From the NCBI RefSeq assembly GCF_000411295.1, contig NZ_KE150421.1, positions 1,370,835 to 1,434,834 of the forward strand: 64,000 nucleotides of DNA, in the 5' to 3' direction. A model generated the notes under the pieces. It worked only from the letters and a program-made list of their open reading frames with translations, was not told the origin of the DNA and made no database searches. The stretch comes from Paenisporosarcina sp. HGH0030. GTDB lineage: Bacteria > Bacillota > Bacilli > Bacillales_A > Planococcaceae. Below, piece by piece: positions 1-64,000 of this stretch; the stretch's first letter is position 1; each line of letters opens with the position of its first letter. Both the position numbers and the translations under genes were made by a program.

Positions 1-368
1 TAATCAATCTCCCTTCCGAGATTATAGAGCCTCTCATTGCGTTAAGTATTGCATTCGTCGCCCTGGAACATTTCTTCGGATTCTCTACGAAGCTCCGTTT
101 TGCCGTCGTATTTGGCTTTGGACTGATCCATGGGGTGGGATTTGCCGGTGCATTACAGCTGTCAAATGATGTAACCTGGCGTTCGCTTTTGTCCATTTTG
201 TCTTTTAACGTTGGTGTTGAAGTAGGACAAGCACTGATCATCATGCTGCTATTTCCCATTCTTCTTTATATCCGCCGATTCGAATGGTCAACTGTCGTCT
301 ACGGATCGGCAACCGCTGGTATTTTTGGAATGGGATTATTCTGGTATTTTGAGCGATTTTTAGCCTAA
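1..368 (+). CDS. HupE/UreJ_2-family membrane protein, C-terminal part (gene starts before the window)
   Basis: The frame is open from base 3 to a TAA at 366-368, so only the C-terminal ~121 residues are present. It carries the family hallmark GFGLIHGVGFAG and a later FNVGVEVGQA helix, matching positions in the complete paralogue at 11162-12247. Three hydrophobic segments are visible. HupE/UreJ proteins are integral membrane proteins, some of which are nickel/cobalt permeases; the substrate of this subfamily is not established. The next gene, 90 bases downstream on the same strand, is a secreted phosphoesterase, an arrangement repeated at the second locus. A GTG at 135 would give a spurious short ORF; the reading frame clearly continues upstream. 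Confidence 0.85.
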   Translation, partial: INLPSEIIEPLIALSIAFVALEHFFGFSTKLRFAVVFGFGLIHGVGFAGALQLSNDVTWRSLLSILSFNVGVEVGQALIIMLLFPILLYIRRFEWSTVVYGSATAGIFGMGLFWYFERFLA

Positions 369-458
369 TGCTGAATCTCTTTCCTTTTCTTATAGGGGGT
401 GGTTCAAAAAGAGTAGCTTAAGGGTGTTAAAAATACGAGATTAATAGGAGGAATAAGA

Positions 459-3400
459 ATGAAACCTTTAAATGAAAAAGGGAAAACGGTGAAGGAAAAG
501 CTTAAACCGATTACCGTAGCCGTGATGTGTAGTCTTGCTTTGGCGGCTGTCGTCAAACCGGTTGTCGCAGATAATCCTAATGCTACTGTTACGGGAACGG
601 TGTTCGCAGACAAAAATGGAAATGGAGTCCGCGATAACAACGAACAAGGAATTCCAAATGTGTCTGTATCAGATGGTAAGAGCATTTCCGTTACCGATGA
701 TTCAGGAAAGTATACACTGACGGCAAACATTGAAAGACGCCAGTCGGATATCGTCTTTGTTACCGTTCCTAGCGGGTATAGCGTCCCAACAGACGAAAAC
801 AAAACACCCCAGTTCTATAAGCAACTTGGCAACCTCGAGGCCGGTGAAACACGAGAACAAAACTTCGGACTGCTACTTAAGCCTGAAAGCAATAATCCTA
901 ACTTTTCCTTTGCCAACGTGGCCGATGTTCACGTGGAAGCAGGGTCAAATAATAACCGTGAACGATTCACATCACAGCTAGCGCAAATTAACGAATCGAC
1001 AGGAAACCCGGCCTTTATCGCCATTAGTGGCGACTTGACCAACCGGGCGACCGATGCAGAATATCAGGATTATACAGCGAGCACAGCTACATCTGCTGTT
1101 CCTGTCTACCCAGCTGTCGGAAACCATGACTTTGCCCCAGGTTCTAGCTATCAAACAAGAGTAGACCGTTACCGCAAGTATCTCGGACCTGAGTGGTATT
1201 CATTCGATTATGGCAACAGGCATTTTGTCACATTGGAAAATACATTGGGCTTCAATGAAAATGACCAATTGGAATGGTTAAAACAGGATCTCGCCCAAAA
1301 TGCAAAAGACAAAGAAGTAGTAGTATTCGTCCATAAGCCTTTGAATACACCGGAAACCCCGTCACCTGATAACACGAAGAAGTTTATTGAACTTCTTAGC
1401 CAGTATCAGACACGACTGGTGATGGTTGGACATACCCATGTTAACGATGTGGCACAAGATACGATTCCAGGTGCTAACCATGTAACGACTGTTTCAAGTG
1501 CTTATACGATCGATCAGTCACCGAACGGATTCCGGATGGTTTCTTTCCAGGGCGACCACAAGAATGCTAAGTATAAGATGTATGACGTTAAACAAAGCGC
1601 AGCGATTGTCCATCCAGCGGCCGGAAGCGATGTTCCAAAGGGCGAAGTGGACATATTGGTAAATGCCTATAATACGACAAGCAATATCTCTAAAGTGGAA
1701 TACAGAGTAGATGGCGGCTCATGGAAAAAACTGAAACAAAGCAGCGGAATGGCCTGGTTTACCCAATGGAATGCTAAAAAAGCATCAAAAGGCAAGCATG
1801 CCATAGAAGTTAGGGTAACCGACGATGCAGGAAAGGTTTGGGTTAAAAACAACACGTTCAACATCGTGGACTCTCAGCGTATCTCACCTAAGGGCGGTTC
1901 TGACTGGACGATGTTCCACGGCAATGCCCAGCATACCGGAGAGGCAAAAGATACACTCGAAGCGGGTATGCGATTAGGTTGGACCTACCGGACACCAGGT
2001 ACGATTCTTACCTCCTCCCCTGCCATTGCAAATGGAATGGTTTATATCGGGACACGTGATGAAAACGGAACGGACCAAAATGCTATCCATGCGGTTGACC
2101 TGGAAACCGGCCTAAAGAAATGGGCAGTAAAAGCAGATGCCCAGGTCCAAGCATCCCCAGCAGTAGCAGACGGAGTCGTTTATGCGAATTCGATTCGCGG
2201 CACACTCTATGCGATGAATGCAAAAACCGGGGAAAGGATTTGGGAAAAATCCGTTGGCAAGGATCAAGTACAGAGATCCTGGATGTATTATTCTCCAACA
2301 GTAGCCGATGGAATCCTATACCAGGCATACAGCACAGGCAGCGGAGGTGCAATCATGGCTCTTGATGCCAAAACTGGCGAACAATTATGGAATGCTCCTT
2401 TAGCAGGCGGCTGGATCGTTGAATCCACACCTGTAGTACAAGATGGCAAGGTATTTGTTGGTGCAGACGGCGGCTGGCTGATCTCTCTTGACGCTGCTAC
2501 AGGCAAGGAAATCTGGCGCAAAAAACCAGCAGGCGGCTGGATGCACTCCATGCCTTCCATCTCAGATGGCCGTGTGTTTATGGGGTACCAGGGCGGTTTA
2601 ATCGTCTCACTCGACGCCTCGACAGGCAACGAGCTATGGCGCTATAAGAGCTCCGATAAATCCTACATTCATGGTCAGGCAACTGGTTCCTCCCCTGCCG
2701 TAGCGGATGGAGTCGTCTACATGGGATTCCCTGACGGAAACGTTGCTGCAATAGACGCGGGCACAGGTTCCTTAAAATGGAAATATCGTACGGATGGCGG
2801 AATCATTTCATCAGCAGCCGTTAGTGGAGAAACCATCTTCATCGGTTCCAACGACGGAAATCTTTATGCGCTTGACCGAATAACAGGACAGCCATTATGG
2901 CATCATGAAATTGGAGCTTGGGTGGCATCTTCCCCTGCGATTTCAGGAAATACACTTGTTGTTGGTGCTCATGATGGAAACCTTTATGCATACACACCTG
3001 GAGGAAAATCTGCCCAAAGATGGCCGCGAGTAACCGGTAAGGTGACGGATGCTGATACCGGAAAACCGGTAGCCGGTGCGACCGTTGTAGCGACCGATAC
3101 CGAGGGGAACCGCCAGACTTCAGTAGCCAATGCTGATGGCCAATACCTGATCGGATTAAAACCAGGCAAATATACTCTTTCTACAAAACGAAGAGGGTTT
3201 TATTCAGACACTTCTCTTTCTGTCACGATGGTAGAGGGGAAAAATGAAACGAAGGAACTAAAGCTAAACGCCATCACCGAGCCGATTGCAGGAGAATCTC
3301 AGGAAGCTCCAGATTTTCATGCAGGAAGCACCCGCTTGGACGCAACAACAGACAACCCGTACCATTACATCATCAATAACAAGGTAGAGGCGACCATCTC

Positions 3401-4097
3401 AACACAAGTGGCTGCCAATAATCAGGCAGGTACTTTCCAGCCTGGATGGCTAGGCGATTTTGCCCTACAGGATGATAATGCCATGGAAACCTTGGATTGG
3501 AGCGAGTTAATCCTTTCACCGACTATGAATGATCCACAAGTTCCATGGAACCGTTCTGGAGAATGGCTGTCTCTTCCTAAAATCGAGACCTTAGGAAACG
3601 CAATAAAAGCTTCCGGAGAAGCACAAATTGATCCGTCCATCAAGACGTCGGTCACCTACCAATTGCTTCCGGATGCACCGGTGGCCAAGCTAACCTTGGA
3701 ATTAGAAAATACCGGAACAAAAGATTTCAAAGGATACTTCCAATATTTACTCGATCCAGACAGTTCTGATGACACGGCAATAGTTCCAGGTTTTGCAAAC
3801 GTTAATCCCGGCTTCAAGACTTCCGGATGGACGGGGAATTATGTGTATGATGGGCCTAAAACCGCTATAAACAGCCCGGCACATGGGATTGCCTGGGTCA
3901 AAGACAAACCAACTGGGATCAGTGCCTTCGGTTATATTTTCGGTGCCTCCTTTGATGCAAGTGTAGCAGCAGGCGAAAAACGGACAATCAGCTGGTACCA
4001 CATCACCGACTATCCTGCCGAAGGAACGAACCCCGCAGCTAATATTGAGCGGTGGGCAACACAGCTGGAAACATTGGATCCAAATGCAGCAGAGTAA
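459..4097 (+). CDS. Secreted modular metallophosphoesterase with PQQ-type beta-propeller (phosphoesterase 1)
   Basis: 1212 residues. A signal peptide (about 1-37) is followed by an SdrD-B-like repeat with FADKNGNGVRDNNEQG (40-140). The calcineurin-like phosphoesterase domain (about 145-375) shows DVH, SGD, GNHD, VHK and GHTH, so the full metal-binding set is intact. Next come an Ig-like linker (380-470), seven or eight PQQ-like blades (470-860; repeated LDAATGKEIW-type motifs), a carboxypeptidase-regulatory-like domain (865-945) and an unassigned C-terminal domain. The AGGAGG at 447-452 fixes the start. It presumably hydrolyses a phosphoester outside the cell; the substrate is unknown. Base composition is clearly richer in G+C than the flanks. 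It is probably co-transcribed with the HupE-like gene upstream. Confidence 0.9.
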   Translation: MKPLNEKGKTVKEKLKPITVAVMCSLALAAVVKPVVADNPNATVTGTVFADKNGNGVRDNNEQGIPNVSVSDGKSISVTDDSGKYTLTANIERRQSDIVFVTVPSGYSVPTDENKTPQFYKQLGNLEAGETREQNFGLLLKPESNNPNFSFANVADVHVEAGSNNNRERFTSQLAQINESTGNPAFIAISGDLTNRATDAEYQDYTASTATSAVPVYPAVGNHDFAPGSSYQTRVDRYRKYLGPEWYSFDYGNRHFVTLENTLGFNENDQLEWLKQDLAQNAKDKEVVVFVHKPLNTPETPSPDNTKKFIELLSQYQTRLVMVGHTHVNDVAQDTIPGANHVTTVSSAYTIDQSPNGFRMVSFQGDHKNAKYKMYDVKQSAAIVHPAAGSDVPKGEVDILVNAYNTTSNISKVEYRVDGGSWKKLKQSSGMAWFTQWNAKKASKGKHAIEVRVTDDAGKVWVKNNTFNIVDSQRISPKGGSDWTMFHGNAQHTGEAKDTLEAGMRLGWTYRTPGTILTSSPAIANGMVYIGTRDENGTDQNAIHAVDLETGLKKWAVKADAQVQASPAVADGVVYANSIRGTLYAMNAKTGERIWEKSVGKDQVQRSWMYYSPTVADGILYQAYSTGSGGAIMALDAKTGEQLWNAPLAGGWIVESTPVVQDGKVFVGADGGWLISLDAATGKEIWRKKPAGGWMHSMPSISDGRVFMGYQGGLIVSLDASTGNELWRYKSSDKSYIHGQATGSSPAVADGVVYMGFPDGNVAAIDAGTGSLKWKYRTDGGIISSAAVSGETIFIGSNDGNLYALDRITGQPLWHHEIGAWVASSPAISGNTLVVGAHDGNLYAYTPGGKSAQRWPRVTGKVTDADTGKPVAGATVVATDTEGNRQTSVANADGQYLIGLKPGKYTLSTKRRGFYSDTSLSVTMVEGKNETKELKLNAITEPIAGESQEAPDFHAGSTRLDATTDNPYHYIINNKVEATISTQVAANNQAGTFQPGWLGDFALQDDNAMETLDWSELILSPTMNDPQVPWNRSGEWLSLPKIETLGNAIKASGEAQIDPSIKTSVTYQLLPDAPVAKLTLELENTGTKDFKGYFQYLLDPDSSDDTAIVPGFANVNPGFKTSGWTGNYVYDGPKTAINSPAHGIAWVKDKPTGISAFGYIFGASFDASVAAGEKRTISWYHITDYPAEGTNPAANIERWATQLETLDPNAAE

Positions 4098-4165
4098 TCT
4101 CTACATCCACTTTTACTTGACTGTTTTATAGTTTGATAGAATACTCATTAAATTGACCCTAATGA

Positions 4166-4199
4166 AAAGGAGTGCCGGAGTTTTCGGCACCCCTTTTTT
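4166..4199 (+). terminator. Rho-independent terminator after phosphoesterase 1
   Basis: The arms GTGCCG and CGGCAC flank a short loop and are followed by CCCTTTTTT. It lies 70 bases after the stop codon. Confidence 0.8.
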
Positions 4200-4560
4200 A
4201 AGTGAATGTTGGGCAGTAAATGTTTTATTTGAAAGGGGATGCCCTTGCACATTGGTTGACATACTTCCGGATGAGGAAGTGATCACCTTCAGTTAAAAGT
4301 TGAACTAGGGGACATCAGGAAGGTAAACAAAAAAACCGAAGGCGCGACAACGCAAACGGCTTAAAGAAAAGAACGCCCCCTATTGCCACTCCGCACTAAC
4401 CCGCCATAATCACCCTCTGCATTAACTATCAAATGCTACTATAGTGAAGTCATTAACTTCATTACCATTAAGAAAAAGCTCCGTGTAAAGGCAGCTTAAA
4501 CTAAGCAGTTAGCCATCCATGTAGCGCAAAACCAGGCTACTACACAAGATGCTGTTTTTA
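4200..4560. other. Intergenic stretch with degenerate family-C repeat copies
   Basis: No gene is supported here. Fragments resembling the family-C repeat occur at about 4247-4275 (TTGACATACTTCCGGAT-like) and 4446-4515 (AAGAAAAAGCT...AAAGGCAGC-like). Confidence 0.4.
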
Positions 4561-4640
4561 AATAAAGTCACGATGTTTTTAAAAAAGACGCGATGTTTTG
4601 AATAAAATCGCGACGTTTATAAAAAAGTAGCGATGTTTTG
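4561..4640. repeat. Four tandem 20-bp repeats with a CGATGTTTT core
   Basis: Exactly four 20-base units begin at 4561, 4581, 4601 and 4621. Each contains CGATGTTTT or CGACGTTTA after an A-rich half. A partial unit (GATGCTGTTTTTA) precedes them. The 20-bp spacing is close to two helical turns. The function is unknown. Confidence 0.85.
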
Positions 4641-4771
4641 CCCCTTTGGATCTGTTTATATAAAGGGGTGTTTTTATAGTGAAAAGTGAAAAGAAGTTCT
4701 GAACGGAAAGCGCGGATTAAGGAACTATTGAGTAGCAATAAAGTTACTCAACTAAAGGGCCATTTAATTGA

Positions 4772-4809
4772 ATAAATCTAACCGTTTCTAGAGGAAACGG
4801 TTAGATTTA
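4772..4809 (-). terminator. Terminator of fabF
   Basis: Near-perfect inverted repeat with arms AAATCTAACCGTTTC and GAAACGGTTAGATTT around a 4-base loop, 16 bases past the fabF stop codon. Confidence 0.85.
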
Positions 4810-4824
4810 CGAGAGAAAGTTTAT

Positions 4825-6060
4825 TCACTCGTATTTTTTTAAAACAATAGCCGCATTATGACCTCCAAAACCAAATGAGTTAGATAGCCCCATATTTATT
4901 TTCACTTGGCGAGCAACAGACGGTACATAATCTAGATCACATAATGGATCAGGATTTTCTAAGTTAATTGTTGGAGGAACTATCTCTTCCTTTATGCTCA
5001 TTGCTAAAGCAATTGCTTCAACTCCACCAGCTGCCCCTAACATATGACCAAGCATAGATTTATTAGCTGTTATTGGAATCTGATAAGCTAGCTTTCCAAA
5101 TAGCTGCTTAATAGCCATCGTTTCAGAGATGTCCCCCACTTTTGTACTTGTTGCATGGGCACTAATAACATCAATTTCCTCAGGAGATATATTGGCATTT
5201 TTTAAAGCTGATCTCATTGCAAGATAGGCCCCTCTACCTTCTGGGTGTGTAGCTACCATATGGTGTGCATCTGAACTTGCACCATATCCAATGACTTCTG
5301 CATAAATCTTTGCCTCTCTACGTAAAGCATGAGATAAGGATTCTAAGATTAGAATTCCAGCTCCTTCTGACATGACAAATCCATCTCGATTTTCATCAAA
5401 TGGACGACTAGCTTTAGTTGGATCGTCGTTTCTTGTTGATAATGCTGTAGCATTACCAAAGCTTGCTATTGATAAGTCTGTTATAGCTGCCTCTGTTCCA
5501 CCCGCAAACATAACGTCAACTTCTCCAGAACGGATTAGTCTAAAGGCTTCTCCGATAGCTGTATTTCCAATTGCACATGCGGAAACAGGAGACATAGAAG
5601 GTCCCATGGCGTTCCATTGGATACTAATTTGTGCAGCAGCAGCATTAGAAATCATGGCAGGTACTAGAGTTGGGCTGACTCTTCTTGGTCCCTTCTGTCT
5701 AAGCGCATCAATATTTTCAATTAAGGTTTCAAGTCCCCCTATACCTGAACCTACGTATACGCCTAACCTTTCTCCGTCTATACGTTTGAGGTCTAACTCA
5801 GAGTCTGTCCAAGCTTGTTCGGCTGCAGCCAAAGAAAATTGAGAAAAGCGATCTAAACGTCTTGCTTCTTTCTTTCCAAAAATTTCATCTGCATCAAAAT
5901 CTCGTATGACACCTGCAATTTTTGCCTTATGATTAGTAACATCAAATGTATCAATAAGGGATATACCAGACTCTCCGTTAATCAGATTGTTCCAAAATGT
6001 CTTGAGGTTGTTTCCAATAGGAGAGACTACTCCCATACCTGTAATCACAACTCTTTCCAC
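4825..6060 (-). CDS. fabF: 3-oxoacyl-[acyl-carrier-protein] synthase II (FabF-type)
   Basis: 411 residues, the usual FabF length. The Cys-His-His triad is present: C162 in SACAIG, H302 in SAHATST (usually NAHGTST) and H339 in KSMLGHMLG. The enzyme condenses malonyl-ACP with acyl-ACP in cytoplasmic fatty-acid elongation. The start is GTG with GGAGTG about 9 bases upstream. It stands alone, without fabH or fab partners, and diverges from an MmyB-type regulator (6183-7034) across a 122-bp promoter region, so it is probably an accessory copy rather than the housekeeping gene. Its substrate could be unusual because the motif around H302 departs from the canonical one. Confidence 0.9.
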   Translation of the reverse strand: MERVVITGMGVVSPIGNNLKTFWNNLINGESGISLIDTFDVTNHKAKIAGVIRDFDADEIFGKKEARRLDRFSQFSLAAAEQAWTDSELDLKRIDGERLGVYVGSGIGGLETLIENIDALRQKGPRRVSPTLVPAMISNAAAAQISIQWNAMGPSMSPVSACAIGNTAIGEAFRLIRSGEVDVMFAGGTEAAITDLSIASFGNATALSTRNDDPTKASRPFDENRDGFVMSEGAGILILESLSHALRREAKIYAEVIGYGASSDAHHMVATHPEGRGAYLAMRSALKNANISPEEIDVISAHATSTKVGDISETMAIKQLFGKLAYQIPITANKSMLGHMLGAAGGVEAIALAMSIKEEIVPPTINLENPDPLCDLDYVPSVARQVKINMGLSNSFGFGGHNAAIVLKKYE

Positions 6061-6101
6061 TGTTCATCACTCCAAATCAATAATATACTTGTATTTTACA
6101 G

Positions 6102-6164
6102 TCACTTTATCCTATTACAAGTGATTGTTTATCCTGGTATAATTACCACTAGGTTAAATTGGTA
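6102..6164. promoter_or_regulatory. Overlapping divergent promoters and two inverted repeats between fabF and the MmyB-type gene
   Basis: On the plus strand, TTACAA (6115-6120), a 17-base spacer and TATAAT (6138-6143) form a near-consensus promoter. The complement of the same TTACAA can serve as -35 for fabF, followed by TAAAAT after 16 bases. TCACTT (6102-6107) and AAGTGA (6119-6124) form an inverted repeat over the shared element; TACCA (6144-6148) and TGGTA (6160-6164) form another downstream of the -10. Both are operator candidates. Confidence 0.65.
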
Positions 6165-6182
6165 TGATGAGGAGTTTTAAAA

Positions 6183-7034
6183 ATGAATGATAAAACTAGG
6201 CTTGAAGCTTTGTCGACATTCTTAAAAGCTAAGCGTGCTCAAATTAAGCCAGAGTCAATTGGTTTGCCTGTCGGAACCCGGAGAAGGACACCTGGGTTAC
6301 GAAGAGAAGAGGTTGCACAACTAGCAGGTGTAAGTACCACTTGGTATACATGGCTAGAGCAGGGAAGAGATATAAAAGTTTCTTCAATCGTATTTGATTG
6401 TATTTCTACAGCTTTGCAATTAAATAATGATGAAAGAGACTACTTATATGACCTGGCATTAGAAGCAAAATCGGAAATTACACATCCAAAAAAGGATCAA
6501 TCAGAGCTTAGCCCTTCTTTAAAACGAATACTAGCTGAATTAACATATTGTCCGACTATCATTACGGATCGACATTGCCATATTGTGGGCTGGAATCCTG
6601 CAGCTGCTCATGTTTTTTTAGATTTTGAACAAATACCGAATGATCAAAGAAATTTGATTCGTTTAGTGTTCACCAGAAAAGAATTCAAAGCATTGGCCGT
6701 CAATTGGGAACATTTTGCGAAAGGTTTTCTTGCCATTTTCCGTACCTATTATGGACACTATTTAGGCGATGAATGGTACAACCAATTTATTAAAGAAATG
6801 AGTCATTCACATCCAGAATTCCAAGATTTATGGCTAGAAAGTCAAGTGAGTAAGGCTCCAGAAATGATAATTGAATTCAGACATGCTAAAGCAGGCAAAA
6901 TGTTGTTTAATTTAACTTCTCTCCAAGTTCAAGGTGATATGGATTTACGGTGCAGTATCTATACACCAGTAGAGGAAACAGATACAGAAAAGAAATTAAA
7001 GCGATTAATGAAGAGGGTTTCCGTTGAAAATTAA
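6183..7034 (+). CDS. Helix-turn-helix regulator with MmyB-type ligand-binding domain
   Basis: 283 residues. An XRE-type HTH (about 10-75) includes the family signature RTPGLRREEVAQLAGVS and WYTWLEQGRD. The MmyB-like PAS-fold domain (about 105-270) contains the typical IVGWNPAA and RNLIRLVF segments. A characterised MmyB-type protein from Chloroflexus was crystallised with a bound fatty acid, and members often sit beside the gene they control. Here the divergent neighbour is fabF, so sensing of a fatty acid or acyl-CoA is a reasonable inference. GAGGAG lies 9 bases before the ATG. The actinobacterial examples usually pair with dehydrogenases; pairing with a ketosynthase is notable. Confidence 0.85.
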   Translation: MNDKTRLEALSTFLKAKRAQIKPESIGLPVGTRRRTPGLRREEVAQLAGVSTTWYTWLEQGRDIKVSSIVFDCISTALQLNNDERDYLYDLALEAKSEITHPKKDQSELSPSLKRILAELTYCPTIITDRHCHIVGWNPAAAHVFLDFEQIPNDQRNLIRLVFTRKEFKALAVNWEHFAKGFLAIFRTYYGHYLGDEWYNQFIKEMSHSHPEFQDLWLESQVSKAPEMIIEFRHAKAGKMLFNLTSLQVQGDMDLRCSIYTPVEETDTEKKLKRLMKRVSVEN

Positions 7035-7039
7035 TAAAG

Positions 7040-7185
7040 TAATTTCGTTATTCCATTATAGGGCGCTATTGTTGTGCAAACACAGGTAGAAAATGATCAA
7101 AACTTTTTTATAAAAAATTATTCACTAGCAACAAACAACCCAAGCATTTTGACCAAACTTTTTTCAAAATGTTTGGGTTTCTTCT
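7040..7185 (-). repeat. Family-B element (constant-loop hairpin), reverse orientation
   Basis: Begins with an AGGGCGCTATTGTTG-type end, then TGATCAAAACTTTTTTATAAAA, then a hairpin (about 7136-7180) with arms AACCCAAGCATTTTG and CAAAATGTTTGGGTT around CAAACTTTTTT. It matches the copy at 56044-56225 in organisation but not in stem sequence. It may also terminate the MmyB-type gene. Confidence 0.65.
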
Positions 7186-7218
7186 GTTGAAAAATCAATT
7201 TTTGTAGCATGCTTTTGA

Positions 7219-7545
7219 TCAAACTTTATTACAAACCAACACAAGAGAGGATTCGTTTTTAATGAATCCAGATTGGATAGCTTCAGCAACTTCTTTTGCA
7301 ATCTCTATAATAGTTGAGTTCTTACAAAGCTTTTTGTGCCAAATATGTGCTGATGGTCCTTCTGAATTGAAATCTTTAATTAATAGGAGTTCATAGAATG
7401 TACCTTCTTGTTTACACGTAACTATGTATACTGAAAAATTTAATGCTTCAAATATTTTTTGCTTAATGATATATTGCTTGTCAATTTCTTTAATATTTAG
7501 GGTCATTGGTAGCACTTCATTATTATTTTCAGACAACGTTAACAT
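7219..7545 (-). CDS. Conserved hypothetical protein, 108 residues
   Basis: The frame extends further upstream, but AGGGGG at 7552-7557 sits 6 bases before the ATG at 7545, so this is the likely start (MLTLSENNNEV...). It is soluble with mixed alpha/beta character and no recognised motif. The last codons and stop lie inside sequence resembling the family-B motif (TGATCAAACTTTATT), so the natural C-terminus may have been replaced by repeat DNA. Not recognised. Confidence 0.5.
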   Translation of the reverse strand: MLTLSENNNEVLPMTLNIKEIDKQYIIKQKIFEALNFSVYIVTCKQEGTFYELLLIKDFNSEGPSAHIWHKKLCKNSTIIEIAKEVAEAIQSGFIKNESSLVLVCNKV

Positions 7546-7780
7546 TGTAAGCCCCCTAAATTTATAATTTATTAGTAACGAAAGAAACGAACAAAAAAAT
7601 AAAACGAACAATAAAAAGGTATTGGCTCCTCCTTCGCCAAATACCATGATAGCCACTCAAGCTATCCCCACTAATATATATATTAAAGCTGTATTGTTAA
7701 TAAAATACATCTTAACTGTTATAGATTTGTAAATGATCTATTATTAAACATTAAAGACTATAAACCTTTCATTCATAGTA

Positions 7781-7850
7781 GGTTGACATTACATCCGGAT
7801 TATAAAGTGATCAAATTCATTACTCCATAAGAAAAAGCTGCCCTGTAAAG
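7781..7850. repeat. Family-C element with GCTGCC hairpin
   Basis: Contains TTGACATTACATCCGGATTA, AAGTGATCAAATTCATTACT and CCATAAGAAAAAGCTGCC, followed by the hairpin GCTGCCCTGTAAAGGCAGC. The copy at 41396-41470 is closely similar; degenerate copies lie near 4250 and 4450. Confidence 0.6.
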
Positions 7851-7860
7851 GCAGCAAGTT

Positions 7861-7891
7861 CTTAAACTAAGGTACCAGTTAGTTGAAGAAG
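7861..7891. repeat. Family-A palindrome (degenerate)
   Basis: TTAAACTAAGGTACCAGTTA followed by GTTGAAGAAG. Directly follows the family-C element. Confidence 0.6.
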
Positions 7892-8015
7892 CTAATAGGA
7901 ATAATGTCATTCATCTTCTCCCTTAATTTTATCCGAAACATTCCAAGTTAATTAACCCTATAATTAAGTTGGGTATAGTTCGCTCAGAATTGACGATTTT
8001 TATTTTTTTCAATCA

Positions 8016-8198
8016 TTATGCTCGTGATCTGGGTTTTCTTAAAATCAAAACGATTATTATTACTAATAGGCTGACTACAATCGTCTCATATGCATTCTCT
8101 CGAATACTAGATCCTACCACCATTAACTCAGGATTAAATAATAGTAAAAGGATACCTATGCCAATCGCTTCTGCAAATTTGTTTATAAACGTTTTCAT
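8016..8198 (-). CDS. Small membrane protein, 60 residues
   Basis: The frame is open further upstream, but GGGAGG lies about 10 bases before the ATG at 8198 (MKTFINKFAEAIG...), which is preferred. Two hydrophobic helices are predicted by eye, one near residues 10-22 and one near 38-54, with a basic tail. Not recognised. The gene is isolated, between repeats and relics. Confidence 0.45.
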   Translation of the reverse strand: MKTFINKFAEAIGIGILLLLFNPELMVVGSSIRENAYETIVVSLLVIIIVLILRKPRSRA

Positions 8199-8483
8199 AA
8201 GAGTTATTTCCTCCCTTCTTCTTTTCTCTTTCATATAGCAACTCAAGAAATAACCCTATTACATATTTTATTTTATATACTATATCTACTATTTGATAAG
8301 TTTAAGGACAAATCTATTAATAAAACTATTAATTCAATAATGAAGAAATTGGGTCATTTGCTTATATTATTAGCAACTAATTTGACTTTTATACATACTT
8401 TCAAAAAAATTTTGAATGTAACGAAATACAGTTAAATACATTCATGCCCTTTTCTTCATCCAAGAAATTGTTTCTTGTATTCC

Positions 8484-8628
8484 TTATATATATAGGGGTA
8501 AATAGTTAATTTCATTTTCATACTTTTCTCCACTTAATTGAACTGGATTTTCTGTTAAATACATCATTTCAACCGCGTTTCCTTCACTTGAAGAAAGAGA
8601 ATAGTGAAATAGTATAAAGCAATCAGGT
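8484..8628 (-). pseudogene. Unrecognised gene relic (C-terminal ~46 codons)
   Basis: A minus-strand frame reading ...SSSEGNAVEMMYLTENPVQL and ending ...NYLPLYI plus TAA has protein-like composition but no start codon or ribosome site. It is probably the tail of a lost gene. The rest of the 8199-8640 gap shows nothing I recognise. Confidence 0.3.
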
Positions 8629-8637
8629 TTCTATAAT

Positions 8638-8672
8638 ATGAGCTAAGAATGTTTCTACTTTCCTTAGCTCAT
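8638..8672. terminator. Perfect hairpin ATGAGCTAAG / CTTAGCTCAT
   Basis: Arms of 10 bases around a 15-base loop. It lies immediately beside the next hairpin and is followed on the plus strand by AAAAACAAGG rather than a T-run, so its termination role is uncertain. Confidence 0.5.
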
Positions 8673-8673
8673 A

Positions 8674-8716
8674 AAAACAAGGCCAATCCTCAGAAAGGAT
8701 TGACCTTGTTTTTTGT
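8674..8716 (-). terminator. Bidirectional terminator following the YflT-like relic
   Basis: Arms AAAACAAGGCCAATCCT and AGGATTGACCTTGTTTT with T-runs in both directions. It lies 14 bases past the stop codon of the relic at 8730-8929, so it is probably that gene's original terminator. Confidence 0.8.
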
Positions 8717-8729
8717 GAATTTATTGTAC

Positions 8730-8929
8730 TTAATGTCTAGTAGTACCTGAAGTTATGTGTAATTCATTGTTACCGAATGAATCCGTTTTTCTGGCATTCG
8801 GATCTAACAACACGAGCAGCTTTCCATCTTTAACATCCCGTTCGTATTAATCTGCCTCATCTTCCGGAATGCCCATCCCAATTAATGCTCCAGCTAGTCT
8901 GCCTGTACCTGCACCGACTGCAGCTCCCC
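8730..8929 (-). pseudogene. General stress protein (YflT/17M-like) relic
   Basis: Minus-strand translation gives GAAVGAGTGRLAGALIGMG, then IPEDEAD-stop-YERDVKDGK and LLVLLDPNARKT. This matches the glycine-rich hinge and C-terminal domain of the Bacillus general stress protein family. An in-frame TAA replaces a codon between EAD and YER, and the whole N-terminal half is missing. The upstream edge abuts half of a family-A repeat (CCCCGTTAGTTGAAGAA), suggesting repeat-associated deletion. Its stop and terminator are intact. Confidence 0.75.
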
Positions 8930-8943
8930 GTTAGTTGAAGAAC
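8926..8943. repeat. Half family-A palindrome at the relic breakpoint
   Basis: Only the right half CCCCGTTAGTTGAAGAA remains, fused directly to the truncated stress-protein relic. Confidence 0.6.
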
Positions 8944-8974
8944 GATTAAATTTACAATAATACTATTTTGCCCC

Positions 8975-10246
8975 TCACTCTTTTGATTCATTTTCATTTG
9001 CAACTTTATTTATTCTTTCTAGCATTGTCGGATGTGAATAACGAAACCATTTTACGAGTAGTGGAGGATTCACCTCATTCAATCCTGCCTTCGTAAGTTC
9101 TTGAAAAGTTTTGACAGCTGCCTCCGGGTCGTCCATTAGGTTTATTGCATACTGATCAGCTCTTGTTTCCTGATATCTAGAAATATAATTTGAAATTGGA
9201 CTTGAAACGAATAATAGAAAAGATGTAATAAGTAAAAATAATGGCAATGAATGAATAGCGTTTACTCGTTTAATTTTTAATACACGTCCAAAGCGATGGA
9301 TAGCCCAAGGCATTATTTTAGCGGTTAACCAGAGCCCGACAAGCATCATTAGGATATAACGAGCGATTCCAAAATATATATGTTTCTCCACATAATGCCC
9401 CATCTCATGAGCCATGATGAAGAGAATTTCATTTTCTGATAAGCGGTTCAAAGTCGTATCCCATAATACTATTCTTGAATTATTCCCAATCCCCGTAACA
9501 TAAGCATTTAGAGCATTTGTCTTTTCCGCCATGTTAACTTCATACACATGTTCTGTTGGAATTTTTGCTTGCTCAGCCAACGTGAGAATTTTCGTCTCTA
9601 ATTCTTTATTTGTTAGTGGATAAAAATCATTATATAAGGGGTCGATTATTACTGGTTGAATAAACATGAGGAAAATGGAGAAAGGAATCATTAGTAACCA
9701 GGCATTGAACCACCATCTCTTTGTGCTTTTATTTATAAGCCAATAAAGAACCGTTACAATCACTACAGTCGTTCCTAAGTTAACCCAAAAATCAATGACA
9801 TTATCTCGCATCCAAGAATTGAAATCCTGGGTACTAATCCCATATTTTTTACTTAAGAAATATCTGTAATAGTCTAAAGGAAATAAAACAATAAACGTAA
9901 GAACAGACAGTAAAAATACATATACTGCATTTTGCAAAATTGCCCATTTTTTTTGCAAAGGAATCCATCTTTCAAACGCTTGTGAAAGTCCAGTAATCAG
10001 TATAAATAAATAGACAAGCCATTCAAACGGTATTGATACAAAAAAGAGAAAATTCTTTATTCTTGAATACTCCTCACTAAGGTACAATTCTCGATCCGAC
10101 ATAAAAACATGCGGATCTGCAACAGTTCCTTTTAAAGTTGCAGGTATACCCCCACTGCCACTATGGAAGATATAAACATACATCAGGAAAGCATATACCC
10201 CAAATAAGAAAAGAGCATTAATTCCCCATTTTTTCGTCAAATCCAC
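8975..10246 (-). CDS. M48-family membrane zinc metalloprotease (Ste24/YhfN-like)
   Basis: About 423 residues. The zinc motif HEMGHYVEKH and a downstream ETRADQYAINLMDDPEAA segment (third zinc ligand) are both present. Several transmembrane segments occur before and around the catalytic site, as in CAAX-prenyl-protease-type M48 enzymes, and the length matches Bacillus YhfN. It probably cleaves membrane or misfolded peptides; Bacillus lacks known prenylated CAAX substrates. The start is ambiguous: GGAGG at about 10251-10255 could serve the GTG at 10246 or a TTG at 10240, and the frame is open to a GTG at 10261. It is monocistronic. Confidence 0.85.
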   Translation of the reverse strand: MDLTKKWGINALFLFGVYAFLMYVYIFHSGSGGIPATLKGTVADPHVFMSDRELYLSEEYSRIKNFLFFVSIPFEWLVYLFILITGLSQAFERWIPLQKKWAILQNAVYVFLLSVLTFIVLFPLDYYRYFLSKKYGISTQDFNSWMRDNVIDFWVNLGTTVVIVTVLYWLINKSTKRWWFNAWLLMIPFSIFLMFIQPVIIDPLYNDFYPLTNKELETKILTLAEQAKIPTEHVYEVNMAEKTNALNAYVTGIGNNSRIVLWDTTLNRLSENEILFIMAHEMGHYVEKHIYFGIARYILMMLVGLWLTAKIMPWAIHRFGRVLKIKRVNAIHSLPLFLLITSFLLFVSSPISNYISRYQETRADQYAINLMDDPEAAVKTFQELTKAGLNEVNPPLLVKWFRYSHPTMLERINKVANENESKE

Positions 10247-10446
10247 TTCACCTCCACTCACTCTCTCTTACATACATTTAGTGTAATCAAAAACGGAAAA
10301 GATAGAACCATATTCTAACAAATATGCTTTATTTCCAACTATTCTATTAAGAAAAGCCCACTTTGGACGGACTTAGAGATATCATCACAGAGTATTTATT
10401 AAAATGAAAGGAGTGCTGTATTAAAGCCAATATCTAATCAAAACCT

Positions 10447-10700
10447 AACGAACAATTGGCATGCACATCCGAGTGGACAGATTCTTTTGGTTACTGGCGG
10501 AAGAGGCTGGTATTAGGAAAAAGGAAAACCTGCTCAAGAAATATATCCAGGAGATGTAGTGGAAATACTTCCAAATGTAAACACTGGCATGGTGCTGCAG
10601 CTGATAGTTGGTTTGTTCATCTTGCCATTGATCCAGATACAACAGTAGGTCCTCCTGAATGGTTCGAAAAATGCGTTAATCCTTCTTTCTATAACCTTAA
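10447..10700 (+). pseudogene. Cupin-domain protein relic
   Basis: Plus-strand codons read NNWHAHPSGQILLVTGGRGW, a TAG stop, EKGKPAQEIYPGDVVEILPN, then after a 1-base shift KHWHGAAADSWFVHLAIDPD. Both cupin histidine motifs are recognisable. The start is lost and the gene carries at least one stop and one frameshift, so it is not functional. Intact relatives are small cupins found with carboxymuconolactone-decarboxylase-type proteins. Confidence 0.75.
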
Positions 10701-10711
10701 CACCTAAACAA

Positions 10712-10822
10712 AAAACGCCTAAAACCTTTATCTATCAAGGGTTTTGGGCGTTACAAGAATGGTGGGTTATTTGCGTTAAAACGATACATGCGGAGCATAC
10801 CTGTAAATACCGAAAGCTAAAA
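10712..10822. repeat. Family-D element: AACGCC hairpin plus CATGCGGAGCATACC block
   Basis: A terminator-like hairpin (10714-10753; ACGCCTAAAACCTT with AAGGGTTTTGGGCGT) is followed by CATGCGGAGCATACCTGTAA and ATACCGAAAGCTAA. The same two parts, closer together, occur at 35614-35690. Confidence 0.65.
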
Positions 10823-10894
10823 CTGCTCCGATAGTTCAATAAGAAAAAAGGCTTCATTCCTTATTGAAGTAAAGCACCCGTTTGTTGAAGAAGG
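10823..10894. repeat. Family-A composite element
   Basis: TAGTTCAATAAGAAAAAAGG, then CTTCATTCCTTATTGAAG, then TAAAGCACCCGTTTGTTGAAG. The left palindrome is truncated; it adjoins family-D. Confidence 0.7.
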
Positions 10895-11060
10895 TTATTT
10901 AAAATTATCAATATTAAAGTGGAACCAACTTTATCCTACTATTTTAGGCGATGAGCATTACCCTTCAAACACTACATTGTTTTCTTCGTATGTCAAAGGA
11001 CCAACTACATTAGATTTCATTTCCAAGTTGCGCTGCTAATTGGAGTACATAAAATACTGC

Positions 11061-11160
11061 CTATTCAGGCTCTTCATTTTTTAATTCCGTTTTACATACT
11101 AGCTCATACTTTGTCTTATCTTTCCAATATTGCTCCAAAGATATAGTTACAATTTTATAG
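11061..11160 (-). pseudogene. Unrecognised C-terminal relic downstream of the HupE-like gene
   Basis: A minus-strand frame reads YKIVTISLEQYWKDKTKYEL then VCKTELKNEEPE and stops at 11061-11063. It has protein-like composition but no start. Positions 10895-11060 show no further gene. Confidence 0.3.
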
Positions 11161-11161
11161 T

Positions 11162-12247
11162 TTACTGCAGACGTTGAAGCAACCAATAAAATGCTAAAAC
11201 AAAAATAAGGCAAGACGCTGAGATCATCATTTTACGATACCATGGGAACCTGCGCAGCCAATTCAAGAGAGGCAGTAATAGACACAATACCATGAACTGA
11301 CCCGTTTCCACTCCTAAATTAAATGAGAGGAGTGTGCCAATCAGATTGCTCTTTGGAAGTCCTATTTCAGTCAAAGCCCCGGCGAAACCCATACCGTGAA
11401 TCAGGCCAAATATGGCTGTCAATAGCCACCGCCATTTCACCTTTTGAACAAATATATTTTCCACTGCCACATAACAGATGGTCAGCGCTATAAAAACTTC
11501 GACCCAATGCGAACTGACCTGAATACGGTCGGTGGCCACCAAGAATAGTGTTATGCTGTGGCCGATTGTAAAAGCAGTAACAATTTTCAACGCATCCTTG
11601 AAGCGAGATGCGATTAATACTAAGGATAACAAAAACAGCATATGATCGAACCCGGTCAAAATGTGTTCGATTCCAAGTACAAAGTATTTCCATAGGACGG
11701 ATTCACTTTCAGGCTGAGCAATGGTGATCTGAACATCTTTTTTTTTGGTATCAAGAATATTCTGATAGAAATAATCCCCTGAATGGACCAAAAGTACATT
11801 CGTATGTAGAGGCGCATCTTCAAACATCAGATTGTAATGAAGATTAAATTGTTCGATAGCTTCATCGGCGGTTATCCTTAATTTAAAAATTACGCCAATC
11901 GTGGAACCCTTTTCTGCCAACTCCATCGAAAGCATTTCCATCGTTAAGGGCTTCGAATCCACATCTATACGAAGATCTTTCTGTAATACCGATTCGATTC
12001 TTTCTTTCTGCGAGGACAGTTCCTCGTTATCCAGATATTTATCCTTGTTGGTATCAAATTGTTCCAGCATGTCTATTTGATCAAGAAAAAGTTCATAGTC
12101 AATCGTTTTCCCTTTAATGTTTAAATTCGAGTAACCCCTACTTTTGTCGGTATGGGCAAATGAAGTGCTGGCATTCGCACAAAATATTAAGGTGACTATG
12201 AACAAGGACAGGAATGCACGTAGTTTCAAAGCGAGACCTCTTTTCAT
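11162..12247 (-). CDS. HupE/UreJ_2-family membrane protein with extracytoplasmic EF-hand
   Basis: 361 residues. A signal peptide (1-32) is followed by an extracytoplasmic domain (about 33-170) with a canonical EF-hand loop, DTNKDKYLDNEE (ligands at positions 1, 3, 5, 7, 9 and 12). Six or seven membrane helices (about 190-360) include GIEHILTGFDHMLF, GHSITLF, FGLIHGMGFAG and FNLGVETGQF. The conserved His/Asp pattern fits metal-permease families; the true substrate is unknown. The ATG at 12247 is preferred over the preceding TTG; no strong ribosome site is seen. It lies downstream of secreted phosphoesterase 2, mirroring the locus at the window start. Its first codons lie in a duplicated segment (12234-12416). 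Confidence 0.85.
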   Translation of the reverse strand: MKRGLALKLRAFLSLFIVTLIFCANASTSFAHTDKSRGYSNLNIKGKTIDYELFLDQIDMLEQFDTNKDKYLDNEELSSQKERIESVLQKDLRIDVDSKPLTMEMLSMELAEKGSTIGVIFKLRITADEAIEQFNLHYNLMFEDAPLHTNVLLVHSGDYFYQNILDTKKKDVQITIAQPESESVLWKYFVLGIEHILTGFDHMLFLLSLVLIASRFKDALKIVTAFTIGHSITLFLVATDRIQVSSHWVEVFIALTICYVAVENIFVQKVKWRWLLTAIFGLIHGMGFAGALTEIGLPKSNLIGTLLSFNLGVETGQFMVLCLLLPLLNWLRRFPWYRKMMISASCLIFVLAFYWLLQRLQ

Positions 12248-12416
12248 CAAAGTTAAAATCTAATCCCTCGGAGCGAATCGTAATTGTGTCAATAAATATT
12301 GAGCGCCTTAATATAGAACGTCCCGCAGCAAATATTTTGCCGCGGGACCTCTTTTCATCAAAGTTTAAATCTAATCCATTGAGCGAATCGTAATTGTGTC
12401 AATGAATATTGAGCGC
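12234..12416. repeat. Direct duplication spanning the 5' end of the HupE-like gene
   Basis: About 70 bases at 12234-12302 recur at 12346-12416 with few changes (GACCTCTTTTCATCAAAG, then GCGAATCGTAATTGTGTCAA, then ATTGAGCGCC). The offset is 112 bases. Between the copies, GTCCCGC (12320) and GCGGGAC form a hairpin. The duplication copies the start codon region of the HupE-like gene. Confidence 0.85.
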
Positions 12417-12565
12417 CCCGCAGCACATGCTGCTGTGATTTCCTCCCATACAATATTCACTGCCCCTGTTGTTCCGTCATTGTATATGGCCTCAACCTTA
12501 GCAGGAAGTGCGGGTATTTCTCCTACGTTCGTATTCACGGCAACCGGTTTGAAGTCTACGATGTC
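12361..12565 (-). pseudogene. Detached C-terminal Ig-like tail of phosphoesterase 2
   Basis: Just past the stop codon at 12556, another minus-strand frame reads DIVDFKPVAVNTNVGEIPAL, PAKVEAIYNDGTTGAVNIVW and EEI. This is a typical Big_4-type Ig domain that normally follows an F5/8C domain in such enzymes. It runs to a TAG near 12379 inside the duplicated segment. A single-base indel near 12556-12575 would rejoin it to the upstream frame. Confidence 0.7.
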
Positions 12566-15500
12566 TTCGGTATTACACTTTCTGTTTCAAGGACGCTAAT
12601 CTCCGTAGCCGGAAGCACTGGCGCTAAAATTTTCATTTCCGACAAACCGACATTTGGTCCGCTTCCACCGGATACCTGGAATTTGACCCATGTCACCGTC
12701 TTGTCAGGGAAAGTTACAGAATAAGCGCTCCCGTCATTCGGGATTCCTGAAACCGTCACAGTGCTTCCGTCGCTAAAGGTAAGCGTTCCGCCGGGCGCCC
12801 AGTCAGCTAAATAAGGTCGATCATAGAAGGTAATCTTGCTGATCGTTTGATTCGACGTCCAATTCACCTGGATCCATGGATTCTGTTCTCCCTTTGACGC
12901 CCATTCGCCCGATTGCCCTATGATGCCATCGAACACTTTGTCGGGAGAACGAGCGGCATCGTAATACGATGAAGCGGTAACTGCGGCGGTCCACGCTGGG
13001 ATCTTATTAACAGTTACTCTAATGCTTGTTGTTAAAGGCACGTTATTGGGATTTGCCACCCCAGTTGGCAAAGTTACAGTTCCATTTACAGTGAAGGTCT
13101 GCGCCGTCGTGGCAGTGGGATCATAGTTTGAAGCATCTACATTCCATGTCACATTGGCATTATCCACCCTGCCTGCATCGGTATCCAAGGATACTGTCTT
13201 TGGCAATCCAAGGGCGTCCGCTGTCTTCGCCGTTCCGATTGCCACCTCTGTTATGTCAGCAGGTACTGTGATGCTGTTCAATTTTTTTTCTTGAATCTCT
13301 ATCAATTCAAACCAGCGAAAAACCCAAAAACCTGCATTTACATTCAGCCTTATTTTATGTGAGCCTTCACTCAGTCTGACCGTTTCGGATTTAATGACAT
13401 AGTTGGTCGGACCCCCAGTTGAGATTGAGGTTCTCGTTTGAGGTACTCCATCTACCAGGAATTCAACCTCTCCCGTATACCCCGCGTTTGATGCCACCTT
13501 GTAATTTAATTGATAGAATCCCGATTTTGCCACATCTACGTTATATTCCATCCAGTCGCCTATTTCCATAGCACCCACTCGCCATGCGGGTCCGCCATCA
13601 TTAATCCGTTGATTTCTAAGTACAGCACCTTGTTTCGAATTGTAGTTTGCACTTTCTATCCTTCCTGGCACCAATGCTGAACCAGGCAATACATCTAAAA
13701 TATTTACATTAAAGCTGGCTGTCTTTCCACCTAGAGTCACAGCCAGTTGCACTTTTCCTATACGAAAGGACTTAAAGCCGGTAATATTATCAACCGTTAC
13801 GTTTTCCACTTTTGTTGTTCCATCGCTGTAAGTGCCTGTCACAACCAGCCCGTCTATATTAAGCCCATCTCCCTGCAGGTAATTCAACTTTGTTGGCAGT
13901 TTAGTTATTTCGATGCTTTGCAACTTAACGTTAGAAGTCTCGTTGGCAATTGCCATGATCTGATCTGTAGACAATGCTTGATTGTAAACCCTTACTGCAT
14001 CAATACGTCCATTGAAGCTTTGTTGGCCTCTACTGTCTGCACCGATATACGTTCCCGTTGTTGGCGTATAAGGAGCTGTTGTATTATTGGTTACCGGTGT
14101 GCTCTTGCCATTGATATAAAGCTCCCAGGTGCCGCTTCTTCTTGCCGCCGTGATATTGGTCCATTGGCCCGCCGTCAAAGCAGTCTGCGATCCAAGGATC
14201 GTCTGCCCGTTGATTGCAATGGACACCTTATCGCCTTGGTCATGATCCAACACGATGGAATATCCATTGGTAAAGCCATCACCATTGGACAATATTTGTT
14301 GAGATCCTGAGGTTGCACCATTCCACTTCACCCAGGCTGTTAGCGTTAGATTGTTCTTTTTATTGGATACAAGATCTGTACTTGCATAATTATCGTCTGC
14401 ACCGTTCAGGCTGAGTGAAGCGGAACCTTCCATTTTATCCGTCTTATCATAGGCAGCACTTCCATGCAAAGTTGCATTAAACCCATTCTTGATACTGTCG
14501 TTGCCATTGCCGTTAAATCCCCACATCCTTTTGGGATCGTTACTATCCATAATTTGGAATTTATCTATGTGCACACCCGCTGCATTGCTATCGCTTTTTA
14601 TGACGATCTTGTTATTTGGACCCGTATTCAGCTCAACAGGTACCACCAATTCGTTATACGAACTCATGCTTCCGGTAGTCGGAAAGCTGAGCGTCTGTAC
14701 TTTGGCTCCATTTACATATATTCCCTTGGTAACATTGGCAGCATCGGTAGCATACCTGATTTTCAATATTTTGTTGCCGCCAGAAGCTCCTCCGTCAACC
14801 TTGAGCGACTCGATATATGCTTTTCCATCGTTCATTTTCACGTACTTGCCGCCGGACGGATTTACGTCGTCGCCAGCGGTTGCATATGCGAATACACTAT
14901 CCTCGGCTTCATACATGCCGGTTGTATTCGGGTGCAGACTCATAGTACCTTCCCAAATGGTTTTTTGTGTATTTACATCCCTTCCCTTTATATGTAACTT
15001 GTCTTTATATACATCAACAATCATAGCTTGATTATTTAAAACGGCACCGTCTCTTACTGCAGTGAATCCATTGGTGTACATGTTGCCTTCTATCTTAGTA
15101 TCGTCGTGAAGATGTCCTGTTGTTAAAATAACCTGTGGATATTTTTCAAGGATATCTCTGAACTTCTGTTCCTGTACCAAATTTTCATTATAATTGTCCG
15201 AAGAATATGACTTGGATACTGTCTGGTGAATAGGATTATGCGTGAACACAAAAATCGGCTTGTCCGGAACAGCATTTTCAGCAAGCTTGCTTTCAAACCA
15301 GGCTAACTGTTCGTCGGACATATACGCGTAATTGGTCGGTTTCTTATCAAACCCTAAAAATATGAAATCATATTCTTGTATTTCCCGGTGGTAATACACC
15401 TTCTCTTCTGGTATTCCTGCCTTTTGTATAAATCTGTTCTTCGCTACATTAAAATCCGGCTGCCAATCGTATTCATGATTTCCCATTGCATAATATACCG

Positions 15501-15816
15501 GCGGATGATCTTTTACAGAATTGATAGCATTTCTTATGGCGTCATATTCACCGCTATCCCCGAGATTGGTTATATCCCCGGCTAAAACTATTGCACTTAC
15601 ATTATTATTTTTAGCATCCGTTACAGCTTTAGCCGTTTTACCCGTATCGCTATGCGTGTCCGACATTGACATGAAGCTGAAGATAGGATCTTCCGTAGTG
15701 TTTTCTACCCCTGCTGCAGAGCTTTCTGCCGAAGTACTGCCTACTACACCCATCAGGGCTACATTCACCAGCATGAGTGATAGAAATGACTTTTTTAGCC
15801 TTTTAAGAAATAGCAT
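12556..15816 (-). CDS. Secreted modular metallophosphoesterase (phosphoesterase 2)
   Basis: 1086 residues in this frame. Signal peptide 1-31; calcineurin-like phosphoesterase about 45-290 with SDTH, AGD, GNHE, THN and GHLHDD; CBM-like linker to about 425; LamG/concanavalin-like domain about 430-610; Ig-like repeat about 620-700; CBM6-like domain about 705-845; Big_4-type Ig about 850-930; F5/8 type C (discoidin) domain about 940-1075. AGGAGG precedes the ATG at 15816. The binding modules imply attachment to polysaccharide or cell wall while cleaving phosphoesters. The C-terminus is probably frameshifted (see 12361-12565). A PhoP-type promoter about 300 bases upstream indicates phosphate-starvation control. 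G+C is higher than in neighbours. Confidence 0.88.
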   Translation of the reverse strand: MLFLKRLKKSFLSLMLVNVALMGVVGSTSAESSAAGVENTTEDPIFSFMSMSDTHSDTGKTAKAVTDAKNNNVSAIVLAGDITNLGDSGEYDAIRNAINSVKDHPPVYYAMGNHEYDWQPDFNVAKNRFIQKAGIPEEKVYYHREIQEYDFIFLGFDKKPTNYAYMSDEQLAWFESKLAENAVPDKPIFVFTHNPIHQTVSKSYSSDNYNENLVQEQKFRDILEKYPQVILTTGHLHDDTKIEGNMYTNGFTAVRDGAVLNNQAMIVDVYKDKLHIKGRDVNTQKTIWEGTMSLHPNTTGMYEAEDSVFAYATAGDDVNPSGGKYVKMNDGKAYIESLKVDGGASGGNKILKIRYATDAANVTKGIYVNGAKVQTLSFPTTGSMSSYNELVVPVELNTGPNNKIVIKSDSNAAGVHIDKFQIMDSNDPKRMWGFNGNGNDSIKNGFNATLHGSAAYDKTDKMEGSASLSLNGADDNYASTDLVSNKKNNLTLTAWVKWNGATSGSQQILSNGDGFTNGYSIVLDHDQGDKVSIAINGQTILGSQTALTAGQWTNITAARRSGTWELYINGKSTPVTNNTTAPYTPTTGTYIGADSRGQQSFNGRIDAVRVYNQALSTDQIMAIANETSNVKLQSIEITKLPTKLNYLQGDGLNIDGLVVTGTYSDGTTKVENVTVDNITGFKSFRIGKVQLAVTLGGKTASFNVNILDVLPGSALVPGRIESANYNSKQGAVLRNQRINDGGPAWRVGAMEIGDWMEYNVDVAKSGFYQLNYKVASNAGYTGEVEFLVDGVPQTRTSISTGGPTNYVIKSETVRLSEGSHKIRLNVNAGFWVFRWFELIEIQEKKLNSITVPADITEVAIGTAKTADALGLPKTVSLDTDAGRVDNANVTWNVDASNYDPTATTAQTFTVNGTVTLPTGVANPNNVPLTTSIRVTVNKIPAWTAAVTASSYYDAARSPDKVFDGIIGQSGEWASKGEQNPWIQVNWTSNQTISKITFYDRPYLADWAPGGTLTFSDGSTVTVSGIPNDGSAYSVTFPDKTVTWVKFQVSGGSGPNVGLSEMKILAPVLPATEISVLETESVIPKTS

Positions 15817-15829
15817 AATTAATCCTCCT

Positions 15830-16105
15830 GTTTTTTCTTGTAATACTCAATATGCCGTTTGTCGTCTTGCTTAGACCGTTAAGGGGTCCCTTAGAGGGGT
15901 TGAAAATCAGGATTTTATATTACTTAATCACTTAGCTGGAAAAATTCGTGTTTTGAAGGCGAAACCCCGTTAACGTCGAATCTTGTTGTCCCTCCCTCGT
16001 CGTAAAGTTTTTGAGCTAAATTCGCAAGCATTGATCCTATACAACACTTGCTACAAGATTTCCACCCCCTCCAGAATCAAATTTGCTTAACTGCTTAATG
16101 GTAAG
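15830..16105 (-). other. Long 5' leader of phosphoesterase 2
   Basis: About 280 bases separate the predicted transcription start from the ATG. It contains a small hairpin (GGGGTCCCTTAGAGGGGTT region, 15882-15902) and a GGAGGGGGTGG tract near 16062-16072 that resembles the start of a short leader, but no convincing leader peptide was found. Confidence 0.4.
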
Positions 16106-16111
16106 TGATAA

Positions 16112-16150
16112 ATTTTAATAGAGTGTATATCCAACGTAAATATTTTGTAA
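16112..16150 (-). promoter_or_regulatory. PhoP-type box and -10 for phosphoesterase 2
   Basis: Reading the minus strand: TTACAA (16150-16145), TTACGT (16139-16134), ATACAC (16128-16123), then TAAAAT (16117-16112). The hexamers repeat every 11 bases and fit the Bacillus PhoP consensus TT(A/T/C)ACA. The identical geometry occurs at 35415-35453 before phosphoesterase 3, and conservation extends about 45 bases into the leader. Confidence 0.8.
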
Positions 16151-16279
16151 TGTTGATATGTTGTTATAACCATATAATTCGAAATATTAATATAATTATC
16201 TATTGTCTTAACCTAAAGCCACCTCTTTAGTCAGACAATCCGGTATTGTCTTAACAAATTATAGTAAACTTTATGAAGC

Positions 16280-16467
16280 TTTTAAAAAAATTCGATTAAA
16301 ATTTAGCGAGCATCCTCAATTTCTAGTTAAAAAATAAACCTCGTATTTTGAACAAAGTTTGATCAAAATACAAGGTTTCAGCTGTTTATTGCTATTCACT
16401 TTTTAAAAAAATGTTTGATTATTTCGGAAATCGAATCTTCAACTAAAGCACCCGTTAGTTGAGGAAG
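16280..16467 (+). repeat. Family-B element B1, ending in a family-A palindrome (16437-16467)
   Basis: AATTTAGCGAG...CTCAATTT lead-in, hairpin AAACCTCGTATTTTG / CAAAATACAAGGTTT around AACAAAGTTTGAT, then TGTTTATTGCTATTCACTTT, GATTATTTCGGAAATCGA and finally CTTCAACTAAAGCACCCGTT. Closely matches B2 (22535) and B3 (27014). Confidence 0.8.
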
Positions 16468-16510
16468 ACTTACTTACTGACTTAGCAACCACACTGTCTA
16501 CTAAGCAGTT

Positions 16511-16912
16511 TTACTGTGTAATAAATAAATTAAATTGAATGACTATTACTATTGCAAGTAACATTATTACCCCTTCGCTAAGAGTTAGAATATATTGTTT
16601 GGGGTTCTGCGAATATTTCCTCTCAAAAAATGCTCTTACAGGATAATCTAATCCAATGCAGAAAATTGGTATTAGTAAAAGGTAATTTGGATAATTTTCA
16701 ACTATCACCAATATATTGGTAATTATAATTGTGATAATAGAAGTAATTCTGATACCCCAATCAATTTTCCTGTGCAGATTGTTTATGTGGTTGTAAGAAA
16801 AAAAGGAATTTTTTTCTTTTTCAATCTTAAGTACTTTTTTCAAAAGAAGCTTTACTACCACATTTAAACCAAACACTATCAACACAAAGAGTGCCAACTT
16901 TATCAAGAACAT
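16511..16912 (-). CDS. DUF4181-family membrane protein
   Basis: 133 residues with four transmembrane helices (about 4-22, 52-70, 74-92, 110-130). The conserved FERKYSQNPKQYILTL stretch before the last helix is typical of DUF4181, a Bacillales family of unknown function. GGAGG lies 6 bases before the ATG. It is isolated between family-B and family-A repeats. Confidence 0.75.
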   Translation of the reverse strand: MFLIKLALFVLIVFGLNVVVKLLLKKVLKIEKEKNSFFSYNHINNLHRKIDWGIRITSIITIIITNILVIVENYPNYLLLIPIFCIGLDYPVRAFFERKYSQNPKQYILTLSEGVIMLLAIVIVIQFNLFITQ

Positions 16913-16968
16913 ATGATCCTCCCGTTATTAAAATGACCTACTCTATAGTTGTAAAAGTAACTTAGGAA

Positions 16969-17000
16969 TCTTCCACTAAAGCACTCGTTAGTTAAATAAA
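16969..17000. repeat. Family-A palindrome
   Basis: CTTCCACTAAAGCACTCGTT followed by AGTTAAATAA; a slightly decayed single copy. Confidence 0.65.
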
Positions 17001-17008
17001 ATAGCAGG

Positions 17009-17218
17009 TTAATTTGTCGACTTCTTATGTACCCATTTATTTCCAAACTTCCAAATATAGAAAAAAGTACAAGTAAGAATTGCACCCATAATCATCCCAA
17101 TTACTGTTAAGTTTATTCCTGTCCCCGTGTTAGTACCATCTGCACGAATAGATGCATTAGCATATATCGAGACGCAAACGATAATGAAACCAATCCATTC
17201 AAAAATCTTAGTTCTCAT
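17009..17218 (-). CDS. Small membrane protein, 69 residues
   Basis: Two hydrophobic helices (about 5-22 and 35-55) and a basic C-terminus. GGGGGGAG directly precedes the ATG at 17218. Not recognised. A family-A palindrome lies directly after the stop codon and another upstream. Confidence 0.55.
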   Translation of the reverse strand: MRTKIFEWIGFIIVCVSIYANASIRADGTNTGTGINLTVIGMIMGAILTCTFFYIWKFGNKWVHKKSTN

Positions 17219-17274
17219 CACTCCCCCCCTTATAAATAAACTATAACATAATTTACCAATTAGAAGCTCCCCAC

Positions 17275-17309
17275 CTTCTTCAACTAAACTGCCCCGTTAG
17301 TTTAACAAC
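17275..17309. repeat. Family-A palindrome supplying a gene's stop codon
   Basis: CTTCTTCAACTAAACTGCCC and CGTTAGTTTAACAAC. The stop codon and last residues (LLN) of the DUF4304 gene lie inside it. Confidence 0.75.
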
Positions 17310-17712
17310 ATAGAAATCCAAAAACGGTCTGATGTATTTAATAAACCCACAACACTTGAAGCTATTTCCTCAAAATCGTCTTCTGTTTTTGCATTCTCAA
17401 AATCAAACCATATTCCTTCTTCATCAACTGATTTTGCTCCTAACCTAAACCGATTGTTTAGATGATGAGTAGTTGCTTTGTTTGGTGGGATTTTTTCTCC
17501 CCAACTCATAGTTACACCTTCTATTGGACACGTTTCCAATTCAACTCCAAATGAACCACCCAATCTGTTGAATTGGATAGTAATTAAATCTATAATCTTT
17601 TCATTTGTCCGTCTAAAGTGAGGAAACGAGCCTTTAAATTCTTGTTTTCTTAAAGCCGGTATCACAATTTTTTTAAGGCATTATCCATCATTTTTCTTTG
17701 ATTCGATTCCAT
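17297..17712 (-). pseudogene. DUF4304-family protein with a frameshift in an A7 tract
   Basis: AGGAG sits before an ATG at 17712 whose frame reads MESNQRKMMDNALKK and then runs into a stop. Adding one base to the A7 run (about 17669-17675) joins it to the downstream frame IVIPALRKQEFKGSFPHFRR, which carries on to 17297 with DUF4304 features (KGSFPHFRR, RLGGSFGVEL). About 137 residues if repaired. This could be a true pseudogene, phase variation at a homopolymer, or a sequencing error. Confidence 0.7.
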
Positions 17713-17736
17713 TTTTTCTCCTTTCTCAGGTTAATT

Positions 17737-17828
17737 TGTTCAACTAACCTGCCCCGTTAGTTCAATAAGAAAAAAAGCTGCCTAAGCAGCCCAATGATTT
17801 TTACTAAAGCACCCGTTAGTTGAAGAAG
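17737..17828. repeat. Family-A composite element (two palindromes)
   Basis: GTTCAACTAACCTGCCCCGT...TTCAATAAG, then AAAAAAAGCTGCCTAAGCAG hairpin, then ACTAAAGCACCCGTTAGTTG. It is one of the clearest full-length copies. Confidence 0.8.
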
Positions 17829-17917
17829 GGTAAAGATGAACAAGCATTTGTTGGTCAAAATAATAAAAGACCGTCACAGAGTAACCGGATCTGTTTTGAG
17901 GTACAAGTAAGCAATTA
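17827..17917 (+). pseudogene. Unrecognised C-terminal relic
   Basis: A plus-strand frame reads KGKDEQAFVGQNNKRPSQSN then RICFEVQVSNY and stops at about 17915, just before a terminator. No start is present; the upstream edge is a family-A repeat. Confidence 0.3.
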
Positions 17918-17957
17918 CTAAAAAGAGTCCTGATTCTTTTATGAATCGGACTCTTTA
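17918..17957 (+). terminator. Hairpin AAAGAGTCC / GGACTCTTT
   Basis: Arms AAAGAGTCCTGATTC and GAATCGGACTCTTT around a short loop, followed by ATTTTTCT. Confidence 0.75.
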
Positions 17958-17959
17958 TT

Positions 17960-18290
17960 TTTCTATATGTCTAAGCATTTCCGCCGTAAAAAATGATTGC
18001 GGTTTATAATTCCTTTTCGGTTGTGTTTTAATGTTTTGTGCACCTAAACAGAACCTGTTAGTCACAGCACAGTAATTTCTTCAACAAAAGTCCCCCTCAA
18101 GTGTTTTCATAATCACTCTGAGTTCTAATGCTAAGTAAAAGGAAATTGGCGATTTGATAAACATTGTTCGACCAAAATTGCCCTAAGCAGGTCGAATTTA
18201 GTGAGCGCTAAAAAGGTATAATTTATTGCTTAAAGTAAAAAATATAATGGATGTGATACTTGATAATAATTGGATTAGGGAAGTGAAGAA
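17960..18290. other. Intergenic stretch before the deacetylase
   Basis: No gene seen. TATAAT at 18217-18222 is a possible -10 for the deacetylase, without a clear -35. Confidence 0.35.
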
Positions 18291-19016
18291 TTGAAGGGAA
18301 AGTATGTTTTAGTGTTATCTACAATTATTCTTGTAAGTTCCATTTTCCATGTTGGATTTAATGTATTTGCTGATAAGGGACGTCGCCATTACGAACAAAC
18401 TGGGGAAGTGGTGTGGGATATAAAAACGGAAGAAAAAATAGTAGCTCTTACATTTGACGACGGTCCCCACCGAAAATATACTGCTGAAGTTTTAGATTTA
18501 TTAGCTAATTACGATGCTAAAGCTACTTTCTTTATTATTGGAGAAAATGCAGAAAAATATCCGGAACTTGTATTAAGAGTACACAATGAAGGGCATGAAA
18601 TAGCAAATCACACATATACACATCCTTTAAAAACAACAATCACAAAATTAGAGAAAGAATTAAAACAGACCAATGAAACAATATACAGTATTACGGGTTC
18701 TTACCCAAAGTTGTTTCGACCTGTTGGCGGGCAATATACAGATGACATGATAAAGTTGGCTGTGGACAAAGGATACACAGTTGTAATGTGGTCATGGCAT
18801 CAAGATACAGAGGATTGGAAAAACCCCGGTGTTAAAAAAATCGTCAATAAAGTATTGAATGTTACAAAACAGGGCGACATCATTCTTTTCCATGATGGTG
18901 GCGGTAATCGTAAACAGACGGTGAAAGCACTTAAGGAGATTTTGCCTGAACTTCAAAAACAAGGGTACAAATTTGTAACTATTTCTGAACTTATTGAGTA
19001 TAAAAATAACGAATAA
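18291..19016 (+). CDS. Polysaccharide deacetylase (NodB domain), exported or anchored
   Basis: 241 residues. An N-terminal hydrophobic segment (5-25) acts as signal or anchor. The NodB motifs are complete: TFDDGPH (catalytic and metal Asp), NHTYTHP (metal His pair), RPVGGQ, WHQDTEDW and LFHDGGG. It should deacetylate cell-wall GlcNAc or MurNAc residues; which one is not clear. The start is a TTG at 18291 with GGAAGTGAAG upstream. It is monocistronic and followed by a family-A composite. Confidence 0.88.
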   Translation: MKGKYVLVLSTIILVSSIFHVGFNVFADKGRRHYEQTGEVVWDIKTEEKIVALTFDDGPHRKYTAEVLDLLANYDAKATFFIIGENAEKYPELVLRVHNEGHEIANHTYTHPLKTTITKLEKELKQTNETIYSITGSYPKLFRPVGGQYTDDMIKLAVDKGYTVVMWSWHQDTEDWKNPGVKKIVNKVLNVTKQGDIILFHDGGGNRKQTVKALKEILPELQKQGYKFVTISELIEYKNNE

Positions 19017-19089
19017 AAGTGGTTGAAGCAGAAGGTTTTCCATAATTTCCACGTTATTAGGGTTATATAGGTAACCTTCCGATTTTCCC

Positions 19090-19183
19090 CTTATTCAACT
19101 AACCTGCCCCTTTAGTTCAATAAGAAAAAAGCTGCCTAAGCAGCCCGGTGATCTTCAACTAAAGCACCCGTTAGTTGAATAAG
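19090..19183. repeat. Family-A composite element
   Basis: TTATTCAACTAACCTGCCCC, TTTAGTTCAATAAG, the GCTGCCTAAGCAGC hairpin, then CTTCAACTAAAGCACCCGTT AGTTGAATAAG. Confidence 0.8.
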
Positions 19184-19192
19184 AAGTTTTAT

Positions 19193-19375
19193 TTAATTCT
19201 CTTGATGTTTTTTCTTATACATCTCTTTTAGTACATCTACATATTTATCGCTTGTAAAGTCATCTTTTCCGTCTTTTGCCATTTCCAAATATGCGGCGGT
19301 CATCATTTCAATGCTTTTTAGCATCTGACTCATCTAAGGCAATGATTTTTTCTTTTGTTTTTCTAAATCCAACAT
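19193..19375 (-). pseudogene. Small gene interrupted by an in-frame TAG
   Basis: AAGGAG precedes an ATG at 19375. The frame reads MLDLEKQKKKSLP, a TAG, then MSQMLKSIEMMTAAYLEMAK and on to KKHQEN-stop at 19193. The second part alone could make a 46-residue peptide from the ATG at 19333 but has no ribosome site. It is lysine-rich and helical; no family recognised. Either a pseudogene or two coupled micro-ORFs. Confidence 0.45.
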
Positions 19376-19473
19376 AAATTATCTCCTTAGTTCTGATTGA
19401 AACTATAGTAAATTCGCTATAAGGGGTAGCGTCAGGAAAATGCAGATTTACAACGTTAAGGAAGTTTCAATAT

Positions 19474-19519
19474 TAAAAAACCTAATTTCTCATTTAATGC
19501 TGAAAAATTAGGTTTTTTC
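19474..19519 (-). terminator. Terminator of the DinB-family gene
   Basis: Arms AAAAAACCTAATTT and AAATTAGGTTTTTT, 17 bases past the stop codon at 19536; symmetric, so likely active both ways. Confidence 0.85.
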
Positions 19520-19535
19520 ATTAATAGAAAAAGAC

Positions 19536-20045
19536 TTATAAGTATTTATCACTAATCACTTTCATATGGTGTAACTCGTGCCCGGCAATACCATATGCAA
19601 TGGTACCTATCGAAACTGGGCTGTTCATTACAGTTCCATTACGAACCCACGCTGCATCATCAATGGTTGAAATAAGACTTAACGTGTTGGAGCGTACTGT
19701 GTCAAAACCAGCTAGTAACTGCTCCCAGGATAATTTGTTGAAGTTTGCCGCAGCAACGTATTGATCCTGATCCATTGCTGGGAGTGGTGCACTTTCATTT
19801 CGTGCAATGGCAAGCATTCGATACGACATCACACGTTCCGAGTCGGTCATATGCCCAATCACTTCTTTTAAAGTCCATTTCCCTGGAGCGTACGACTTCC
19901 TTGCTGCCTCCTCTGATACGCTGCTTAAGAGGGTAATGGTCTTAGTTCGTTGCTTACTAAGTATTTCTTCAATATCTCCATCTGGCACAAGACTAACAAA
20001 CCTAGCATGCTCTGGATTTTCAATAAATAATGGTCGTGGACGCAC
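19536..20045 (-). CDS. DinB/YfiT-like putative metal-dependent hydrolase
   Basis: 169 residues forming a four-helix DinB fold: the conserved WTLKEVIGHMTDSERVMSYR helix and a C-terminal IAGHELHHMKVI supply the three metal-binding histidines. Members include thiol transferases (BstA/YfiT type) and uncharacterised stress proteins; the substrate is unknown. An ATG lies at 20060, but GAGGAGG overlaps those codons and stands 6 bases before the GTG at 20045, so GTG is the better start. Monocistronic. Confidence 0.8.
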   Translation of the reverse strand: MRPRPLFIENPEHARFVSLVPDGDIEEILSKQRTKTITLLSSVSEEAARKSYAPGKWTLKEVIGHMTDSERVMSYRMLAIARNESAPLPAMDQDQYVAAANFNKLSWEQLLAGFDTVRSNTLSLISTIDDAAWVRNGTVMNSPVSIGTIAYGIAGHELHHMKVISDKYL

Positions 20046-20181
20046 AAGAATCCTCCTCATCGGAATAGTTAATTATGGTTCTAGGCAAATATTCGACAGT
20101 AAGAAGATATTTCCTTCATTATCTGTACAACTGATTTATGCAGTTAACATAATACAGATAATAATGGATTAATTCACTTTT

Positions 20182-20214
20182 TATTCCACTAACCTGCCCC
20201 GTTAGTTCAATAAG
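20182..20214. repeat. Family-A palindrome
   Basis: TTCCACTAACCTGCCCCGTT AGTTCAATAAG; single left-type copy. Confidence 0.65.
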
Positions 20215-20352
20215 CGTTAATCCTGCTCGGATAAACACAACTTTATTTCAAAACTACAACTCAGCAGTGCTATCTTTATTCAAATATAATCATTTTTGAC
20301 GAAAATGTCCGGATATTAATGTTTGAATTTTCAATCTTAAAAGGGGTTAATT

Positions 20353-20580
20353 ATGAAGTATATTGCACATATACGTGAAAAAGATGGAGACATACAAACA
20401 GTTCAAGAACATTTAAATGCTGTTCAAAAATTATGTGAGAAATATTGGGAAAAAATACAGATAAATTCAAAGAATATATTCGAGAAGCAATTGCGAATCC
20501 AGGAAATCCGCATCGAAAAGGGTCTATTGATCATTTAACTGCTGGCGGTAAATTACTTTATGACCAATCCCATAACTCCT
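20353..20580 (+). pseudogene. cas3: CRISPR-associated Cas3 HD-domain relic
   Basis: The frame starts MKYIAHIREKDGDIQTVQEH and LNAVQKLCEKY, the standard start of firmicute Cas3. It then shifts frame into LGKNTDKFKEYIREAIANPG and NPHRKGSIDHLTAGGKLLYD, which is the next part of the HD nuclease domain. A deletion of roughly 20 codons removed the HD dyad and broke the frame; the helicase is absent. GGGG at about 20342 serves as ribosome site. No CRISPR array or other cas gene lies in the window, so this marks a lost type I system. Confidence 0.75.
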
Positions 20581-20689
20581 GTCTGTAATGTTTCTTACAG
20601 AGCTGTATTTAGAGAGGAACTACAGACTGTGACAGGCTGAGCTAAAAATAGACAAAAAAAGAGCCCAGCATCAGCACAGCTCCAATTTC

Positions 20690-21145
20690 CTACTTTATGT
20701 TGTTACCATCCTCATCCACCTGATTTGTACCTCCACCATAATGCCATCCATTGGACTCCACAAACTCAATGAATTTATCAAGGAAATCATCTAGGTCAAT
20801 ATCTCCATTATCAGCAAATACACAGCCATCAATCTCTATACCTAACTGTTTTTTCTTTTCTAAACTGTAACTATCATCCTTTATATCCTGCTCTATCCTT
20901 TTTAATTTTTTTTCATAATTGGCTTTATCAATATATCCCTCATCCAATAGCTCCTCAAGTTTTTCCATTCTTTCCTGATGGTTAATAGGTATATTTTCAA
21001 CCTCTATGCCATGCCTCTTATATATATTATCCCTCTTAGCTTTACAATCTCTATAGGTCATCTTATAATCTTGATACTCTTTAATGTATTTCTCAAGTTC
21101 TTCATCTTCCAGTAGCAAGTCAAACTGTTCATCAGTTAAAGCCAT
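20690..21145 (-). CDS. Acidic coiled-coil hypothetical protein
   Basis: 151 residues, highly charged. Residues about 5-110 are helical with heptad-like KLEELLDEGYIDKANYEKKL. The C-terminal FLDKFIEFVESNGWHYGGGT resembles the end of the YggL/DUF469 ribosome-associated fold, but I am not sure of that. GGAGGG lies 6 bases before the ATG. The neighbour upstream (21172-21363) is on the same strand 26 bases away. Phage or island origin is possible. Confidence 0.6.
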   Translation of the reverse strand: MALTDEQFDLLLEDEELEKYIKEYQDYKMTYRDCKAKRDNIYKRHGIEVENIPINHQERMEKLEELLDEGYIDKANYEKKLKRIEQDIKDDSYSLEKKKQLGIEIDGCVFADNGDIDLDDFLDKFIEFVESNGWHYGGGTNQVDEDGNNIK

Positions 21146-21171
21146 CTTTTACCCTCCATTTTGTTATCCTT

Positions 21172-21363
21172 CTAAAAATATACAATGATATTAATTATTT
21201 GTAAATGTATTCCAGTATACTGTAATTCTAAAAAGTTGAAAAAAGGAGAGCCAGCATATAACCTCAGCTCTCCCAACTGTTTACTTACTGTTACACTGTA
21301 CATCCTTTCCAAGACCTCAGGCTGACATTCTACCATGTACATAGCAATCTCATAAGCCTCCAT
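21172..21363 (-). CDS. Hypothetical protein, 63 residues
   Basis: GGGAGAG precedes the ATG at 21363 (MEAYEIAMYMVECQPEVLER...), preferred over the longer frame to 21423. The first 40 residues look protein-like; the hydrophobic tail may be read-out of altered sequence. It probably forms a pair with 20690-21145. Not recognised. Confidence 0.45.
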   Translation of the reverse strand: MEAYEIAMYMVECQPEVLERMYSVTVSKQLGELRLYAGSPFFNFLELQYTGIHLQIINIIVYF

Positions 21364-21542
21364 AGTTTCTCTCCCTGCATTAGCACTCTTACTCCTAAAA
21401 CAACGGTTAACGAGTTCATACAAGAGCAGATCTTACTCCAAATATCCTTTTCTTCCATGTTATTCTTATCTTTATAAGCAACAAAATAAAGCCTAATGCA
21501 ATCGTTATGGTCGTGGATTCACAAATAAGGTAAAGAATTGCT

Positions 21543-21679
21543 AGATAAAATTGAGGCAGTTGAATTAGGGTTAGAAAATTGTACCTGAAAAAGAAGAATT
21601 GAGTGAAGAAGCGAAAAAAGAACTCGAAATATTACAAGAAAAATTAGGAATTAAGGAAGTAGCTGCTACCACTCATTAA
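21543..21679 (+). pseudogene. Small helical protein relic with frameshift
   Basis: Frames read LDKIEAVELGLEN then, after a shift, VPEKEELSEEAKKELEILQE and KLGIKEVAATTH-stop. No start is visible. The intact terminator at 21703-21740 follows. Not recognised. Confidence 0.4.
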
Positions 21680-21702
21680 AATTTCCAATCAATTTTAAGA
21701 CA

Positions 21703-21740
21703 GGCGAGTAAGAGGAAATTTTCTTCTACTCGCTTTTTAT
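21703..21740 (+). terminator. Terminator after the small relic
   Basis: Arms GCGAGTAAGAGGA and TCTTCTACTCGC followed by TTTTTATT. Confidence 0.85.
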
Positions 21741-22066
21741 TATGCGGTAGCTTTGAAGTTTTAGTTTTTCTTGAGTAAGAATTTGAGTTGCTAAAAAGTA
21801 GATTGCAGTATGTTATTTTATAAAAAAATCGAACTGAAGAAGTAATTCACAGTGTTATATATTCATCAGTTCGATTTTTGATTAGAATATCTTTAAAAGT
21901 ATATCCAATATGAATACGTTCATTCACGATTAATTAAGGATTGACTACTGTCTAAGTTTACTTTAGAAAAGTTTAAAAATTCTAATAAATAAAAAGGAAT
22001 TTAGAAAATATTGTAGAATATAACAAATGTGACACAATAATGGTAAAAAAATGGAGGCTGGAAATT

Positions 22067-22219
22067 ATGAAAAAGAAAAAGAGATTATTGTCAGTAGCTA
22101 CAGGATTTCTATTACTATTGAGTTTATCTTTTGCTACGGGAGCAAGTGCCATGGACGATCACGAAGGTAATGGTCCTAAGCCTATCTGTACTAATAATGG
22201 ACATTGCTACTATCCGTGA
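22067..22219 (+). CDS. Tiny secreted two-cysteine peptide, 50 residues
   Basis: GGAGG lies 10 bases before ATG. A strongly basic n-region (MKKKKR), hydrophobic core (FLLLLSLSF) and ATGASA cleavage site give a classical signal peptide. The predicted mature part is about 22 residues: MDDHEGNGPKPICTNNGHCY then YP, with C-x5-C spacing able to form a disulfide. A terminator follows at 22237-22264. This could be a signalling, killing or chelating peptide; no family is recognised and no export or immunity gene adjoins it. Confidence 0.6.
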   Translation: MKKKKRLLSVATGFLLLLSLSFATGASAMDDHEGNGPKPICTNNGHCYYP

Positions 22220-22236
22220 ATACTTATTATGTGAAC

Positions 22237-22264
22237 TAAAGCATCTCTTCGGAGGTGCTTTTTA
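22237..22264 (+). terminator. Terminator of the secreted peptide gene
   Basis: Arms AAAGCA.CTC and GAGG.TGCTTT around TTCG, followed by a T-run; 18 bases after the stop codon. Confidence 0.75.
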
Positions 22265-22293
22265 TTTTCTTGAAAAAGAAATTGAAGCATTTA

Positions 22294-22321
22294 GGCGCTC
22301 ACAAATTGTGGGTGCTTTTTC
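22294..22321 (+). terminator. Second hairpin GCGCTCACA / TGTGGGTGC
   Basis: Nine-base arms around AAT followed by TTTTTC. It lies 30 bases after the first terminator; nothing coding is seen between them. Confidence 0.6.
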
Positions 22322-22442
22322 TAGCTCATTAAGGTCGGTGGTCATTCTTGCAATACTCTAAGTTAAATTCGAGAAATGGAGAGTGATCTATTATCTTCGA
22401 GCTATCGGTTAAATAGTAAATATGATTGTGGAGGGTTGAAGG

Positions 22443-22538
22443 ATGGCGAATGAATTCAAAACAATATCAATTGAAATAATTGGCTTAAACAAACCACCAA
22501 CAATTAAATTAGATGGCGTCAATGTAACCTTTGAATAA
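22443..22538 (+). CDS. Truncated small protein, cut by a family-B element
   Basis: GGAGGG precedes the ATG at 22443. The frame reads MANEFKTISIEIIGLNKPPT and IKLDGVNVTFE, then stops at 22536-22538, exactly where the conserved AATAAACCTCG edge of family-B starts. It is therefore probably the N-terminus of a longer protein ended by repeat insertion. Confidence 0.4.
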   Translation: MANEFKTISIEIIGLNKPPTIKLDGVNVTFE

Positions 22539-22670
22539 ATAAACCTCGTATTTTGAACAAAGTTTGATCAAAATACAAGGTTTTACCTGTTTATTGCTAT
22601 TCACTTTTATAAAAATATTTGATGATTTCGGAAATCGAATCTTCAACTAAGCACCCGTTAGTTGAACAAG
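22535..22670 (+). repeat. Family-B element B2, ending in a family-A palindrome (22641-22670)
   Basis: Same order as B1: AAACCTCGTATTTTG hairpin, TGTTTATTGCTATTCACTTT, TTTCGGAAATCGAATCTTC, ACTAAGCACCCGTTAGTTG. Confidence 0.8.
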
Positions 22671-22831
22671 AAATATTCATTTTTCAACTCTAACTAAAGT
22701 TTTTCGGGGATTTCAATCTGGTCAATATCAAAGTTGTTTGAGGAATTGAATAGGAAGAAATTAGAGATGGTGTGAGCCTTCTCTTTTTTGGTGCAAATAA
22801 ACAAGCCCTTCCACAAATCAGTGGTTGGACT

Positions 22832-22960
22832 TTACATATTTATATACATCTCAAGCAGTTCCTCGACACGATTACGCAACCTGACATTCAGATACCTTCG
22901 ATGCTGCTCGTATCCTCCATAATAGAAAGCGTATTCCGTACATGCGTCGTCATTTATGAT
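22832..22960 (-). pseudogene. Unrecognised relic, about 42 codons
   Basis: The minus frame reads NDDACTEYAFYYGGYEQHRR then YLNVRLRNRVEELLEMYINM and stops at 22832-22834. Protein-like, but no start or ribosome site. Other parts of 22671-23100 show nothing I recognise. Confidence 0.3.
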
Positions 22961-23100
22961 TATTATGAATTTTTTATTCGTAATTGAACTCCTGATTTTA
23001 ACAATAACGCAGAAGAAAAAGCCTTCTCAAATTTTTTTTATAAACCTCATTTACTTTTGGTACGGTTCACCGTTTCACTCGAGATGCGAATTTTTATCTC

Positions 23101-23138
23101 AAAGAAAAGAACAACCTATTTGGATGGTTGTTCTTTTC
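23101..23138 (-). terminator. Terminator of the ABC exporter operon
   Basis: Arms AAAGAAAAGAACAACC and GGTTGTTCTTTT around an 8-base loop; 15 bases past the permease stop codon. Confidence 0.8.
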
Positions 23139-23152
23139 GCATATTATGAAGT

Positions 23153-24745
23153 TCAATTATACGCTTTCACTTGACGCACTCGTCCAATTACAGATAACAA
23201 TAACAAAATCAATGTGACTAGTAGATAATATCGATAGTAACCTCTGTCAAGGGATTGTTGTGTAGTACCTATAAAGTCCATAATACCCCATTTGTTTAGG
23301 GGACCCAGATACCACATTAACATAAATACCACTTGGAATAGCTTTCCATTCCCCGACCATACACCTAAAGCTATAGCCAGCGTTGGAATAAACAATCCGC
23401 CTACTGCCATGGTCGTTAAGCTTTCCCACTCACCTGCGACAAGAAAATGAATCATAGCCCCACTGCCTGTCAAATAAGCAACGATAATTCCAGACATCCA
23501 CAATACAATAAATTGATTTCGAACAGGATGCATGGCAGTGAAAATCAATTGATGGGTACGATGATACGTTTCATTCGTGCCCATTGACGACCAAATCAGA
23601 ATTGGCCAAACCCAGGTAAAGGGTAAAACAAACTTTATTACGTCATCTATTGCCAACAATAAACCTAGAACGATTAAAACTAATGCGATCAAGTACCACC
23701 AAAAATGTAAGCCTTTGAGCATGAGACGCAGTTCCATGGCTAATGTCTTGATATAGCTGGATTGCCCTTGTGTATGATTATAAGGAGTTAACTTTATTTG
23801 AATGTCATTCCTAAGCACAGGCTTAATGTGTAGCTCAGCTTTTCTAAATTCTTTGTGTTTACCTTTTATATTTATTTTGGATGAACGTGTTAGATCAAAC
23901 CGATGAAAGAAGATTGAAGCCACTACTACAATCACTACCGCCACGGCTAACCAAATATAACGTTCTAAAAACATCTGTAAAGTCCAGTTTACACCGTTCC
24001 AGTTGTATGTTAATAAATCTTCCTTCAACGGACTTATACCAGAGATATGGCCCCCATCGTTATGAGGAAGCCTCGCATTCGCCTCGCTCGACAGCCTATT
24101 AAGGATCGGAGAAAGGCCGAGCATATCCTGGCTTGAATGAATCGCCGTTGTAGAAAATTTAAGAGAAACGCCCCATAAAATAAAATAAATAAAATTGCCA
24201 ATTCCCTTACGTAACAATGGTACAGATTCAAAAAGTATGGCAATTGAAGCCACCAAAGCCATAGTCGGCAATGTAGAGTAAAGAAATGGAAACAATAGAT
24301 TCACCAAATCAATCGTATAAGCTTCCCCTCTAATCAGTTGCATGGCAATAGCAGATACAATTAATACAGCAACATAAGTCATCAAGAGAGCTAAGTTACT
24401 CCACATTTTGCCCATGGTGTATATCCATCGGGTAATTGGAGTCGTTGCTATTATTTGTCCCACCCCAGTTTGCATATCTCGCTCAATCGCATTATTCAAG
24501 AGAAAAAACGCTGGTAGGCTTAACAGCATTGAGGCTAATACAGCTATTGCACTGCCGACCCAAGCGGAATTATATATGCCTCGTATACCGTGTAGCGATA
24601 AAGTTAAATAATTGTCATTACTTGAAGGAATGTACTTAAACACAATAAAAATCGATACTAGTACTGTAATCAAAAAGCTGTATCTACGGACCCTTTCTAA
24701 ATAATCAGCTTTCATCATATGAAATAGTATACGAAGCGATGTCAT
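23153..24745 (-). CDS. ABC-2-type transporter permease
   Basis: 530 residues with about 12 membrane helices in two sets (20-280 and 345-525) separated by a basic cytoplasmic loop. The first half has the ABC-2 pattern, including NAIERDMQTGVGQIIATTPI. Its ATG overlaps the stop of the ATPase gene by 4 bases (ATGA), so the two are translationally coupled. The substrate is not evident; related large permeases in Bacillus are found with peptide or drug exporters. Confidence 0.85.
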   Translation of the reverse strand: MTSLRILFHMMKADYLERVRRYSFLITVLVSIFIVFKYIPSSNDNYLTLSLHGIRGIYNSAWVGSAIAVLASMLLSLPAFFLLNNAIERDMQTGVGQIIATTPITRWIYTMGKMWSNLALLMTYVAVLIVSAIAMQLIRGEAYTIDLVNLLFPFLYSTLPTMALVASIAILFESVPLLRKGIGNFIYFILWGVSLKFSTTAIHSSQDMLGLSPILNRLSSEANARLPHNDGGHISGISPLKEDLLTYNWNGVNWTLQMFLERYIWLAVAVVIVVVASIFFHRFDLTRSSKINIKGKHKEFRKAELHIKPVLRNDIQIKLTPYNHTQGQSSYIKTLAMELRLMLKGLHFWWYLIALVLIVLGLLLAIDDVIKFVLPFTWVWPILIWSSMGTNETYHRTHQLIFTAMHPVRNQFIVLWMSGIIVAYLTGSGAMIHFLVAGEWESLTTMAVGGLFIPTLAIALGVWSGNGKLFQVVFMLMWYLGPLNKWGIMDFIGTTQQSLDRGYYRYYLLVTLILLLLSVIGRVRQVKAYN

Positions 24746-25626
24746 GCTTTCGCCTCCTGCTTATTTGCCGAAATGTAATACAAATACGCATCCTCCAAAG
24801 TCGGTGTCACCAAGCGACTTTCTGCTGAAGGCTGAATATCGGCGATGACTCTCACACGCACTCCTTCACTGCTTTGAATGGTGCTGCTGATTAACAATTG
24901 TTTGCGCACTTCCATCCAAGTATCACTCGGTATCAACCACTCCCATACTTTTCCCTCCACCGCTGCCAATAATCTGCTCGGAGCAGCCTGTATCACGAGC
25001 CGTCCTTGATTAACAATAGCAATATCTGTTGCGGTCGCCTCGATGTCGGATACGATATGGGTTGATAGGATAATAATTCGGTCGCCTGATAATTCAGATA
25101 ATAGATTGCGGAAACGAATACGTTCTTCTGGATCAAGTCCAACCGTTGGCTCGTCAACGATTAATAGCTTGGGGTCGTTCAATAAGGCCTGAGCTATACC
25201 TACACGTTGTTTCATACCACCTGAAAAACTATTTAACGGTTTTTTGCGAACCTCATAAAGATTGACCAAATGAAGTAACTCTTCAATTCTCTTTCTTGCC
25301 ATTTTATGATCCAACCCTCTAATCGCCGCTAAATACTCCAAAAACTCAACTGCATTTAAATGAGGATATACGCCGAAATCTTGCGGCAAATAACCTAATA
25401 TGGCTCGTACAGAATTGGGATCTTTCGTAATATCAATCCCGTTCCAACTCACCTTACCCTCGGTAGGCTTAGTAATTGTTGATAAAATCCGCATCAATGT
25501 AGACTTCCCAACACCGTTGGGACCTAACAATCCCAAAATGCCTGTGTTGATCTCCAGCGATAAGTCACGAAGCCCGTAAAAATTCCCCTTATATTTTTTA
25601 CTCACGCTTTCAATAATAAGCTCCAT
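24742..25626 (-). CDS. ABC transporter ATP-binding protein
   Basis: 294 residues. Walker A GPNGVGKST (about 35-43), Q-loop YLPQDFG, signature SFSGGMKQRVG, Walker B LLIVDEPT and an H-loop STH are all intact. The extra C-terminal ~80 residues are typical of ABC-2 exporters of the CcmA/DrrA group. AGGAGG lies 6 bases before the ATG. First gene of a two-gene operon with the permease. Substrate unknown. Confidence 0.9.
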   Translation of the reverse strand: MELIIESVSKKYKGNFYGLRDLSLEINTGILGLLGPNGVGKSTLMRILSTITKPTEGKVSWNGIDITKDPNSVRAILGYLPQDFGVYPHLNAVEFLEYLAAIRGLDHKMARKRIEELLHLVNLYEVRKKPLNSFSGGMKQRVGIAQALLNDPKLLIVDEPTVGLDPEERIRFRNLLSELSGDRIIILSTHIVSDIEATATDIAIVNQGRLVIQAAPSRLLAAVEGKVWEWLIPSDTWMEVRKQLLISSTIQSSEGVRVRVIADIQPSAESRLVTPTLEDAYLYYISANKQEAKA

Positions 25627-25639
25627 AAATTACCTCCTG

Positions 25640-25876
25640 ATTATCTTCATGAAAAATCCGTAATCCGTAATGGGTAATATTGGTAAAACTACTTGATTAT
25701 TTAAATCTTAATCTGCAGGTTCTTTTTAAGCAATCGTTATTTAAAATAAACTTTTTGCTTTCCCACTATGCGTAATAAGCGATTCGCGGCAGCTTGTCAT
25801 CACTAATGCGAAAAATCACTTATGGCCCAAATTTGCTCGCCACGGAGCTCAGTAATTCGCCACAATGTATGCATTT
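25640..25876. other. Intergenic region upstream of the ABC operon
   Basis: No gene seen. It should contain the ABC operon promoter, but no strong -35/-10 pair stands out. Confidence 0.3.
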
Positions 25877-25877
25877 G

Positions 25878-25920
25878 ATCACGAAAAAAGAACTCCCTAG
25901 ATTCAAGGAGTTCTAATTAA
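25878..25920. terminator. Hairpin AAAGAACTCCCT / AAGGAGTTCT
   Basis: AAAAAAGAACTCC and GGAGTTCT arms around TAGATTCAA; terminator-like but with no gene clearly feeding it. Confidence 0.5.
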
Positions 25921-25929
25921 TACCTATAG

Positions 25930-26040
25930 AAATAGATTCCAAGTCACCATGGACACCCTTGCGTTAAGCTAACTACTACTTCTGTCTTCGTAGTTCGGGA
26001 CTTACACCCTATATACTACGCCCATGCTGGGCGCACAAAC
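25930..26040. mobile_element. Possible mobile-element end (non-coding)
   Basis: GCGTTAAGCTAACTACTACT, CTTCGTAGTTCGGGACTTAC, ACCC and the hairpin CGCCCATGCTGGGCG resemble non-coding ends I associate with some firmicute insertion elements. No transposase is present, and I cannot name the family from memory. Confidence 0.3.
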
Positions 26041-26068
26041 AAAAAAGACCGTCAAATGACAGTCTTTT
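26041..26068 (-). terminator. Terminator of the HAD gene
   Basis: AAAAAAGACCGTC / GACAGTCTTTTC around AAAT; 22 bases beyond the HAD stop, merging with the family-A element. Confidence 0.7.
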
Positions 26069-26101
26069 CTTCTTCAACTAAAGCACTCGTTAGTTGAAGA
26101 A
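26069..26101. repeat. Family-A palindrome supplying the HAD stop codon
   Basis: CTTCTTCAACTAAAGCACTC and GTTAGTTGAAGAA. The HAD gene's last residues (FFN) and TAA are read from its right arm. Confidence 0.8.
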
Positions 26102-26890
26102 CTTTTCCAGGATATTAGCTACACCATCTTCATCATTTGAAGTTGTAATTTCTTTTGCAATACTTTTTAATTCGTCAATCGAATTGTCCATAGCTATTGG
26201 AATTCCACATAGCTTAAATAAACCTAAGTCGTTAAAATCATCACCGAAAACCATTGTTTTTTCTAATGAAAACTCTAATCTTTCAGCAAGATTTGCTATT
26301 GCAGATTCTTTTGAAATACCTAATCTCATTATTTGTGTAAGTTGATTCGAGTCCGTATTAATCACTTCTAATTTATCACCGAACTTTTTAGTAAAGTCTT
26401 CTATATTCTTTAAGTTTGAAACAAGTATTTTGGTTGGGCTTTTTAATTTTATTTCAACAATCTCAATAATTTCAGGATTCTCAGAAACCTTAGTAAATGA
26501 GCGATAATCAATATCTTTATAACTGTACCAAGTATCATTGACTTCAATAGAAAATAAGTGTTCAGGTTCATTGGTAATTAAGTATTCAATAATTTGTTGA
26601 TTTAAAGTTGAATCGATAGAATAATGTTCGTTTAATTGTAAGGGGTTATTAATAATTAATGCACCATTATAAAAAACAATAATTGCTACTTCATGTAATT
26701 CCTTTGGAAGAAACTCTTTTACTGTTCTTGGAGGTCTTGCTGTTGCAATTATGATTGGTATTCCAAGTTTATGTATTTCTATTATTGAATCTAAATTTCT
26801 ATTACTTACTTTCTTATCAGAATTTAATAATGTACCATCTAAATCCAATACTACCGCATCTACTTTATTTCTATCCGTTAAAACTCTCAT
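26090..26890 (-). CDS. HAD-superfamily (Cof-type) phosphatase
   Basis: 266 residues. Motif I DLDGTLLNSD, motif II ATARPP, and motif III/IV FGDDFNDLGLF with a C2B-type cap identify a Cof/YwpJ-like sugar- or nucleotide-phosphate phosphatase. GGAGG stands 6 bases before the ATG at 26890; the ORF is open to a TTG at 26902 inside the ribosome site. The C-terminal residues come from a family-A repeat, so the original end may have been a few residues different. Monocistronic. Confidence 0.88.
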   Translation of the reverse strand: MRVLTDRNKVDAVVLDLDGTLLNSDKKVSNRNLDSIIEIHKLGIPIIIATARPPRTVKEFLPKELHEVAIIVFYNGALIINNPLQLNEHYSIDSTLNQQIIEYLITNEPEHLFSIEVNDTWYSYKDIDYRSFTKVSENPEIIEIVEIKLKSPTKILVSNLKNIEDFTKKFGDKLEVINTDSNQLTQIMRLGISKESAIANLAERLEFSLEKTMVFGDDFNDLGLFKLCGIPIAMDNSIDELKSIAKEITTSNDEDGVANILEKFFN

Positions 26891-26957
26891 AAATACCTCC
26901 AATTTTTTCTACAAGTTTGGTAGTAATTAATATTCTCTATCTAATAAATTTTCCCTC

Positions 26958-27010
26958 TTCTTGTTCAACTAAACTGCCCCGTTAATTCAAGAAGAAAAAA
27001 GAGCTGCGTA
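26958..27010. repeat. Family-A element
   Basis: TGTTCAACTAAACTGCCCCG, TTAATTCAAGAAG, then AAAAAAGAGCTGCG, followed directly by family-B copy B3. Confidence 0.7.
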
Positions 27011-27013
27011 TGT

Positions 27014-27180
27014 AATATTTGAAAAACGATTGATTAATATTTAGCGAGAATACTCAATTTTCCAGGTAAAAATAAACCTCGCATTTTGAACAAATTTTGA
27101 TCAAAATATGAGGTTTCACCTGTTTATTGCTATTCACTTTTATAAAAATGTTTGATTATTTCGGAAATCGATTCTTCAAT
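27014..27180 (+). repeat. Family-B element B3
   Basis: Matches B1 from the ATTTAGCGAG lead-in through the hairpin AAACCTCGCATTTTG / CAAAATATGAGGTTT and TTTCGGAAATCGATTCTTCAA, but the final family-A palindrome is cut off after CTTCAA. Confidence 0.8.
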
Positions 27181-27240
27181 AGGGATTTGGTGTTATTCGT
27201 GAGATAGTTATAAACGATTTAAAAAAGGCAGGGTTTAAGT
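27181..27240 (+). pseudogene. Short C-terminal relic after family-B
   Basis: Frame GVIREIVINDLKKAGFK then TAA, followed by an intact hairpin terminator (27221-27268). The upstream part was lost at the repeat edge. Confidence 0.35.
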
Positions 27241-27268
27241 AATTGTACTTATTCCTTGCCTTTTTTTG
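27221..27268. terminator. Terminator AAAAAAGGCAGG / CCTTGCCTTTTTTT
   Basis: Symmetric arms with T-run on the plus strand and A-run on the other; shared by the relic and the convergent gene at 27271. Confidence 0.75.
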
Positions 27269-27270
27269 TA

Positions 27271-27546
27271 TCAGTCCTCGTCCTTACTTTTTAACAACTG
27301 TTCCGTTCCGTTTTTACACCCAACACTATAACCAGTATCATAAGCTAACTTCATAATTAAAGTTTCTTCTTCCGTTAAATTCCTGTCTATGGAATCCTCA
27401 ATATGATTCTTTGTTGCTAAAGTCATATCACCTGTTGGTCTTGAATCGAAATGGTTATGAAATAGCCACTCTAGGTATTTAATTCGTTCCCCATTATCCA
27501 TGTTTTTCATTAGTTCAATCATTTGTTCACTGGTCATTTTTTGCAT
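27271..27546 (-). CDS. Hypothetical protein, 91 residues
   Basis: Helical, soluble, acidic (MTSEQMIELMKNMDNGERIK, LTEEETLIMKLAYDTGYSVG). GGAAGG lies some 15 bases upstream of the ATG, so the ATG 9 bases further in is no better; the start is uncertain. It shares a terminator with the relic on the other strand. Not recognised. Confidence 0.55.
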   Translation of the reverse strand: MQKMTSEQMIELMKNMDNGERIKYLEWLFHNHFDSRPTGDMTLATKNHIEDSIDRNLTEEETLIMKLAYDTGYSVGCKNGTEQLLKSKDED

Positions 27547-27695
27547 AGCTGCGTTGCACTTCCTTCCCTAAAAAGTTCCTAGAAAAATGGTGAAATTTTT
27601 TTTAATGATTTTCTATATTCTATTTTACCAATAACTCGGTAACATAAAGAATCTGATCAAAATTATATAGTCTACAAAATACATCGAGGAAGTCT

Positions 27696-29045
27696 CTAGA
27701 TTTTGTTAAGGCGTCTTTTCCATACATAAGTTAAGGTAATAAAGATGTAGATGCAAAGTGTAATGATCGTTACGATGATAGATGTCGTAAAAATGATTCC
27801 GATTAGGATCGTAATTAAAGCGATGATCGCAGCCCAAGTCGTATATGGGAACCATTTAACTGTATAGGCACTTGTTTTTCCAGACTGTTGTTTACGTGAT
27901 TTTAAATGAGCGAAGGCAATGATTAACCAGATGAATAATACGGTATATCCCAGTGATCCCATCAGGAAATCGAAGGTCTTGCTTCCAGCAAATAAGGAAA
28001 TCAGTACACCACCATATAAAGCGGAAGTACACATTAATATTGCGTAAACAGGCACTTTCTTCTTGGATAAACGTGAAAATATTTTCGGAATGCGACCGTC
28101 GATGGCTTGTGTATACAGAACGCGAGATGAACCATACAATCCAGAGTTCATTGATGAAATAATCGCTAGTAGAACAACGGCGTTCATAATATGGTCAGCA
28201 CCTGGAATCCCTATTTTTTGAAAGACCATCACAAACGGACTTTCAGGCACCCCGTTTACTTCATTCCAAGGAATTAAACTAACGATGATGAAAAATGGAA
28301 TGATATAGAAAGAAATAATCCTGACCAATGTACTGCGAACAGCTTTTGGAACCACTTTTTCGGGATCTTTCGTTTCTGCCAATGTTACCCCAATAATTTC
28401 TGTACCACCATATGAATAGATTACCACCAGCATCGCTGTGATTAAACCTGTTGATCCATTCGGAAAAAAACCACCATGGTCAGTCAAGTTAGAGAAACCA
28501 ATTGCTGTATGATCACCAAAAGTCACTAGCAGTAACAATAATCCAGCTATGATGAACACAATGATGACGGTAATTTTAATTAAAGCAAGCCAGTACTCCG
28601 TTTCAGCAAAAACCTTTACCGATAGCAAGTTGATCGCTGTAACTAACACCGAAACAGCTAATGCCAGTATCCAGATTGGATATTCAGGCAGCCAATATTG
28701 AATGAAAATAGCCGCAACGACTGATTCTGCGGTGATGTTCAATACCCACATTTTCCAATAGATCCAATCCAGGAAATAGGCAGGATACTTTCCTAAAATA
28801 GATTGGACAAGATCCCTAAATGTTCTTGCACCGCTATTGCTGACTGCCATTTCAGCTAAACCTTGCATGATGAATAATAGGATGATGCCCCCTATCAAGT
28901 AAGCAATTATTACGGATGGTCCTGCCATATCAATGGCTGAACTGCTTCCTTTAAATAAACCTGCCCCAATGGCACCGCCTAATGCCATCATCGTAATATG
29001 TCTTGAAGTCATTGTCCTCTGTAAATTCTGTTTGTCGGTTTCCAT
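27696..29045 (-). CDS. APC-family amino-acid permease, T-box controlled (YvbW-like leucine permease candidate)
   Basis: 449 residues, twelve membrane helices. The start GGAIGAGLFKGSSSAIDMAG is the APC substrate-binding loop, followed by GPSVIIAYLIGG. GGAGG is 7 bases before the ATG. The gene follows a complete T-box leader whose specifier reads as Leu, which agrees with B. subtilis yvbW, a T-box-controlled permease proposed for leucine. Uptake would then be induced when uncharged tRNA-Leu accumulates. The substrate is inferred from the leader, not from the protein itself. Confidence 0.85.
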   Translation of the reverse strand: METDKQNLQRTMTSRHITMMALGGAIGAGLFKGSSSAIDMAGPSVIIAYLIGGIILLFIMQGLAEMAVSNSGARTFRDLVQSILGKYPAYFLDWIYWKMWVLNITAESVVAAIFIQYWLPEYPIWILALAVSVLVTAINLLSVKVFAETEYWLALIKITVIIVFIIAGLLLLLVTFGDHTAIGFSNLTDHGGFFPNGSTGLITAMLVVIYSYGGTEIIGVTLAETKDPEKVVPKAVRSTLVRIISFYIIPFFIIVSLIPWNEVNGVPESPFVMVFQKIGIPGADHIMNAVVLLAIISSMNSGLYGSSRVLYTQAIDGRIPKIFSRLSKKKVPVYAILMCTSALYGGVLISLFAGSKTFDFLMGSLGYTVLFIWLIIAFAHLKSRKQQSGKTSAYTVKWFPYTTWAAIIALITILIGIIFTTSIIVTIITLCIYIFITLTYVWKRRLNKI

Positions 29046-29059
29046 ATCCTAACCTCCCC

Positions 29060-29370
29060 AAAAATCAAAAAAGGCATATCGTCTCTTCCTTCACAATCAA
29101 ATGAAGAAAGAGACGATATGCCTTAAGCTTACCGCGGTACCACTCTTATTGGCTCTTTACGAACCCTGCTTTAAAAACCTTGTAACGAAGGTCAATCGTT
29201 AAAATAAGAGAATAGATTAAATCTAAACTTTCACTTTACCACTCCTAGGCAAGTTCAAAGTATCATTGGACTGCGTTGCACCAACCCGCAGCTCTCTTTA
29301 CCGAATAATGAGCTTTTACTACTCCTGATCTTTGTGTTTTGAAAACTATATCTGATTTTTTTTATAATAT
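29060..29370 (-). promoter_or_regulatory. T-box riboswitch leader (Leu specifier CTT)
   Basis: The minus strand shows GAGAGCTGCGGGTTGG (stem I start), GAACTTGCC with candidate specifier CTT at 29253-29251, the T-box core AGAGTGGTACCGCG (29146-29133), and an intrinsic terminator (29125-29069; AAGGCATATCGTCTCTT arms, T6). T-box RNAs bind uncharged tRNA and open transcription. The specifier follows the usual GAA context. Confidence 0.9.
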
Positions 29371-29375
29371 CCCAT

Positions 29376-29404
29376 ACTATACGGATTAGAAGTGAATTTG
29401 TCAA
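29376..29404 (-). promoter_or_regulatory. Sigma-A promoter of the T-box/permease unit
   Basis: TTGACA (29404-29399), 17-base spacer, TATAGT (29381-29376) on the minus strand; transcription would begin at about 29368, just before stem I. Confidence 0.85.
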
Positions 29405-29990
29405 TAATTATTTCAGAATAATATTTTTAACGAAACATTCTTGGTAATATGTGGTGAAATAGCTAAATAAATCTACAAAATACTATTTCTAAAAAATATT
29501 ATACCTAATCCTCTGGGAGTTACGAGTGGCAATAAGGATTCAGAAGGTGAATCAATTAACGTGACTGGGTTCACAATTAACCCCTCAATAAATTTGATTA
29601 ATATAACCAATCTTATATTCAATGTTTTTTTCATAATAATCCCCACTGATAATACGAGTCACTCCTCACTTCTTTTCCTTGCCAATCATTTATACAGAAA
29701 ATATACATCGTTGATATGACGGCTTTTGGCGGTTTTGCTTTTCCCTGTCGGATGATTCGTCATGGACTTTAGGCAACTAAAAAAAGACCGCCTTTGACGA
29801 TCTTCTCTTGTTCATGAGCATGATTATTAACCCAATATTATCCAGTAAAATATTGAGCGATTGAGCGATTAGCAAATTCTTCAAATTACCCTCCATCTTC
29901 AGTCAATAAAATTAGATCTTCATTAAAAATCAACTGATTTATATAATCAACTATCCCGTTTGCACCGTAGTATAGTATGTTACCTTTCAT
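29405..29990. other. Intergenic region between permease leader and terpene cyclase
   Basis: A plus-strand frame at about 29505-29630 (LGVTSGNKDSEGESINVTGF) looks mildly protein-like but has no start or known family. AAAAAAGACCGCC...GACGATCTT at 29779-29808 is hairpin-like. Nothing else is supported. Confidence 0.3.
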
Positions 29991-29992
29991 AC

Positions 29993-31915
29993 CTATTCGT
30001 TCTTGAGAGTTAAGAAGCTTTCATTCGGAAATTTTTTTTGATAATGCGCAAGTGCAATTAGAGGGAAAATATATCGATAACTATGATAATGAATATAGAA
30101 ACTGCCAGCCATTCCCTGTCCTTTTGGATAAGAAGTTGTCCAGTCATCTTTATCATTATTTTCTAAAATATATTTGATGCCGGATATTATTTCTGGTGTG
30201 AGTTCGTCTTCAGCAGCAATCAGCGCATCCAATGCCCAGGCTGTATGAGTTAACGTACTGGCTCCCAATGGAACGTACGTCTTCATTTTGTCACTTTTAC
30301 AAGACTCTCCCCATCCCCCATCCGAATTTTGAATATCACGAAGCCATTTGACTGATTTTAGAATAGAAGGATGGTCCGATGATATACCTGCTGCAACAAG
30401 CCCGGTTATAGCAGCCCAAGCACCATAAATATAACATATGCCCCATCTGCCATACCACGATCCATTCGGTTCTTGATGATCGAATAGCCAATTTACACCT
30501 AACTTTATAGAGTCGTGACTCTTCTTTAAGTTAGTGAATTTCCCGAAAAATTCCAATGTTCTTCCTGTTAAATCTGCACTTGATGGATCTGCAAGTAAAT
30601 ATTCAGCATCTTCAATTGGAATCATAGACAGAATGCTTTTATTCACGCCTTTTTCGAATGATGGCCATCCTCCATCATCATTTTGCATTGAAAATACCCA
30701 ATTGATTCCTCTGTCCCAAGATGTATGGACCTTGGGTTTTTTAATGACAGTTTTGCAAATTGACCTTAAGGATGCAGTAGTATCATCAATATCAGGGTTC
30801 ATTGTATTTACATTTGAGAAACCCCATCCCCCTGGGAGACTATGTGGACTGTGTATGACCCAATCCCCATATTTATAATGCTGTCGTGTTAATAAAAATT
30901 GGTTTGCTTTTTTTATAACGGGATCTAATTCGGAAACGCCTGCTTCTTGCATGGCATAACTAATTAAAGCTGTATTCCATACCGTTGCTGTGGTGAATTG
31001 CATATGAGTCTTCCCATCAACTTGGCATTTCATAGACTTTAAACCGTTTACCGCATGAATGATTGTGGGATGGTCTTTCTTATATCCAAGGGAAAGCAAC
31101 GCGAAAATTAGCAGAAATGTCGAACTGAAGTAACTGTATAAGGTGCCATCTGGTTCAATTCGTTCCAGCATATACTGTTTTGTCTTATCTACTGCAAGTT
31201 CCTCAATTTGCTTTGGCAAACCAATTAGGTCCTCAATTCTTTTTTGAATGGATAAAAGAAAAGGACTCCATTCATTTGAGAGGATTCTTGACAAATATTC
31301 TTCATCCCACCGGTTGTGGTTCAAAATATATAAATCTGAAATGTTTGGACTTTTATTTGTTTTAATTATGTATTTCTTATCAGCGAGAATCATGAGTGGA
31401 GCGATATTTGCCCTACCAAAGACAGAAAAGTCGAAAAAGTTCATTGGGAATGAGTGTGGTAGTAAAACAAATTCTGTCGGGACAGTAAAAATTTTTGACC
31501 ATGAAAATTGCCCAGTTACTGCCAGCATAATTTTTGTTAGTAAATTACTTTTGTCTATTCCCCCATTTGATAAAATAAACTGTCTTGCTACTTGCATTCG
31601 TACATCATCGTGAGAACAATAGCCGGAATATAGAAGGGCGTAATAAGCTTCAATCGTGGCAGCTACATTACCGTCATCTTCTTCATCATAAAACAGCTTC
31701 CAAGCCCCACTATCTTGTTGTTCGCTTAAAATCCGATCTACTAGTTCCTTTATTAATTTTTCATCATCAATAGTTAATGAACGCAATAAAATAATCATAT
31801 AGGCATCCGTTGTAATACCTGTTTCAAAAGGATAATCCCAAGTTCCAACTTCAGATTGATCCTTCTTCAAGATGCTTATAATTCGATTAATTTCGTCTGA
31901 TAGGGTACCGTTCAC
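29993..31915 (-). CDS. sqhC: Squalene-hopene/sporulenol-type terpene cyclase (SqhC-like)
   Basis: 640 residues, the length of Bacillus SqhC. The catalytic acid motif appears as NPDIDDTTAS (DxDD), and several QW repeats stabilise the alpha-barrels (QQDSGAW, QNDDGGWPSF, QEPNGSWYGRWG, QNSDGGWGES). Bacillus homologues cyclise tetraprenyl-beta-curcumene to sporulenol in spores or squalene to hopene in vitro. The start is GTG with GGAAGG about 9 bases upstream. Monocistronic; the tetraprenyl-curcumene synthase partner is not in the window. Confidence 0.87.
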   Translation of the reverse strand: MNGTLSDEINRIISILKKDQSEVGTWDYPFETGITTDAYMIILLRSLTIDDEKLIKELVDRILSEQQDSGAWKLFYDEEDDGNVAATIEAYYALLYSGYCSHDDVRMQVARQFILSNGGIDKSNLLTKIMLAVTGQFSWSKIFTVPTEFVLLPHSFPMNFFDFSVFGRANIAPLMILADKKYIIKTNKSPNISDLYILNHNRWDEEYLSRILSNEWSPFLLSIQKRIEDLIGLPKQIEELAVDKTKQYMLERIEPDGTLYSYFSSTFLLIFALLSLGYKKDHPTIIHAVNGLKSMKCQVDGKTHMQFTTATVWNTALISYAMQEAGVSELDPVIKKANQFLLTRQHYKYGDWVIHSPHSLPGGWGFSNVNTMNPDIDDTTASLRSICKTVIKKPKVHTSWDRGINWVFSMQNDDGGWPSFEKGVNKSILSMIPIEDAEYLLADPSSADLTGRTLEFFGKFTNLKKSHDSIKLGVNWLFDHQEPNGSWYGRWGICYIYGAWAAITGLVAAGISSDHPSILKSVKWLRDIQNSDGGWGESCKSDKMKTYVPLGASTLTHTAWALDALIAAEDELTPEIISGIKYILENNDKDDWTTSYPKGQGMAGSFYIHYHSYRYIFPLIALAHYQKKFPNESFLTLKNE

Positions 31916-31929
31916 AAAATTCGTCCTTC

Positions 31930-32185
31930 CTATAGCATAAATTCAATACAACTAAACATATTCGTTTAGTTTTTAAAAAATGCGAGGAAGTGAGTAAGTA
32001 TCTTTAGTCGGAATCCAAATCAATAATCCCTAGAAAGTAGGAATAATCAACTTCATTCTTTTCTAAGTAGCGATAATGATGGTTATCGCTACTTAGAAAA
32101 TTTTAAAGAGAATTAAGTTTGGAATTTATATATCTAAACCAATTTCTTAATTTAGTTATAACACCATACTGATATAAAGGCGTTT
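31930..32185. other. Intergenic; long perfect hairpin at 32063-32098
   Basis: TTCTAAGTAGCGATAA and TTATCGCTACTTAGAA surround ATGATGG. No gene nearby reads into it clearly; it may terminate transcripts from either side. Confidence 0.5.
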
Positions 32186-32222
32186 TAAAAGAGCCCAATT
32201 CGTATGTGAATTTGGGCTCTTA
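32186..32222. terminator. Hairpin AAGAGCCCAA / TTGGGCTCTT
   Basis: AAAAGAGCCCAATTC and GAATTTGGGCTCTT around GTATGT. Terminator-like, about 330 bases past the phosphoesterase 3 stop codon. 32223-32547 otherwise shows nothing supported. Confidence 0.5.
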
Positions 32223-32547
32223 GTTCAAAACTATGGTATTCCTGAAAACCATCTCTATCTAGAATTAAACTGGTACAATATACAAGATTTCCTTAGGATA
32301 TAAAAAATGTATAAATTAAAGCGTTTTTATATTTTGTCCCCAATTCCAGTCATATCACAAAAAGAAGCAGTCAGATTCAGTTACGAAAATGACTGCTAAT
32401 TGGTGCTATTTAATTTTTTGTACTCGAAAACAGAACCCGTTAATTGCTTTTACCTAAATAACTAAGTCACTACGTTTTATAATAATTAGCTAGTAAAAAA
32501 CTCAGTCATGCTTGAATCCGCTTCCTCTATGCGGCAGAGCATAATCG

Positions 32548-35139
32548 TTACCGCCCATAGACTTCAAATTCATAAATATTTGCTGTTCCTGTTTCCGCAT
32601 AATTTTGCGGCGTTGTAATATAAAGTCTTACATACCTTGCGGTGGATTTCGTTATATACCTGTCCGTGCTGTTCGAAACGTTTCCTTCTACTGAATCTAG
32701 GTCAGTCCAGGTAGTTCCATCCAGACTTCCCTGAAGCTTATAATTTTTTGTATTCAGGGATAAGGTATCTCCGCCTTCTCCAGCATGCTTTACTACCCAC
32801 CTGCTTATATCATAATTTCCTCCAAGATCGACCATCAGCCATTTGTCCCCGGTCGTATTGGAAGACCACTTTCGGCCGCTCTCAGCCGATCCATCTACTG
32901 CCTTGGACGGTTCGTATCCCACCACACTTCCGTTGGCTGTAATCTCCTTATTCAGAACCAAATTTACCGAAGCTGGATCGAAAGCTAAAGTGGTAACTTT
33001 TAATGGACTACTGGCCACTGAAACATTTCCTGCTGCATCCCTGGCTTTTACAGTAAATTGATAGGTCTTTTTTTTCTTCAGCCCTGTCACTTTAAAGTTC
33101 GTACGCCCTGTTGTAGATCCAATCAGTTTTTTTCCATTATATATATCGTAGCCTGTAACACCTACATTACCCGTAAAATTATCTGTAGCTGCATCCCATG
33201 ACAGCATTGCCATCTTGTCTGTTACTACTTTCGTTGAGACATTGGTTGGTTCGGTAGGCGCTTGTTTATCTGCTGCAAGTGCATCCGCAGTGTAATTATT
33301 TATGGTCCAGGTAGTTACCGTACTTTTTTTCGAGAAGTCTCTTCCATTTATTACCACCCTGTCGGCATAAACATCTAAAATCAAGCCTTGACCTGAATCC
33401 TTGATAGCTCCATCTCTCATCATTGTAAAGTACTGTTTGTTATAGAAAGTACCCGGTAACGTGAGAGGATAATGTATATGTCCCGTTATGAAAACGCTTT
33501 GAGGATATTTTCCAATTATGTCCTTTAACTTTTGATCCTGTACCTCATCGCTTTGATAAGGATCCCAAGGATATTCCTCATATACAGTATTATCTAGTGG
33601 CTGATGAAGGAAGAGAAATATGGGTTTGTCTTTACTTGCATTCTCCGCCAACTTATCGCTTAACCACTTCATCTGGGTATCCGATATATATGCACTGTCT
33701 TTATCATCAGTCTCCGTTGCCAAATAGATGAAGTGGTATCCGCTTATCCACTTATCATAATAAACACCTGGCATACCAGTATGTGTCAAAAATCTGTTTT
33801 TAGCGGTTTCAAATCCTCCCATCCACCTTACATCATGGTTCCCTAAAATCAAGTTGCGATCAAGTTGAGGATATTTGTTCATTGTTTTCATTAATGTATT
33901 ATATTGTGCATCTGTGCCATATTCAGTAAGATCTCCACCAACGCTAACGGATTGCACATTATTGCTAACTGCTTCCTGCAATGCATTGTCAAGTCTGACA
34001 TCGGCGATATCCCCTTGTACATTTGCATGTGTATCAGAAATGGACATAAAGCTGAATTTATAACTAGTATCCCTGTCAGGTGTTGTTGAAGCAAGAACCG
34101 TAACATTGATGCTTGTTGACAATGCTACATTATCCGGATTTGTAACCCCTGTTGGCAGATTTACTGTTCCCTTTACCGTGAAACTCTGCTCGGTTTTTAC
34201 GGACGGAACATAGCCTGATGCATCAATATTCCAGGTTACAGGTGCATTCAAATTACCGCCGTCGGTCACCTGTACTACTGTGCTAGGCAATCCAAGGGCC
34301 ACCGGTGTAGGCGCTGTTCCGTTTACTACACCAGTAATCGCTGCAGGTGCTGTGATGCTTGTTAGTACCTTCGGCTTTATTTCTACTGGATAAGTTACTG
34401 TCTTACCGCGTACTGTGACGGTTAGTATCTGGCTTGCCACTGCAGATGAACTGTTAAATCCGCTTACGTCGGAAGCTCTGACTTCCTCCCCCCTAGTCGA
34501 ACCGTCAATATAGGTGCCTGTGACTTCCATACCCGTGATATCAAGGCTCTCTCCAATACGGTATACAGTCTTTGCTGGTGTTTTTGTAAGCTCAATGCTT
34601 TTCAATGTCTTTGAAAACTGAAACCAGTTGAGGTTGGCTACATATGTTTTTCCCGCCGCTACCTTTACTACAAGGTATACATCATGAATTCCTGTAACGT
34701 CAGTAATATCGGTTGACATAGTTTTATAGACATTCCAGTTATCCGGTGCGGTAGCTGCGGTAGTAAGTGTCCCCACTTTTTTACCATTCGCGCTTGTCGG
34801 ACCGTCAATCCATACTTCAATATTTCCCCCTGCATTTGATCCCTTAACTGAAAGTCTTGCACTAAATTTCGTAGCGCCATTAACGTCGCTACCAAAGTCA
34901 ATATTGTTATATGCTAAATACTGGTTGTCATTAGTACCTCCTATACATTGTCCACCATCTGGGCAAGCTTCGACTTTTAGGTAGGCACCCGACTTGGAAC
35001 TAAAGCTTTCTGCTTCTGTCAGACTATATGCATCGCTTGCTGCATGCACCGGCATATAGCCAACACTGGTGCTGAGCAGGAATCCAACTATCAGGATAAA
35101 TGAAAATAATGACTTGTTAAACTTCGTTAAGGTAACCAT
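32548..35139 (-). CDS. Secreted modular metallophosphoesterase (phosphoesterase 3)
   Basis: 863 residues. Signal peptide 1-33; CBM6-like domain about 38-178; Ig-like about 180-255; Big_4-type Ig about 258-350, strongly similar to the one in phosphoesterase 2; calcineurin-like phosphoesterase about 360-620 with SDTH, GGD, GNHD, LHQ and GHIH; fibronectin III about 630-720; F5/8 type C about 725-863. AAGGGAG lies 6 bases before the ATG at 35139, so the ATG two codons earlier, inside the ribosome site, is not used. Compared with phosphoesterase 2 the domains are rearranged: binding modules are N-terminal here. A PhoP-type promoter about 270 bases upstream predicts induction by phosphate starvation. 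Confidence 0.88.
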   Translation of the reverse strand: MVTLTKFNKSLFSFILIVGFLLSTSVGYMPVHAASDAYSLTEAESFSSKSGAYLKVEACPDGGQCIGGTNDNQYLAYNNIDFGSDVNGATKFSARLSVKGSNAGGNIEVWIDGPTSANGKKVGTLTTAATAPDNWNVYKTMSTDITDVTGIHDVYLVVKVAAGKTYVANLNWFQFSKTLKSIELTKTPAKTVYRIGESLDITGMEVTGTYIDGSTRGEEVRASDVSGFNSSSAVASQILTVTVRGKTVTYPVEIKPKVLTSITAPAAITGVVNGTAPTPVALGLPSTVVQVTDGGNLNAPVTWNIDASGYVPSVKTEQSFTVKGTVNLPTGVTNPDNVALSTSINVTVLASTTPDRDTSYKFSFMSISDTHANVQGDIADVRLDNALQEAVSNNVQSVSVGGDLTEYGTDAQYNTLMKTMNKYPQLDRNLILGNHDVRWMGGFETAKNRFLTHTGMPGVYYDKWISGYHFIYLATETDDKDSAYISDTQMKWLSDKLAENASKDKPIFLFLHQPLDNTVYEEYPWDPYQSDEVQDQKLKDIIGKYPQSVFITGHIHYPLTLPGTFYNKQYFTMMRDGAIKDSGQGLILDVYADRVVINGRDFSKKSTVTTWTINNYTADALAADKQAPTEPTNVSTKVVTDKMAMLSWDAATDNFTGNVGVTGYDIYNGKKLIGSTTGRTNFKVTGLKKKKTYQFTVKARDAAGNVSVASSPLKVTTLAFDPASVNLVLNKEITANGSVVGYEPSKAVDGSAESGRKWSSNTTGDKWLMVDLGGNYDISRWVVKHAGEGGDTLSLNTKNYKLQGSLDGTTWTDLDSVEGNVSNSTDRYITKSTARYVRLYITTPQNYAETGTANIYEFEVYGR

Positions 35140-35159
35140 AAACATCTCCCTTAATTTTT

Positions 35160-35345
35160 TTTATACGACGTAGTTTATTTTTTGAAAAAAGATTGATCAA
35201 ATCCATTAATCCTCTCATGTTGACCACATTTTCAGAATAAAGTTCGATCAAAAAACATTGATAAATCATGATTTATCAATGTTCTTATAAAATATGTACT
35301 GTATTCTAATCAATCTTTTTTATAAACGGTGCAACTTTTTTACAA
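35160..35345 (-). repeat. Degenerate family-B sequence inside the phosphoesterase 3 leader
   Basis: Repeated AAAAAAGATTGATCAAA, TAAAGTTCGATCAAAAAAC and ATCAATCTTTTTTATAAAC motifs plus a hairpin AACATTGATAAATCATGATT / ATCAATGTT (35258-35284). It occupies most of the 5' leader. Confidence 0.5.
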
Positions 35346-35414
35346 ACGGCCGAACATTATTTTAAGCCCCCCTACAGTATCAAATTTGCTTTTCTGCTTA
35401 ATGGTAAGCGATAA

Positions 35415-35453
35415 ATATTAATAGAGTGTAAATCTAATGTAAGCATTATGTAA
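35415..35453 (-). promoter_or_regulatory. PhoP-type box and -10 for phosphoesterase 3
   Basis: Minus strand: TTACAT (35453-35448), TTACAT (35442-35437), TTACAC (35431-35426), TAATAT (35420-35415). Hexamers repeat at exactly 11 bases, as in B. subtilis PhoP-activated promoters, and the layout is identical to 16112-16150. Confidence 0.85.
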
Positions 35454-35613
35454 TATCCGATATATTGATATTATGTTATAACAATATAATTCAATCCCCT
35501 TGCCTCCTTATACATGTCAATGGCTTTAAAATCTTCTGTTCTATTTAAATACTCGTTACTACTACTTGTTTACGGTTAGATGCACTTTCCTTAACTAAAC
35601 ATGAAAATAAGAA

Positions 35614-35705
35614 ACGCCTGAAACCCATATATTTCAAGGGTTCATGCGGAGCATACCTGTAAATACAGAAAGCTAACGTCTTTTCTCAGACGTTAGCTTT
35701 TTTCT
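35614..35705. repeat. Family-D element with terminator-like tail
   Basis: AACGCCTGAAACCC...TTCAAGGGTT, then CATGCGGAGCATACCTGTAA and ATACAGAAAGCTAACGTC, ending in the hairpin AGCTAACGTC / GACGTTAGCTTTTTT. Confidence 0.7.
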
Positions 35706-35710
35706 TTTTT

Positions 35711-35744
35711 CTTATTCAACTAAAGCACCCGTTAGTTGAACAAG
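35711..35744. repeat. Family-A palindrome
   Basis: CTTATTCAACTAAAGCACCC and GTTAGTTGAACAAG; near-perfect single copy directly after family-D. Confidence 0.8.
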
Positions 35745-35881
35745 ACTTATTGTAGTGTTGACTTAAACTACGCACTAAAAGGATTACTAAGATAGGATGC
35801 ATTTACTCTTCTCTCATAGGAGTTTGAAAAAGTATTGAAAAAATTGATACCAAAACTCTAAATGAGTCTTGGTATCATACG

Positions 35882-36229
35882 TTATGCAAAATGATGTCGT
35901 AATTCTATTATTTTCTGATTATGAATTTTGTAAACAGCTATAGTCTCAGGGATTGTTTCTTCACCATTAGAGTCTATGATTCCAGTGAATCGCTCATGTA
36001 CTGACACGAAATCACCTACACACGTAATATTTACAACTTCACAGTGTGCGTTAGGTGATGCTTGGAAAGCAGATTCATAAAACTTAAATACTTCTTCCAT
36101 TGTTAATATTTTGTCGGTAGATGCATAACGGAAAGTACAAGAGTCATCATAATAGCTCTTGAATAGTTCTAGTTCTCCTGAATTATAGGCTTTAAGAGAC
36201 TCAAGTACTACTTGGATCTTCTCAGTCAT
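35882..36229 (-). CDS. SnoaL-like/NTF2-superfamily protein
   Basis: 115 residues with the cone-shaped NTF2 fold pattern: N-terminal helix (VVLESLKAYNSGELELFKSY), YYDDSCTFRYA, the MEEVFKFYES helix, then four strands ending in IIELRHHFA. Family members are small-molecule isomerases, cyclases or unknowns; no specific activity can be assigned. GGAGG stands 9 bases before the ATG. Monocistronic. Confidence 0.8.
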   Translation of the reverse strand: MTEKIQVVLESLKAYNSGELELFKSYYDDSCTFRYASTDKILTMEEVFKFYESAFQASPNAHCEVVNITCVGDFVSVHERFTGIIDSNGEETIPETIAVYKIHNQKIIELRHHFA

Positions 36230-36379
36230 TTAATGTTCCTCCTTTCTTTGGTATTAAAAACCATTTAAAGTGGAAGATTTTACCTTCAATTCTAGATTAT
36301 ATTATTAATTTCTAATTTGCACCAAATAGGTACTGCACAAGTTCGAACAAGATGTGTCGCACAGTTCAACCATACTACG

Positions 36380-36414
36380 CTTCTTCAACTAACCTGTCCC
36401 GTTAGTTTAACAAG
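36380..36414. repeat. Family-A palindrome
   Basis: CTTCTTCAACTAACCTGTCC and CGTTAGTTTAACAAG, just downstream of the DUF2716 relic. Confidence 0.75.
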
Positions 36415-36427
36415 GTCTGAATTATCC

Positions 36428-36924
36428 CTAACGTAATATCTTTTGAAACATTCTTGGTTGATGTTTTTCAAAACCTTTTATCAATTTTTCCCCAAAAATA
36501 GTGAGGGTCTCTTCCCACGGGTGTCCCAATAATCCCCATTCAAAATTGTTGTGAATAAAAAAGTAATAATCACCGTTTGGAAAAATAGGTAATGTCCATT
36601 CATCAAACTCACTTTTTGGAAACTCCAAACGGGGATTTACCCAATAACCTGGAAACTGCCAATCTACGGCATACATATATTCATTCTTCTGTACGAGTTC
36701 TTGAAAAACAAGCAATGACTTATCCTCCAGGTCATTATAAATCTCATCATAAGTATCTGAATTTCCGGACCAATTTAAATACGGAGATACATCATAGGTG
36801 ATAAATAGATTTGGAACTTCAAAAGATGGGAAGTTTGATATGCATGGTTCAAAATTAAATTCATCATAATCCTATCCCATACCTCTTTCTATTCTAATGC
36901 GGATAATTCAATCCAATTTTCCAT
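36428..36924 (-). pseudogene. DUF2716-family protein, broken near the N-terminus
   Basis: The ATG at 36924 starts MENWIELSALE, followed by TAG and KEVWDR; then a frameshift leads into DYDEFNFEPCISNFPSFEVP and continues unbroken through YAVDWQFPGYWVNPR, DEWTLPIFPNGDYYFF and GLLGHPWEETLTIFG, all hallmarks of DUF2716. So one stop and one indel disable an otherwise intact gene of about 165 codons. Function of the family is unknown. Confidence 0.75.
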
Positions 36925-36939
36925 TTGAATAGCCACCTT

Positions 36940-36990
36940 TACGATGCTTTTATTGGGTGCATTATTTGCGTTAATACCGTGCATAAGAAT
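36940..36990. repeat. Partial family-D-like sequence
   Basis: TGGGTGCATTATTTGCGTTA and ATACCGTGCAT resemble the middle of the family-D copy at 10765-10795. Tentative. Confidence 0.35.
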
Positions 36991-37108
36991 GACTACTAGC
37001 ATCTAATAATTAATAACAGTCCTATTTATTTAGTAAAATTATTTAATTAAAGTATAAGTAGCCAATTAATAGACAATAAATATTGTATAATTGGAGGGAA
37101 AGATAATT

Positions 37109-37351
37109 ATGATAATAAAAAGTGATGATAAAATAATTTATTGCTACAACTGTCTTAAAAGAACCTTATTTACACGTAGAGATATGAACAATAATAGTGG
37201 TGTAGACAATCATTGTAGTGAATGTACGTTTGTTTGGTTTGAATGGCAAAATCGAGCAGTAGAGCGAGAAAAAGAAAAATGGCTTGAATATAATGGAGAA
37301 GTAGTAAATAAAACTAGAAGGTCACTTTCAAATAACTCAGGCGTGATGTAA
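37109..37351 (+). CDS. Small protein with two CxxC motifs
   Basis: 80 residues. GGAGGG lies about 10 bases before the ATG at 37109. CYNC near the N-terminus and CSEC about 25 residues later suggest a single zinc ribbon, followed by a charged helix (EREKEKWLEYNGE). A terminator follows at once. No named family; a DNA- or protein-binding role is possible. Confidence 0.6.
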   Translation: MIIKSDDKIIYCYNCLKRTLFTRRDMNNNSGVDNHCSECTFVWFEWQNRAVEREKEKWLEYNGEVVNKTRRSLSNNSGVM

Positions 37352-37384
37352 AACTGGTTAGGTATACTAACCGGTTTTTTTATT
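37348..37384 (+). terminator. Terminator of the CxxC protein gene
   Basis: AAACTGGTTAG and CTAACCGGTTT around GTATA, followed by a run of T. Confidence 0.85.
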
Positions 37385-37488
37385 TGGCTCTGTTAAATTA
37401 CGAAATGGCTATCGTTTTTCGTTTGAAGGTTGAGGTTTTAATAGGCTACATTTTGATTGAAATATTATGAGTAAAAATAATCATTGTT

Positions 37489-37705
37489 TTGTATTGCATT
37501 ATGTTCTATTATGATAACAGTCGTGAACTTTAAGTTCACTAACATATTGTAGTTTTGGCTTCCAATAATTTGGATTGTTAGTTTGAAGTTAATGTTTTGT
37601 TTTCAACTCAGTCAGATTTATTGGGTGCCAAACCCTCGAGAACTCTTAAGGAACGAAGAGTTCTTCCAAAAAAACACTATCTCTTATGAGATGGTGTTTT
37701 TTCTT
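37489..37705 (+). ncRNA. Candidate small RNA with own promoter and terminator
   Basis: TTGTAT (37489-37494), 17 bases, TGATAA (37512-37517) could form a promoter. The expected transcript contains GTGAACTTTAAGTTCAC (37523-37539), the hairpin GAACTCTT / AAGAGTTC (37639-37662) and a strong terminator AAAAAACACTATCTC / GAGATGGTGTTTTTT (37668-37702). No ORF with a ribosome site lies inside and the next gene is on the other strand. The promoter is only moderate. Confidence 0.35.
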
Positions 37706-37894
37706 TTAATGATATAGTGTGTTACATATAGCCCAGTGGGTGGCTTTCTTCTTTGTTTTTCACTCCGAGTGACCAAAAATAATAGCCCTTCCACAAAACA
37801 CTTAACCCGCTCAGTTATCTGGTACAAACTCTAAATTAAACATACAAAAAGGATTCCAAATTCGCATATAAATTGGGCCTAAGTATCCTATCGA

Positions 37895-38656
37895 TTAGTC
37901 AATTGCATGTACTAAAGGCCACATGCGGACCTCTATTTTTTTTGAGAAATGCAAGATAGGCTGGGCACTTTCAACTTGAATTCCCTGGTTGGATAATATC
38001 GTGTTATGACTTATTTCTGCTTCTGCGTGCTGAAGCATCCATGGTTGATGCAAAATATCACATCGTAAGGGTACTCCCCTTTTGTTCAGTGTATATAAAC
38101 AATAGCGCTCGGACATCCATTCATCAAAAGTGCCTTTAGCTGCGTGAAACGGTTCAGAAATTGGCCAATAGCTACAGAGCAATTTTGAATTATCGTCACT
38201 TAGTCTCCTGCTTTCATATTCAACGGTAGGTCCATTATGCTTCACCACAATATCAGCATATAAATATGGTAAGTGGTAAAATATTTTAGCCGTCTTTATT
38301 GCAAGCAAATTGGTAGCATCCAGACTAAAAAAGTAAATGCCTGGCTTACCATCAATCGTTACATACGTTCGGACGTTGAGCTCAGGAAAGCGATTAGTAC
38401 CAGGCAGAGGCGGTAAGCCTCGTAATCGTATGCCAGTCATATGAAATGGAACTACACCTATCCAGCCCATATCATTAAAAGAGTCTATCGCTAGCACATC
38501 GGGTACTAGTCTTCGTAACACCTCAAGTTTAATAGGATAGTGGGCAAATAAAAGGTCGTTCCAAGTCTGCTTCATCGTCCATGGTAAATGTGGTAGTGGC
38601 CATTGGCGATGACTGTCGTCCCATCGGGTTATTTTTGAGTCAATATGTTCTCCCAT
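37895..38656 (-). CDS. YqjF/DUF2071-family protein
   Basis: About 253 residues. The N-terminal PHLPWTMKQTWNDLLFAHYP and GWIGVVPFHMTGIRLRGLPP are the conserved DUF2071 core, as in Bacillus YqjF; structures of relatives show an acetoacetate-decarboxylase-like fold, but no activity is proven. GGTGG 7 bases before the ATG at 38656 favours this start over ATGs at 38683 and 38680. Monocistronic. Confidence 0.85.
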   Translation of the reverse strand: MGEHIDSKITRWDDSHRQWPLPHLPWTMKQTWNDLLFAHYPIKLEVLRRLVPDVLAIDSFNDMGWIGVVPFHMTGIRLRGLPPLPGTNRFPELNVRTYVTIDGKPGIYFFSLDATNLLAIKTAKIFYHLPYLYADIVVKHNGPTVEYESRRLSDDNSKLLCSYWPISEPFHAAKGTFDEWMSERYCLYTLNKRGVPLRCDILHQPWMLQHAEAEISHNTILSNQGIQVESAQPILHFSKKIEVRMWPLVHAID

Positions 38657-38689
38657 AACTAATCCACCGCTCTTTACCATCATTTACAA

Positions 38690-39215
38690 ATGTAACTATT
38701 CTGCTACAGTTATCTCAATTAGAAAATCCTTGTTCTACTTCAATAAAAAAGTGCACTAATTCTTATTTTTCAATTAAAATAAATGAATTGATTAGCCTTT
38801 TATATAATAGATCAAGCCTAATAAAAATGAGAGGTTCAATAAAAAAGCCCCCAAAATGTGGAATCCTCTAGGGCATATAACTTTGCCCAGCACCTACTGC
38901 ACTCCAAGCAATAAATCTCATCGCGATTAACCTACCTCCATGTTATGCTTCGAAAGTTTAGTTAGTATTAGGAATCTGGAGTTAATTATACTTAAATAAA
39001 TTAACTTCATCTTGCTGTTATCGGCATATTCTATGGAAGTAATCGAATTAATTACAGCTAACCTCCACTCCTCCTCTGTTTTATGATTTATTAAGGAAGA
39101 GATTAAGAATGTTATTGATTAGTATTTTTATTGAACTGTCTTATCTCTTTTTTTTATAGAGGGAATAAGAATACCAAGCAGTTTATCGTTAACAATATTT
39201 TTATAAAATGATGAT
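38690..39215. other. Intergenic stretch
   Basis: A 16-residue micro-ORF on the minus strand near 38880-38930 (MRFIAWSAVGAGQSYMP) follows GGAGGT at about 12 bases, but I do not support it as a gene. Nothing else is recognised. Confidence 0.3.
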
Positions 39216-39218
39216 ACA

Positions 39219-39410
39219 CCAATAGATGGAGAGCCATTTCGCGTATTACACATTTCAGATATGCATCTTGAAAATATATCTGTTTTACCTTCTTAACTTT
39301 CTTCAATTCTGAATAATCAACCCATAGATTTAATTACTTTGACGCGTGATTTCCTAGATCGTGAGCGTACGATACCAAAACCACTGCCTTATTTACAAGT
39401 TTTGAATTTT
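39219..39410 (+). pseudogene. Cytoplasmic/membrane-type metallophosphoesterase relic (YkuE-like)
   Basis: The plus frame reads PIDGEPFRVLHISDMHLENI, SVLPS, a TAA, LSSILNNQPIDLITLTRDFL and DRERTIPKPLPYLQ. ISDMHLEN is the first metal motif; the second, normally TGDF, has become TRDF. Start and the C-terminal two thirds are missing. This is a different branch from the three secreted enzymes. Confidence 0.7.
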
Positions 39411-39448
39411 ATGGGCTTCGCATACTTTTCAGAATTCAGGAAGGGCTT

Positions 39449-40135
39449 TTATTCTTCAACTTCAACGACGATATTGACGATAGAGGCATCGTGATCTTTG
39501 ATGCGAAGCGGTGCTGTAAAGGCAGAAGTGAGCTTTTTGCCGATCAATGGCTCTGGATTGATGTCTTCATAGATGAGCATCGTCGGTTCTTCATACTTTT
39601 CATGATCCAAGAAGGCATGATGCACAAAATAGCCGTTTCCTTTTGCTTCTGTCAGGTTTTCAATGCTCAACGTATCAATGGCCACAGCTTTGCAGTTAGG
39701 CAATTTTGTTCGGATATATTCGGCGGCTTCCGGGGAGACAGCCGGGAAATTATTGGCGTATTTCTCGAAATCCGTATCCCGGTGTTTCCAATGACTCGTA
39801 TTGAAGATTAGAATATCAGCTTCGTTCAGCTCTTCATATTCCTCTAACTTTTCAATGGTGATAAAGCCGTTAGGGCCTACCGGGCAATCGATTACCAAAG
39901 GCTTCCGATAGATAAAATCTTCAATAGGAATAGCGTCTATTCCCTTGCCATTATTCAAATGATGTCGCGGGGCATCAACATGGGTCCCGGCATGAAGATA
40001 CATACTCAATACGCTGCCGTTCCAGTCATCTCCTTTGTTCAAGCGTTCTCTTGGTTCTAATTTCACTTCAGGCAAACCTGGATAAACGGGCATTCCTTCA
40101 TAAATTGGGTAACCAATTTCAACGTATTTTGACAT
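39449..40135 (-). CDS. Cyclase/kynurenine-formamidase-like metal-dependent hydrolase
   Basis: 228 residues. HAGTHVDAPRHH matches the zinc/manganese motif HxGTHxDxPxH of the cyclase family (PF04199), with a later TLSIENL and GYFVHHAFL region supplying another His. Members hydrolyse N-formylkynurenine, isatin or related amides; the exact substrate is unknown. AGGGAG lies about 10 bases before the ATG. An aldehyde-dehydrogenase relic lies upstream, suggesting the remnant of a catabolic cluster. Confidence 0.85.
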   Translation of the reverse strand: MSKYVEIGYPIYEGMPVYPGLPEVKLEPRERLNKGDDWNGSVLSMYLHAGTHVDAPRHHLNNGKGIDAIPIEDFIYRKPLVIDCPVGPNGFITIEKLEEYEELNEADILIFNTSHWKHRDTDFEKYANNFPAVSPEAAEYIRTKLPNCKAVAIDTLSIENLTEAKGNGYFVHHAFLDHEKYEEPTMLIYEDINPEPLIGKKLTSAFTAPLRIKDHDASIVNIVVEVEE

Positions 40136-40174
40136 ACTGACACGCTCCCTATATTTTAGTTATATTAGATCCCT

Positions 40175-40300
40175 AATTTAATGGACGTAATTGCTCAAGG
40201 CAAGATGGATTTTTTCTCTGCCAATTCCGCTTTTTTTTGTATCCTCCAAAAGGTATTTGGACTCCTCCGGCAGCTCCGTAACTATTGATAAACACCTGTC
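40175..40300 (-). pseudogene. Aldehyde dehydrogenase C-terminal relic
   Basis: The minus frame GQVFINSYGAAGGVQIPFGG then YKK shifts by one base in an A8 tract to SGIGREKIHLALSNYVH. This is the standard ALDH C-terminal signature (GQVFIN...PFGGYKKSGIGRE). The rest of the gene is gone. The frameshift is at about 40235. Confidence 0.75.
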
Positions 40301-40500
40301 CTGATTTTCAGAAATGGCAACATATCCGGATCTTACCGAACTCTAGACATTTATATTCCACTTTTGAAACATCATTAAAGATGGTGCTGGAGAAAAAGGA
40401 AAATATTCTAACATTTCTAATGAAAAATAGTCAGTCGATAAGTGAATTCATCATCTAAAACCCAAATTGACAATAACTCTTTAATAACCTCAATATTTGG

Positions 40501-40566
40501 AGACCCCGTTAGTTGAACAAGAAATGCATTACTCTTTTTGAAGTAAAGCATCCGTTAGCTGAGTTA
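40501..40566. repeat. Family-A composite (left half truncated)
   Basis: CCCCGTTAGTTGAACAAG, then TTTTTGAAGTAAAGCATCCG and TTAGCTGAGTTAG. Confidence 0.65.
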
Positions 40567-40719
40567 GCATCTACTTTTGCATATCATCATCGAACTGTGA
40601 AGCAACTAATTACATCTGAAGTTCCTCTTGATTTTGAATGTCATACAAACAAAATCTTAGTGCTAATTTTCGTATAAAGGTATAATATTAGTATCTTAAA
40701 ATCAAAGGAGTCTTGCCTT

Positions 40720-41163
40720 ATGAGTCAAAGAGTTCCCTATTATGATATTGCACCTGATGGTATGAAAATTATGATGGATATGGAGAAGTACACTAAGCAG
40801 ACTACAATTAATAGAACTACTAGAGAGTTAATCAAAATTAGAGCCTCTCAAATTAACGGTTGTGCCTTCTGTATAGATATGCATACATCTGATGCTCGTA
40901 AGATGGGTGAATCCGAACAACGCATTTATTGTTTAAATGCTTGGAATGAATGTTCTTTTTATACACCTGAAGAGAAAGTTGCTCTCGAACTATCTGAGCA
41001 TATTACTCTAATCCCTACTAAAAGAGTTCCTGATGACTTATACAAGCGTGTCCGAGAACATTATGATGAAAAACAATATGTTGATCTAGTTCTTATTATT
41101 AATCAGATAAACAGTTGGAATAGAATCTCTATTGCAATGGGCAATACACCAACAAAGATTTAA
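40720..41163 (+). CDS. AhpD-like carboxymuconolactone-decarboxylase-family protein
   Basis: 147 residues. The redox motif INGCAFCIDMHTSDARKMGE (CxxC with His four residues on) defines AhpD-type alkylhydroperoxidases; the second half (NTPTKI end) is typical of the small Bacillus members. It probably reduces peroxides or acts as a thiol-disulfide partner in the cytoplasm. AAAGGAG is 9 bases before the ATG. A terminator follows (41166-41200). Monocistronic. Confidence 0.88.
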   Translation: MSQRVPYYDIAPDGMKIMMDMEKYTKQTTINRTTRELIKIRASQINGCAFCIDMHTSDARKMGESEQRIYCLNAWNECSFYTPEEKVALELSEHITLIPTKRVPDDLYKRVREHYDEKQYVDLVLIINQINSWNRISIAMGNTPTKI

Positions 41164-41165
41164 CT

Positions 41166-41200
41166 TCTTAACGAACATCCTTTGGTGTTCGTTTTTTCAT
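41166..41200 (+). terminator. Terminator of the AhpD-like gene
   Basis: ACGAACATCC and GGTGTTCGTTTTTT around TTT. Confidence 0.85.
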
Positions 41201-41249
41201 TTATTTTGTTGCACAGTTTGTGTCAAAAGCAACATTACACAGTCATTCT

Positions 41250-41333
41250 CTTATTGAACTAAACTGCCCTGTTAGTTCAATAAGAAAAAAGGCTTCACTC
41301 CTTATTGAAGTAAAGCACCAGTTAGTTGAAGAA
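41250..41333. repeat. Family-A composite element
   Basis: TTATTGAACTAAACTGCCCT, GTTAGTTCAATAAG, AAAAAAGGCTTCACTCCTTA and TTGAAGTAAAGCACCAGTTA GTTGAAG. Confidence 0.8.
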
Positions 41334-41395
41334 AAAATGCGTTCTGTAAAATATCTATTCTATCGCTGAACGAGTGTGCTGCATGCACTCCTAGT

Positions 41396-41470
41396 AGACA
41401 TAACACCCGGATTGGGAAGTATTCGATTTCATAACTCCATAAGAAAAGCTGCCCTTTAAAGGCAGCTGGC
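41396..41470. repeat. Family-C element
   Basis: ACATAACACCCGGATTGGGA, then CATAACTCCATAAGAAAAGC and the hairpin GCTGCCCTTTAAAGGCAGC. Confidence 0.65.
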
Positions 41471-41507
41471 TTCACATGGTATATATACCAACTGACATAA
41501 TGTTAAA

Positions 41508-41545
41508 AAAAAAAATCGTCCGTTCTATCGGACGATTTTTTCTTA
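41508..41545 (-). terminator. Terminator of the lipoprotein gene
   Basis: AAAAAAATCGTCCG and CGGACGATTTTTTC around TTCTAT, at the stop codon of 41543-42085; symmetric. Confidence 0.85.
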
Positions 41546-42085
41546 TTGTGCTACTTCGCTGGCAATACTTGATTCTGCTAAGCCGACTTCTTTAAGTACC
41601 TTATTTAATTCAGCTTCAGCCTCTTCAAATTTAGCATTTGCCTCATCTAATACAACGTCACCTTCTGCAGCTAATGCGTCTGCTTTCATTGTATAAGCTT
41701 CTTGCATTTTGTTTAATGCTAAGTCAATTGTTTCTTGATGATCTTTTAATCCAGCTGGAACTTCTAATTCTTCTACTTTAACCGCAGCATTTCCAGCAGC
41801 TATTTTTGCAGCATCCCGCATTTTTTTAAGCTCAGCAGCTTCTGGAGGTGCTTCTACATCTATATTTTCATATGCATTTAGATCTGCATCTACAGCATTA
41901 ATAGATTGAGAGATTGATAAGTAAAACTTCATCATATCTCCAGCAGGGTTCGCTTTTTCTTCAGATATAGTTTCTTCAGGTTTAGTTCCTTCAGTCGTTG
42001 TAACTTTTTTCTCTTCTTTGTCTTCAGTACAAGCTGCAAGAACTAAAGAAAGTGAAGCAATAAGCAATAATAGTTTTTTCATCAT
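41543..42085 (-). CDS. Predicted lipoprotein, helical
   Basis: 180 residues. Signal peptide with lipobox LAAC (Cys 19), an acidic Thr/Glu-rich linker (20-48), then a largely helical domain with Ala/Glu-rich heptads (KKMRDAAKIAAGNAAVKVEE, LDEANAKFEEAEAELNKVLK). It should be anchored to the outer face of the membrane. No known family; resembles Bacillus YkyA-like and other small helical lipoproteins in composition only. AAGGAG is 5 bases before the first ATG. Monocistronic. Confidence 0.8.
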   Translation of the reverse strand: MMKKLLLLIASLSLVLAACTEDKEEKKVTTTEGTKPEETISEEKANPAGDMMKFYLSISQSINAVDADLNAYENIDVEAPPEAAELKKMRDAAKIAAGNAAVKVEELEVPAGLKDHQETIDLALNKMQEAYTMKADALAAEGDVVLDEANAKFEEAEAELNKVLKEVGLAESSIASEVAQ

Positions 42086-42406
42086 TCAATCTCCTTTAAT
42101 CTTGGGAATATTTAGTTATATTATCACAGATAAACTCCCCTGTAAATGAATTACCAAATATTCAGCTGTTTAGTAACGATTTATTCAAAGATCATTGGCG
42201 AACACGTTTCTAAACGGAAAGTATTACTTAGTATTTAACTGATCTTTTAATTCTCATATAATGCAAACTAAATCACAACGAATGAATCCATTTTAATCAA
42301 TCTTTTTTAAAAATTTATGGTAATTAGCTAACCGTTTTTCTATTTGTATAATTGATAAATTTGGTGCATCGTAAAATGCAGTTATTTTTAGTTGTGGTCT
42401 TATACA
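42086..42406. other. Intergenic; degenerate family-B loop
   Basis: ATCCATTTTAATCAATCTTT at about 42286-42312 matches the conserved family-B loop. No gene seen. Confidence 0.4.
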
Positions 42407-42886
42407 TTATTTTATTGATAGTCTCATGATAATTTCTTCGCCGATACGTCCTATTTGTCTCTCATTTGTATCTTCAAATCCTACTTTTAAATATAGTTTT
42501 TGTGCTGGAATATTATCTTTATCTACAACTAATACAATTTCATCACATTTAGGGAATTCTGATTTAACAAACTCAATCAGTAATGACATCCCTTGTTTAG
42601 CGTAGCCTTTTCCTTGCTCTGTATTATTAATTGATAGAGCAGTTAATAACAAAGCGTTCAGATTAGTGGAGTATTTCTTTACTCGGTCATTTGAATTTAG
42701 TAGAAAGAAACCAACAGGTGTATTATCACTTAAAATAACAATACGATACTGTCCTTCTGTAACTTCCCCAAATTTGTTTGGTAATGCAGAAAATTGTTTT
42801 TGTTCTTCTGTAAGTACAAAAGAGTTCAATACTTTCATATACTCACTTGAAAAATGCTTTAGTTCGACACTGTTAAACTTTTCCAT
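42407..42886 (-). CDS. GNAT-family N-acetyltransferase
   Basis: 159 residues from the ATG at 42886 (GGGGA about 9 bases upstream); an ATG at 42901 lacks a ribosome site. The acetyl-CoA loop appears as INNTEQGKGYAKQGMSLLIE (Q-x-x-G-x-A), followed by IVLVVDKDNIPAQKLYLKVG and FEDTNER, the usual last motif. Substrate unknown. Monocistronic. Confidence 0.85.
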   Translation of the reverse strand: MEKFNSVELKHFSSEYMKVLNSFVLTEEQKQFSALPNKFGEVTEGQYRIVILSDNTPVGFFLLNSNDRVKKYSTNLNALLLTALSINNTEQGKGYAKQGMSLLIEFVKSEFPKCDEIVLVVDKDNIPAQKLYLKVGFEDTNERQIGRIGEEIIMRLSIK

Positions 42887-42971
42887 ATAATAATTCCCCA
42901 TTCATTTTTTCTATATCCTACCACTCTAAATGTAGTGATTACATCATTAAAGATAATTTATTTAACTATCC

Positions 42972-43055
42972 CTGTTGAACTAAACTGCCCCGTTAGTTCA
43001 ATAAGAAAGGTGCTTTGCTTCCCTTATTGAAGCAATGCACTAGGTAGTTAAATAA
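42972..43055. repeat. Family-A composite element
   Basis: TGTTGAACTAAACTGCCCCG, TTAGTTCAATAAG, then TTATTGAAGCAATGCACTAG and GTAGTTAAATAAC (right palindrome decayed). Confidence 0.75.
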
Positions 43056-43056
43056 C

Positions 43057-43481
43057 CTATATTTGTTCTTGATAACAATTTAATCGTAAAGGTTCTATTT
43101 TTAATGGTATTTTAAACTCTTCAAGATTTTCGACCAAATGATAAAAATCATCCACATCACCATCGGTATCAAAATACCATTCTGACGTTTCCAAACTTCT
43201 AAGTTCATTAGTTGGGGAAAATACAAATTCACAATGGAGTTGTTCCATCACTGAATATTCGTTATCTTCATAGACAGTAAATTGTCTAACGAAATCAAAA
43301 TAAAATAATTTTTCTCCTGTAAAAACGTATACTCCACATTGGAAGAGTAAGCTATTTCCTCTTCTCCTTCAACTGGTTATCTTCCAAACGATTTAAATTC
43401 ATTCCAAACATTTGCTATATTAGTTGTATTTTCACCAATCTTCTCTTTGAGGAAACCTTCAGCATTTTGGACAGTAATCAT
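43057..43481 (-). pseudogene. Hypothetical protein gene with stop and frameshift
   Basis: GGAGAG precedes the ATG at 43481. The frame reads MITVQNAEGFLKEKIGENTT, NIANVWNEFKSFGR, a TAA, PVEGEEEIA and then needs a 1-base shift to LLFQCGVYVFTGEKLFYFDF, VRQFTVYEDNEYSVMEQLHC and on to NCYQEQI-stop. About 140 codons if repaired. The family is not recognised by me. Confidence 0.65.
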
Positions 43482-43531
43482 ATCGTCTCTCCTTTAATCA
43501 ACTTAGTATATCGTCCCTTTTGTACCAAATC

Positions 43532-43610
43532 TTTCTTCAACTAAACTGCCCCGTTAGTTCAAAAAAAGAGCTGAAATCAGCCCAATGTTCTTTAACTAAA
43601 GCACCTGCCG
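43532..43610. repeat. Family-A composite element
   Basis: CTTCAACTAAACTGCCCCGT, TAGTTCAAAAAAAGAGCTG, AAATCAGCCCAATG, TTAACTAAAGCACC; the right palindrome is truncated. Confidence 0.75.
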
Positions 43611-43638
43611 ATATATTTTTACTCTTAATTGGGAAACT

Positions 43639-43812
43639 CTACTCTACCCATACTTTATATCTCTTAGGTTCATCTTCTGATGTATATACTTTTATTTCTT
43701 TTGCAGTAGCTAACCTAAAAGCCAATTCACCAATGAAGCTGCCCATACATCAGGTGGTCCAGAAAATGGAATCCTTTCGGTTTTTCATCCAGCAAAATAA
43801 TTTGATAAGCAT
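43639..43812 (-). pseudogene. Unrecognised gene relic with frameshift
   Basis: Two minus frames combine to RIPFSGPPDVWAAS plus FIGELAFRLATAKEIKVYTS and EDEPKRYKVWVE-stop (43639). One indel near 43738 separates them. No start seen. Composition is strongly protein-like. Confidence 0.4.
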
Positions 43813-43874
43813 AGCAAAGCTAAAAAACGGAAAGAATAATAGCAACTAGAAGTCGAGGCGAGGAGTATTCTAAG

Positions 43875-45377
43875 ATGAGTTTCTTTAAAAAAAATTCATT
43901 ACACAATTATCATGTCAATGAAAGCGATCAACAACTTACTAATGATATTAACAAAAATATACATACTATCCGAGAATATCTTTGTCAAACAGAAGACTTA
44001 ATAGTTAAAGATATGATGTTTAATAACAAGGATTGCACTATTCTTTTTCTAGATTCGATGGTGAAAAAAGATTTTCTTCAATCTTCTGTTATAGGTCCTA
44101 TATTGGAAATGAAATCAGGAGAAATTCAAAATGTAGTGAAGGCTACTGAATTGAAATGTTCTTCAAAAATTTCAGAAGTAGGGGCTAGTTTATTAGAAGG
44201 TTTCTGTACTATTTTATTAGAGAATGATGCGATTGCAAAGTCAGTCGCTGTAGGAGAAATTTCAGCGCGTACTATAGAAGAACCTGTTAATGAACGGAGT
44301 ATTATAAGTTCTCATGATGGGTTTGTCGAAAATTTAGGTACTAATATTCTACTTTTGAGAAGGAGAATAAAAAGCCCTCAATTAAAAGTGAAATTTTTCA
44401 CTTTAGGAAAACTTACAAATACGAAAGTAAGTATGGTGTTTATAGAAAATCTTGCAAATAAAAAAATTCTAGAAGAAGTTGAACGAAGAATTACTTCTAT
44501 TGAAGTTGATCAACTACTTTCAATTGGCGAAGTAGAGGATTACATTGAGGACAATCCTTATACTCCTTTTCCTCAAATGTTGTCTACTGAAAGGCCTGAT
44601 AGAGCTGCGTCGTACTTAACCGAAGGGAAAATCATATTACTTGTTGATGGTAGTCCTAGAATTTTAATTTTGCCAATTACTTTTTTTGCATTTTACCAAT
44701 CGCCTGATGATTATAATAGTCGTTGGCTAGTAGGTTCTTTTTTTCGATTTATTCGCTTCTTTAGTTTTATCATTGCTATCAGTTTGCCGGCAATTTACAT
44801 TGCCATCGTTTCTTTTCATTCTGAAGTACTTCCAATTGGAATTTTATATTCCATCAGGGTTTCATTAGAATACGTCCCCTTTCATCCTTTAATAGAAGCT
44901 TTTACGATGCAAATCATTCTTGAGTTACTAAAAGAAGCTTCCATTCGTTTACCTACTCCGATTGCTCAAACAATTGGTATTGTGGGGGGGCTTGTAATTG
45001 GGACAGCCGTAGTGGAAGCGAATTTAGTTTCAAATACGATGATTGTTGTAATTGGACTCACTGCCATAGCTTCATTCATAGCACCAGTAAATGAAATGGG
45101 AACCAGTGCTAGGTTATTGGGATTTCCTGTCATGATAGCCGCATCATTGTTCGGGTTTTTTGGAATTGTACTTGCATTAATGGTGCTCGTTATTCACCTT
45201 TGTAAATTAGAATCCTTTGGTATGCCTTACTTTGCGCCATTCGCACCTTTTAACATAGCGGACATAAAAGATACATTCGTGAGACTCCCTTTTTGGAAAC
45301 TTAACACACGACCAACAGACTCCAAGCCCGTATACAAAAAACAACAATGGCATACACGGGGGTGGAAGAAGAAGTGA
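43875..45377 (+). CDS. Spore germination protein, GerA/GerKA family (A subunit)
   Basis: 500 residues. A soluble N-terminal half (1-270) with the family's ERPDRAASYLTEGKIILLVD and GSPRILILPITF is followed by about five membrane helices (285-455) including IIEAFTMQ-type and LPTPIAQTIGIVGGLVIGTA segments. A subunits form the ion-channel-like core of germinant receptors in the spore inner membrane. GAGGAG is 8 bases before the ATG. First gene of an A-B-C operon; specific germinant unknown. Confidence 0.93.
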   Translation: MSFFKKNSLHNYHVNESDQQLTNDINKNIHTIREYLCQTEDLIVKDMMFNNKDCTILFLDSMVKKDFLQSSVIGPILEMKSGEIQNVVKATELKCSSKISEVGASLLEGFCTILLENDAIAKSVAVGEISARTIEEPVNERSIISSHDGFVENLGTNILLLRRRIKSPQLKVKFFTLGKLTNTKVSMVFIENLANKKILEEVERRITSIEVDQLLSIGEVEDYIEDNPYTPFPQMLSTERPDRAASYLTEGKIILLVDGSPRILILPITFFAFYQSPDDYNSRWLVGSFFRFIRFFSFIIAISLPAIYIAIVSFHSEVLPIGILYSIRVSLEYVPFHPLIEAFTMQIILELLKEASIRLPTPIAQTIGIVGGLVIGTAVVEANLVSNTMIVVIGLTAIASFIAPVNEMGTSARLLGFPVMIAASLFGFFGIVLALMVLVIHLCKLESFGMPYFAPFAPFNIADIKDTFVRLPFWKLNTRPTDSKPVYKKQQWHTRGWKKK

Positions 45378-46468
45378 TTACTGAAAAAATATCAATTACA
45401 AAGTTTCAGTTGTTTTTTGTATTAATTCAAAGTCAGATTGGTATTGGTCTTTTTTCTTTACCAAATGTTGTCCAAGAATCAGCAAAAGGGGACTCGTGGA
45501 TATCGATCATTTTAGCAGGGATAATTGTCCAATTCTTGTTGGTTGTATATTGGTTATTATTAAAAAGATTTCCAAATGATACATTTACAAAAATAACCCA
45601 GAATATCCTTGGCGGTTTTTTGGGAAAAATATTAAATTTTATCTTTTACTTTTATTTTATTATGACCGGAAGTTTATTAACCATTCTAATGGTGAAAGTA
45701 ATAAAATTACTATTATTGCCTTTAACGCCGAACTGGGCTATATCCTTGCTTTTATTAATCACCAGTATTTATTTGACCGTCAGCAATTTAAAAATAATAG
45801 CCAGATTTTTTGTTCTAGCTTCTACGCTGATAATCGTATTACTGTTTATTACTCTTTTTACTCTAATACTTCCGAAAGAGATTCAATTCATCCTTCCAAT
45901 TGGGAGTTCAGGCATTAAAAACATTCTAATTGGCAGCAAGAGTGCATTATTATCGAAGTTGGGTTTTGAAGGATTATTGTTTTTATATCCCTTTATTATT
46001 CATAATAACAAAGGAGTATTAAAAACCATATCAATGGCAAATATCTTCGTCACAGGCTTCTACACCTATTTAGTCTTCATTTGTTTAATCAGTTTTAGTC
46101 CTGATCAAATGAATCAAATAAGAGAGCCAGTGTTATATCTTTTAAGGGGACTATCTTATAAAATGATTGATCACGTAGATTTGATTTTTCTCTCGATTTG
46201 GATTGTACCAATGACAACGTCAATTATTGCTTATTTATTCCTTGCAAGTAAAAGTATTAGTAATGAGAAAAAGTCTTATAAAAAGACTGTCGTGATAAAT
46301 GGAATTCTTATATTTTTGATTTCACTTATTCCTCATACTGATGAAATCACGCTTCTTTTTAGCAAATATGTTACTTATTTAAGTTATGCCGTTGTCTTTG
46401 TCATTCCAGCTCTCTTATTAATTCTGTCAATCATATTTAAAAAGCATGAAACTGGTGATACAGCTTGA
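45374..46468 (+). CDS. Spore germination protein, GerB/GerKB family permease (B subunit)
   Basis: About 364 residues with ten membrane helices and the family start ITKFQLFFVLIQSQIGIGLF. It is a member of the APC-like superfamily and binds the germinant. The likely start is the GTG at 45374, overlapping the A-gene stop by 4 bases (GTGA) with GGAAGAAG upstream; an ATG at 45347 would overlap by 31 bases and lacks a clear site. Middle gene of the operon. Confidence 0.92.
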   Translation: MITEKISITKFQLFFVLIQSQIGIGLFSLPNVVQESAKGDSWISIILAGIIVQFLLVVYWLLLKRFPNDTFTKITQNILGGFLGKILNFIFYFYFIMTGSLLTILMVKVIKLLLLPLTPNWAISLLLLITSIYLTVSNLKIIARFFVLASTLIIVLLFITLFTLILPKEIQFILPIGSSGIKNILIGSKSALLSKLGFEGLLFLYPFIIHNNKGVLKTISMANIFVTGFYTYLVFICLISFSPDQMNQIREPVLYLLRGLSYKMIDHVDLIFLSIWIVPMTTSIIAYLFLASKSISNEKKSYKKTVVINGILIFLISLIPHTDEITLLFSKYVTYLSYAVVFVIPALLLILSIIFKKHETGDTA

Positions 46469-47577
46469 GAAACAGACTCTTACTAATTTTGATAATCATA
46501 AATATCTTTTTGGCAGGTTGTTGGGACCAACACCAGCTTGTTAATAAAACACTCGTAAACGGAATCAGTTTTGATTTAACAGAAGAAGGCAAAATACACG
46601 CTACAGTTCGAGCCTTGAATATAAAAAGTAAAGGAGGAGGACAATTTGAAATTGAAGATGAACTTGTGAGTGCTGAAAGACCTACTTTGGCGGGTTTAGG
46701 AATCGATATTAATAGCATGACAGCTGGGCAGGTGGATTTCAGTCAAGCACATATTATTTTAATCGGTGATGAATTGGCTCAAAATGGGATTCTTCAATTA
46801 CTAGATCCTTTTTATCGAGGAAAAGACTCGAATATTGTAGCCAAAATTGCGATTACAAAAGGCAAAGCAGAAGATATCATATCTTCGGAAAAAGAAAAAA
46901 GCCCGATTGCATTCTTTATTTTACAAACGATTGAAGAAGCAGAGGAATCTACCTTATTACCAGAAGAAACTATTTTTACTGTATGGACAAACATTCTAAC
47001 TACTGGCAAAGACTTTATCTTACCATATTTAGAAAAAGGAGAATCAGATAAAATTGCGATTGCTGGGGTAGCCCTTTTTAATGGAGATAAGTTTTCTGGA
47101 AAAACCTTATCAAAGGAGCAAAGCAGTTTATTATTACTATTACTCGATCAATTAAAAAAGACGAACAATATGGAACTCATGCTAATTCAAGCGAGTGAAG
47201 AAGATCGATCCATTGCTTTTTCTACACGGAAGATGAAAAGAAATATGGAGATAAAGGTAGACAAAACAAGTGGAGATATAACTTGTAACATAGATATTAG
47301 CATCCAAATAGAAGTGAATACCTATCCACAAAATCTCACTAAAGATTTAAATATAAAAAAATTAAATAAAGAAATTTCTGTAGAATTAACCAATCAGGCT
47401 AAGGAAGTAATAGCTATTCTTTTACAAGCAAATTGCGATGCATTTGGTATTGGAATGAGATTAGCTAATACACATCCTGACATATGGAAGAAAATGAATT
47501 GGGATGAAGATTATAAAAATGTTCAAATAGAGCCAAAAGTAAATGTAAGTATTATAAAAACAGGTGCTGTCTATTAG
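46465..47577 (+). CDS. Spore germination lipoprotein, GerC/Ger(x)C family (C subunit)
   Basis: 370 residues. The signal peptide ends in lipobox LAGC (Cys 19) followed by WDQ, the invariant family start. The C-terminal domain ends with the usual IEPKVNVSIIKTGAVY-like strand. Start TTG overlaps the B-gene stop by 4 bases (TTGA). C subunits are lipid-anchored partners needed for receptor function. Followed by a terminator at 47557-47598. Confidence 0.92.
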   Translation: MRNRLLLILIIINIFLAGCWDQHQLVNKTLVNGISFDLTEEGKIHATVRALNIKSKGGGQFEIEDELVSAERPTLAGLGIDINSMTAGQVDFSQAHIILIGDELAQNGILQLLDPFYRGKDSNIVAKIAITKGKAEDIISSEKEKSPIAFFILQTIEEAEESTLLPEETIFTVWTNILTTGKDFILPYLEKGESDKIAIAGVALFNGDKFSGKTLSKEQSSLLLLLLDQLKKTNNMELMLIQASEEDRSIAFSTRKMKRNMEIKVDKTSGDITCNIDISIQIEVNTYPQNLTKDLNIKKLNKEISVELTNQAKEVIAILLQANCDAFGIGMRLANTHPDIWKKMNWDEDYKNVQIEPKVNVSIIKTGAVY

Positions 47578-47598
47578 ACATTACCTGTTTTTATTTTT
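47557..47598 (+). terminator. Terminator of the germination operon
   Basis: AAAACAGGT and ACCTGTTTTTATTTTT around GCTGTCTATTAGACATT; the left arm overlaps the last codons of the C gene. Confidence 0.75.
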
Positions 47599-47843
47599 CA
47601 ATAACGAAGAATTTCGGGACTTGGTAACTGTGGAACTCTCATCCCCTCCTCATGTTTGGTTGGTAAATTATCATCTAGTTCTTTCGATCGTTTGACGTGC
47701 ATTGGATTGCCCATGACGAGTGGGATTCCATATTGGTCTAGGAAATAAGCTAAATTCATCCAGTAGTGACCCGTAGGTTCAATTCCAACAACTACTTCTG
47801 TCTTCTGAGTTTCTTTCATCGTTGAAGGCTCTTTTTCTTGCAA
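47598..47843 (-). pseudogene. IS110-family transposase fragment
   Basis: EVVVGIEPTGHYWMNLAYFL and DQYGIPLVMGNPMHVKRSKE LDDNLPTKH are the N-terminal DEDD RuvC-like catalytic region of IS110 transposases. The preceding ~60 and following ~250 residues are missing, and the sequence degenerates after TKHEEG. No element ends are recognised. It is a dead remnant directly after the germination operon. Confidence 0.8.
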
Positions 47844-48057
47844 GCCCCCGGAAATCTTTCTAACAGGAATGCTGCCCCTTTAGTTAGGATGCAACTTCTC
47901 TTCTATTACATATCATTTATGACGAAGTAAACTTCATTCAAATCTTGCCTTAGTATTTATCTCATCTTTAGCCCATCTTTATTTACGAGCATTATCATTA
48001 TTGTTAGCAGATTAATAGTAATAATTTGTAAGTAGAGGAGAGCGTGGTGAAATATAG

Positions 48058-49005
48058 ATGAGATCTCGAGAAACGAGAAAACAAAAGAGATTAAAAAGAG
48101 GAATTGTAAGCCTGTTTGGGCTAGTAATTGTATTCTCACTCATTTACCTTTTCATTGGAATGTTAAAAGATTTTGGAGATGTAAATGTAGCAAGAGGTTC
48201 AGTGAATGCACAGCAGCAAATAAAGAAACCGAAAAATGGCACCAAAGAGATAGCAAACGACGATACAAACCTTTCAAATGATATGAAACCACCTGTGGAG
48301 AAACCAAATGAAAAAAAAGAAAATAACCAAACTGATCCAATTAATCCAAACCCAGAAAGTGATGTAATTCAAACAAATAACAAACAACCCTCTGGCAAAA
48401 ATCAGAAAGTCGTCTATTTGACATTCGATGATGGACCTAGTGAGTTGACACACCAATTTCTTGACGTATTAAATAGGGAACAAATAAATGCGACTTTCTT
48501 TATGGTTGGAGACCGCATAAATCGCTATCCCAATGAAGTGAAACGTGCCGTTACCGAAGGTAATTATGTCGGAGCTCACAGTATGACGCATGACTATCAT
48601 AGCCTTTATAAAGAAAATCAATTTGTACTAGAAATGCAACAAACAATCTCAATTATCAAACAAGTGACAGGTGAAGATACCACTTTAGTACGCGCCCCTT
48701 ATGGATCGAAACCAGGTTTGAATTTAGGACTTCGCAATGATTCAGTTGAAGCAGGATTTAAAATTTGGGATTGGAGTGTGGATACACAGGATTGGAGGGA
48801 TTCTGTTAACTCTTCAAAAGTTGTAAATGAAGTAAGAAGGCAAACAACAAAAAATATTGAAGTCATTTTATTCCATGAAAATCAATCGACTTTGGACGCA
48901 CTTCCAGAAATTATTAACTATTTAAGAAGCGAAGAATATGAAATTAAGGTATATAATCCCGAAGAACATTTCCCATTAAATTTCTGGGATGATGGGCGTC
49001 TTTAA
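48058..49005 (+). CDS. Membrane-anchored polysaccharide deacetylase
   Basis: 315 residues. Basic start, one membrane helix (about 17-37), a Lys/Asn/Pro-rich spacer (50-115), then a NodB domain with YLTFDDGPS, GAHSMTHDY, RAPYGSKPG, WDWSVDTQDW and LFHE. All metal and catalytic residues are present except that the last His motif reads FHENQS. Similar layout to Bacillus PgdA-type peptidoglycan GlcNAc deacetylases. The next gene is a wall amidase; both probably act on peptidoglycan. The start codon has only a weak GTGG site. Confidence 0.87.
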   Translation: MRSRETRKQKRLKRGIVSLFGLVIVFSLIYLFIGMLKDFGDVNVARGSVNAQQQIKKPKNGTKEIANDDTNLSNDMKPPVEKPNEKKENNQTDPINPNPESDVIQTNNKQPSGKNQKVVYLTFDDGPSELTHQFLDVLNREQINATFFMVGDRINRYPNEVKRAVTEGNYVGAHSMTHDYHSLYKENQFVLEMQQTISIIKQVTGEDTTLVRAPYGSKPGLNLGLRNDSVEAGFKIWDWSVDTQDWRDSVNSSKVVNEVRRQTTKNIEVILFHENQSTLDALPEIINYLRSEEYEIKVYNPEEHFPLNFWDDGRL

Positions 49006-49115
49006 AATGGATAATCTACATACTCATCATATCTAAAATATTGATTTTATCGCCATTAACAACAATTAGACTTTTAAAATCTAGAAGATAGTTATTAAAA
49101 TTAGGGGGAATATTC

Positions 49116-49856
49116 ATGCGAAAGAGAAAGAATAAGAACGGATATATTTTTTTATTAGTAATGGCATTTATAGTGGTATTTTCTATCATAAAACTTCAAG
49201 GTAATGGAATGCTGGGAAATAATGAAGGTTTAGCTAAAGAATCTTCTGAAAAGATTGTGAATTCAGCTGAAGCATCTTATGAAAATAAAGTAAAAACTAC
49301 TACAAAGATCTTAACAGGTAAAACAATCGTAATTGATCCCGGTCATGGCGGAGGGGATATTGGTGCAAGTGGACAGAATGGAACAATTGAAAAAGATGTA
49401 ACATTAACAATGTCTAAAAATATTCAAAATAATTTAGAGGAACGTACTGGTGCTACTGTTATTTTAACCCGTAAAGACGATGTGAAAGTATCACTTGAAG
49501 ATCGTGTGAAAATTGCAGAAGAAGAGAATGCAGATCTGTTTGTTAGTATACACTTTGATGCCTTTTTTACAAATGATGTTGAAGGCATTACAACTTATTA
49601 TAATAATACGGACGAGCCTATAGCGAAATTAATACATGAAAATATATTTAAAAATGGACTAGATGCTAGAAATCGTGGAGTAAGATTAGGAGACCTTTAT
49701 GTATTAAGAGAAAACTCAAGACCAGCCATCTTACTTGAACTTGGGTTCATCTCAAATTCAAAAGATGAAGCGCGTATGACTTCAGAAGAGTTTCAAAAAA
49801 ACACGGCAAATTCAATTGTTGACGGAATAATCGATTCTTTAAGTAGTAATATTTAA
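49116..49856 (+). CDS. N-acetylmuramoyl-L-alanine amidase (Amidase_3)
   Basis: 246 residues. One N-terminal membrane helix or uncleaved signal (8-26). The Amidase_3 domain (about 67-243) shows IDPGHGGGD (zinc His), a Glu in TIEKDVTL, SIHFDA (second zinc His) and LLELGFISN (catalytic Glu). It cleaves the amide between MurNAc and L-Ala, CwlC/CwlD-like in size; CwlD-type enzymes act in spore cortex, which would suit the neighbouring germination operon, but this is inference. AGGGGG is 7 bases before the ATG. Confidence 0.9.
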   Translation: MRKRKNKNGYIFLLVMAFIVVFSIIKLQGNGMLGNNEGLAKESSEKIVNSAEASYENKVKTTTKILTGKTIVIDPGHGGGDIGASGQNGTIEKDVTLTMSKNIQNNLEERTGATVILTRKDDVKVSLEDRVKIAEEENADLFVSIHFDAFFTNDVEGITTYYNNTDEPIAKLIHENIFKNGLDARNRGVRLGDLYVLRENSRPAILLELGFISNSKDEARMTSEEFQKNTANSIVDGIIDSLSSNI

Positions 49857-50009
49857 ACCACATATAAAAAAATAAGAAGTTAATGTCTATAAAAAATAAT
49901 CAAAAATACTTCTGAACTGCATTGACAAGACTAATTGGATTTTAAAAAAATTAAACAATAACGGCAAGTATCTTTATGGTAAGTTAATCGGTAATCTTTT
50001 GGTTTAAAA

Positions 50010-50240
50010 TTCCACAAAATACAAAAACTTTATTTCCAATTGATACCTTCTTGACTTCATCTTAACATTGTCTGGTGATAATCATTTTGTAAGACAAATA
50101 AAACAATGAAATGAGGGATATTAAAATTTCACAGAAGTTAAAAAACTTTATTTCCAATTGATATCGTCTTGGTTTCATCTTTACATTGTCCAATTATAAT
50201 CGTTTTTGTAAGGCAAATAAAACTATGAAATGAGGAATTT
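50010..50240 (+). repeat. Tandem 118-bp duplication carrying the promoter of the next gene
   Basis: Copy 1 (about 50010-50120) and copy 2 (about 50128-50240) share AAAACTTTATTTCCAATTGA, TTCATCTT.ACATTGTC, TAATC.TTTTGTAAG.CAAA and ATGAAATGAGG. In copy 1, TTGAC and TTAAC repeat at 11 bases (TTGACTTCATC / TTAACATTGTC), an arrangement typical of OmpR/PhoB-type regulator sites, followed by GATAAT. Copy 2 keeps TATAAT. Only copy 2 is joined to a gene. Confidence 0.85.
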
Positions 50241-50242
50241 AA

Positions 50243-50767
50243 ATGGGTAAAAAGAATTTATTCACTGTACTTAGTATTTCAACAGCATTATTAGTAGGAA
50301 CTGGAAGTGCCTATGCTACACAAAATCAGAAAGATGAGTCAGTAAAAGCGGTACAAATAGTTAACAAAGAATCGAATGAAATAACAAAACAAGAAGTAAA
50401 AGTACAAGAAAGCAAAAAAATACCAACTCAATATAGTTTTACTGATGAGGCTTTTTTCACATGGGATGGTCAGCCTGATTACTTTGCGAATGAGTTTTTA
50501 AATAATCAGGACCTATTTTCTTTATTAAATATGAATGGTGCAGAATTAAAACAAGAATTAGCAACTGGAAAATCGGTTGATGAAATTGCATCATCTAAAA
50601 ATGTTTCTACACAACAAGTGATTGAGGTCATTGCGAAAGCACAAACTATCGTGCAGATTCAAGGTGAAGAAAATGGAGAAGTTCCTAAAAACTCTGCTTC
50701 AATGGAACAACGTTTAAAAGATATTGAACCGAAAGTATTACAAGTAATTGAGCACAAAAGTAATTGA
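50243..50767 (+). CDS. Secreted protein of unknown function
   Basis: 174 residues. Signal peptide 1-25 (SAYA cleavage). A Lys/Glu-rich linker (26-60) leads to a helical C-terminal part with LLNMNGAELKQELATGKSVD and EIASSKNVSTQQVIEVIAKA, a pattern seen in several exported Bacillus proteins with short helix-hairpin repeats. TGAGGA is 6 bases before the ATG. The duplicated upstream region may be the target of the two-component system at 51201-53713. Not a recognised family. Confidence 0.75.
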   Translation: MGKKNLFTVLSISTALLVGTGSAYATQNQKDESVKAVQIVNKESNEITKQEVKVQESKKIPTQYSFTDEAFFTWDGQPDYFANEFLNNQDLFSLLNMNGAELKQELATGKSVDEIASSKNVSTQQVIEVIAKAQTIVQIQGEENGEVPKNSASMEQRLKDIEPKVLQVIEHKSN

Positions 50768-50874
50768 GCACAGAACTGAAACACCTTGGAATTAATATTC
50801 TGTTTCACCGCTTTACCGATTTAAGAAAATTCGAATATTAAAATCTTAAGTAAAACAAGAATGCCTCCTCTTTT

Positions 50875-51019
50875 TGACTGGGAACTGACCCCATAGTTTG
50901 AGACAAATAAAAACACCTTAAGTTGAAAAACAGGTATGTAATACCTAAAGACAACTTGGAGGTGTTTTTATATGGGTACAATAGTAAGTTATCCAGCAGA
51001 AGTTAAAAAGAGCAAGTGA
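50875..51019 (+). mobile_element. IS3-family end with truncated orfA
   Basis: TGGGAACTGACCCCATAGTT TGAGAC is an IS3-type terminal sequence. After GGAGG, a 15-codon frame (50972-51019) reads MGTIVSYPAEVKKSK, the start of IS3 OrfA, then stops. The rest of the element is gone. 51020-51200 shows nothing further. Confidence 0.6.
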
Positions 51020-51200
51020 ATTAAGATAGCTGAGTATCTATAAAACCAAATAAACACAAATCAAAACATGGGTGAGATTTGATCCCTGTCTCATAGCAGT
51101 TCGCTAGGAGGACGCTCTTTCTTTCATACCACATTTAATAACAGTCATCTACTTCAAATGAAAGATTGGATGGTAACGTGATGTTTAAATACAGTACATT

Positions 51201-53036
51201 TCAAAGATTCATATTTAAATAAAAGTAAAATAGTACTCCATCTGAAGTATTCATGACACCACACTTCACACCATGTAGATTTAATATATTTTTCGAAATG
51301 GCAAGGCCTAATCCAGTACTACCTTCTGATCGTTGTCTAGACGTATCACCTCGATAGAATCGTTCCCAAACCTTTTCTAATTGGTCAACTGGAATATGCG
51401 ACCCTTTATTTTCCACGCAAACTTTTACCTGCTCATTCTCTACGATGGTCGAAATATAGATATGCTCATTCAAAGGCGTATAACGGATTGCATTTGTAAT
51501 GTAGTTCGTAATGACTTGTTCGATAAGATGTTGATTTGCTAAAACTTTTATTGAATTCAATTCTTTATGAATGGTTAATTGCTTTTTCTCTATTTCTAAA
51601 TGTAATTCATGACAAATATGCTCAATTACTTTGTCTAAATAAAAAGATTCCATTTTCATTCTGTACGTTCCGGACTCGTACTTTGCTAGTTCAAGCATAT
51701 CAATAATTAAACGATCCATCTTGTCGACTTCTTTTTCCATCGCTTCAAAGTAGTAATCCTTCTTATGACTAGCAACACCGTCTCTCAGGATCGAAATACA
51801 ACTTTTCATAATACTTAGTGGGGTCTTCAATTCATGTGAGACACTTGAGATAAATTCTTTTCTAGTATTCTCTAACTGTTTTTCTTTTTCAATGTCTTGC
51901 TGTAGCTGAGTAATGTGCGAATGTAGTGTATCCGATAGTAAATTTATATTCTGAGATAAATCGCCTATTTCATCTTTAGAGTAATATTCAATTCGTTCTG
52001 AAAAATCTAAGCCTGCAATTTTTCTAGTTGAATTGTTGATTTTTAATAATGGTCTTGCAATTTTGATTGAATAGTAAAAAGAAGCCAAAATAGTTAGTAG
52101 TAACACAAAAGCTATCAAATATATAAAATAATCGTTGACCATTTGTGCAGCTTCATCTACAGGTTGTAAGGAAGCCATTGAAAAGATATAACTGATGTTC
52201 CCATTTTTTTCTTTAACCGGATCAATGAACAGCTTATATTTTATTCCATTTTGCTCATAATCAAGCGTTTTGATCGTTGTGAAATGATTTTCTTCATTAA
52301 ACAATAAATCTGTTTGGAATTCACTAATACGCTCCATAAATAAGCTATTACTATAGATGATACTGGAAACATCATTTTGATCAGGAAATCGTACATTCTG
52401 TATGATTCCTTTTGATTGACTGATTTGAAAATTAGAATGATATTGAGATTGATATTTAATTGTTAATGCTATTTTATCTTGCAGATTAAATTCTTTATGA
52501 TGATCCATTTGGAACTCCTTATCAAGGTTTGTCCAAATAAATTGATTTACCAAATATGAATCATTCTGTGCCAAATATAGATAAAACGGGATTATTATAT
52601 TATTTTTTTCAATCGTATAAAGATCCACTTCCTCTCCTATTATAATGGTTGGAGTATCTTTATAAACATCTTCTCCTTTTAATAAATGATACAGTGGAAT
52701 CGTTACGAATTGATTTGAATTTTTAGCGTCACTTATTTTAATTTCTGCATAATAATCATTTGAAGATATAATATTTCCATTTTGATCCAATGTGGTTATC
52801 CATGTATTGTGAGTACGATAAAAATCTTGCTCTAATTGCTGGATGGATTGCACATTTCCATTACTTTTTAAGTATTGTTTCTCAAATGATTTGATACTTG
52901 ATTTCAAATCATTTACTTTCTGATTTTCATAGTATTGCTTAAAGAAGATGGTCTGACCAATATAAATTGTACCTGTAATTAACAAACATAACGTTGTTGT
53001 TAATAAAAATAATTTTAAAACAATACCGAATTTCAT
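51201..53036 (-). CDS. Sensor histidine kinase
   Basis: 611 residues. Membrane helices at about 6-28 and 305-327 enclose a large extracytoplasmic sensor region (30-300). HAMP (330-380) and a HisKA domain with SSVSHELKTPLSIMKS (phospho-acceptor His) follow, then HATPase_c with NYITNAIRYTP (N box) and GSTGLGLAISKNI (G2). The ATG overlaps the regulator's stop by 4 bases (ATGA). The sensor region is not PhoR-like; the stimulus is unknown. Confidence 0.9.
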   Translation of the reverse strand: MKFGIVLKLFLLTTTLCLLITGTIYIGQTIFFKQYYENQKVNDLKSSIKSFEKQYLKSNGNVQSIQQLEQDFYRTHNTWITTLDQNGNIISSNDYYAEIKISDAKNSNQFVTIPLYHLLKGEDVYKDTPTIIIGEEVDLYTIEKNNIIIPFYLYLAQNDSYLVNQFIWTNLDKEFQMDHHKEFNLQDKIALTIKYQSQYHSNFQISQSKGIIQNVRFPDQNDVSSIIYSNSLFMERISEFQTDLLFNEENHFTTIKTLDYEQNGIKYKLFIDPVKEKNGNISYIFSMASLQPVDEAAQMVNDYFIYLIAFVLLLTILASFYYSIKIARPLLKINNSTRKIAGLDFSERIEYYSKDEIGDLSQNINLLSDTLHSHITQLQQDIEKEKQLENTRKEFISSVSHELKTPLSIMKSCISILRDGVASHKKDYYFEAMEKEVDKMDRLIIDMLELAKYESGTYRMKMESFYLDKVIEHICHELHLEIEKKQLTIHKELNSIKVLANQHLIEQVITNYITNAIRYTPLNEHIYISTIVENEQVKVCVENKGSHIPVDQLEKVWERFYRGDTSRQRSEGSTGLGLAISKNILNLHGVKCGVMNTSDGVLFYFYLNMNL

Positions 53037-53713
53037 AAACTCTCCTCAAACTTATATCCTGTTCGAATAATCGTTGAAATCAGTTTTGATTTGCTTCCTA
53101 ATTTCGCTCGTAAATTACGAATATGTGTATTGATCGTTCGATCATCACCAAAGTAGTCATGTCCCCAAATCTTATATAAGAGTTGTTCTCTTGTAATCAC
53201 GATTCCTTGATTTTGCATTAAATATGTTAAGATTTCAAATTCGGTATGTGTTAAATTAATATTTACTCCTTCTACCTTTACTAACCTTGAAGAAAAATCT
53301 ACTGTAATACCATTTTTAGTTAAAGTATCTATTGATCCTTCATTCAATCGATATCGACTTTCAAGTAAACGTTTGACTCTTGCTAATAAAATTGGTGGAC
53401 TATATGGCTTTGTGACATAATCATCAGCACCTAGCTCAAACCCAAGTAATGTATCATCCTCATCAATACGTGCAGTTAACATGATGATTGGAACATTTGA
53501 TCCCTTACGGATTCTTCTACAAACAGTCCATCCATCTACTTTTGGCAACATGATATCAAGAATAATTAGATGAAAAGCATGTTTTTGAAATGATTCTAAT
53601 GCTTGTTCACCGTCAATGGCTTCAACCACCTCATAACCCTCGTTTAGGAAATAATCTTTCACAATTTCACGTAAAATAGTCTCATCTTCTACTATTAAAA
53701 TTTTGTACTGCAT
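53033..53713 (-). CDS. OmpR-family response regulator
   Basis: 226 residues. Receiver domain (1-118) with the acidic pair EDE, phospho-acceptor in LIILDIMLPK and Lys in VTKPYSP, then a winged helix (about 130-226) with LTHTEFEILTYLMQNQG and RTINTHIRNLRAKLG. The ATG at 53713 has GAGAGTG about 10 bases upstream; a TTG at 53719 is an alternative. First gene of the regulator-kinase operon. The 11-bp repeat near 50050 is a candidate target. Confidence 0.9.
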   Translation of the reverse strand: MQYKILIVEDETILREIVKDYFLNEGYEVVEAIDGEQALESFQKHAFHLIILDIMLPKVDGWTVCRRIRKGSNVPIIMLTARIDEDDTLLGFELGADDYVTKPYSPPILLARVKRLLESRYRLNEGSIDTLTKNGITVDFSSRLVKVEGVNINLTHTEFEILTYLMQNQGIVITREQLLYKIWGHDYFGDDRTINTHIRNLRAKLGSKSKLISTIIRTGYKFEESL

Positions 53714-53719
53714 TATCAA

Positions 53720-54090
53720 TTCACACTCTCTTTCAATGCTCCTTATTCTTAGATTCTATCCAATAACTCTTCGATTACTCCATTACTTAAATGAATAAAT
53801 CGTTCCTATTAAGAACGGGAGTAGATTTAAAAGGGAAAAAACCGGAAATAAGAAAAATGTTGCAACTTTACCATTGTTATTTAATTGTTTACCAATGGTA
53901 ATGTACTAACTTCTTTCAATATTTGAGTTTCAATAAATTTAATTTTTAATTCTGTTTCAAAAAAGTATAGCCTGACGAAATAAAGATTAGGTAAAGATAC
54001 CGAATAAAAGTTTACGATCTCAAAAAATAAATAGTCCATTTTGTCATGGCTTCAGCAACCTTCTGGTGAGCTAATTAGCTGCTCATTGAT
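53720..54090. other. Intergenic region upstream of the two-component operon
   Basis: No gene seen. No strong promoter could be singled out. A decayed family-A palindrome (CAAGCACCATTAGTTGATTA) lies at 54094-54122. Confidence 0.35.
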
Positions 54091-54145
54091 CTTAAACTCA
54101 AGCACCATTAGTTGATTAAGCACTTATGCTTCTTTACTTCTCATT

Positions 54146-54688
54146 CTAAACCCGTTCGCTAACCTTGACTCTCCAAATCATATGATCATACCCTTCGTCC
54201 CAATAATCCTTTAACAAGTAATCAGGTTCTCCAAACTTCTTTTTCCAGATTTTTTGTGCACTAATATATCCACTATCTAAACAAAATTCTTCTATGCCTT
54301 TATTCTGTAAAGTAAAATACATTTTATTTAATAGCAAATTCCCTACCCCAATCCTCTGGTAGTCAGGAAGAACAAATACTGTACCTATTTCAATTAGCTC
54401 TTTGAAAGTATTGTTTGTACAATCACTAATGAGATCGCTTGCTGGGCCGTATTCAATTGAACCAATAATTTTATCACCATCTAAAGCAATCAAAAAATAT
54501 CTTTTTTCACCATTGCTTTCAAAATCACTTTCTAAGTATTTTTTCTTAACTTTAATTTCATCATTAATATCATCCGACTTCTCCCCTATACCTTCCTTAT
54601 TAAACGTATCAATAATAACAATTCTAAAAAATTCATTTAACTGTTTAATGTCCTCAATACTTGGCCTTCTAATCACCACATTAATCAC
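54146..54688 (-). CDS. GNAT-family N-acetyltransferase
   Basis: 180 residues. IGTVFVLPDYQRIGVGNLLL is the acetyl-CoA-binding motif A (Q-x-x-G-V-G), followed by NKMYFTLQNKGIEEFCLDSG and a C-terminal aromatic tail. GGAGGG is 6 bases before the GTG start. Substrate unknown. Monocistronic. Confidence 0.87.
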   Translation of the reverse strand: MINVVIRRPSIEDIKQLNEFFRIVIIDTFNKEGIGEKSDDINDEIKVKKKYLESDFESNGEKRYFLIALDGDKIIGSIEYGPASDLISDCTNNTFKELIEIGTVFVLPDYQRIGVGNLLLNKMYFTLQNKGIEEFCLDSGYISAQKIWKKKFGEPDYLLKDYWDEGYDHMIWRVKVSERV

Positions 54689-54746
54689 CTAAAACCCTCC
54701 CAACTCCTATTCACTTGAAACGAAATTGCAGTAATCCTTTTTAAAG

Positions 54747-54831
54747 TGTCCTGCCTCGTTAGTTGAATAAGAAAAAGAGCTGCTTAAGCAGCCCGATAAT
54801 CTTTAACTAAAGCACCCGATAGTTGAATAAA
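54747..54831. repeat. Family-A composite element
   Basis: GTCCTGCCTCGTTAGTTGAA TAAG, GAGCTGCTTAAGCAGC, then TTTAACTAAAGCACCCGATA GTTGAATAA. Lies between the GNAT and ABM genes. Confidence 0.75.
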
Positions 54832-54839
54832 TAACATTG

Positions 54840-55166
54840 TCAAATTCCAAAAAAGTTATGTCTCTCTACTTTACAAACTCTGAGAGAAAAGTTTTTATAC
54901 CATTCAGATTTCCCTTTATTTTGTGCTACTCTATGGGCTGAATTTTCCTTCCATTCTTTTATGGATTGTAAAGAATCCCAATACGAAACAGTAATTCCTA
55001 GTCCTTCATCCCGTGCATCTTCGACACCTAAAAATCCATTCTGCTGAGAAGCTAATTCCACCATTTTATCCGCCATTCTGCCGTAACCATTATCTCCTTC
55101 AGTTCTTTGTGAAGAAAAAATCACTGCGTAATAAGGTGGTTCAGGAGTTTTCGCAATTCCACTCAT
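54840..55166 (-). CDS. Antibiotic-biosynthesis-monooxygenase-domain protein
   Basis: 108 residues with a single ABM ferredoxin-like domain: YYAVIFSSQRTEGDNGYGRM, ADKMVELASQQNGFLGVEDA, ITVSYWDSLQSIKEWKENSA and HRVAQNKGKSEWY. Close in layout to small Bacillus proteins annotated as ABM; some are haem-degrading, but here the length and motif match the non-haem group. AAGGGG lies about 10 bases upstream of the ATG. Monocistronic. Confidence 0.85.
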   Translation of the reverse strand: MSGIAKTPEPPYYAVIFSSQRTEGDNGYGRMADKMVELASQQNGFLGVEDARDEGLGITVSYWDSLQSIKEWKENSAHRVAQNKGKSEWYKNFSLRVCKVERHNFFGI

Positions 55167-55230
55167 ATGTAAGTCCCCTTAGAAATTTATTTTTCACTAT
55201 TATAAAAAATCCCAGCATAATCTCAGGTCT

Positions 55231-55296
55231 TATTATTGAACTAAACTGCCCCGTTAGTTAAATAATAAATGCTTTAATCTATGCACCTGTTAAGGG
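55231..55296. repeat. Family-A composite (right half decayed)
   Basis: TTATTGAACTAAACTGCCCC, GTTAGTTAAATAATAAATG, then CTATGCACCTGTTAAGG. Confidence 0.7.
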
Positions 55297-55309
55297 AAAA
55301 CGCACTTTT

Positions 55310-55474
55310 CTAAAAGGTTGGAAAAATAGCATCCAACAAGAAAATTAATAATACGATTATAGCGAGAATAGTAAACTCTTTTTTATCGAAATTTTTATCT
55401 TCGCTGTATTTTTGTTTAATACTCCTATATTTAGCCTGTATCTTTTTTTGTATATGTTTTTTATCGTCTGACAT
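55310..55474 (-). CDS. Small tail-anchored-like membrane protein
   Basis: 54 residues from the ATG at 55474 (AAAGGAG about 8 bases upstream). A basic coil (HIQKKIQAKYRSIKQKYSED) precedes one C-terminal helix (FTILAIIVLLIFLLDAIF). Not recognised. Confidence 0.55.
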   Translation of the reverse strand: MSDDKKHIQKKIQAKYRSIKQKYSEDKNFDKKEFTILAIIVLLIFLLDAIFPTF

Positions 55475-55559
55475 CAAAACAGACTCCTTTCCATTTTCAA
55501 TCGTCACCTCTGAATTTTTATTTATATTCCTTTCATTCTATACCTTGTGAATAAAAACC

Positions 55560-55638
55560 TTCTTAAACTAACCTGCCCCGTAAGTTGAATAATAAAAAGG
55601 CTTTACCCCTTATTGAAGTAAAGCCTCCGTTTGTTTAC
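55560..55638. repeat. Family-A composite element
   Basis: CTTAAACTAACCTGCCCCGT, AAGTTGAATAATAAAAAGGC, TTTACCCCTTATTGAAGTAA, AGCCTCCGTTTGTTTACG. Confidence 0.75.
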
Positions 55639-55694
55639 GTACATTCCTTCACAAAAATGAACTAACTCCCTCTAAATCCATTGCCAAAAAATTA

Positions 55695-55913
55695 CTAAAT
55701 CCCACTAAACCACCACCCAATAAGAATGAGACTCGCTCCCCCCCAAACTGTGGTTCCCACTATCCACCAAACTATGGATTTAGTTGAACTTTTCTTACTT
55801 TCCATATTTCTTATTATAAAAGTGAGCTTACTATCCATATTTTTTTTCATAGAAGCGAGAACAATAAATCCGATTATAATGAAACCAACAGTTATCCAAA
55901 GTAATAAATCCAA
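55695..55913 (-). CDS. Small membrane protein, 72 residues
   Basis: Two helices (about 3-20 and 48-70) with a basic middle (RNMESKKSSTKS). The start is TTG with AAAGGGGG about 12 bases upstream, so it is uncertain. Not recognised. Confidence 0.5.
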   Translation of the reverse strand: MDLLLWITVGFIIIGFIVLASMKKNMDSKLTFIIRNMESKKSSTKSIVWWIVGTTVWGGASLILIGWWFSGI

Positions 55914-56043
55914 TTTTTTAATACACCCCCTTTTTGTGAATTACTTTCCTAACTTGCTACGTAACTTAAGAACTTCCCTTCGCAATTTCTACTATATTTT
56001 AAACATAAATATTCAATTATCTTCGGAGAAAGTCTTCTTGTTG

Positions 56044-56225
56044 CTTTGGAATAAAGTTTGATTAAAAAGTACCGCGAAAACCCATATTTTACGAACTAAA
56101 AGAATCCACTTTGAAAAAAGATTGATCAAAATGGATTCTTTATCAGAAGATTTAAGTTTGGTTTTATAAAAAAATTTGATCATTTTCTGTCTGTGTTGTT
56201 CCACAATCGCGCCCTTTAATGGAGT
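56044..56225 (+). repeat. Family-B element B5 (full type)
   Basis: ACCCATATTTTACGAACTAA, hairpin AAGAATCCACTTTG / CAAAATGGATTCTT around AAAAAAGATTGAT, then TTATAAAAAAATTTGATCAT, CTGTGTTGTTCCACAATCGC and GCCCTTTAATGG. The end matches the reverse-oriented copy at 7040. Confidence 0.7.
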
Positions 56226-56251
56226 AACAAGGACTTCCGCTTTTGCATACT

Positions 56252-56716
56252 TCAATATTCTCCTTTAATTACAAAAAACGAGCCACGAATTGTTCCAGCT
56301 AGTTTAGACTTCTGCCTAGCAAACTTAAACTTCCCTTCTAACTCGTTTGGTACCTCCATCCCCTCAGAAAGCTTAAAACCAACGGCCCGCTTCTTAGGGC
56401 CATCAACCGTATACATGACGTTGACCACAAGACCATCCTCATAAATGACGTAGGCAAATTTGATATTTTCCAGTTGAAAACGCGACGTTTCTAAAGGTTG
56501 GGCCGCAAACTCAATATCACGATCTTCTTTCAAAATTCGGTTCACATAATCAAGGGTCTCCTGGCTTTCGCTAGCTGGTACAACCGTAAATTCATGCTTG
56601 TATTTATTCATAAAGTAACGGGCTTCATTAGCACGTAAACCAGCAAGCGCCTCTACTACAGGTGAAGATTCTAAACCAACCGTAGACACATTTTTAAAAT
56701 CAACGATATAGGACAT
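56252..56716 (-). CDS. Conserved hypothetical protein, partner of the GyrI-like gene
   Basis: 154 residues from the ATG at 56716 (AAAGGAG about 8 bases upstream, preferred over longer forms). Soluble, alpha/beta, with EARYFMNKYKHEFTVVPASE and LVVNVMYTVDGPKKRAVGFK. I know this kind of protein only as a neighbour of GyrI-like and YafY-type genes in firmicutes; automatic annotations vary. It starts 23 bases after the GyrI-like gene's stop and so is in one operon. Confidence 0.6.
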   Translation of the reverse strand: MSYIVDFKNVSTVGLESSPVVEALAGLRANEARYFMNKYKHEFTVVPASESQETLDYVNRILKEDRDIEFAAQPLETSRFQLENIKFAYVIYEDGLVVNVMYTVDGPKKRAVGFKLSEGMEVPNELEGKFKFARQKSKLAGTIRGSFFVIKGEY

Positions 56717-56738
56717 TTCCATCTCTCCTTTTATCTTT

Positions 56739-57218
56739 TTATTTCCTAACAACAGGAATCCACATTTCACCAAAAACTAAGCCGTTTCGCTGCCCCATCT
56801 CAACCGTTGCATTTGGCCCACCAACATAGGCAAAATTCTTTGCTTCTGGCAAGACTTGACCGAAGGCAAGGCCAGCAAGCTTATTATTCAATTCATCAGC
56901 CGTCTTACCTTCCCCATTAACAACTAGGTATTCCCCTTTAGGAAATTGGATTACTCTGGCTTCTTCTGGTGCCGATGCCTCTGTCATGACGCCAGCATAA
57001 TGCATCATCTTGTTATTCACTGCTTCGTTCACGGCAAAAATGTAGTCATTTGTGGCTATGGCTTTTAAAGAGTCAAGCCTTCCATCTTGGCTGAAGGCTT
57101 GCCAAAAGTCTGACTTTTCCTTGTTTATCCCAGCAAAGTCTGTGTAATCGCTCTTAAGCTCAGTTCCAAAACCTAAAACGGTAAAGCTGTCTTTTTCTTC
57201 TAAGGTATAATCTGCCAT
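56739..57218 (-). CDS. GyrI-like/AraC effector-binding-domain protein
   Basis: 159 residues. The whole protein is one GyrI-like small-molecule-binding domain: DSFTVLGFGTELKSDYTDFA near the start, MMHYAGVMTEASAPEEARVI in the middle and NGLVFGEMWIPV at the end. Such stand-alone domains bind hydrophobic or cationic compounds. GAGGAAGG is about 8 bases before the ATG at 57218. Divergent from a WYL regulator, 110 bases apart, which probably controls it. Confidence 0.8.
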   Translation of the reverse strand: MADYTLEEKDSFTVLGFGTELKSDYTDFAGINKEKSDFWQAFSQDGRLDSLKAIATNDYIFAVNEAVNNKMMHYAGVMTEASAPEEARVIQFPKGEYLVVNGEGKTADELNNKLAGLAFGQVLPEAKNFAYVGGPNATVEMGQRNGLVFGEMWIPVVRK

Positions 57219-57328
57219 ATTCAAAACCTTCCTCTTTTTTATATTTATCAAATGAATTGTCTTCTTCACTTGATAGGTTTATGATAGCCTTAAATCATGT
57301 CAAAAAATGATACTGTTTAGGAGTCACG

Positions 57329-58291
57329 ATGAAAAAAGTTGAACGGATTAATATCATCATGCGGTATATCAACAACCGCGCCCACTTTACAATTTCTGAA
57401 ATCATGCGAGAATTTAACATCTCTCGTTCGACAGCTATTAGAGATATCAGAGAAATTGAGGCCATGGGGATGCCACTTGTCGCTGAAGTTGGAAGGGATG
57501 GGGGTTATTTTGTCATGCACAACTCTGTCCTGCCCGCTCTTCGCTTTACCGATAATGAGGTCAAAGCTCTTTTTATTGCCTTTATGGCCACAAGAAATCA
57601 ACAACTTCCCTATCTAAAGAGTCGTCAGTCTTTAGCTGAAAAATTACTAGGCCTCATCTCAGAAAACCAGCAAAATGACCTTGTTCTTTTAAATCAAATC
57701 TTGCTTTTTGAAGGGACCAACCCCAATAATCCCGACCTACTTGATCTTTCAGACCTCCCCCATCCCATCTTAGAAAAACTCATCCAAATCCTTCTTTTGG
57801 ATAGCTATTTATTGATTACCATTAAAGAAGAGAAGGTAATAAAGTCTTATCCAATTTATCTCTTGCACCTTTATCATGAAAAAAGCCTTTGGCTAATTGA
57901 AGGCTTTGACTTAAAGGAAGAAAAGAAGCAGATTTTTCCTGTCGAGCATCTCACCAATGTCAAACCCTACCCAACGAAAAAAAGATTAAGTAAGAAAAAG
58001 ATTTTAGAAAAACTAAGTAAGCAGGAAGAAGTAATCAACCTTGTCCTTGAACTTGGTCCTAAAGCGATTGCCCAGTTCAAAAAATACCATCCTTTAAAAG
58101 TTTCAATTTCCTATACGAATCCTTACCAAACCACAGCCATTCTAAAGACTTTTATCAATGTTAATAAGCCCGAAGAAGTGACCGAAATAACAAATTGGCT
58201 ACTTTTCCTAGGTGGGGATATCAAGGTCAGGGAAGTGCCAGAAGAAGTCTTGGAAGGTTTACAGGAGAGATTATGCTTATACTGCCCATAA
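57329..58291 (+). CDS. YafY-type HTH regulator with WYL domain
   Basis: 320 residues. DeoR/HTH_11 winged helix (about 5-60; ISEIMREFNISRSTAIRDIR, EIEAMGMPL, GRDGGYFV), a linker helix region, then a WYL-like domain (about 145-215) and WCX C-terminus. The literal WYL triad is not obvious (LWLIEGFDL is at that place). AGGAG is 5 bases before the ATG. Such regulators bind a ligand, often nucleic-acid-like, and repress a divergent operon. Confidence 0.83.
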   Translation: MKKVERINIIMRYINNRAHFTISEIMREFNISRSTAIRDIREIEAMGMPLVAEVGRDGGYFVMHNSVLPALRFTDNEVKALFIAFMATRNQQLPYLKSRQSLAEKLLGLISENQQNDLVLLNQILLFEGTNPNNPDLLDLSDLPHPILEKLIQILLLDSYLLITIKEEKVIKSYPIYLLHLYHEKSLWLIEGFDLKEEKKQIFPVEHLTNVKPYPTKKRLSKKKILEKLSKQEEVINLVLELGPKAIAQFKKYHPLKVSISYTNPYQTTAILKTFINVNKPEEVTEITNWLLFLGGDIKVREVPEEVLEGLQERLCLYCP

Positions 58292-58391
58292 AATGTATCA
58301 ATCAAGGAAACAGCGTTACTGCATGGTGAGTTTTTTGACATCGAAGCAAAAAGACGATCGTTGGAAAACCTAACTATAGTCTTTAGTTGTC

Positions 58392-58426
58392 CTTATTCAA
58401 CTAAAGCATCCGTTAGTTGAATAAGA
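58392..58426. repeat. Family-A palindrome
   Basis: CTTATTCAACTAAAGCATCC and GTTAGTTGAATAAG; near-perfect single copy. Confidence 0.8.
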
Positions 58427-58479
58427 ACAGAGACACTTCTTAAACATTCGCGCCCGTTTGCAGAATCACCGTATACAAA

Positions 58480-58776
58480 TTATCCCCCAAATCCAAATAA
58501 AACCATAAGCAACAGTGGTAAAGCTAATCCAATAACAAGAAGAATTATTACTAAAAATCCTATATATTTGAGAATTCCCTTCTCCTTTGTCTTAAAGGCA
58601 CAAATGCCCGAGATAATACCGCCTACCATAAGTATAATTCCAGAGATAAAAAGTATCCCAATAACGATTTTTTCTATAAAAGTCGGATTTTCAGATATAA
58701 AATAGCTAACTCCAAATGCAATTACTCCTATAATACTGAAAGCAAGTGACCATTTACTCTTCTTTTGTGTAGCCAA
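58480..58776 (-). CDS. Small membrane protein, about 98 residues
   Basis: Three hydrophobic helices (about 10-26, 35-60, 70-95). The start is either GTG at 58785 or TTG at 58776; GAGGGG is 8 bases before the TTG, which I prefer. The conserved family is not recognised; similar small three-helix proteins occur widely in Bacillus. Confidence 0.6.
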   Translation of the reverse strand: MATQKKSKWSLAFSIIGVIAFGVSYFISENPTFIEKIVIGILFISGIILMVGGIISGICAFKTKEKGILKYIGFLVIILLVIGLALPLLLMVLFGFGG

Positions 58777-58824
58777 TAATTTCACCCCTCATACCCCGAT
58801 TGTTGAACACAAGTTATACAACAC

Positions 58825-58856
58825 TGTTCAACTAACCTGCCCCTTTACTTTAATAC
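58825..58856. repeat. Family-A palindrome (decayed)
   Basis: TGTTCAACTAACCTGCCCCT and TTACTTTAATACG. Confidence 0.6.
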
Positions 58857-58917
58857 GTTTGAAACGAATAAAAGCTCCAACTTTAAATAAATTTTCCATA
58901 TATATAATTATCAAAGA

Positions 58918-58955
58918 GACGGAAAAGGTAAGATCTTTTTCCGTCTCTTTTAATG
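58918..58955. terminator. Hairpin GAGACGGAAAAAG-type
   Basis: GAGACGGAAAAGG and CTTTTTCCGTCTCTTTT around TAAGAT. Confidence 0.7.
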
Positions 58956-59014
58956 ATATTTAATAAGGACCTAATGAAAGGTCCTTTTGTTGTGTTCAAT
59001 ATTCAAGCGTTCAT

Positions 59015-59230
59015 CTAAAACCAACTCAACACTGTAGCAGTTAAACCACAGATTACCATAGCAACTGCTAACATAATATACCTCGAGAAATCCCTCTCCC
59101 ATTTTTGTAGAAAGTTCTCTTGCTTATTTTTTGCTTTATCAAATTCTTTCTTGAACTTAAATAGTTGTATTAGTAAATAAATACCTAAACAAATTGCGAT
59201 TAGACCAAAAAACACTCTTAACAATTCCAT
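59015..59230 (-). CDS. Small membrane protein, 71 residues
   Basis: Two helices (about 5-25 and 50-70) flank a charged coil (KFKKEFDKAKNKQENFLQKW). The ATG at 59230 has GGTG about 10 bases upstream. Not recognised. Confidence 0.55.
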   Translation of the reverse strand: MELLRVFFGLIAICLGIYLLIQLFKFKKEFDKAKNKQENFLQKWERDFSRYIMLAVAMVICGLTATVLSWF

Positions 59231-59408
59231 AACCTTTTTTCACCACCATTTTCGCGATGAGTCCATCATATGTACAACTATATTTAAAAAAGTTTCATTT
59301 AGCATTGGCAAATTATCCTTTGTTCTCTTTTTAACTATGTTTAATTAGAATACTTAACAGAATTCCGGAAAATCTACGGTTACACTACGCAATTTAAGTT
59401 AACTGGAA

Positions 59409-60146
59409 TTAGTTATCTACATTAGTGGTGATTTCATTTTTCATTAAAGCAGCTTCATTTTCACTAATCTCTCCAATTTTCACTTTTTCATCAATTAAGT
59501 CATTAAGAGCTTTATTAAAATTCGCTTCAGATTCTAATCGATCTTTTTCCCTCTCCAACCACTCAATAGAAGTACGTCGTTTTAAAATTACATTTTCAAC
59601 AAAGTGATTAAATTTCTCCTGTGCTTCGGAACGTAAATGAACAGAAAATAGGATTATATTATATGGCCACTCTTTATTTTTTTTATAAGAGGAATCAAAA
59701 AATAGGGTTTTCTCGTCCTCTGAATAATCATCGAAGTATATATCCCACTCTCCCTGGTCATTTTTATATCCAATTGCCTCGATACCCTCATCTTCATTGT
59801 CTTCAAGGTAATAGCTAATATGCCAATGGCGCCCTTTCAAATGCTCCTTTATTTCTTCAGAATCAAGACTAGTAGCAGTTTCTATATCAATTATTTCCAT
59901 CCCTTCTAGTAGGTCTTTGCTTTGAATAGGTAATGGCTTTGGAAGGTCTTCATTGTCATATAAGATCCCAGCTAAAGAAAAGGCAAGTTGCTTTTGGGCT
60001 TCTTTTATCGCTTCAAGTCTGGTTGTTCCTACTGCTAATGGATATTCCCAGCCATCTTCAGGAAATAGATTAGGAAAATATATACCAAAATCCCCTTCTT
60101 TGTGTTGTTTAATACATGCTTGATAGACTAGTTTTTTGTATTCCAT
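59409..60146 (-). CDS. HicB-like N-terminal domain fused to an unknown C-terminal region
   Basis: 245 residues. YQACIKQHKEGDFGIYFPNL and AVGTTRLEAIKEAQKQLAFS (about 8-70) form the HicB antitoxin-like RNase-H-fold domain. The remaining 170 residues, with an acidic middle and helical end (IEWLEREKDRLESEANFNKA), are not recognised and replace the usual DNA-binding domain. No HicA toxin gene adjoins, so this is probably not a normal toxin-antitoxin pair. GAGGA is about 9 bases before the ATG. Confidence 0.7.
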   Translation of the reverse strand: MEYKKLVYQACIKQHKEGDFGIYFPNLFPEDGWEYPLAVGTTRLEAIKEAQKQLAFSLAGILYDNEDLPKPLPIQSKDLLEGMEIIDIETATSLDSEEIKEHLKGRHWHISYYLEDNEDEGIEAIGYKNDQGEWDIYFDDYSEDEKTLFFDSSYKKNKEWPYNIILFSVHLRSEAQEKFNHFVENVILKRRTSIEWLEREKDRLESEANFNKALNDLIDEKVKIGEISENEAALMKNEITTNVDN

Positions 60147-60224
60147 TCTTACAATGTCCTCTTCTCCATAAGTATTTTTCGAGTTTTAATCCAATATCTA
60201 TGTAAAAATCATAAATTAGTAGAT

Positions 60225-60623
60225 TCAGATTGTATCTAAAATCTCTTTAGCGATTTCATTAAGTTCTTCGTACAGTTCACTTTCTGTAGGTGCCTCGGCA
60301 ACTCTGGTTAGATACTCTTTAAATTGCATTCTAGACTCTAAAGGCAAGTAGTTGACTAAATGATTTAATATAAAATACTTCCAACTATCATCATCTGATA
60401 ATGTTAATACATTTTGCACATGGGGAACAATTTCTTCTGGGAAGGTCAATAGTAGTTCCAATACGCCTCGTGCCACTGGCCAATTCATATCTTGGATCCA
60501 TTCGAGAAGGCTAGGCAACAATGGTAATACTTGAGCTCTATCCATTTTTTTAATCATTTCAACTCTTTCATCATCAGTTTTATGTCGTGGCAGAAAATCT
60601 TTAAAGCTTCCCAGATGTATCAC
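60225..60623 (-). CDS. DUF5071-family protein
   Basis: 132 residues, all helical (HEAT-like): LPSLLEWIQDMNWPVARGVL is the conserved core motif, followed by LLTFPEEIVPHVQNVLTLSD and DDSWKYFIL. Function unknown; often near immunity-type genes. The start is probably the GTG at 60623, but GGAG overlaps it, so another weak start is possible. Confidence 0.75.
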   Translation of the reverse strand: MIHLGSFKDFLPRHKTDDERVEMIKKMDRAQVLPLLPSLLEWIQDMNWPVARGVLELLLTFPEEIVPHVQNVLTLSDDDSWKYFILNHLVNYLPLESRMQFKEYLTRVAEAPTESELYEELNEIAKEILDTI

Positions 60624-60812
60624 TCCATTTCAATTGTAAGCATGACGCTAATATCTGTTGAGTCAACCATTATTCCAGAGCTTAATCACTGATTATATCT
60701 GCTTGAATTCTTTTAGCTATATAGTCCACTCTCTTCATAATTATTGTCCAAAGATGAGCATGCAAAGTAAAAGTAAAATGAGTTTAGTAGCTTGTTAGCC
60801 CCAGTATGAATA

Positions 60813-61076
60813 TTAGAACTGTAAGACAATAAACAGAACGCCTATTCCAAAGCTTGAAAGATAGACCCAACTTTTTTCTTTATGCAAATAAGTTTCTAAT
60901 CCTTCGATAATGAAACTCACTCCTACTAAAATGAATGTTAGACGAACATAAAAGCCTTCAAAATTATTGATGATTCCCATTAACAAAACAAATCCGATTA
61001 ACATTACCATCAGGACATTAATGAATATAAAAGGTTTTGTGCTTTTATATTTTCTCTTCTCAAAAAACAATCCCAT
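60813..61076 (-). CDS. Small membrane protein, 87 residues
   Basis: Three helices (about 15-36, 42-60, 68-86) after a basic start (FFEKRKYKSTK). AAGGATG precedes the ATG by about 9 bases. Possibly DUF3953-like by helix pattern, but not secure. Confidence 0.55.
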   Translation of the reverse strand: MGLFFEKRKYKSTKPFIFINVLMVMLIGFVLLMGIINNFEGFYVRLTFILVGVSFIIEGLETYLHKEKSWVYLSSFGIGVLFIVLQF

Positions 61077-61079
61077 TTA

Positions 61080-61275
61080 AAAACACATCCTTAACTTTTT
61101 TTCAATCTATATCTCCAAGCTATCCCATTGATAGATTGGAGATAGTATCAAACTCAATATTATCAGGTGGACCATTGCCATCTCGGGTAATAATATTCAG
61201 GAGTTAACCAAGGGTATTATTTTAGCTAAAACAATACCCGAAGAGTAAAATGACGAATAGTGTTCACTCCCCTTC
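61080..61275. other. Intergenic; small hairpin
   Basis: ATCTCCAAGCTATC / GATAGATTGGAGAT at 61109-61143 form a hairpin. No gene. Confidence 0.4.
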
Positions 61276-61444
61276 CTAGGGTCATTTCGCAAACCAATAT
61301 TTTACGACAGACAAAAAGAAGCCATTTTGAAAAAAGATTGAAAATGGCTTCTTAATTTGTTATTAGTTATTTCGTTTTTTATAAAAAAGTTTGAGCTTTT
61401 TTTAGTGGTCCTTATTCAACTAAAGCACCCATTAGTTCATTAAG
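61276..61444 (+). repeat. Family-B element B6, ending in a family-A palindrome (61410-61444)
   Basis: ACCAATATTTTACGACAGAC, hairpin AAGAAGCCATTTTG / GAAAATGGCTTCTT around AAAAAAGATT, TTTTTATAAAAAAGTTTGAG, then CTTATTCAACTAAAGCACCC and ATTAGTTCATTAAG. Confidence 0.75.
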
Positions 61445-61449
61445 GATCA

Positions 61450-61839
61450 CTATTTTTCATTTACTTTCTTTTTCCAATACATTAAATCAGAAAATGCCAA
61501 TCCAATTGATACACCCAAAGGAGTACCTAAATCCCAAACATCCATTTCCGAACGTCTGAAAAAATAAGAAAGAAGATAGTGCAATGCACTTAAAGAAATA
61601 AACCAAATAATAAACGTAAAAAACCTTTTTCTTATTTGAATACAATTTAATTTCCTTGTATTCGCAATAACTAAAAAGATGAAGAACAAACCATATAGAA
61701 GAAGATAAATTACATATCCTATAATAAATTTAAGAGATAGCGAAGTATCAATATCCTTATATATTATAAATATCGTAAGTATGGTTCCTGTCAAAAAAGC
61801 AGTAAACAAAATTAAGTTTAACGACATATATTTCTTCAT
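61450..61839 (-). CDS. Membrane protein, 129 residues
   Basis: Four helices (about 6-26, 36-58, 70-88, 105-120). AAGGGG is about 7 bases before the ATG. Ends WKKKVNEK. Not recognised. Confidence 0.6.
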   Translation of the reverse strand: MKKYMSLNLILFTAFLTGTILTIFIIYKDIDTSLSLKFIIGYVIYLLLYGLFFIFLVIANTRKLNCIQIRKRFFTFIIWFISLSALHYLLSYFFRRSEMDVWDLGTPLGVSIGLAFSDLMYWKKKVNEK

Positions 61840-61918
61840 CTTTTACCCCTTACCTTTAAAGTCTAGATACTGTTTGATTGTCTCAAAATATCAGAACTTA
61901 TGTATTGGTAACTAATTC

Positions 61919-61954
61919 CTTATTGAACTAACCTGACCCGTTAGTTCAATAAGG
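61919..61954. repeat. Family-A palindrome
   Basis: CTTATTGAACTAACCTGACC and CGTTAGTTCAATAAGG; left-type copy with intact arms. 61955-62187 shows nothing further. Confidence 0.8.
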
Positions 61955-62187
61955 AGCGTACTAATAACGGGGAAGGTTAATTAGAGAGGAAAATCAACAC
62001 GCGTCTTTAACCGAGCCTTTCGGAAGTGAGTGTATGAAGCATGCATGCTGGGTTGAAATAACCCCCGCAGGTAATCGCACCCTGATTTATTTGTATTAGA
62101 AACACATAACATTACTAGCGTTTTTATAATTGTCTAGAGAATGTGTTGCTCAGATACGCGACAATTAATATTAGCTATTTACTTCCT

Positions 62188-62949
62188 TTATCTCATAACT
62201 TTTGCCTTTATTAATCGATCACTAATTAATAAGTTCAACATCATGAAAATGAAAATAAGAACAAACGATGCAGCAGCGATAATCAATATTGTTTCGTCCT
62301 TTAAATTTGAAAAACGGTAAAAATAATCAGGTATGAACAATAACGTTGGTATCCAAATGGCTGAAAAAGTCTTACCCCAAAAGGCTAATAAGATAAAAAC
62401 TGCTACGCAAATTACTATAATGCCCAAGGTTACTATAGGGCTAGCTTTGTAGAACGGTTCTACTAGAAAGTTACTTCCTAACAAAAGAAGGATGAATAAT
62501 GCAGTAACACTTGAACTGGCAATGATTCCAATAAAGAAGAGTTTCTTTGATGAATATTGATTTTTCCCAGCTTTTTGGAGCAAAAAAACATAAATGAGTA
62601 GTCCAATTACTGAAATTATTGGAAACCCAATTAATTGAACAATGTTCAATTCAAATTCACCCCTAATTGCCGGTCCCATAATAAAATAAGCAATAATCCC
62701 TAAAAAGTATATCGGAATGTTTTTCACAATACTTATATAATCTGTTTTCATCTCAAGCTTGATGGAGTCCATATAAGCTTCAGGAGTACCCCCGACTATT
62801 TCATCTATACTCTTTCCACGCTTTTCAGATTCAATTAAATGATCACGCAATTCTTCTGTTACTTCTTTCACTTCGTTTTCATTTTTCCCTGAAGTGAGTA
62901 AGTACATTCGAAGGTTATCAATGAAATTCACACTTTTTGTTGTTAGCAT
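62188..62949 (-). CDS. HAAS-domain membrane protein (partner of PadR regulator)
   Basis: 253 residues. The N-terminal ~70 residues (FIDNLRMYLLTSGKNENEVK, EVTEELRDHLIESEKRGKSI) form the HAAS domain, followed by six helices. HAAS proteins are membrane sensors or anti-regulators commonly encoded beside PadR genes. The start codon follows the PadR stop immediately, so the two are translationally coupled. Confidence 0.83.
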   Translation of the reverse strand: MLTTKSVNFIDNLRMYLLTSGKNENEVKEVTEELRDHLIESEKRGKSIDEIVGGTPEAYMDSIKLEMKTDYISIVKNIPIYFLGIIAYFIMGPAIRGEFELNIVQLIGFPIISVIGLLIYVFLLQKAGKNQYSSKKLFFIGIIASSSVTALFILLLLGSNFLVEPFYKASPIVTLGIIVICVAVFILLAFWGKTFSAIWIPTLLFIPDYFYRFSNLKDETILIIAAASFVLIFIFMMLNLLISDRLIKAKVMR

Positions 62950-63300
62950 TTATTCCACTCCTTTGTTTATGTCATTATCAAATAAAGCATGCACTGCCTG
63001 AGAAAGTTCTTTCCACCTTGCATGGTAATCAGCTAGTTCATCTTGCCCTGCTTCGGTGATTGTATAGTATTTTCGGTTCGGTCCATTTGGTGAAGCTTTC
63101 ATTACTGTTGTGACCAGATTTTCTTTCTGCATCCTCATTAAAACAGGATAAATACTCCCTTCACTGACCATATTGAAACCAAAATCTTCTAATTTCTCAA
63201 TCATTTCATATCCATACGTCTCTCCGCGTTTGATAATCGCCAACAAACAACCTTCCAAGATTCCTTTCAACATTTGGGTGGACGTAGCCAATAAACTCAC
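62950..63300 (-). CDS. PadR-family transcriptional regulator
   Basis: 116 residues. Winged helix: KGILEGCLLAIIKRGETYGY, EMIEKLEDFGFNMVSEGSIY, PVLMRMQKENLV and RKYYTITEAGQDEL, the standard PadR sequence. The GTG at 63300 has only AAAGG close upstream; a TTG four codons in is possible. First gene of a two-gene operon with the HAAS protein, likely autoregulated. Confidence 0.9.
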   Translation of the reverse strand: MSLLATSTQMLKGILEGCLLAIIKRGETYGYEMIEKLEDFGFNMVSEGSIYPVLMRMQKENLVTTVMKASPNGPNRKYYTITEAGQDELADYHARWKELSQAVHALFDNDINKGVE

Positions 63301-63452
63301 TGCCTTTCATTAAATGATACAAAGAAAATAAGTAACTTGTAATACACTATAGCTAATAAAAAGTAATAAAACAACTAATTTGCATTACAAGATAGCGGTT
63401 TATTGCTCCTTGGTGGATTAACGCACTCGTTTTGCCATGAAAGGCAGCCAAA

Positions 63453-63482
63453 TGTTCAACTAAAGCACCCGTTAGTTGAGCA
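63453..63482. repeat. Family-A palindrome
   Basis: GTTCAACTAAAGCACCCGTT and AGTTGAGC. Confidence 0.75.
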
Positions 63483-63492
63483 TTCATTAATT

Positions 63493-63570
63493 TAGATTGT
63501 TTCTAAAACTTCTTTTGCGAGTTCATCATATTCTTTGTGTGGGTGTTTCGTCCAAATACTTAATATTCTC
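63493..63570 (-). pseudogene. Possible DUF5071 C-terminal relic
   Basis: The minus frame reads ILSIWTKHPHKEYDELAKEV LETI-stop, echoing the LNEIAKEILDTI end of the intact gene at 60225. Too short to be certain. Confidence 0.3.
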
Positions 63571-63623
63571 TGCTATAATAATACACATATATTTGAAGTT
63601 AGATTTGAACAGAGGTGAATCAA

Positions 63624-63680
63624 TATGTATTGGACTCCATTATTTGAAAACGATGTACCAGTAGTACTCTTCTGCTCTTG
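63624..63680 (+). CDS. Leader peptide of the EamA transporter (18 residues)
   Basis: AGAGGTG is 6 bases before the ATG; the frame reads MYWTPLFENDVPVVLFCS and stops. It lies 72 bases before the transporter start, with an RNA structure between them. Probably a regulatory uORF rather than a functional peptide. Confidence 0.55.
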
Positions 63681-63702
63681 ATGGAGTGAAGGTGACTACA
63701 TC

Positions 63703-63746
63703 TCTCCGTTAGGTGCATTTTCGACCTAAACAAAAGACGGAGGGTA
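63703..63746 (+). promoter_or_regulatory. RNA structure that can mask the EamA ribosome site
   Basis: CTCCGT (about 63703-63708) can pair with ACGGAG (about 63737-63742), which contains the Shine-Dalgarno sequence; TAGGT and ACCTA form an inner hairpin. This is the layout of leader-peptide-controlled translational attenuators. Confidence 0.55.
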
Positions 63747-63752
63747 CAAAAA

Positions 63753-64000
63753 ATGAAAAACAATACCTTATTAGGTTCATTATATTTAGTTTTAGCATCC
63801 AGTATTTGGGGCGGTATGTATGTTGTTGTTAAAGTTGTGGTATCTGTGATACCTCCACTCGAACTTGTGTGGATGCGATATTTAGTGGCAATTGTTGCAC
63901 TTCTCGTTATCGGCTTCATAACGCGACAAAACTGGCGAATTGAGAAACGTTATTTCTTATTAATCGTAGCTATTGGGGTCATTGGTAATGCGATTTCAAT
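63753..64000 (+). CDS. EamA-family (DMT) transporter, N-terminal part; continues past the window
   Basis: The frame is open from the ATG at 63753 to the window end (about 82 residues): MKNNTLLGSLYLVLASSIWG, GMYVVVKVVVSVIPPLELVW and MRYLVAIVALLVIGFITRQN are the first two helices of an EamA domain. ACGGAGGG is 7 bases upstream. DMT proteins export metabolites or drugs; the substrate is unknown. Preceded by a leader peptide and an RNA structure. Confidence 0.85.
   Translation, partial: MKNNTLLGSLYLVLASSIWGGMYVVVKVVVSVIPPLELVWMRYLVAIVALLVIGFITRQNWRIEKRYFLLIVAIGVIGNAIS

What the first reader, a model, noticed from the sequence alone, without database searches (positions are those of the whole stretch)
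1..16150. Two HupE/UreJ_2 plus secreted-phosphoesterase modules: candidate phosphate/metal scavenging system
Seen: a HupE-type membrane protein adjoins a large secreted calcineurin-like phosphoesterase twice (1-4097 and 11162-15816), in different gene order. The complete HupE-type protein has an extracytoplasmic EF-hand. The phosphoesterases need di-metal centres and one has a PhoP-type promoter. Inference: the pair may couple extracellular phosphoester hydrolysis to uptake of a metal or of a reaction product. I know of no described system with this pairing.
Basis: partly seen in the sequence, partly recalled or inferred. Interest (0 to 1): 0.72.

Follow-up and report, generated by a model that had tools for sequence, protein, structure and literature searches.

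The report
Secreted phosphoesterase paired with metal-binding permease
In this bacterium and many Paenibacillus-type relatives, a membrane protein with an exposed, probably metal-binding tip is encoded right beside a secreted phosphate-releasing enzyme, which suggests that the two work together, perhaps by supplying the enzyme with its metal.

Summary
All three HupE_UreJ_2 genes of this genome, not only the two in the window, adjoin a secreted calcineurin-like phosphoesterase. In 34 Bacillota loci, 23 have a phosphoesterase-type gene immediately beside HupE. In 70 further loci fetched as a replication, 46 do with models built only from this genome (46 of 151 adjacent positions, 4 of 464 distant ones). 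Partners belong to unrelated folds (calcineurin-like, purple-acid-phosphatase-like, PHP), so function, not one inherited gene pair, is probably shared.

The HupE outer part is an anglerase: signal peptide, then an invariant Ala-His giving an N-terminal histidine, and a modelled fold matching copper-bound Ang-1 (9GCE). A 2025 paper already described anglerase-HupE proteins and named metallophosphatases among their frequent neighbours in Actinomycetota. The kind is therefore known; this is a Bacillota variant. Additions: fold-independent pairing, PhoP-box-like arrays before the enzymes, recurrent paralogues that keep the histidine but lack the membrane metal motif, and an EF-hand in about half of the proteins.

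Best mechanism, inferred: HupE supplies or holds metal for the secreted enzyme. Metal uptake remains a close rival. No transport, metal or expression data exist here.

The parts
1..368 (+). 3' part of HupE_UreJ_2 gene, copy 1 (starts 715 bp before the window)
   Evidence: PF13795 E 1.1e-21; complete gene L004:8121-9203, 360 aa with Ala-His after a signal-peptide-like start
459..4097 (+). Secreted-type calcineurin-like phosphoesterase 1 (MetallophosN, Metallophos, PQQ propeller, CarboxypepD_reg)
   Evidence: Pfam scan; signal-peptide-like N-terminus read by eye
11162..12250 (-). HupE_UreJ_2 gene, copy 2, complete (362 aa): signal peptide, anglerase-type domain, membrane domain
12152..12154 (-). 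Codon of His33, the predicted N-terminal residue after signal peptidase cleavage (Ala32-His33)
   Evidence: Ala-His invariant in 48 of 48 aligned; Ala-His pattern near the N-terminus in 84 of 85 full-length HupE frames of the 80 loci
12020..12055 (-). EF-hand loop of HupE copy 2 (residues 66-77)
   Evidence: Motif match; helices 58-65 and 75-80 flank it in the model
11642..11665 (-). HX5DH motif of the membrane domain (residues 196-203)
   Evidence: Present in 46 of 48 and 77 of 85
12556..15816 (-). Secreted-type calcineurin-like phosphoesterase 2 (Metallophos, LamG, Big_3, CBM6, DUF7402)
   Evidence: Pfam scan; signal-peptide-like N-terminus read by eye
15103..15675 (-). Catalytic Metallophos domain of phosphoesterase 2 (residues 48-238)
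   Evidence: PF00149 E 3.3e-13
12320..12348 (-). 13-pair hairpin between phosphoesterase 2 and HupE copy 2; possible attenuator
   Evidence: First-listed terminator-like hit of 20 in 1-17000, weak T run
16113..16151 (-). PhoP-box-like array before phosphoesterase 2 (four hexamers, 11-bp period, 20 of 24 matches)
   Evidence: Rank 2 of 71 genes; same score in same-genus L023

Best explanation
Each module is a phosphate-starvation-type pair: a secreted phosphoesterase of a fold that uses a transition-metal centre, and an anglerase-HupE membrane protein whose N-terminal histidine faces outward. The HupE protein provides or holds transition metal at the outer membrane face so that the newly secreted phosphoesterase is correctly metalated and kept active. 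The pair's output is phosphate (or a nucleoside or sugar) released from extracellular phosphoesters. Shown: the pairing and its enrichment across unrelated enzyme folds, the invariant Ala-His, the anglerase fold in a model, the conserved membrane motif, and PhoP-box-like arrays. Inferred: signal peptide cleavage, metal identity, direction of transport, metal transfer to the enzyme, and PhoP control.
For: Pairing: 3 of 3 HupE in this genome; 23 of 34 Bacillota loci at +-1, 26 of 70 adjacent positions against 6 of 293 at +-3 to +-10, Fisher p 1e-15; with models seeded only from this genome's HupE-unlinked genes, 20 of 34 loci, 22 of 70 against 5 of 293, p 3e-13 (one of the 22, L057, is a PNKP-type enzyme and not a real partner); replication 46 of 70 loci, 46 of 151 against 4 of 464, p 2e-26. 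Unrelated folds that use metal (recalled) share the slot: calcineurin-like and purple-acid-type, PHP, DUF3604 with a PPIase between it and HupE in L147 and L111. A PHP enzyme of the 511-aa family (E 1e-176) sits beside a HupE only 28% identical to window copy 2 in Deinococcus. In 8 of 9 loci with HupE-Metallophos-HupE order one HupE keeps Ala-His but lacks HX5DH (L199 repeats L041), so the outer domain is kept without the membrane metal motif. PhoP-type arrays and no sign of Zur, Fur, MntR or CsoR patterns (no formal test). No urease alpha and no NiFe hydrogenase in this genome. Precedent: TerC proteins metalate exoenzymes during secretion in B. subtilis (PMC10550928, title and start of abstract seen in a search listing).
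Against: No metal, transport or expression data. [quoted passage not shown] paper not held), and the authors of PMC12537917 propose uptake. ArsP_1- and DUF1980-type permease genes lie near HupE in 13 of 70 held-out loci, which may point to transport for the cell's own need. Outside Bacillota only 1 of 48 loci has a phosphoesterase at +-1, so loading phosphoesterases is not the family's general job; DUF4331-TPR, DUF3500 and YHYH neighbours occur there. Among Bacillota 11 of 34 first-set loci have none at +-1, among them L034, the nearest relative in the scan (68% identity), which has ArsP_1 and DUF1980 upstream, close to the contig end. EEP enzymes, one partner type, are recalled as Mg-dependent.
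Confidence: 0.4

Rival explanations
1. Metal uptake: the phosphoesterase frees transition metal chelated by extracellular organophosphates (or simply shares its regulation), and the anglerase domain captures the metal and feeds it to the HupE permease for import.
For: The outer domain matches Cu-bound Ang-1 and the zinc-binding ZrgA and PA4063, which make up all 17 PDB chains at E <= 0.001; PMC12537917 reports nanomolar Cu binding by one Ang-1 and one Ang-2 domain and proposes uptake (section 8 read); HX5DH is kept in 77 of 85; ArsP_1 and DUF1980 near HupE in 13 of 70.
Against: PhoP-type rather than metal-type boxes; no urease or NiFe hydrogenase to serve; paralogues without HX5DH are kept around Metallophos genes; the partner is chosen by enzyme type.
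Confidence: 0.3
2. Product uptake: the HupE membrane domain imports a product of the phosphoesterase, such as phosphate or a metal-phosphate complex, with the His1 domain as receptor.
For: Pairing with several unrelated phosphoesterase folds that share chemistry; PhoP-type arrays.
Confidence: 0.1
3. Regulon hitchhiking: both genes answer the same starvation signal and travel together, with no direct coupling.
For: PhoP-type arrays also stand before a HupE-unlinked metallophosphatase of the window (32548-35145, rank 1 of 71).
Against: Adjacency is far above the background even within 10 genes; the partner label changes at least 11 times on a quick HupE tree, with labels set by hand, so pairing was gained, lost or switched repeatedly.
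Confidence: 0.15

Closest known systems
Anglerases Ang-1/Ang-2 fused to HupE/UreJ-2 (PF13795), PMC12537917
   Same: Signal peptide, N-terminal His, beta-sandwich outer domain with helices between strands 2 and 3 (as described for Ang-1), HupE/UreJ-2 membrane domain; metallophosphatases frequent beside Ang-2
   Different: Reported mainly from Pseudomonadota (Ang-1) and Actinomycetota (Ang-2); the main text has no occurrence of EF-hand, calcium, Bacillota, Firmicutes or phosphoesterase; in the section that I read there are no PHP or purple-acid partners, Pho boxes or motif-less paralogues
HupE nickel permease of Rhizobium leguminosarum
   Same: HX5DH-type membrane motif (recalled)
   Different: Required for hydrogenase (title as cited in PMC12537917); here no NiFe hydrogenase or urease alpha, and a large extra outer domain
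TerC proteins MeeF/MeeY of Bacillus subtilis (PMC10550928)
   Same: Function proposed here: metalation of secreted enzymes
   Different: Different protein family; not gene-paired with one enzyme as far as I recall
ZrgA (Vibrio cholerae) and PA4063 (Pseudomonas aeruginosa)
   Different: Zinc-bound in several of the solved structures; the matched chains (131-147 residues) hold no HupE membrane domain
PhoP-controlled secreted phosphatases of Bacillus (recalled)
   Same: Secreted phosphoesterase with tandem TT(A/C/T)ACA at 11 bp
   Different: No HupE partner that I recall; regulation here not measured

Membership tests
HupE_UreJ_2 (PF13795) | Profile match over the curated cut-off | tested here: met
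   163.8 bits against cut-off 24.5; three genes in the genome over the cut-off
HupE_UreJ_2 (PF13795) | HX5DH in the membrane domain | tested here: met
   Window copy 2 residues 196-203; 46 of 48. Motif definition recalled
Anglerase-HupE (PMC12537917) | N-terminal His directly after a signal peptide | tested here: met
   Ala-His invariant in 48 of 48; signal peptide read by eye, cleavage inferred, not measured
Anglerase-HupE (PMC12537917) | Ang-type beta-sandwich outer domain | tested here: met
Anglerase-HupE (PMC12537917) | Binding of Cu or Ni | not testable with these tools
   No binding data for this protein
Ang-1 or Ang-2 subtype | Sequence assignment to one subtype | tested here: inconclusive
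   Helical link between strands 2 and 3 as described for Ang-1; 14% identity to 9GCE; no Ang-2 sequence was compared
Nickel permease for urease or hydrogenase | Nickel enzyme in the same genome | tested here: not met
   PF00449 and PF00374: no match; Ni-SOD and other nickel enzymes not tested
Calcineurin-like phosphoesterase (PF00149) | Metallophos domain over cut-off | tested here: met
   54.2 and 50.9 bits in the window, 37.4 in the third copy, cut-off 21.5
TerC metalation proteins | Membership in the TerC family | tested here: not met
   Only two HupE families match HupE copy 2 in Pfam at E <= 0.001; this is a works-like claim only
Pho regulon | Tandem PhoP boxes before the operon | tested here: inconclusive
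   Ranks 2 and 3 of 71 genes for two lead genes, 24 of 71 for the third; enriched in both locus sets; no expression data. Box definition recalled

The most novel reading that the evidence does not exclude
HupE/UreJ_2 anglerases of Bacillota are dedicated, phosphate-controlled metal-loading partners of secreted phosphoesterases: an enzyme-specific counterpart of TerC exoenzyme metalation, acquired repeatedly beside enzymes of unrelated fold, with some paralogues reduced to the outer metal-holding domain on an inert membrane anchor.
Probability: 0.33. Interest if true: 0.78.

Novelty: new variant of a known kind. Interest (0 to 1): 0.55.

Why it matters
How secreted metalloenzymes receive the right metal is an open question. 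A membrane protein with a probable metal-binding tip that is genetically tied to one class of secreted metalloenzyme would make it directly testable in Gram-positive bacteria. It would also give a role to the widespread and poorly understood HupE_UreJ_2 family, found in 84 of 394 genomes of one Paenibacillus-type family (the family's identity is inferred) but only in 3 of 398 genomes, this one included, of an even draw from the phylum.

Tried and rejected
Metal boxes: Zur, Fur, PerR, MntR and CsoR patterns (recalled) in 250 bp upstream of HupE and partners. Five target genes had any hit: MntR-like 2, PerR-like 2, Fur-like 1, Pho-like 1 (one gene with two). Among 430 other genes there were MntR 8, Fur 5, PerR 4, Zur 1 and Pho 1. 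I made no formal test, and the number of target regions was not printed.

PhoP boxes: a strict 300-bp scan missed the window's array, which lies 335 bp upstream; a 450-bp scan found it. The intergenic background itself ranks the PhoP motif high (rank 1 of 180 permuted motifs at 15 of 18 matches, rank 2), so the motif is not unique to the partners. Their excess over that background is 11 of 29 against 21 of 166 (p 0.002) and 14 of 34 against 24 of 239 (p 2e-5). At 15 of 18 it is weaker: 5 of 29 against 9 of 166 (p 0.04) and 5 of 34 against 8 of 239 (p 0.01). In the replication set no partner reached 16 of 18.

Plasmid records: the HupE query gave 504 records, all under 60% identity; five regions were opened. 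One (Paenibacillus cellulosilyticus) has no annotation there. The other four are phosphoesterase-HupE, DUF3604-PPIase-HupE, YHYH-HupE and DUF3500-hypothetical-HupE. No Actinomycetota locus was examined, so the Ang-2 neighbourhood rests on PMC12537917.

Sequence search of the PDB with HupE copy 2 gave no hit at E <= 1. Literature: 'HupE UreJ' with 'metallophosphoesterase', 'HupE UreJ family protein', and 'HupE' with 'Pho regulon' gave 0 papers each, the first two perhaps because papers print a slash; 'HupE', 'phosphoesterase', 'UreJ' (two of three) gave 31, 25 listed, of which I looked into three; and one search returned no paper on the pairing among those listed. PMC11358556 reports a HupE/UreJ gene of Synechococcus PCC 7002 that is down-regulated under phosphate deprivation and whose knockout grows better then (passages seen): opposite in sign, and in a cyanobacterium. 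PMC12419801 had only an unrelated author name.

Independence limits: HupE copies 2 and 3 are about 73% identical and their enzymes share a 47%-identical C-terminal tail while the catalytic domains differ, so they are not two independent pairings. Some models were seeded with partner sequences; the neutral-seed runs remove this. Gene models were greedy longest ORFs; 7 of 55 non-Bacillota loci lost their HupE to an overlapping frame and were dropped. The replication loci are the best-scoring places of a listing that was itself cut. Tree labels were set by hand for 47 of 48 rows; some partners lie at +-2, that of L045 at +-4, and that of L033 was judged from its N-terminus alone.
Full report
WHAT IS THERE. 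The window lies at G000:C1:1370835-1434834 of an unnamed 3.52-Mb genome. HupE_UreJ_2 (PF13795) occurs three times in that genome, and all three copies adjoin a secreted-type protein with a Metallophos domain (PF00149): copy 1, window 1-368 with 459-4097; copy 2, 11162-12250 with 12556-15816; copy 3, L005:10167-11240 with L005:11467-14703. Secretion is judged by eye from signal-peptide-like N-termini. All pairs are co-directional; gaps are 90, 305 and 226 bp. Copy 1 is preceded by a secreted-type EEP-family (PF03372) gene. The genome has 23 PF00149 matches in about 22 frames, so one adjacency has a chance of about 0.012 and two independent ones about 1.6e-4 (gene number estimated). Copies 2 and 3 are related (HupE about 73% identical; shared enzyme tail 47% identical, catalytic domains diverged and differently placed); copy 1 is 29 to 30% identical to both.

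IS THE PAIRING GENERAL. Six loci of the same species or near relatives, and four with only 1.5-kb flanks, were left out. With local profiles for Metallophos, PHP, DUF3604 and EEP, 23 of 34 loci have a hit at +-1 and 25 at +-2; by position, 26 of 70 adjacent against 6 of 293 at +-3 to +-10. The 11 misses at +-1 are L029 (DUF3500 neighbour), L034, L035, L036, L040, L044 and L053 (both hit at +-2), L045 (at +-4), L057, L058 (withheld sequence) and L063. With profiles seeded only from this genome and without the HupE-linked enzymes: 20 of 34 loci, 22 of 70 against 5 of 293. One of these 22 (L057) is a PNKP-type protein, which I discount. Outside Bacillota only 1 of 48 loci hits at +-1, and 2 of 83 positions at +-2 (DUF3604); DUF4331-type and TPR proteins are common there.

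REPLICATION. A search of 394 genomes of the family of G365 found HupE in 84. I fetched the first 80 distinct places of the listing, which is ordered by score and cut, leaving out G365's own. Nine duplicated the first set at 90% HupE identity and were dropped, and one had no HupE in my gene model. Of the 70 left, 46 have a phosphoesterase at +-1 with the neutral profiles (46 of 151 adjacent positions against 4 of 464) and 53 with all profiles; one locus per 80% cluster gives 33 of 49 and 37 of 49. Of the 54 adjacent partner genes found with all profiles, 47 are co-directional, 7 divergent and none convergent; in the first set with neutral profiles it was 11, 8 and 3 of 22. Of the 17 misses, 5 have the enzyme at +-2; 9 hold withheld sequence, 8 of them over 2 kb within 4 kb of HupE.

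PARTNER TYPES. Calcineurin-like enzymes as in the window; purple-acid-phosphatase-like ones (L037, L041, L044, L047); giant surface proteins of 1701 to 2713 aa with LTD, OB-fold and PHP-type domains and SLH, CWB2 or sortase signals in those scanned; and a 511- to 583-aa PHP-type protein (L020, L022, L024, L025). For the giants the NCBIfam CehA/McbA model passes its cut-off in two of four scanned (L049, L026) and was not listed for the other two (L042, L059); those rest on the local profile seeded from this genome's own CehA/McbA gene (E 7e-28 and 7e-30) and the HxH and DH motifs. For the 511-aa type that model gives 69.8 and 67.7 bits (E 2.5e-19 and 1.1e-18) in the two scanned, below its cut-off of 80. 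The same 511-aa family (E 1e-176) adjoins a HupE on a Deinococcus plasmid, annotated there as phosphoesterase; that HupE is 28% identical to window copy 2. DUF3604-PPIase-HupE occurs in Roseibium and L111. On a quick HupE tree the four-state partner label needs at least 11 changes; gain and loss cannot be told apart. Unrelated folds in the same slot argue for a functional link rather than one inherited pair.

REGULATION. Before the window's enzyme 2 stands ATTACA-TTTACG-TATACA-TTAAAA at 11-bp period (16113-16151). Among 71 genes of the window and the two other loci, the top three arrays belong to metallophosphatases: an unlinked one at 32548-35145 with a signal-peptide-like start, enzyme 2 and enzyme 3; the EEP gene that leads copy 1 ranks 24th. 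Summed over the three lead genes the motif ranks 3 of 180 permuted motifs with four hexamers and 7 of 180 with three. In other genomes the partner upstream regions exceed the intergenic background in both sets: 11 of 29 against 21 of 166, and 14 of 34 against 24 of 239, at 14 of 18 matches. HupE's own upstream regions give a mixed picture: 6 of 38 and 6 of 80 at that threshold (rank 19 of 180 in both sets), but mean scores of rank 3 and 1 of 180. Because an unlinked metallophosphatase has the best array, this looks like a trait of the secreted enzymes, shared by HupE through co-transcription (inferred).

MECHANISM. I favour metal supply to the secreted enzyme (0.4) over metal uptake (0.3), regulon hitchhiking (0.15) and product uptake (0.1). 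Reasons: the partner is chosen by being a secreted, metal-using hydrolase; control looks phosphate-type; no urease alpha or NiFe hydrogenase exists here; outer domains persist without the membrane motif; and exoenzyme metalation by membrane proteins has a precedent (PMC10550928, search listing only). Against it: the proposal in print for these proteins is uptake (PMC12537917, section 8 read in full), and ArsP_1- and DUF1980-type genes lie near HupE in 13 of 70 loci.

KNOWN OR NEW. The anglerase-HupE architecture is published, and so is the frequent presence of metallophosphatases beside the Actinomycetota type. This case is a Bacillota variant.

Noticed in passing
window 32548-35145 (-): A further secreted-type metallophosphatase (865 aa), not beside HupE, with the best PhoP-box-like array of 71 genes examined.
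   Followed up: partly
window 12230-12640: After the stop of the 12556-15816 gene a coding-like stretch continues in another frame, and two pairs of 36-37-bp direct repeats spaced about 110 bp surround a 13-pair hairpin before HupE. The same-genus enzyme in L023 is longer (1156 aa).
   Followed up: partly
L037, L041, L152, L180, L181, L199, L203, L212: HupE-Metallophos-HupE loci in which one HupE lacks HX5DH but keeps Ala-His.
   Followed up: partly
L034, L045, L049-L052, L058 and 13 of 70 replication loci: ArsP_1- and DUF1980-type genes next to HupE; in L049-L052 a giant PHP surface protein lies on the other side.
   Followed up: no
L055-L108 (Pseudomonadota-type loci): Recurrent DUF4331-TPR-HupE order: 20 loci share one gene cluster at -1 (TPR in the member scanned) and 15 another at -2 or -3 (DUF4331 in the member scanned).
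   Followed up: no
L145, L146, L029: YHYH-HupE and DUF3500-HupE neighbours, further partners of unknown function.
   Followed up: no
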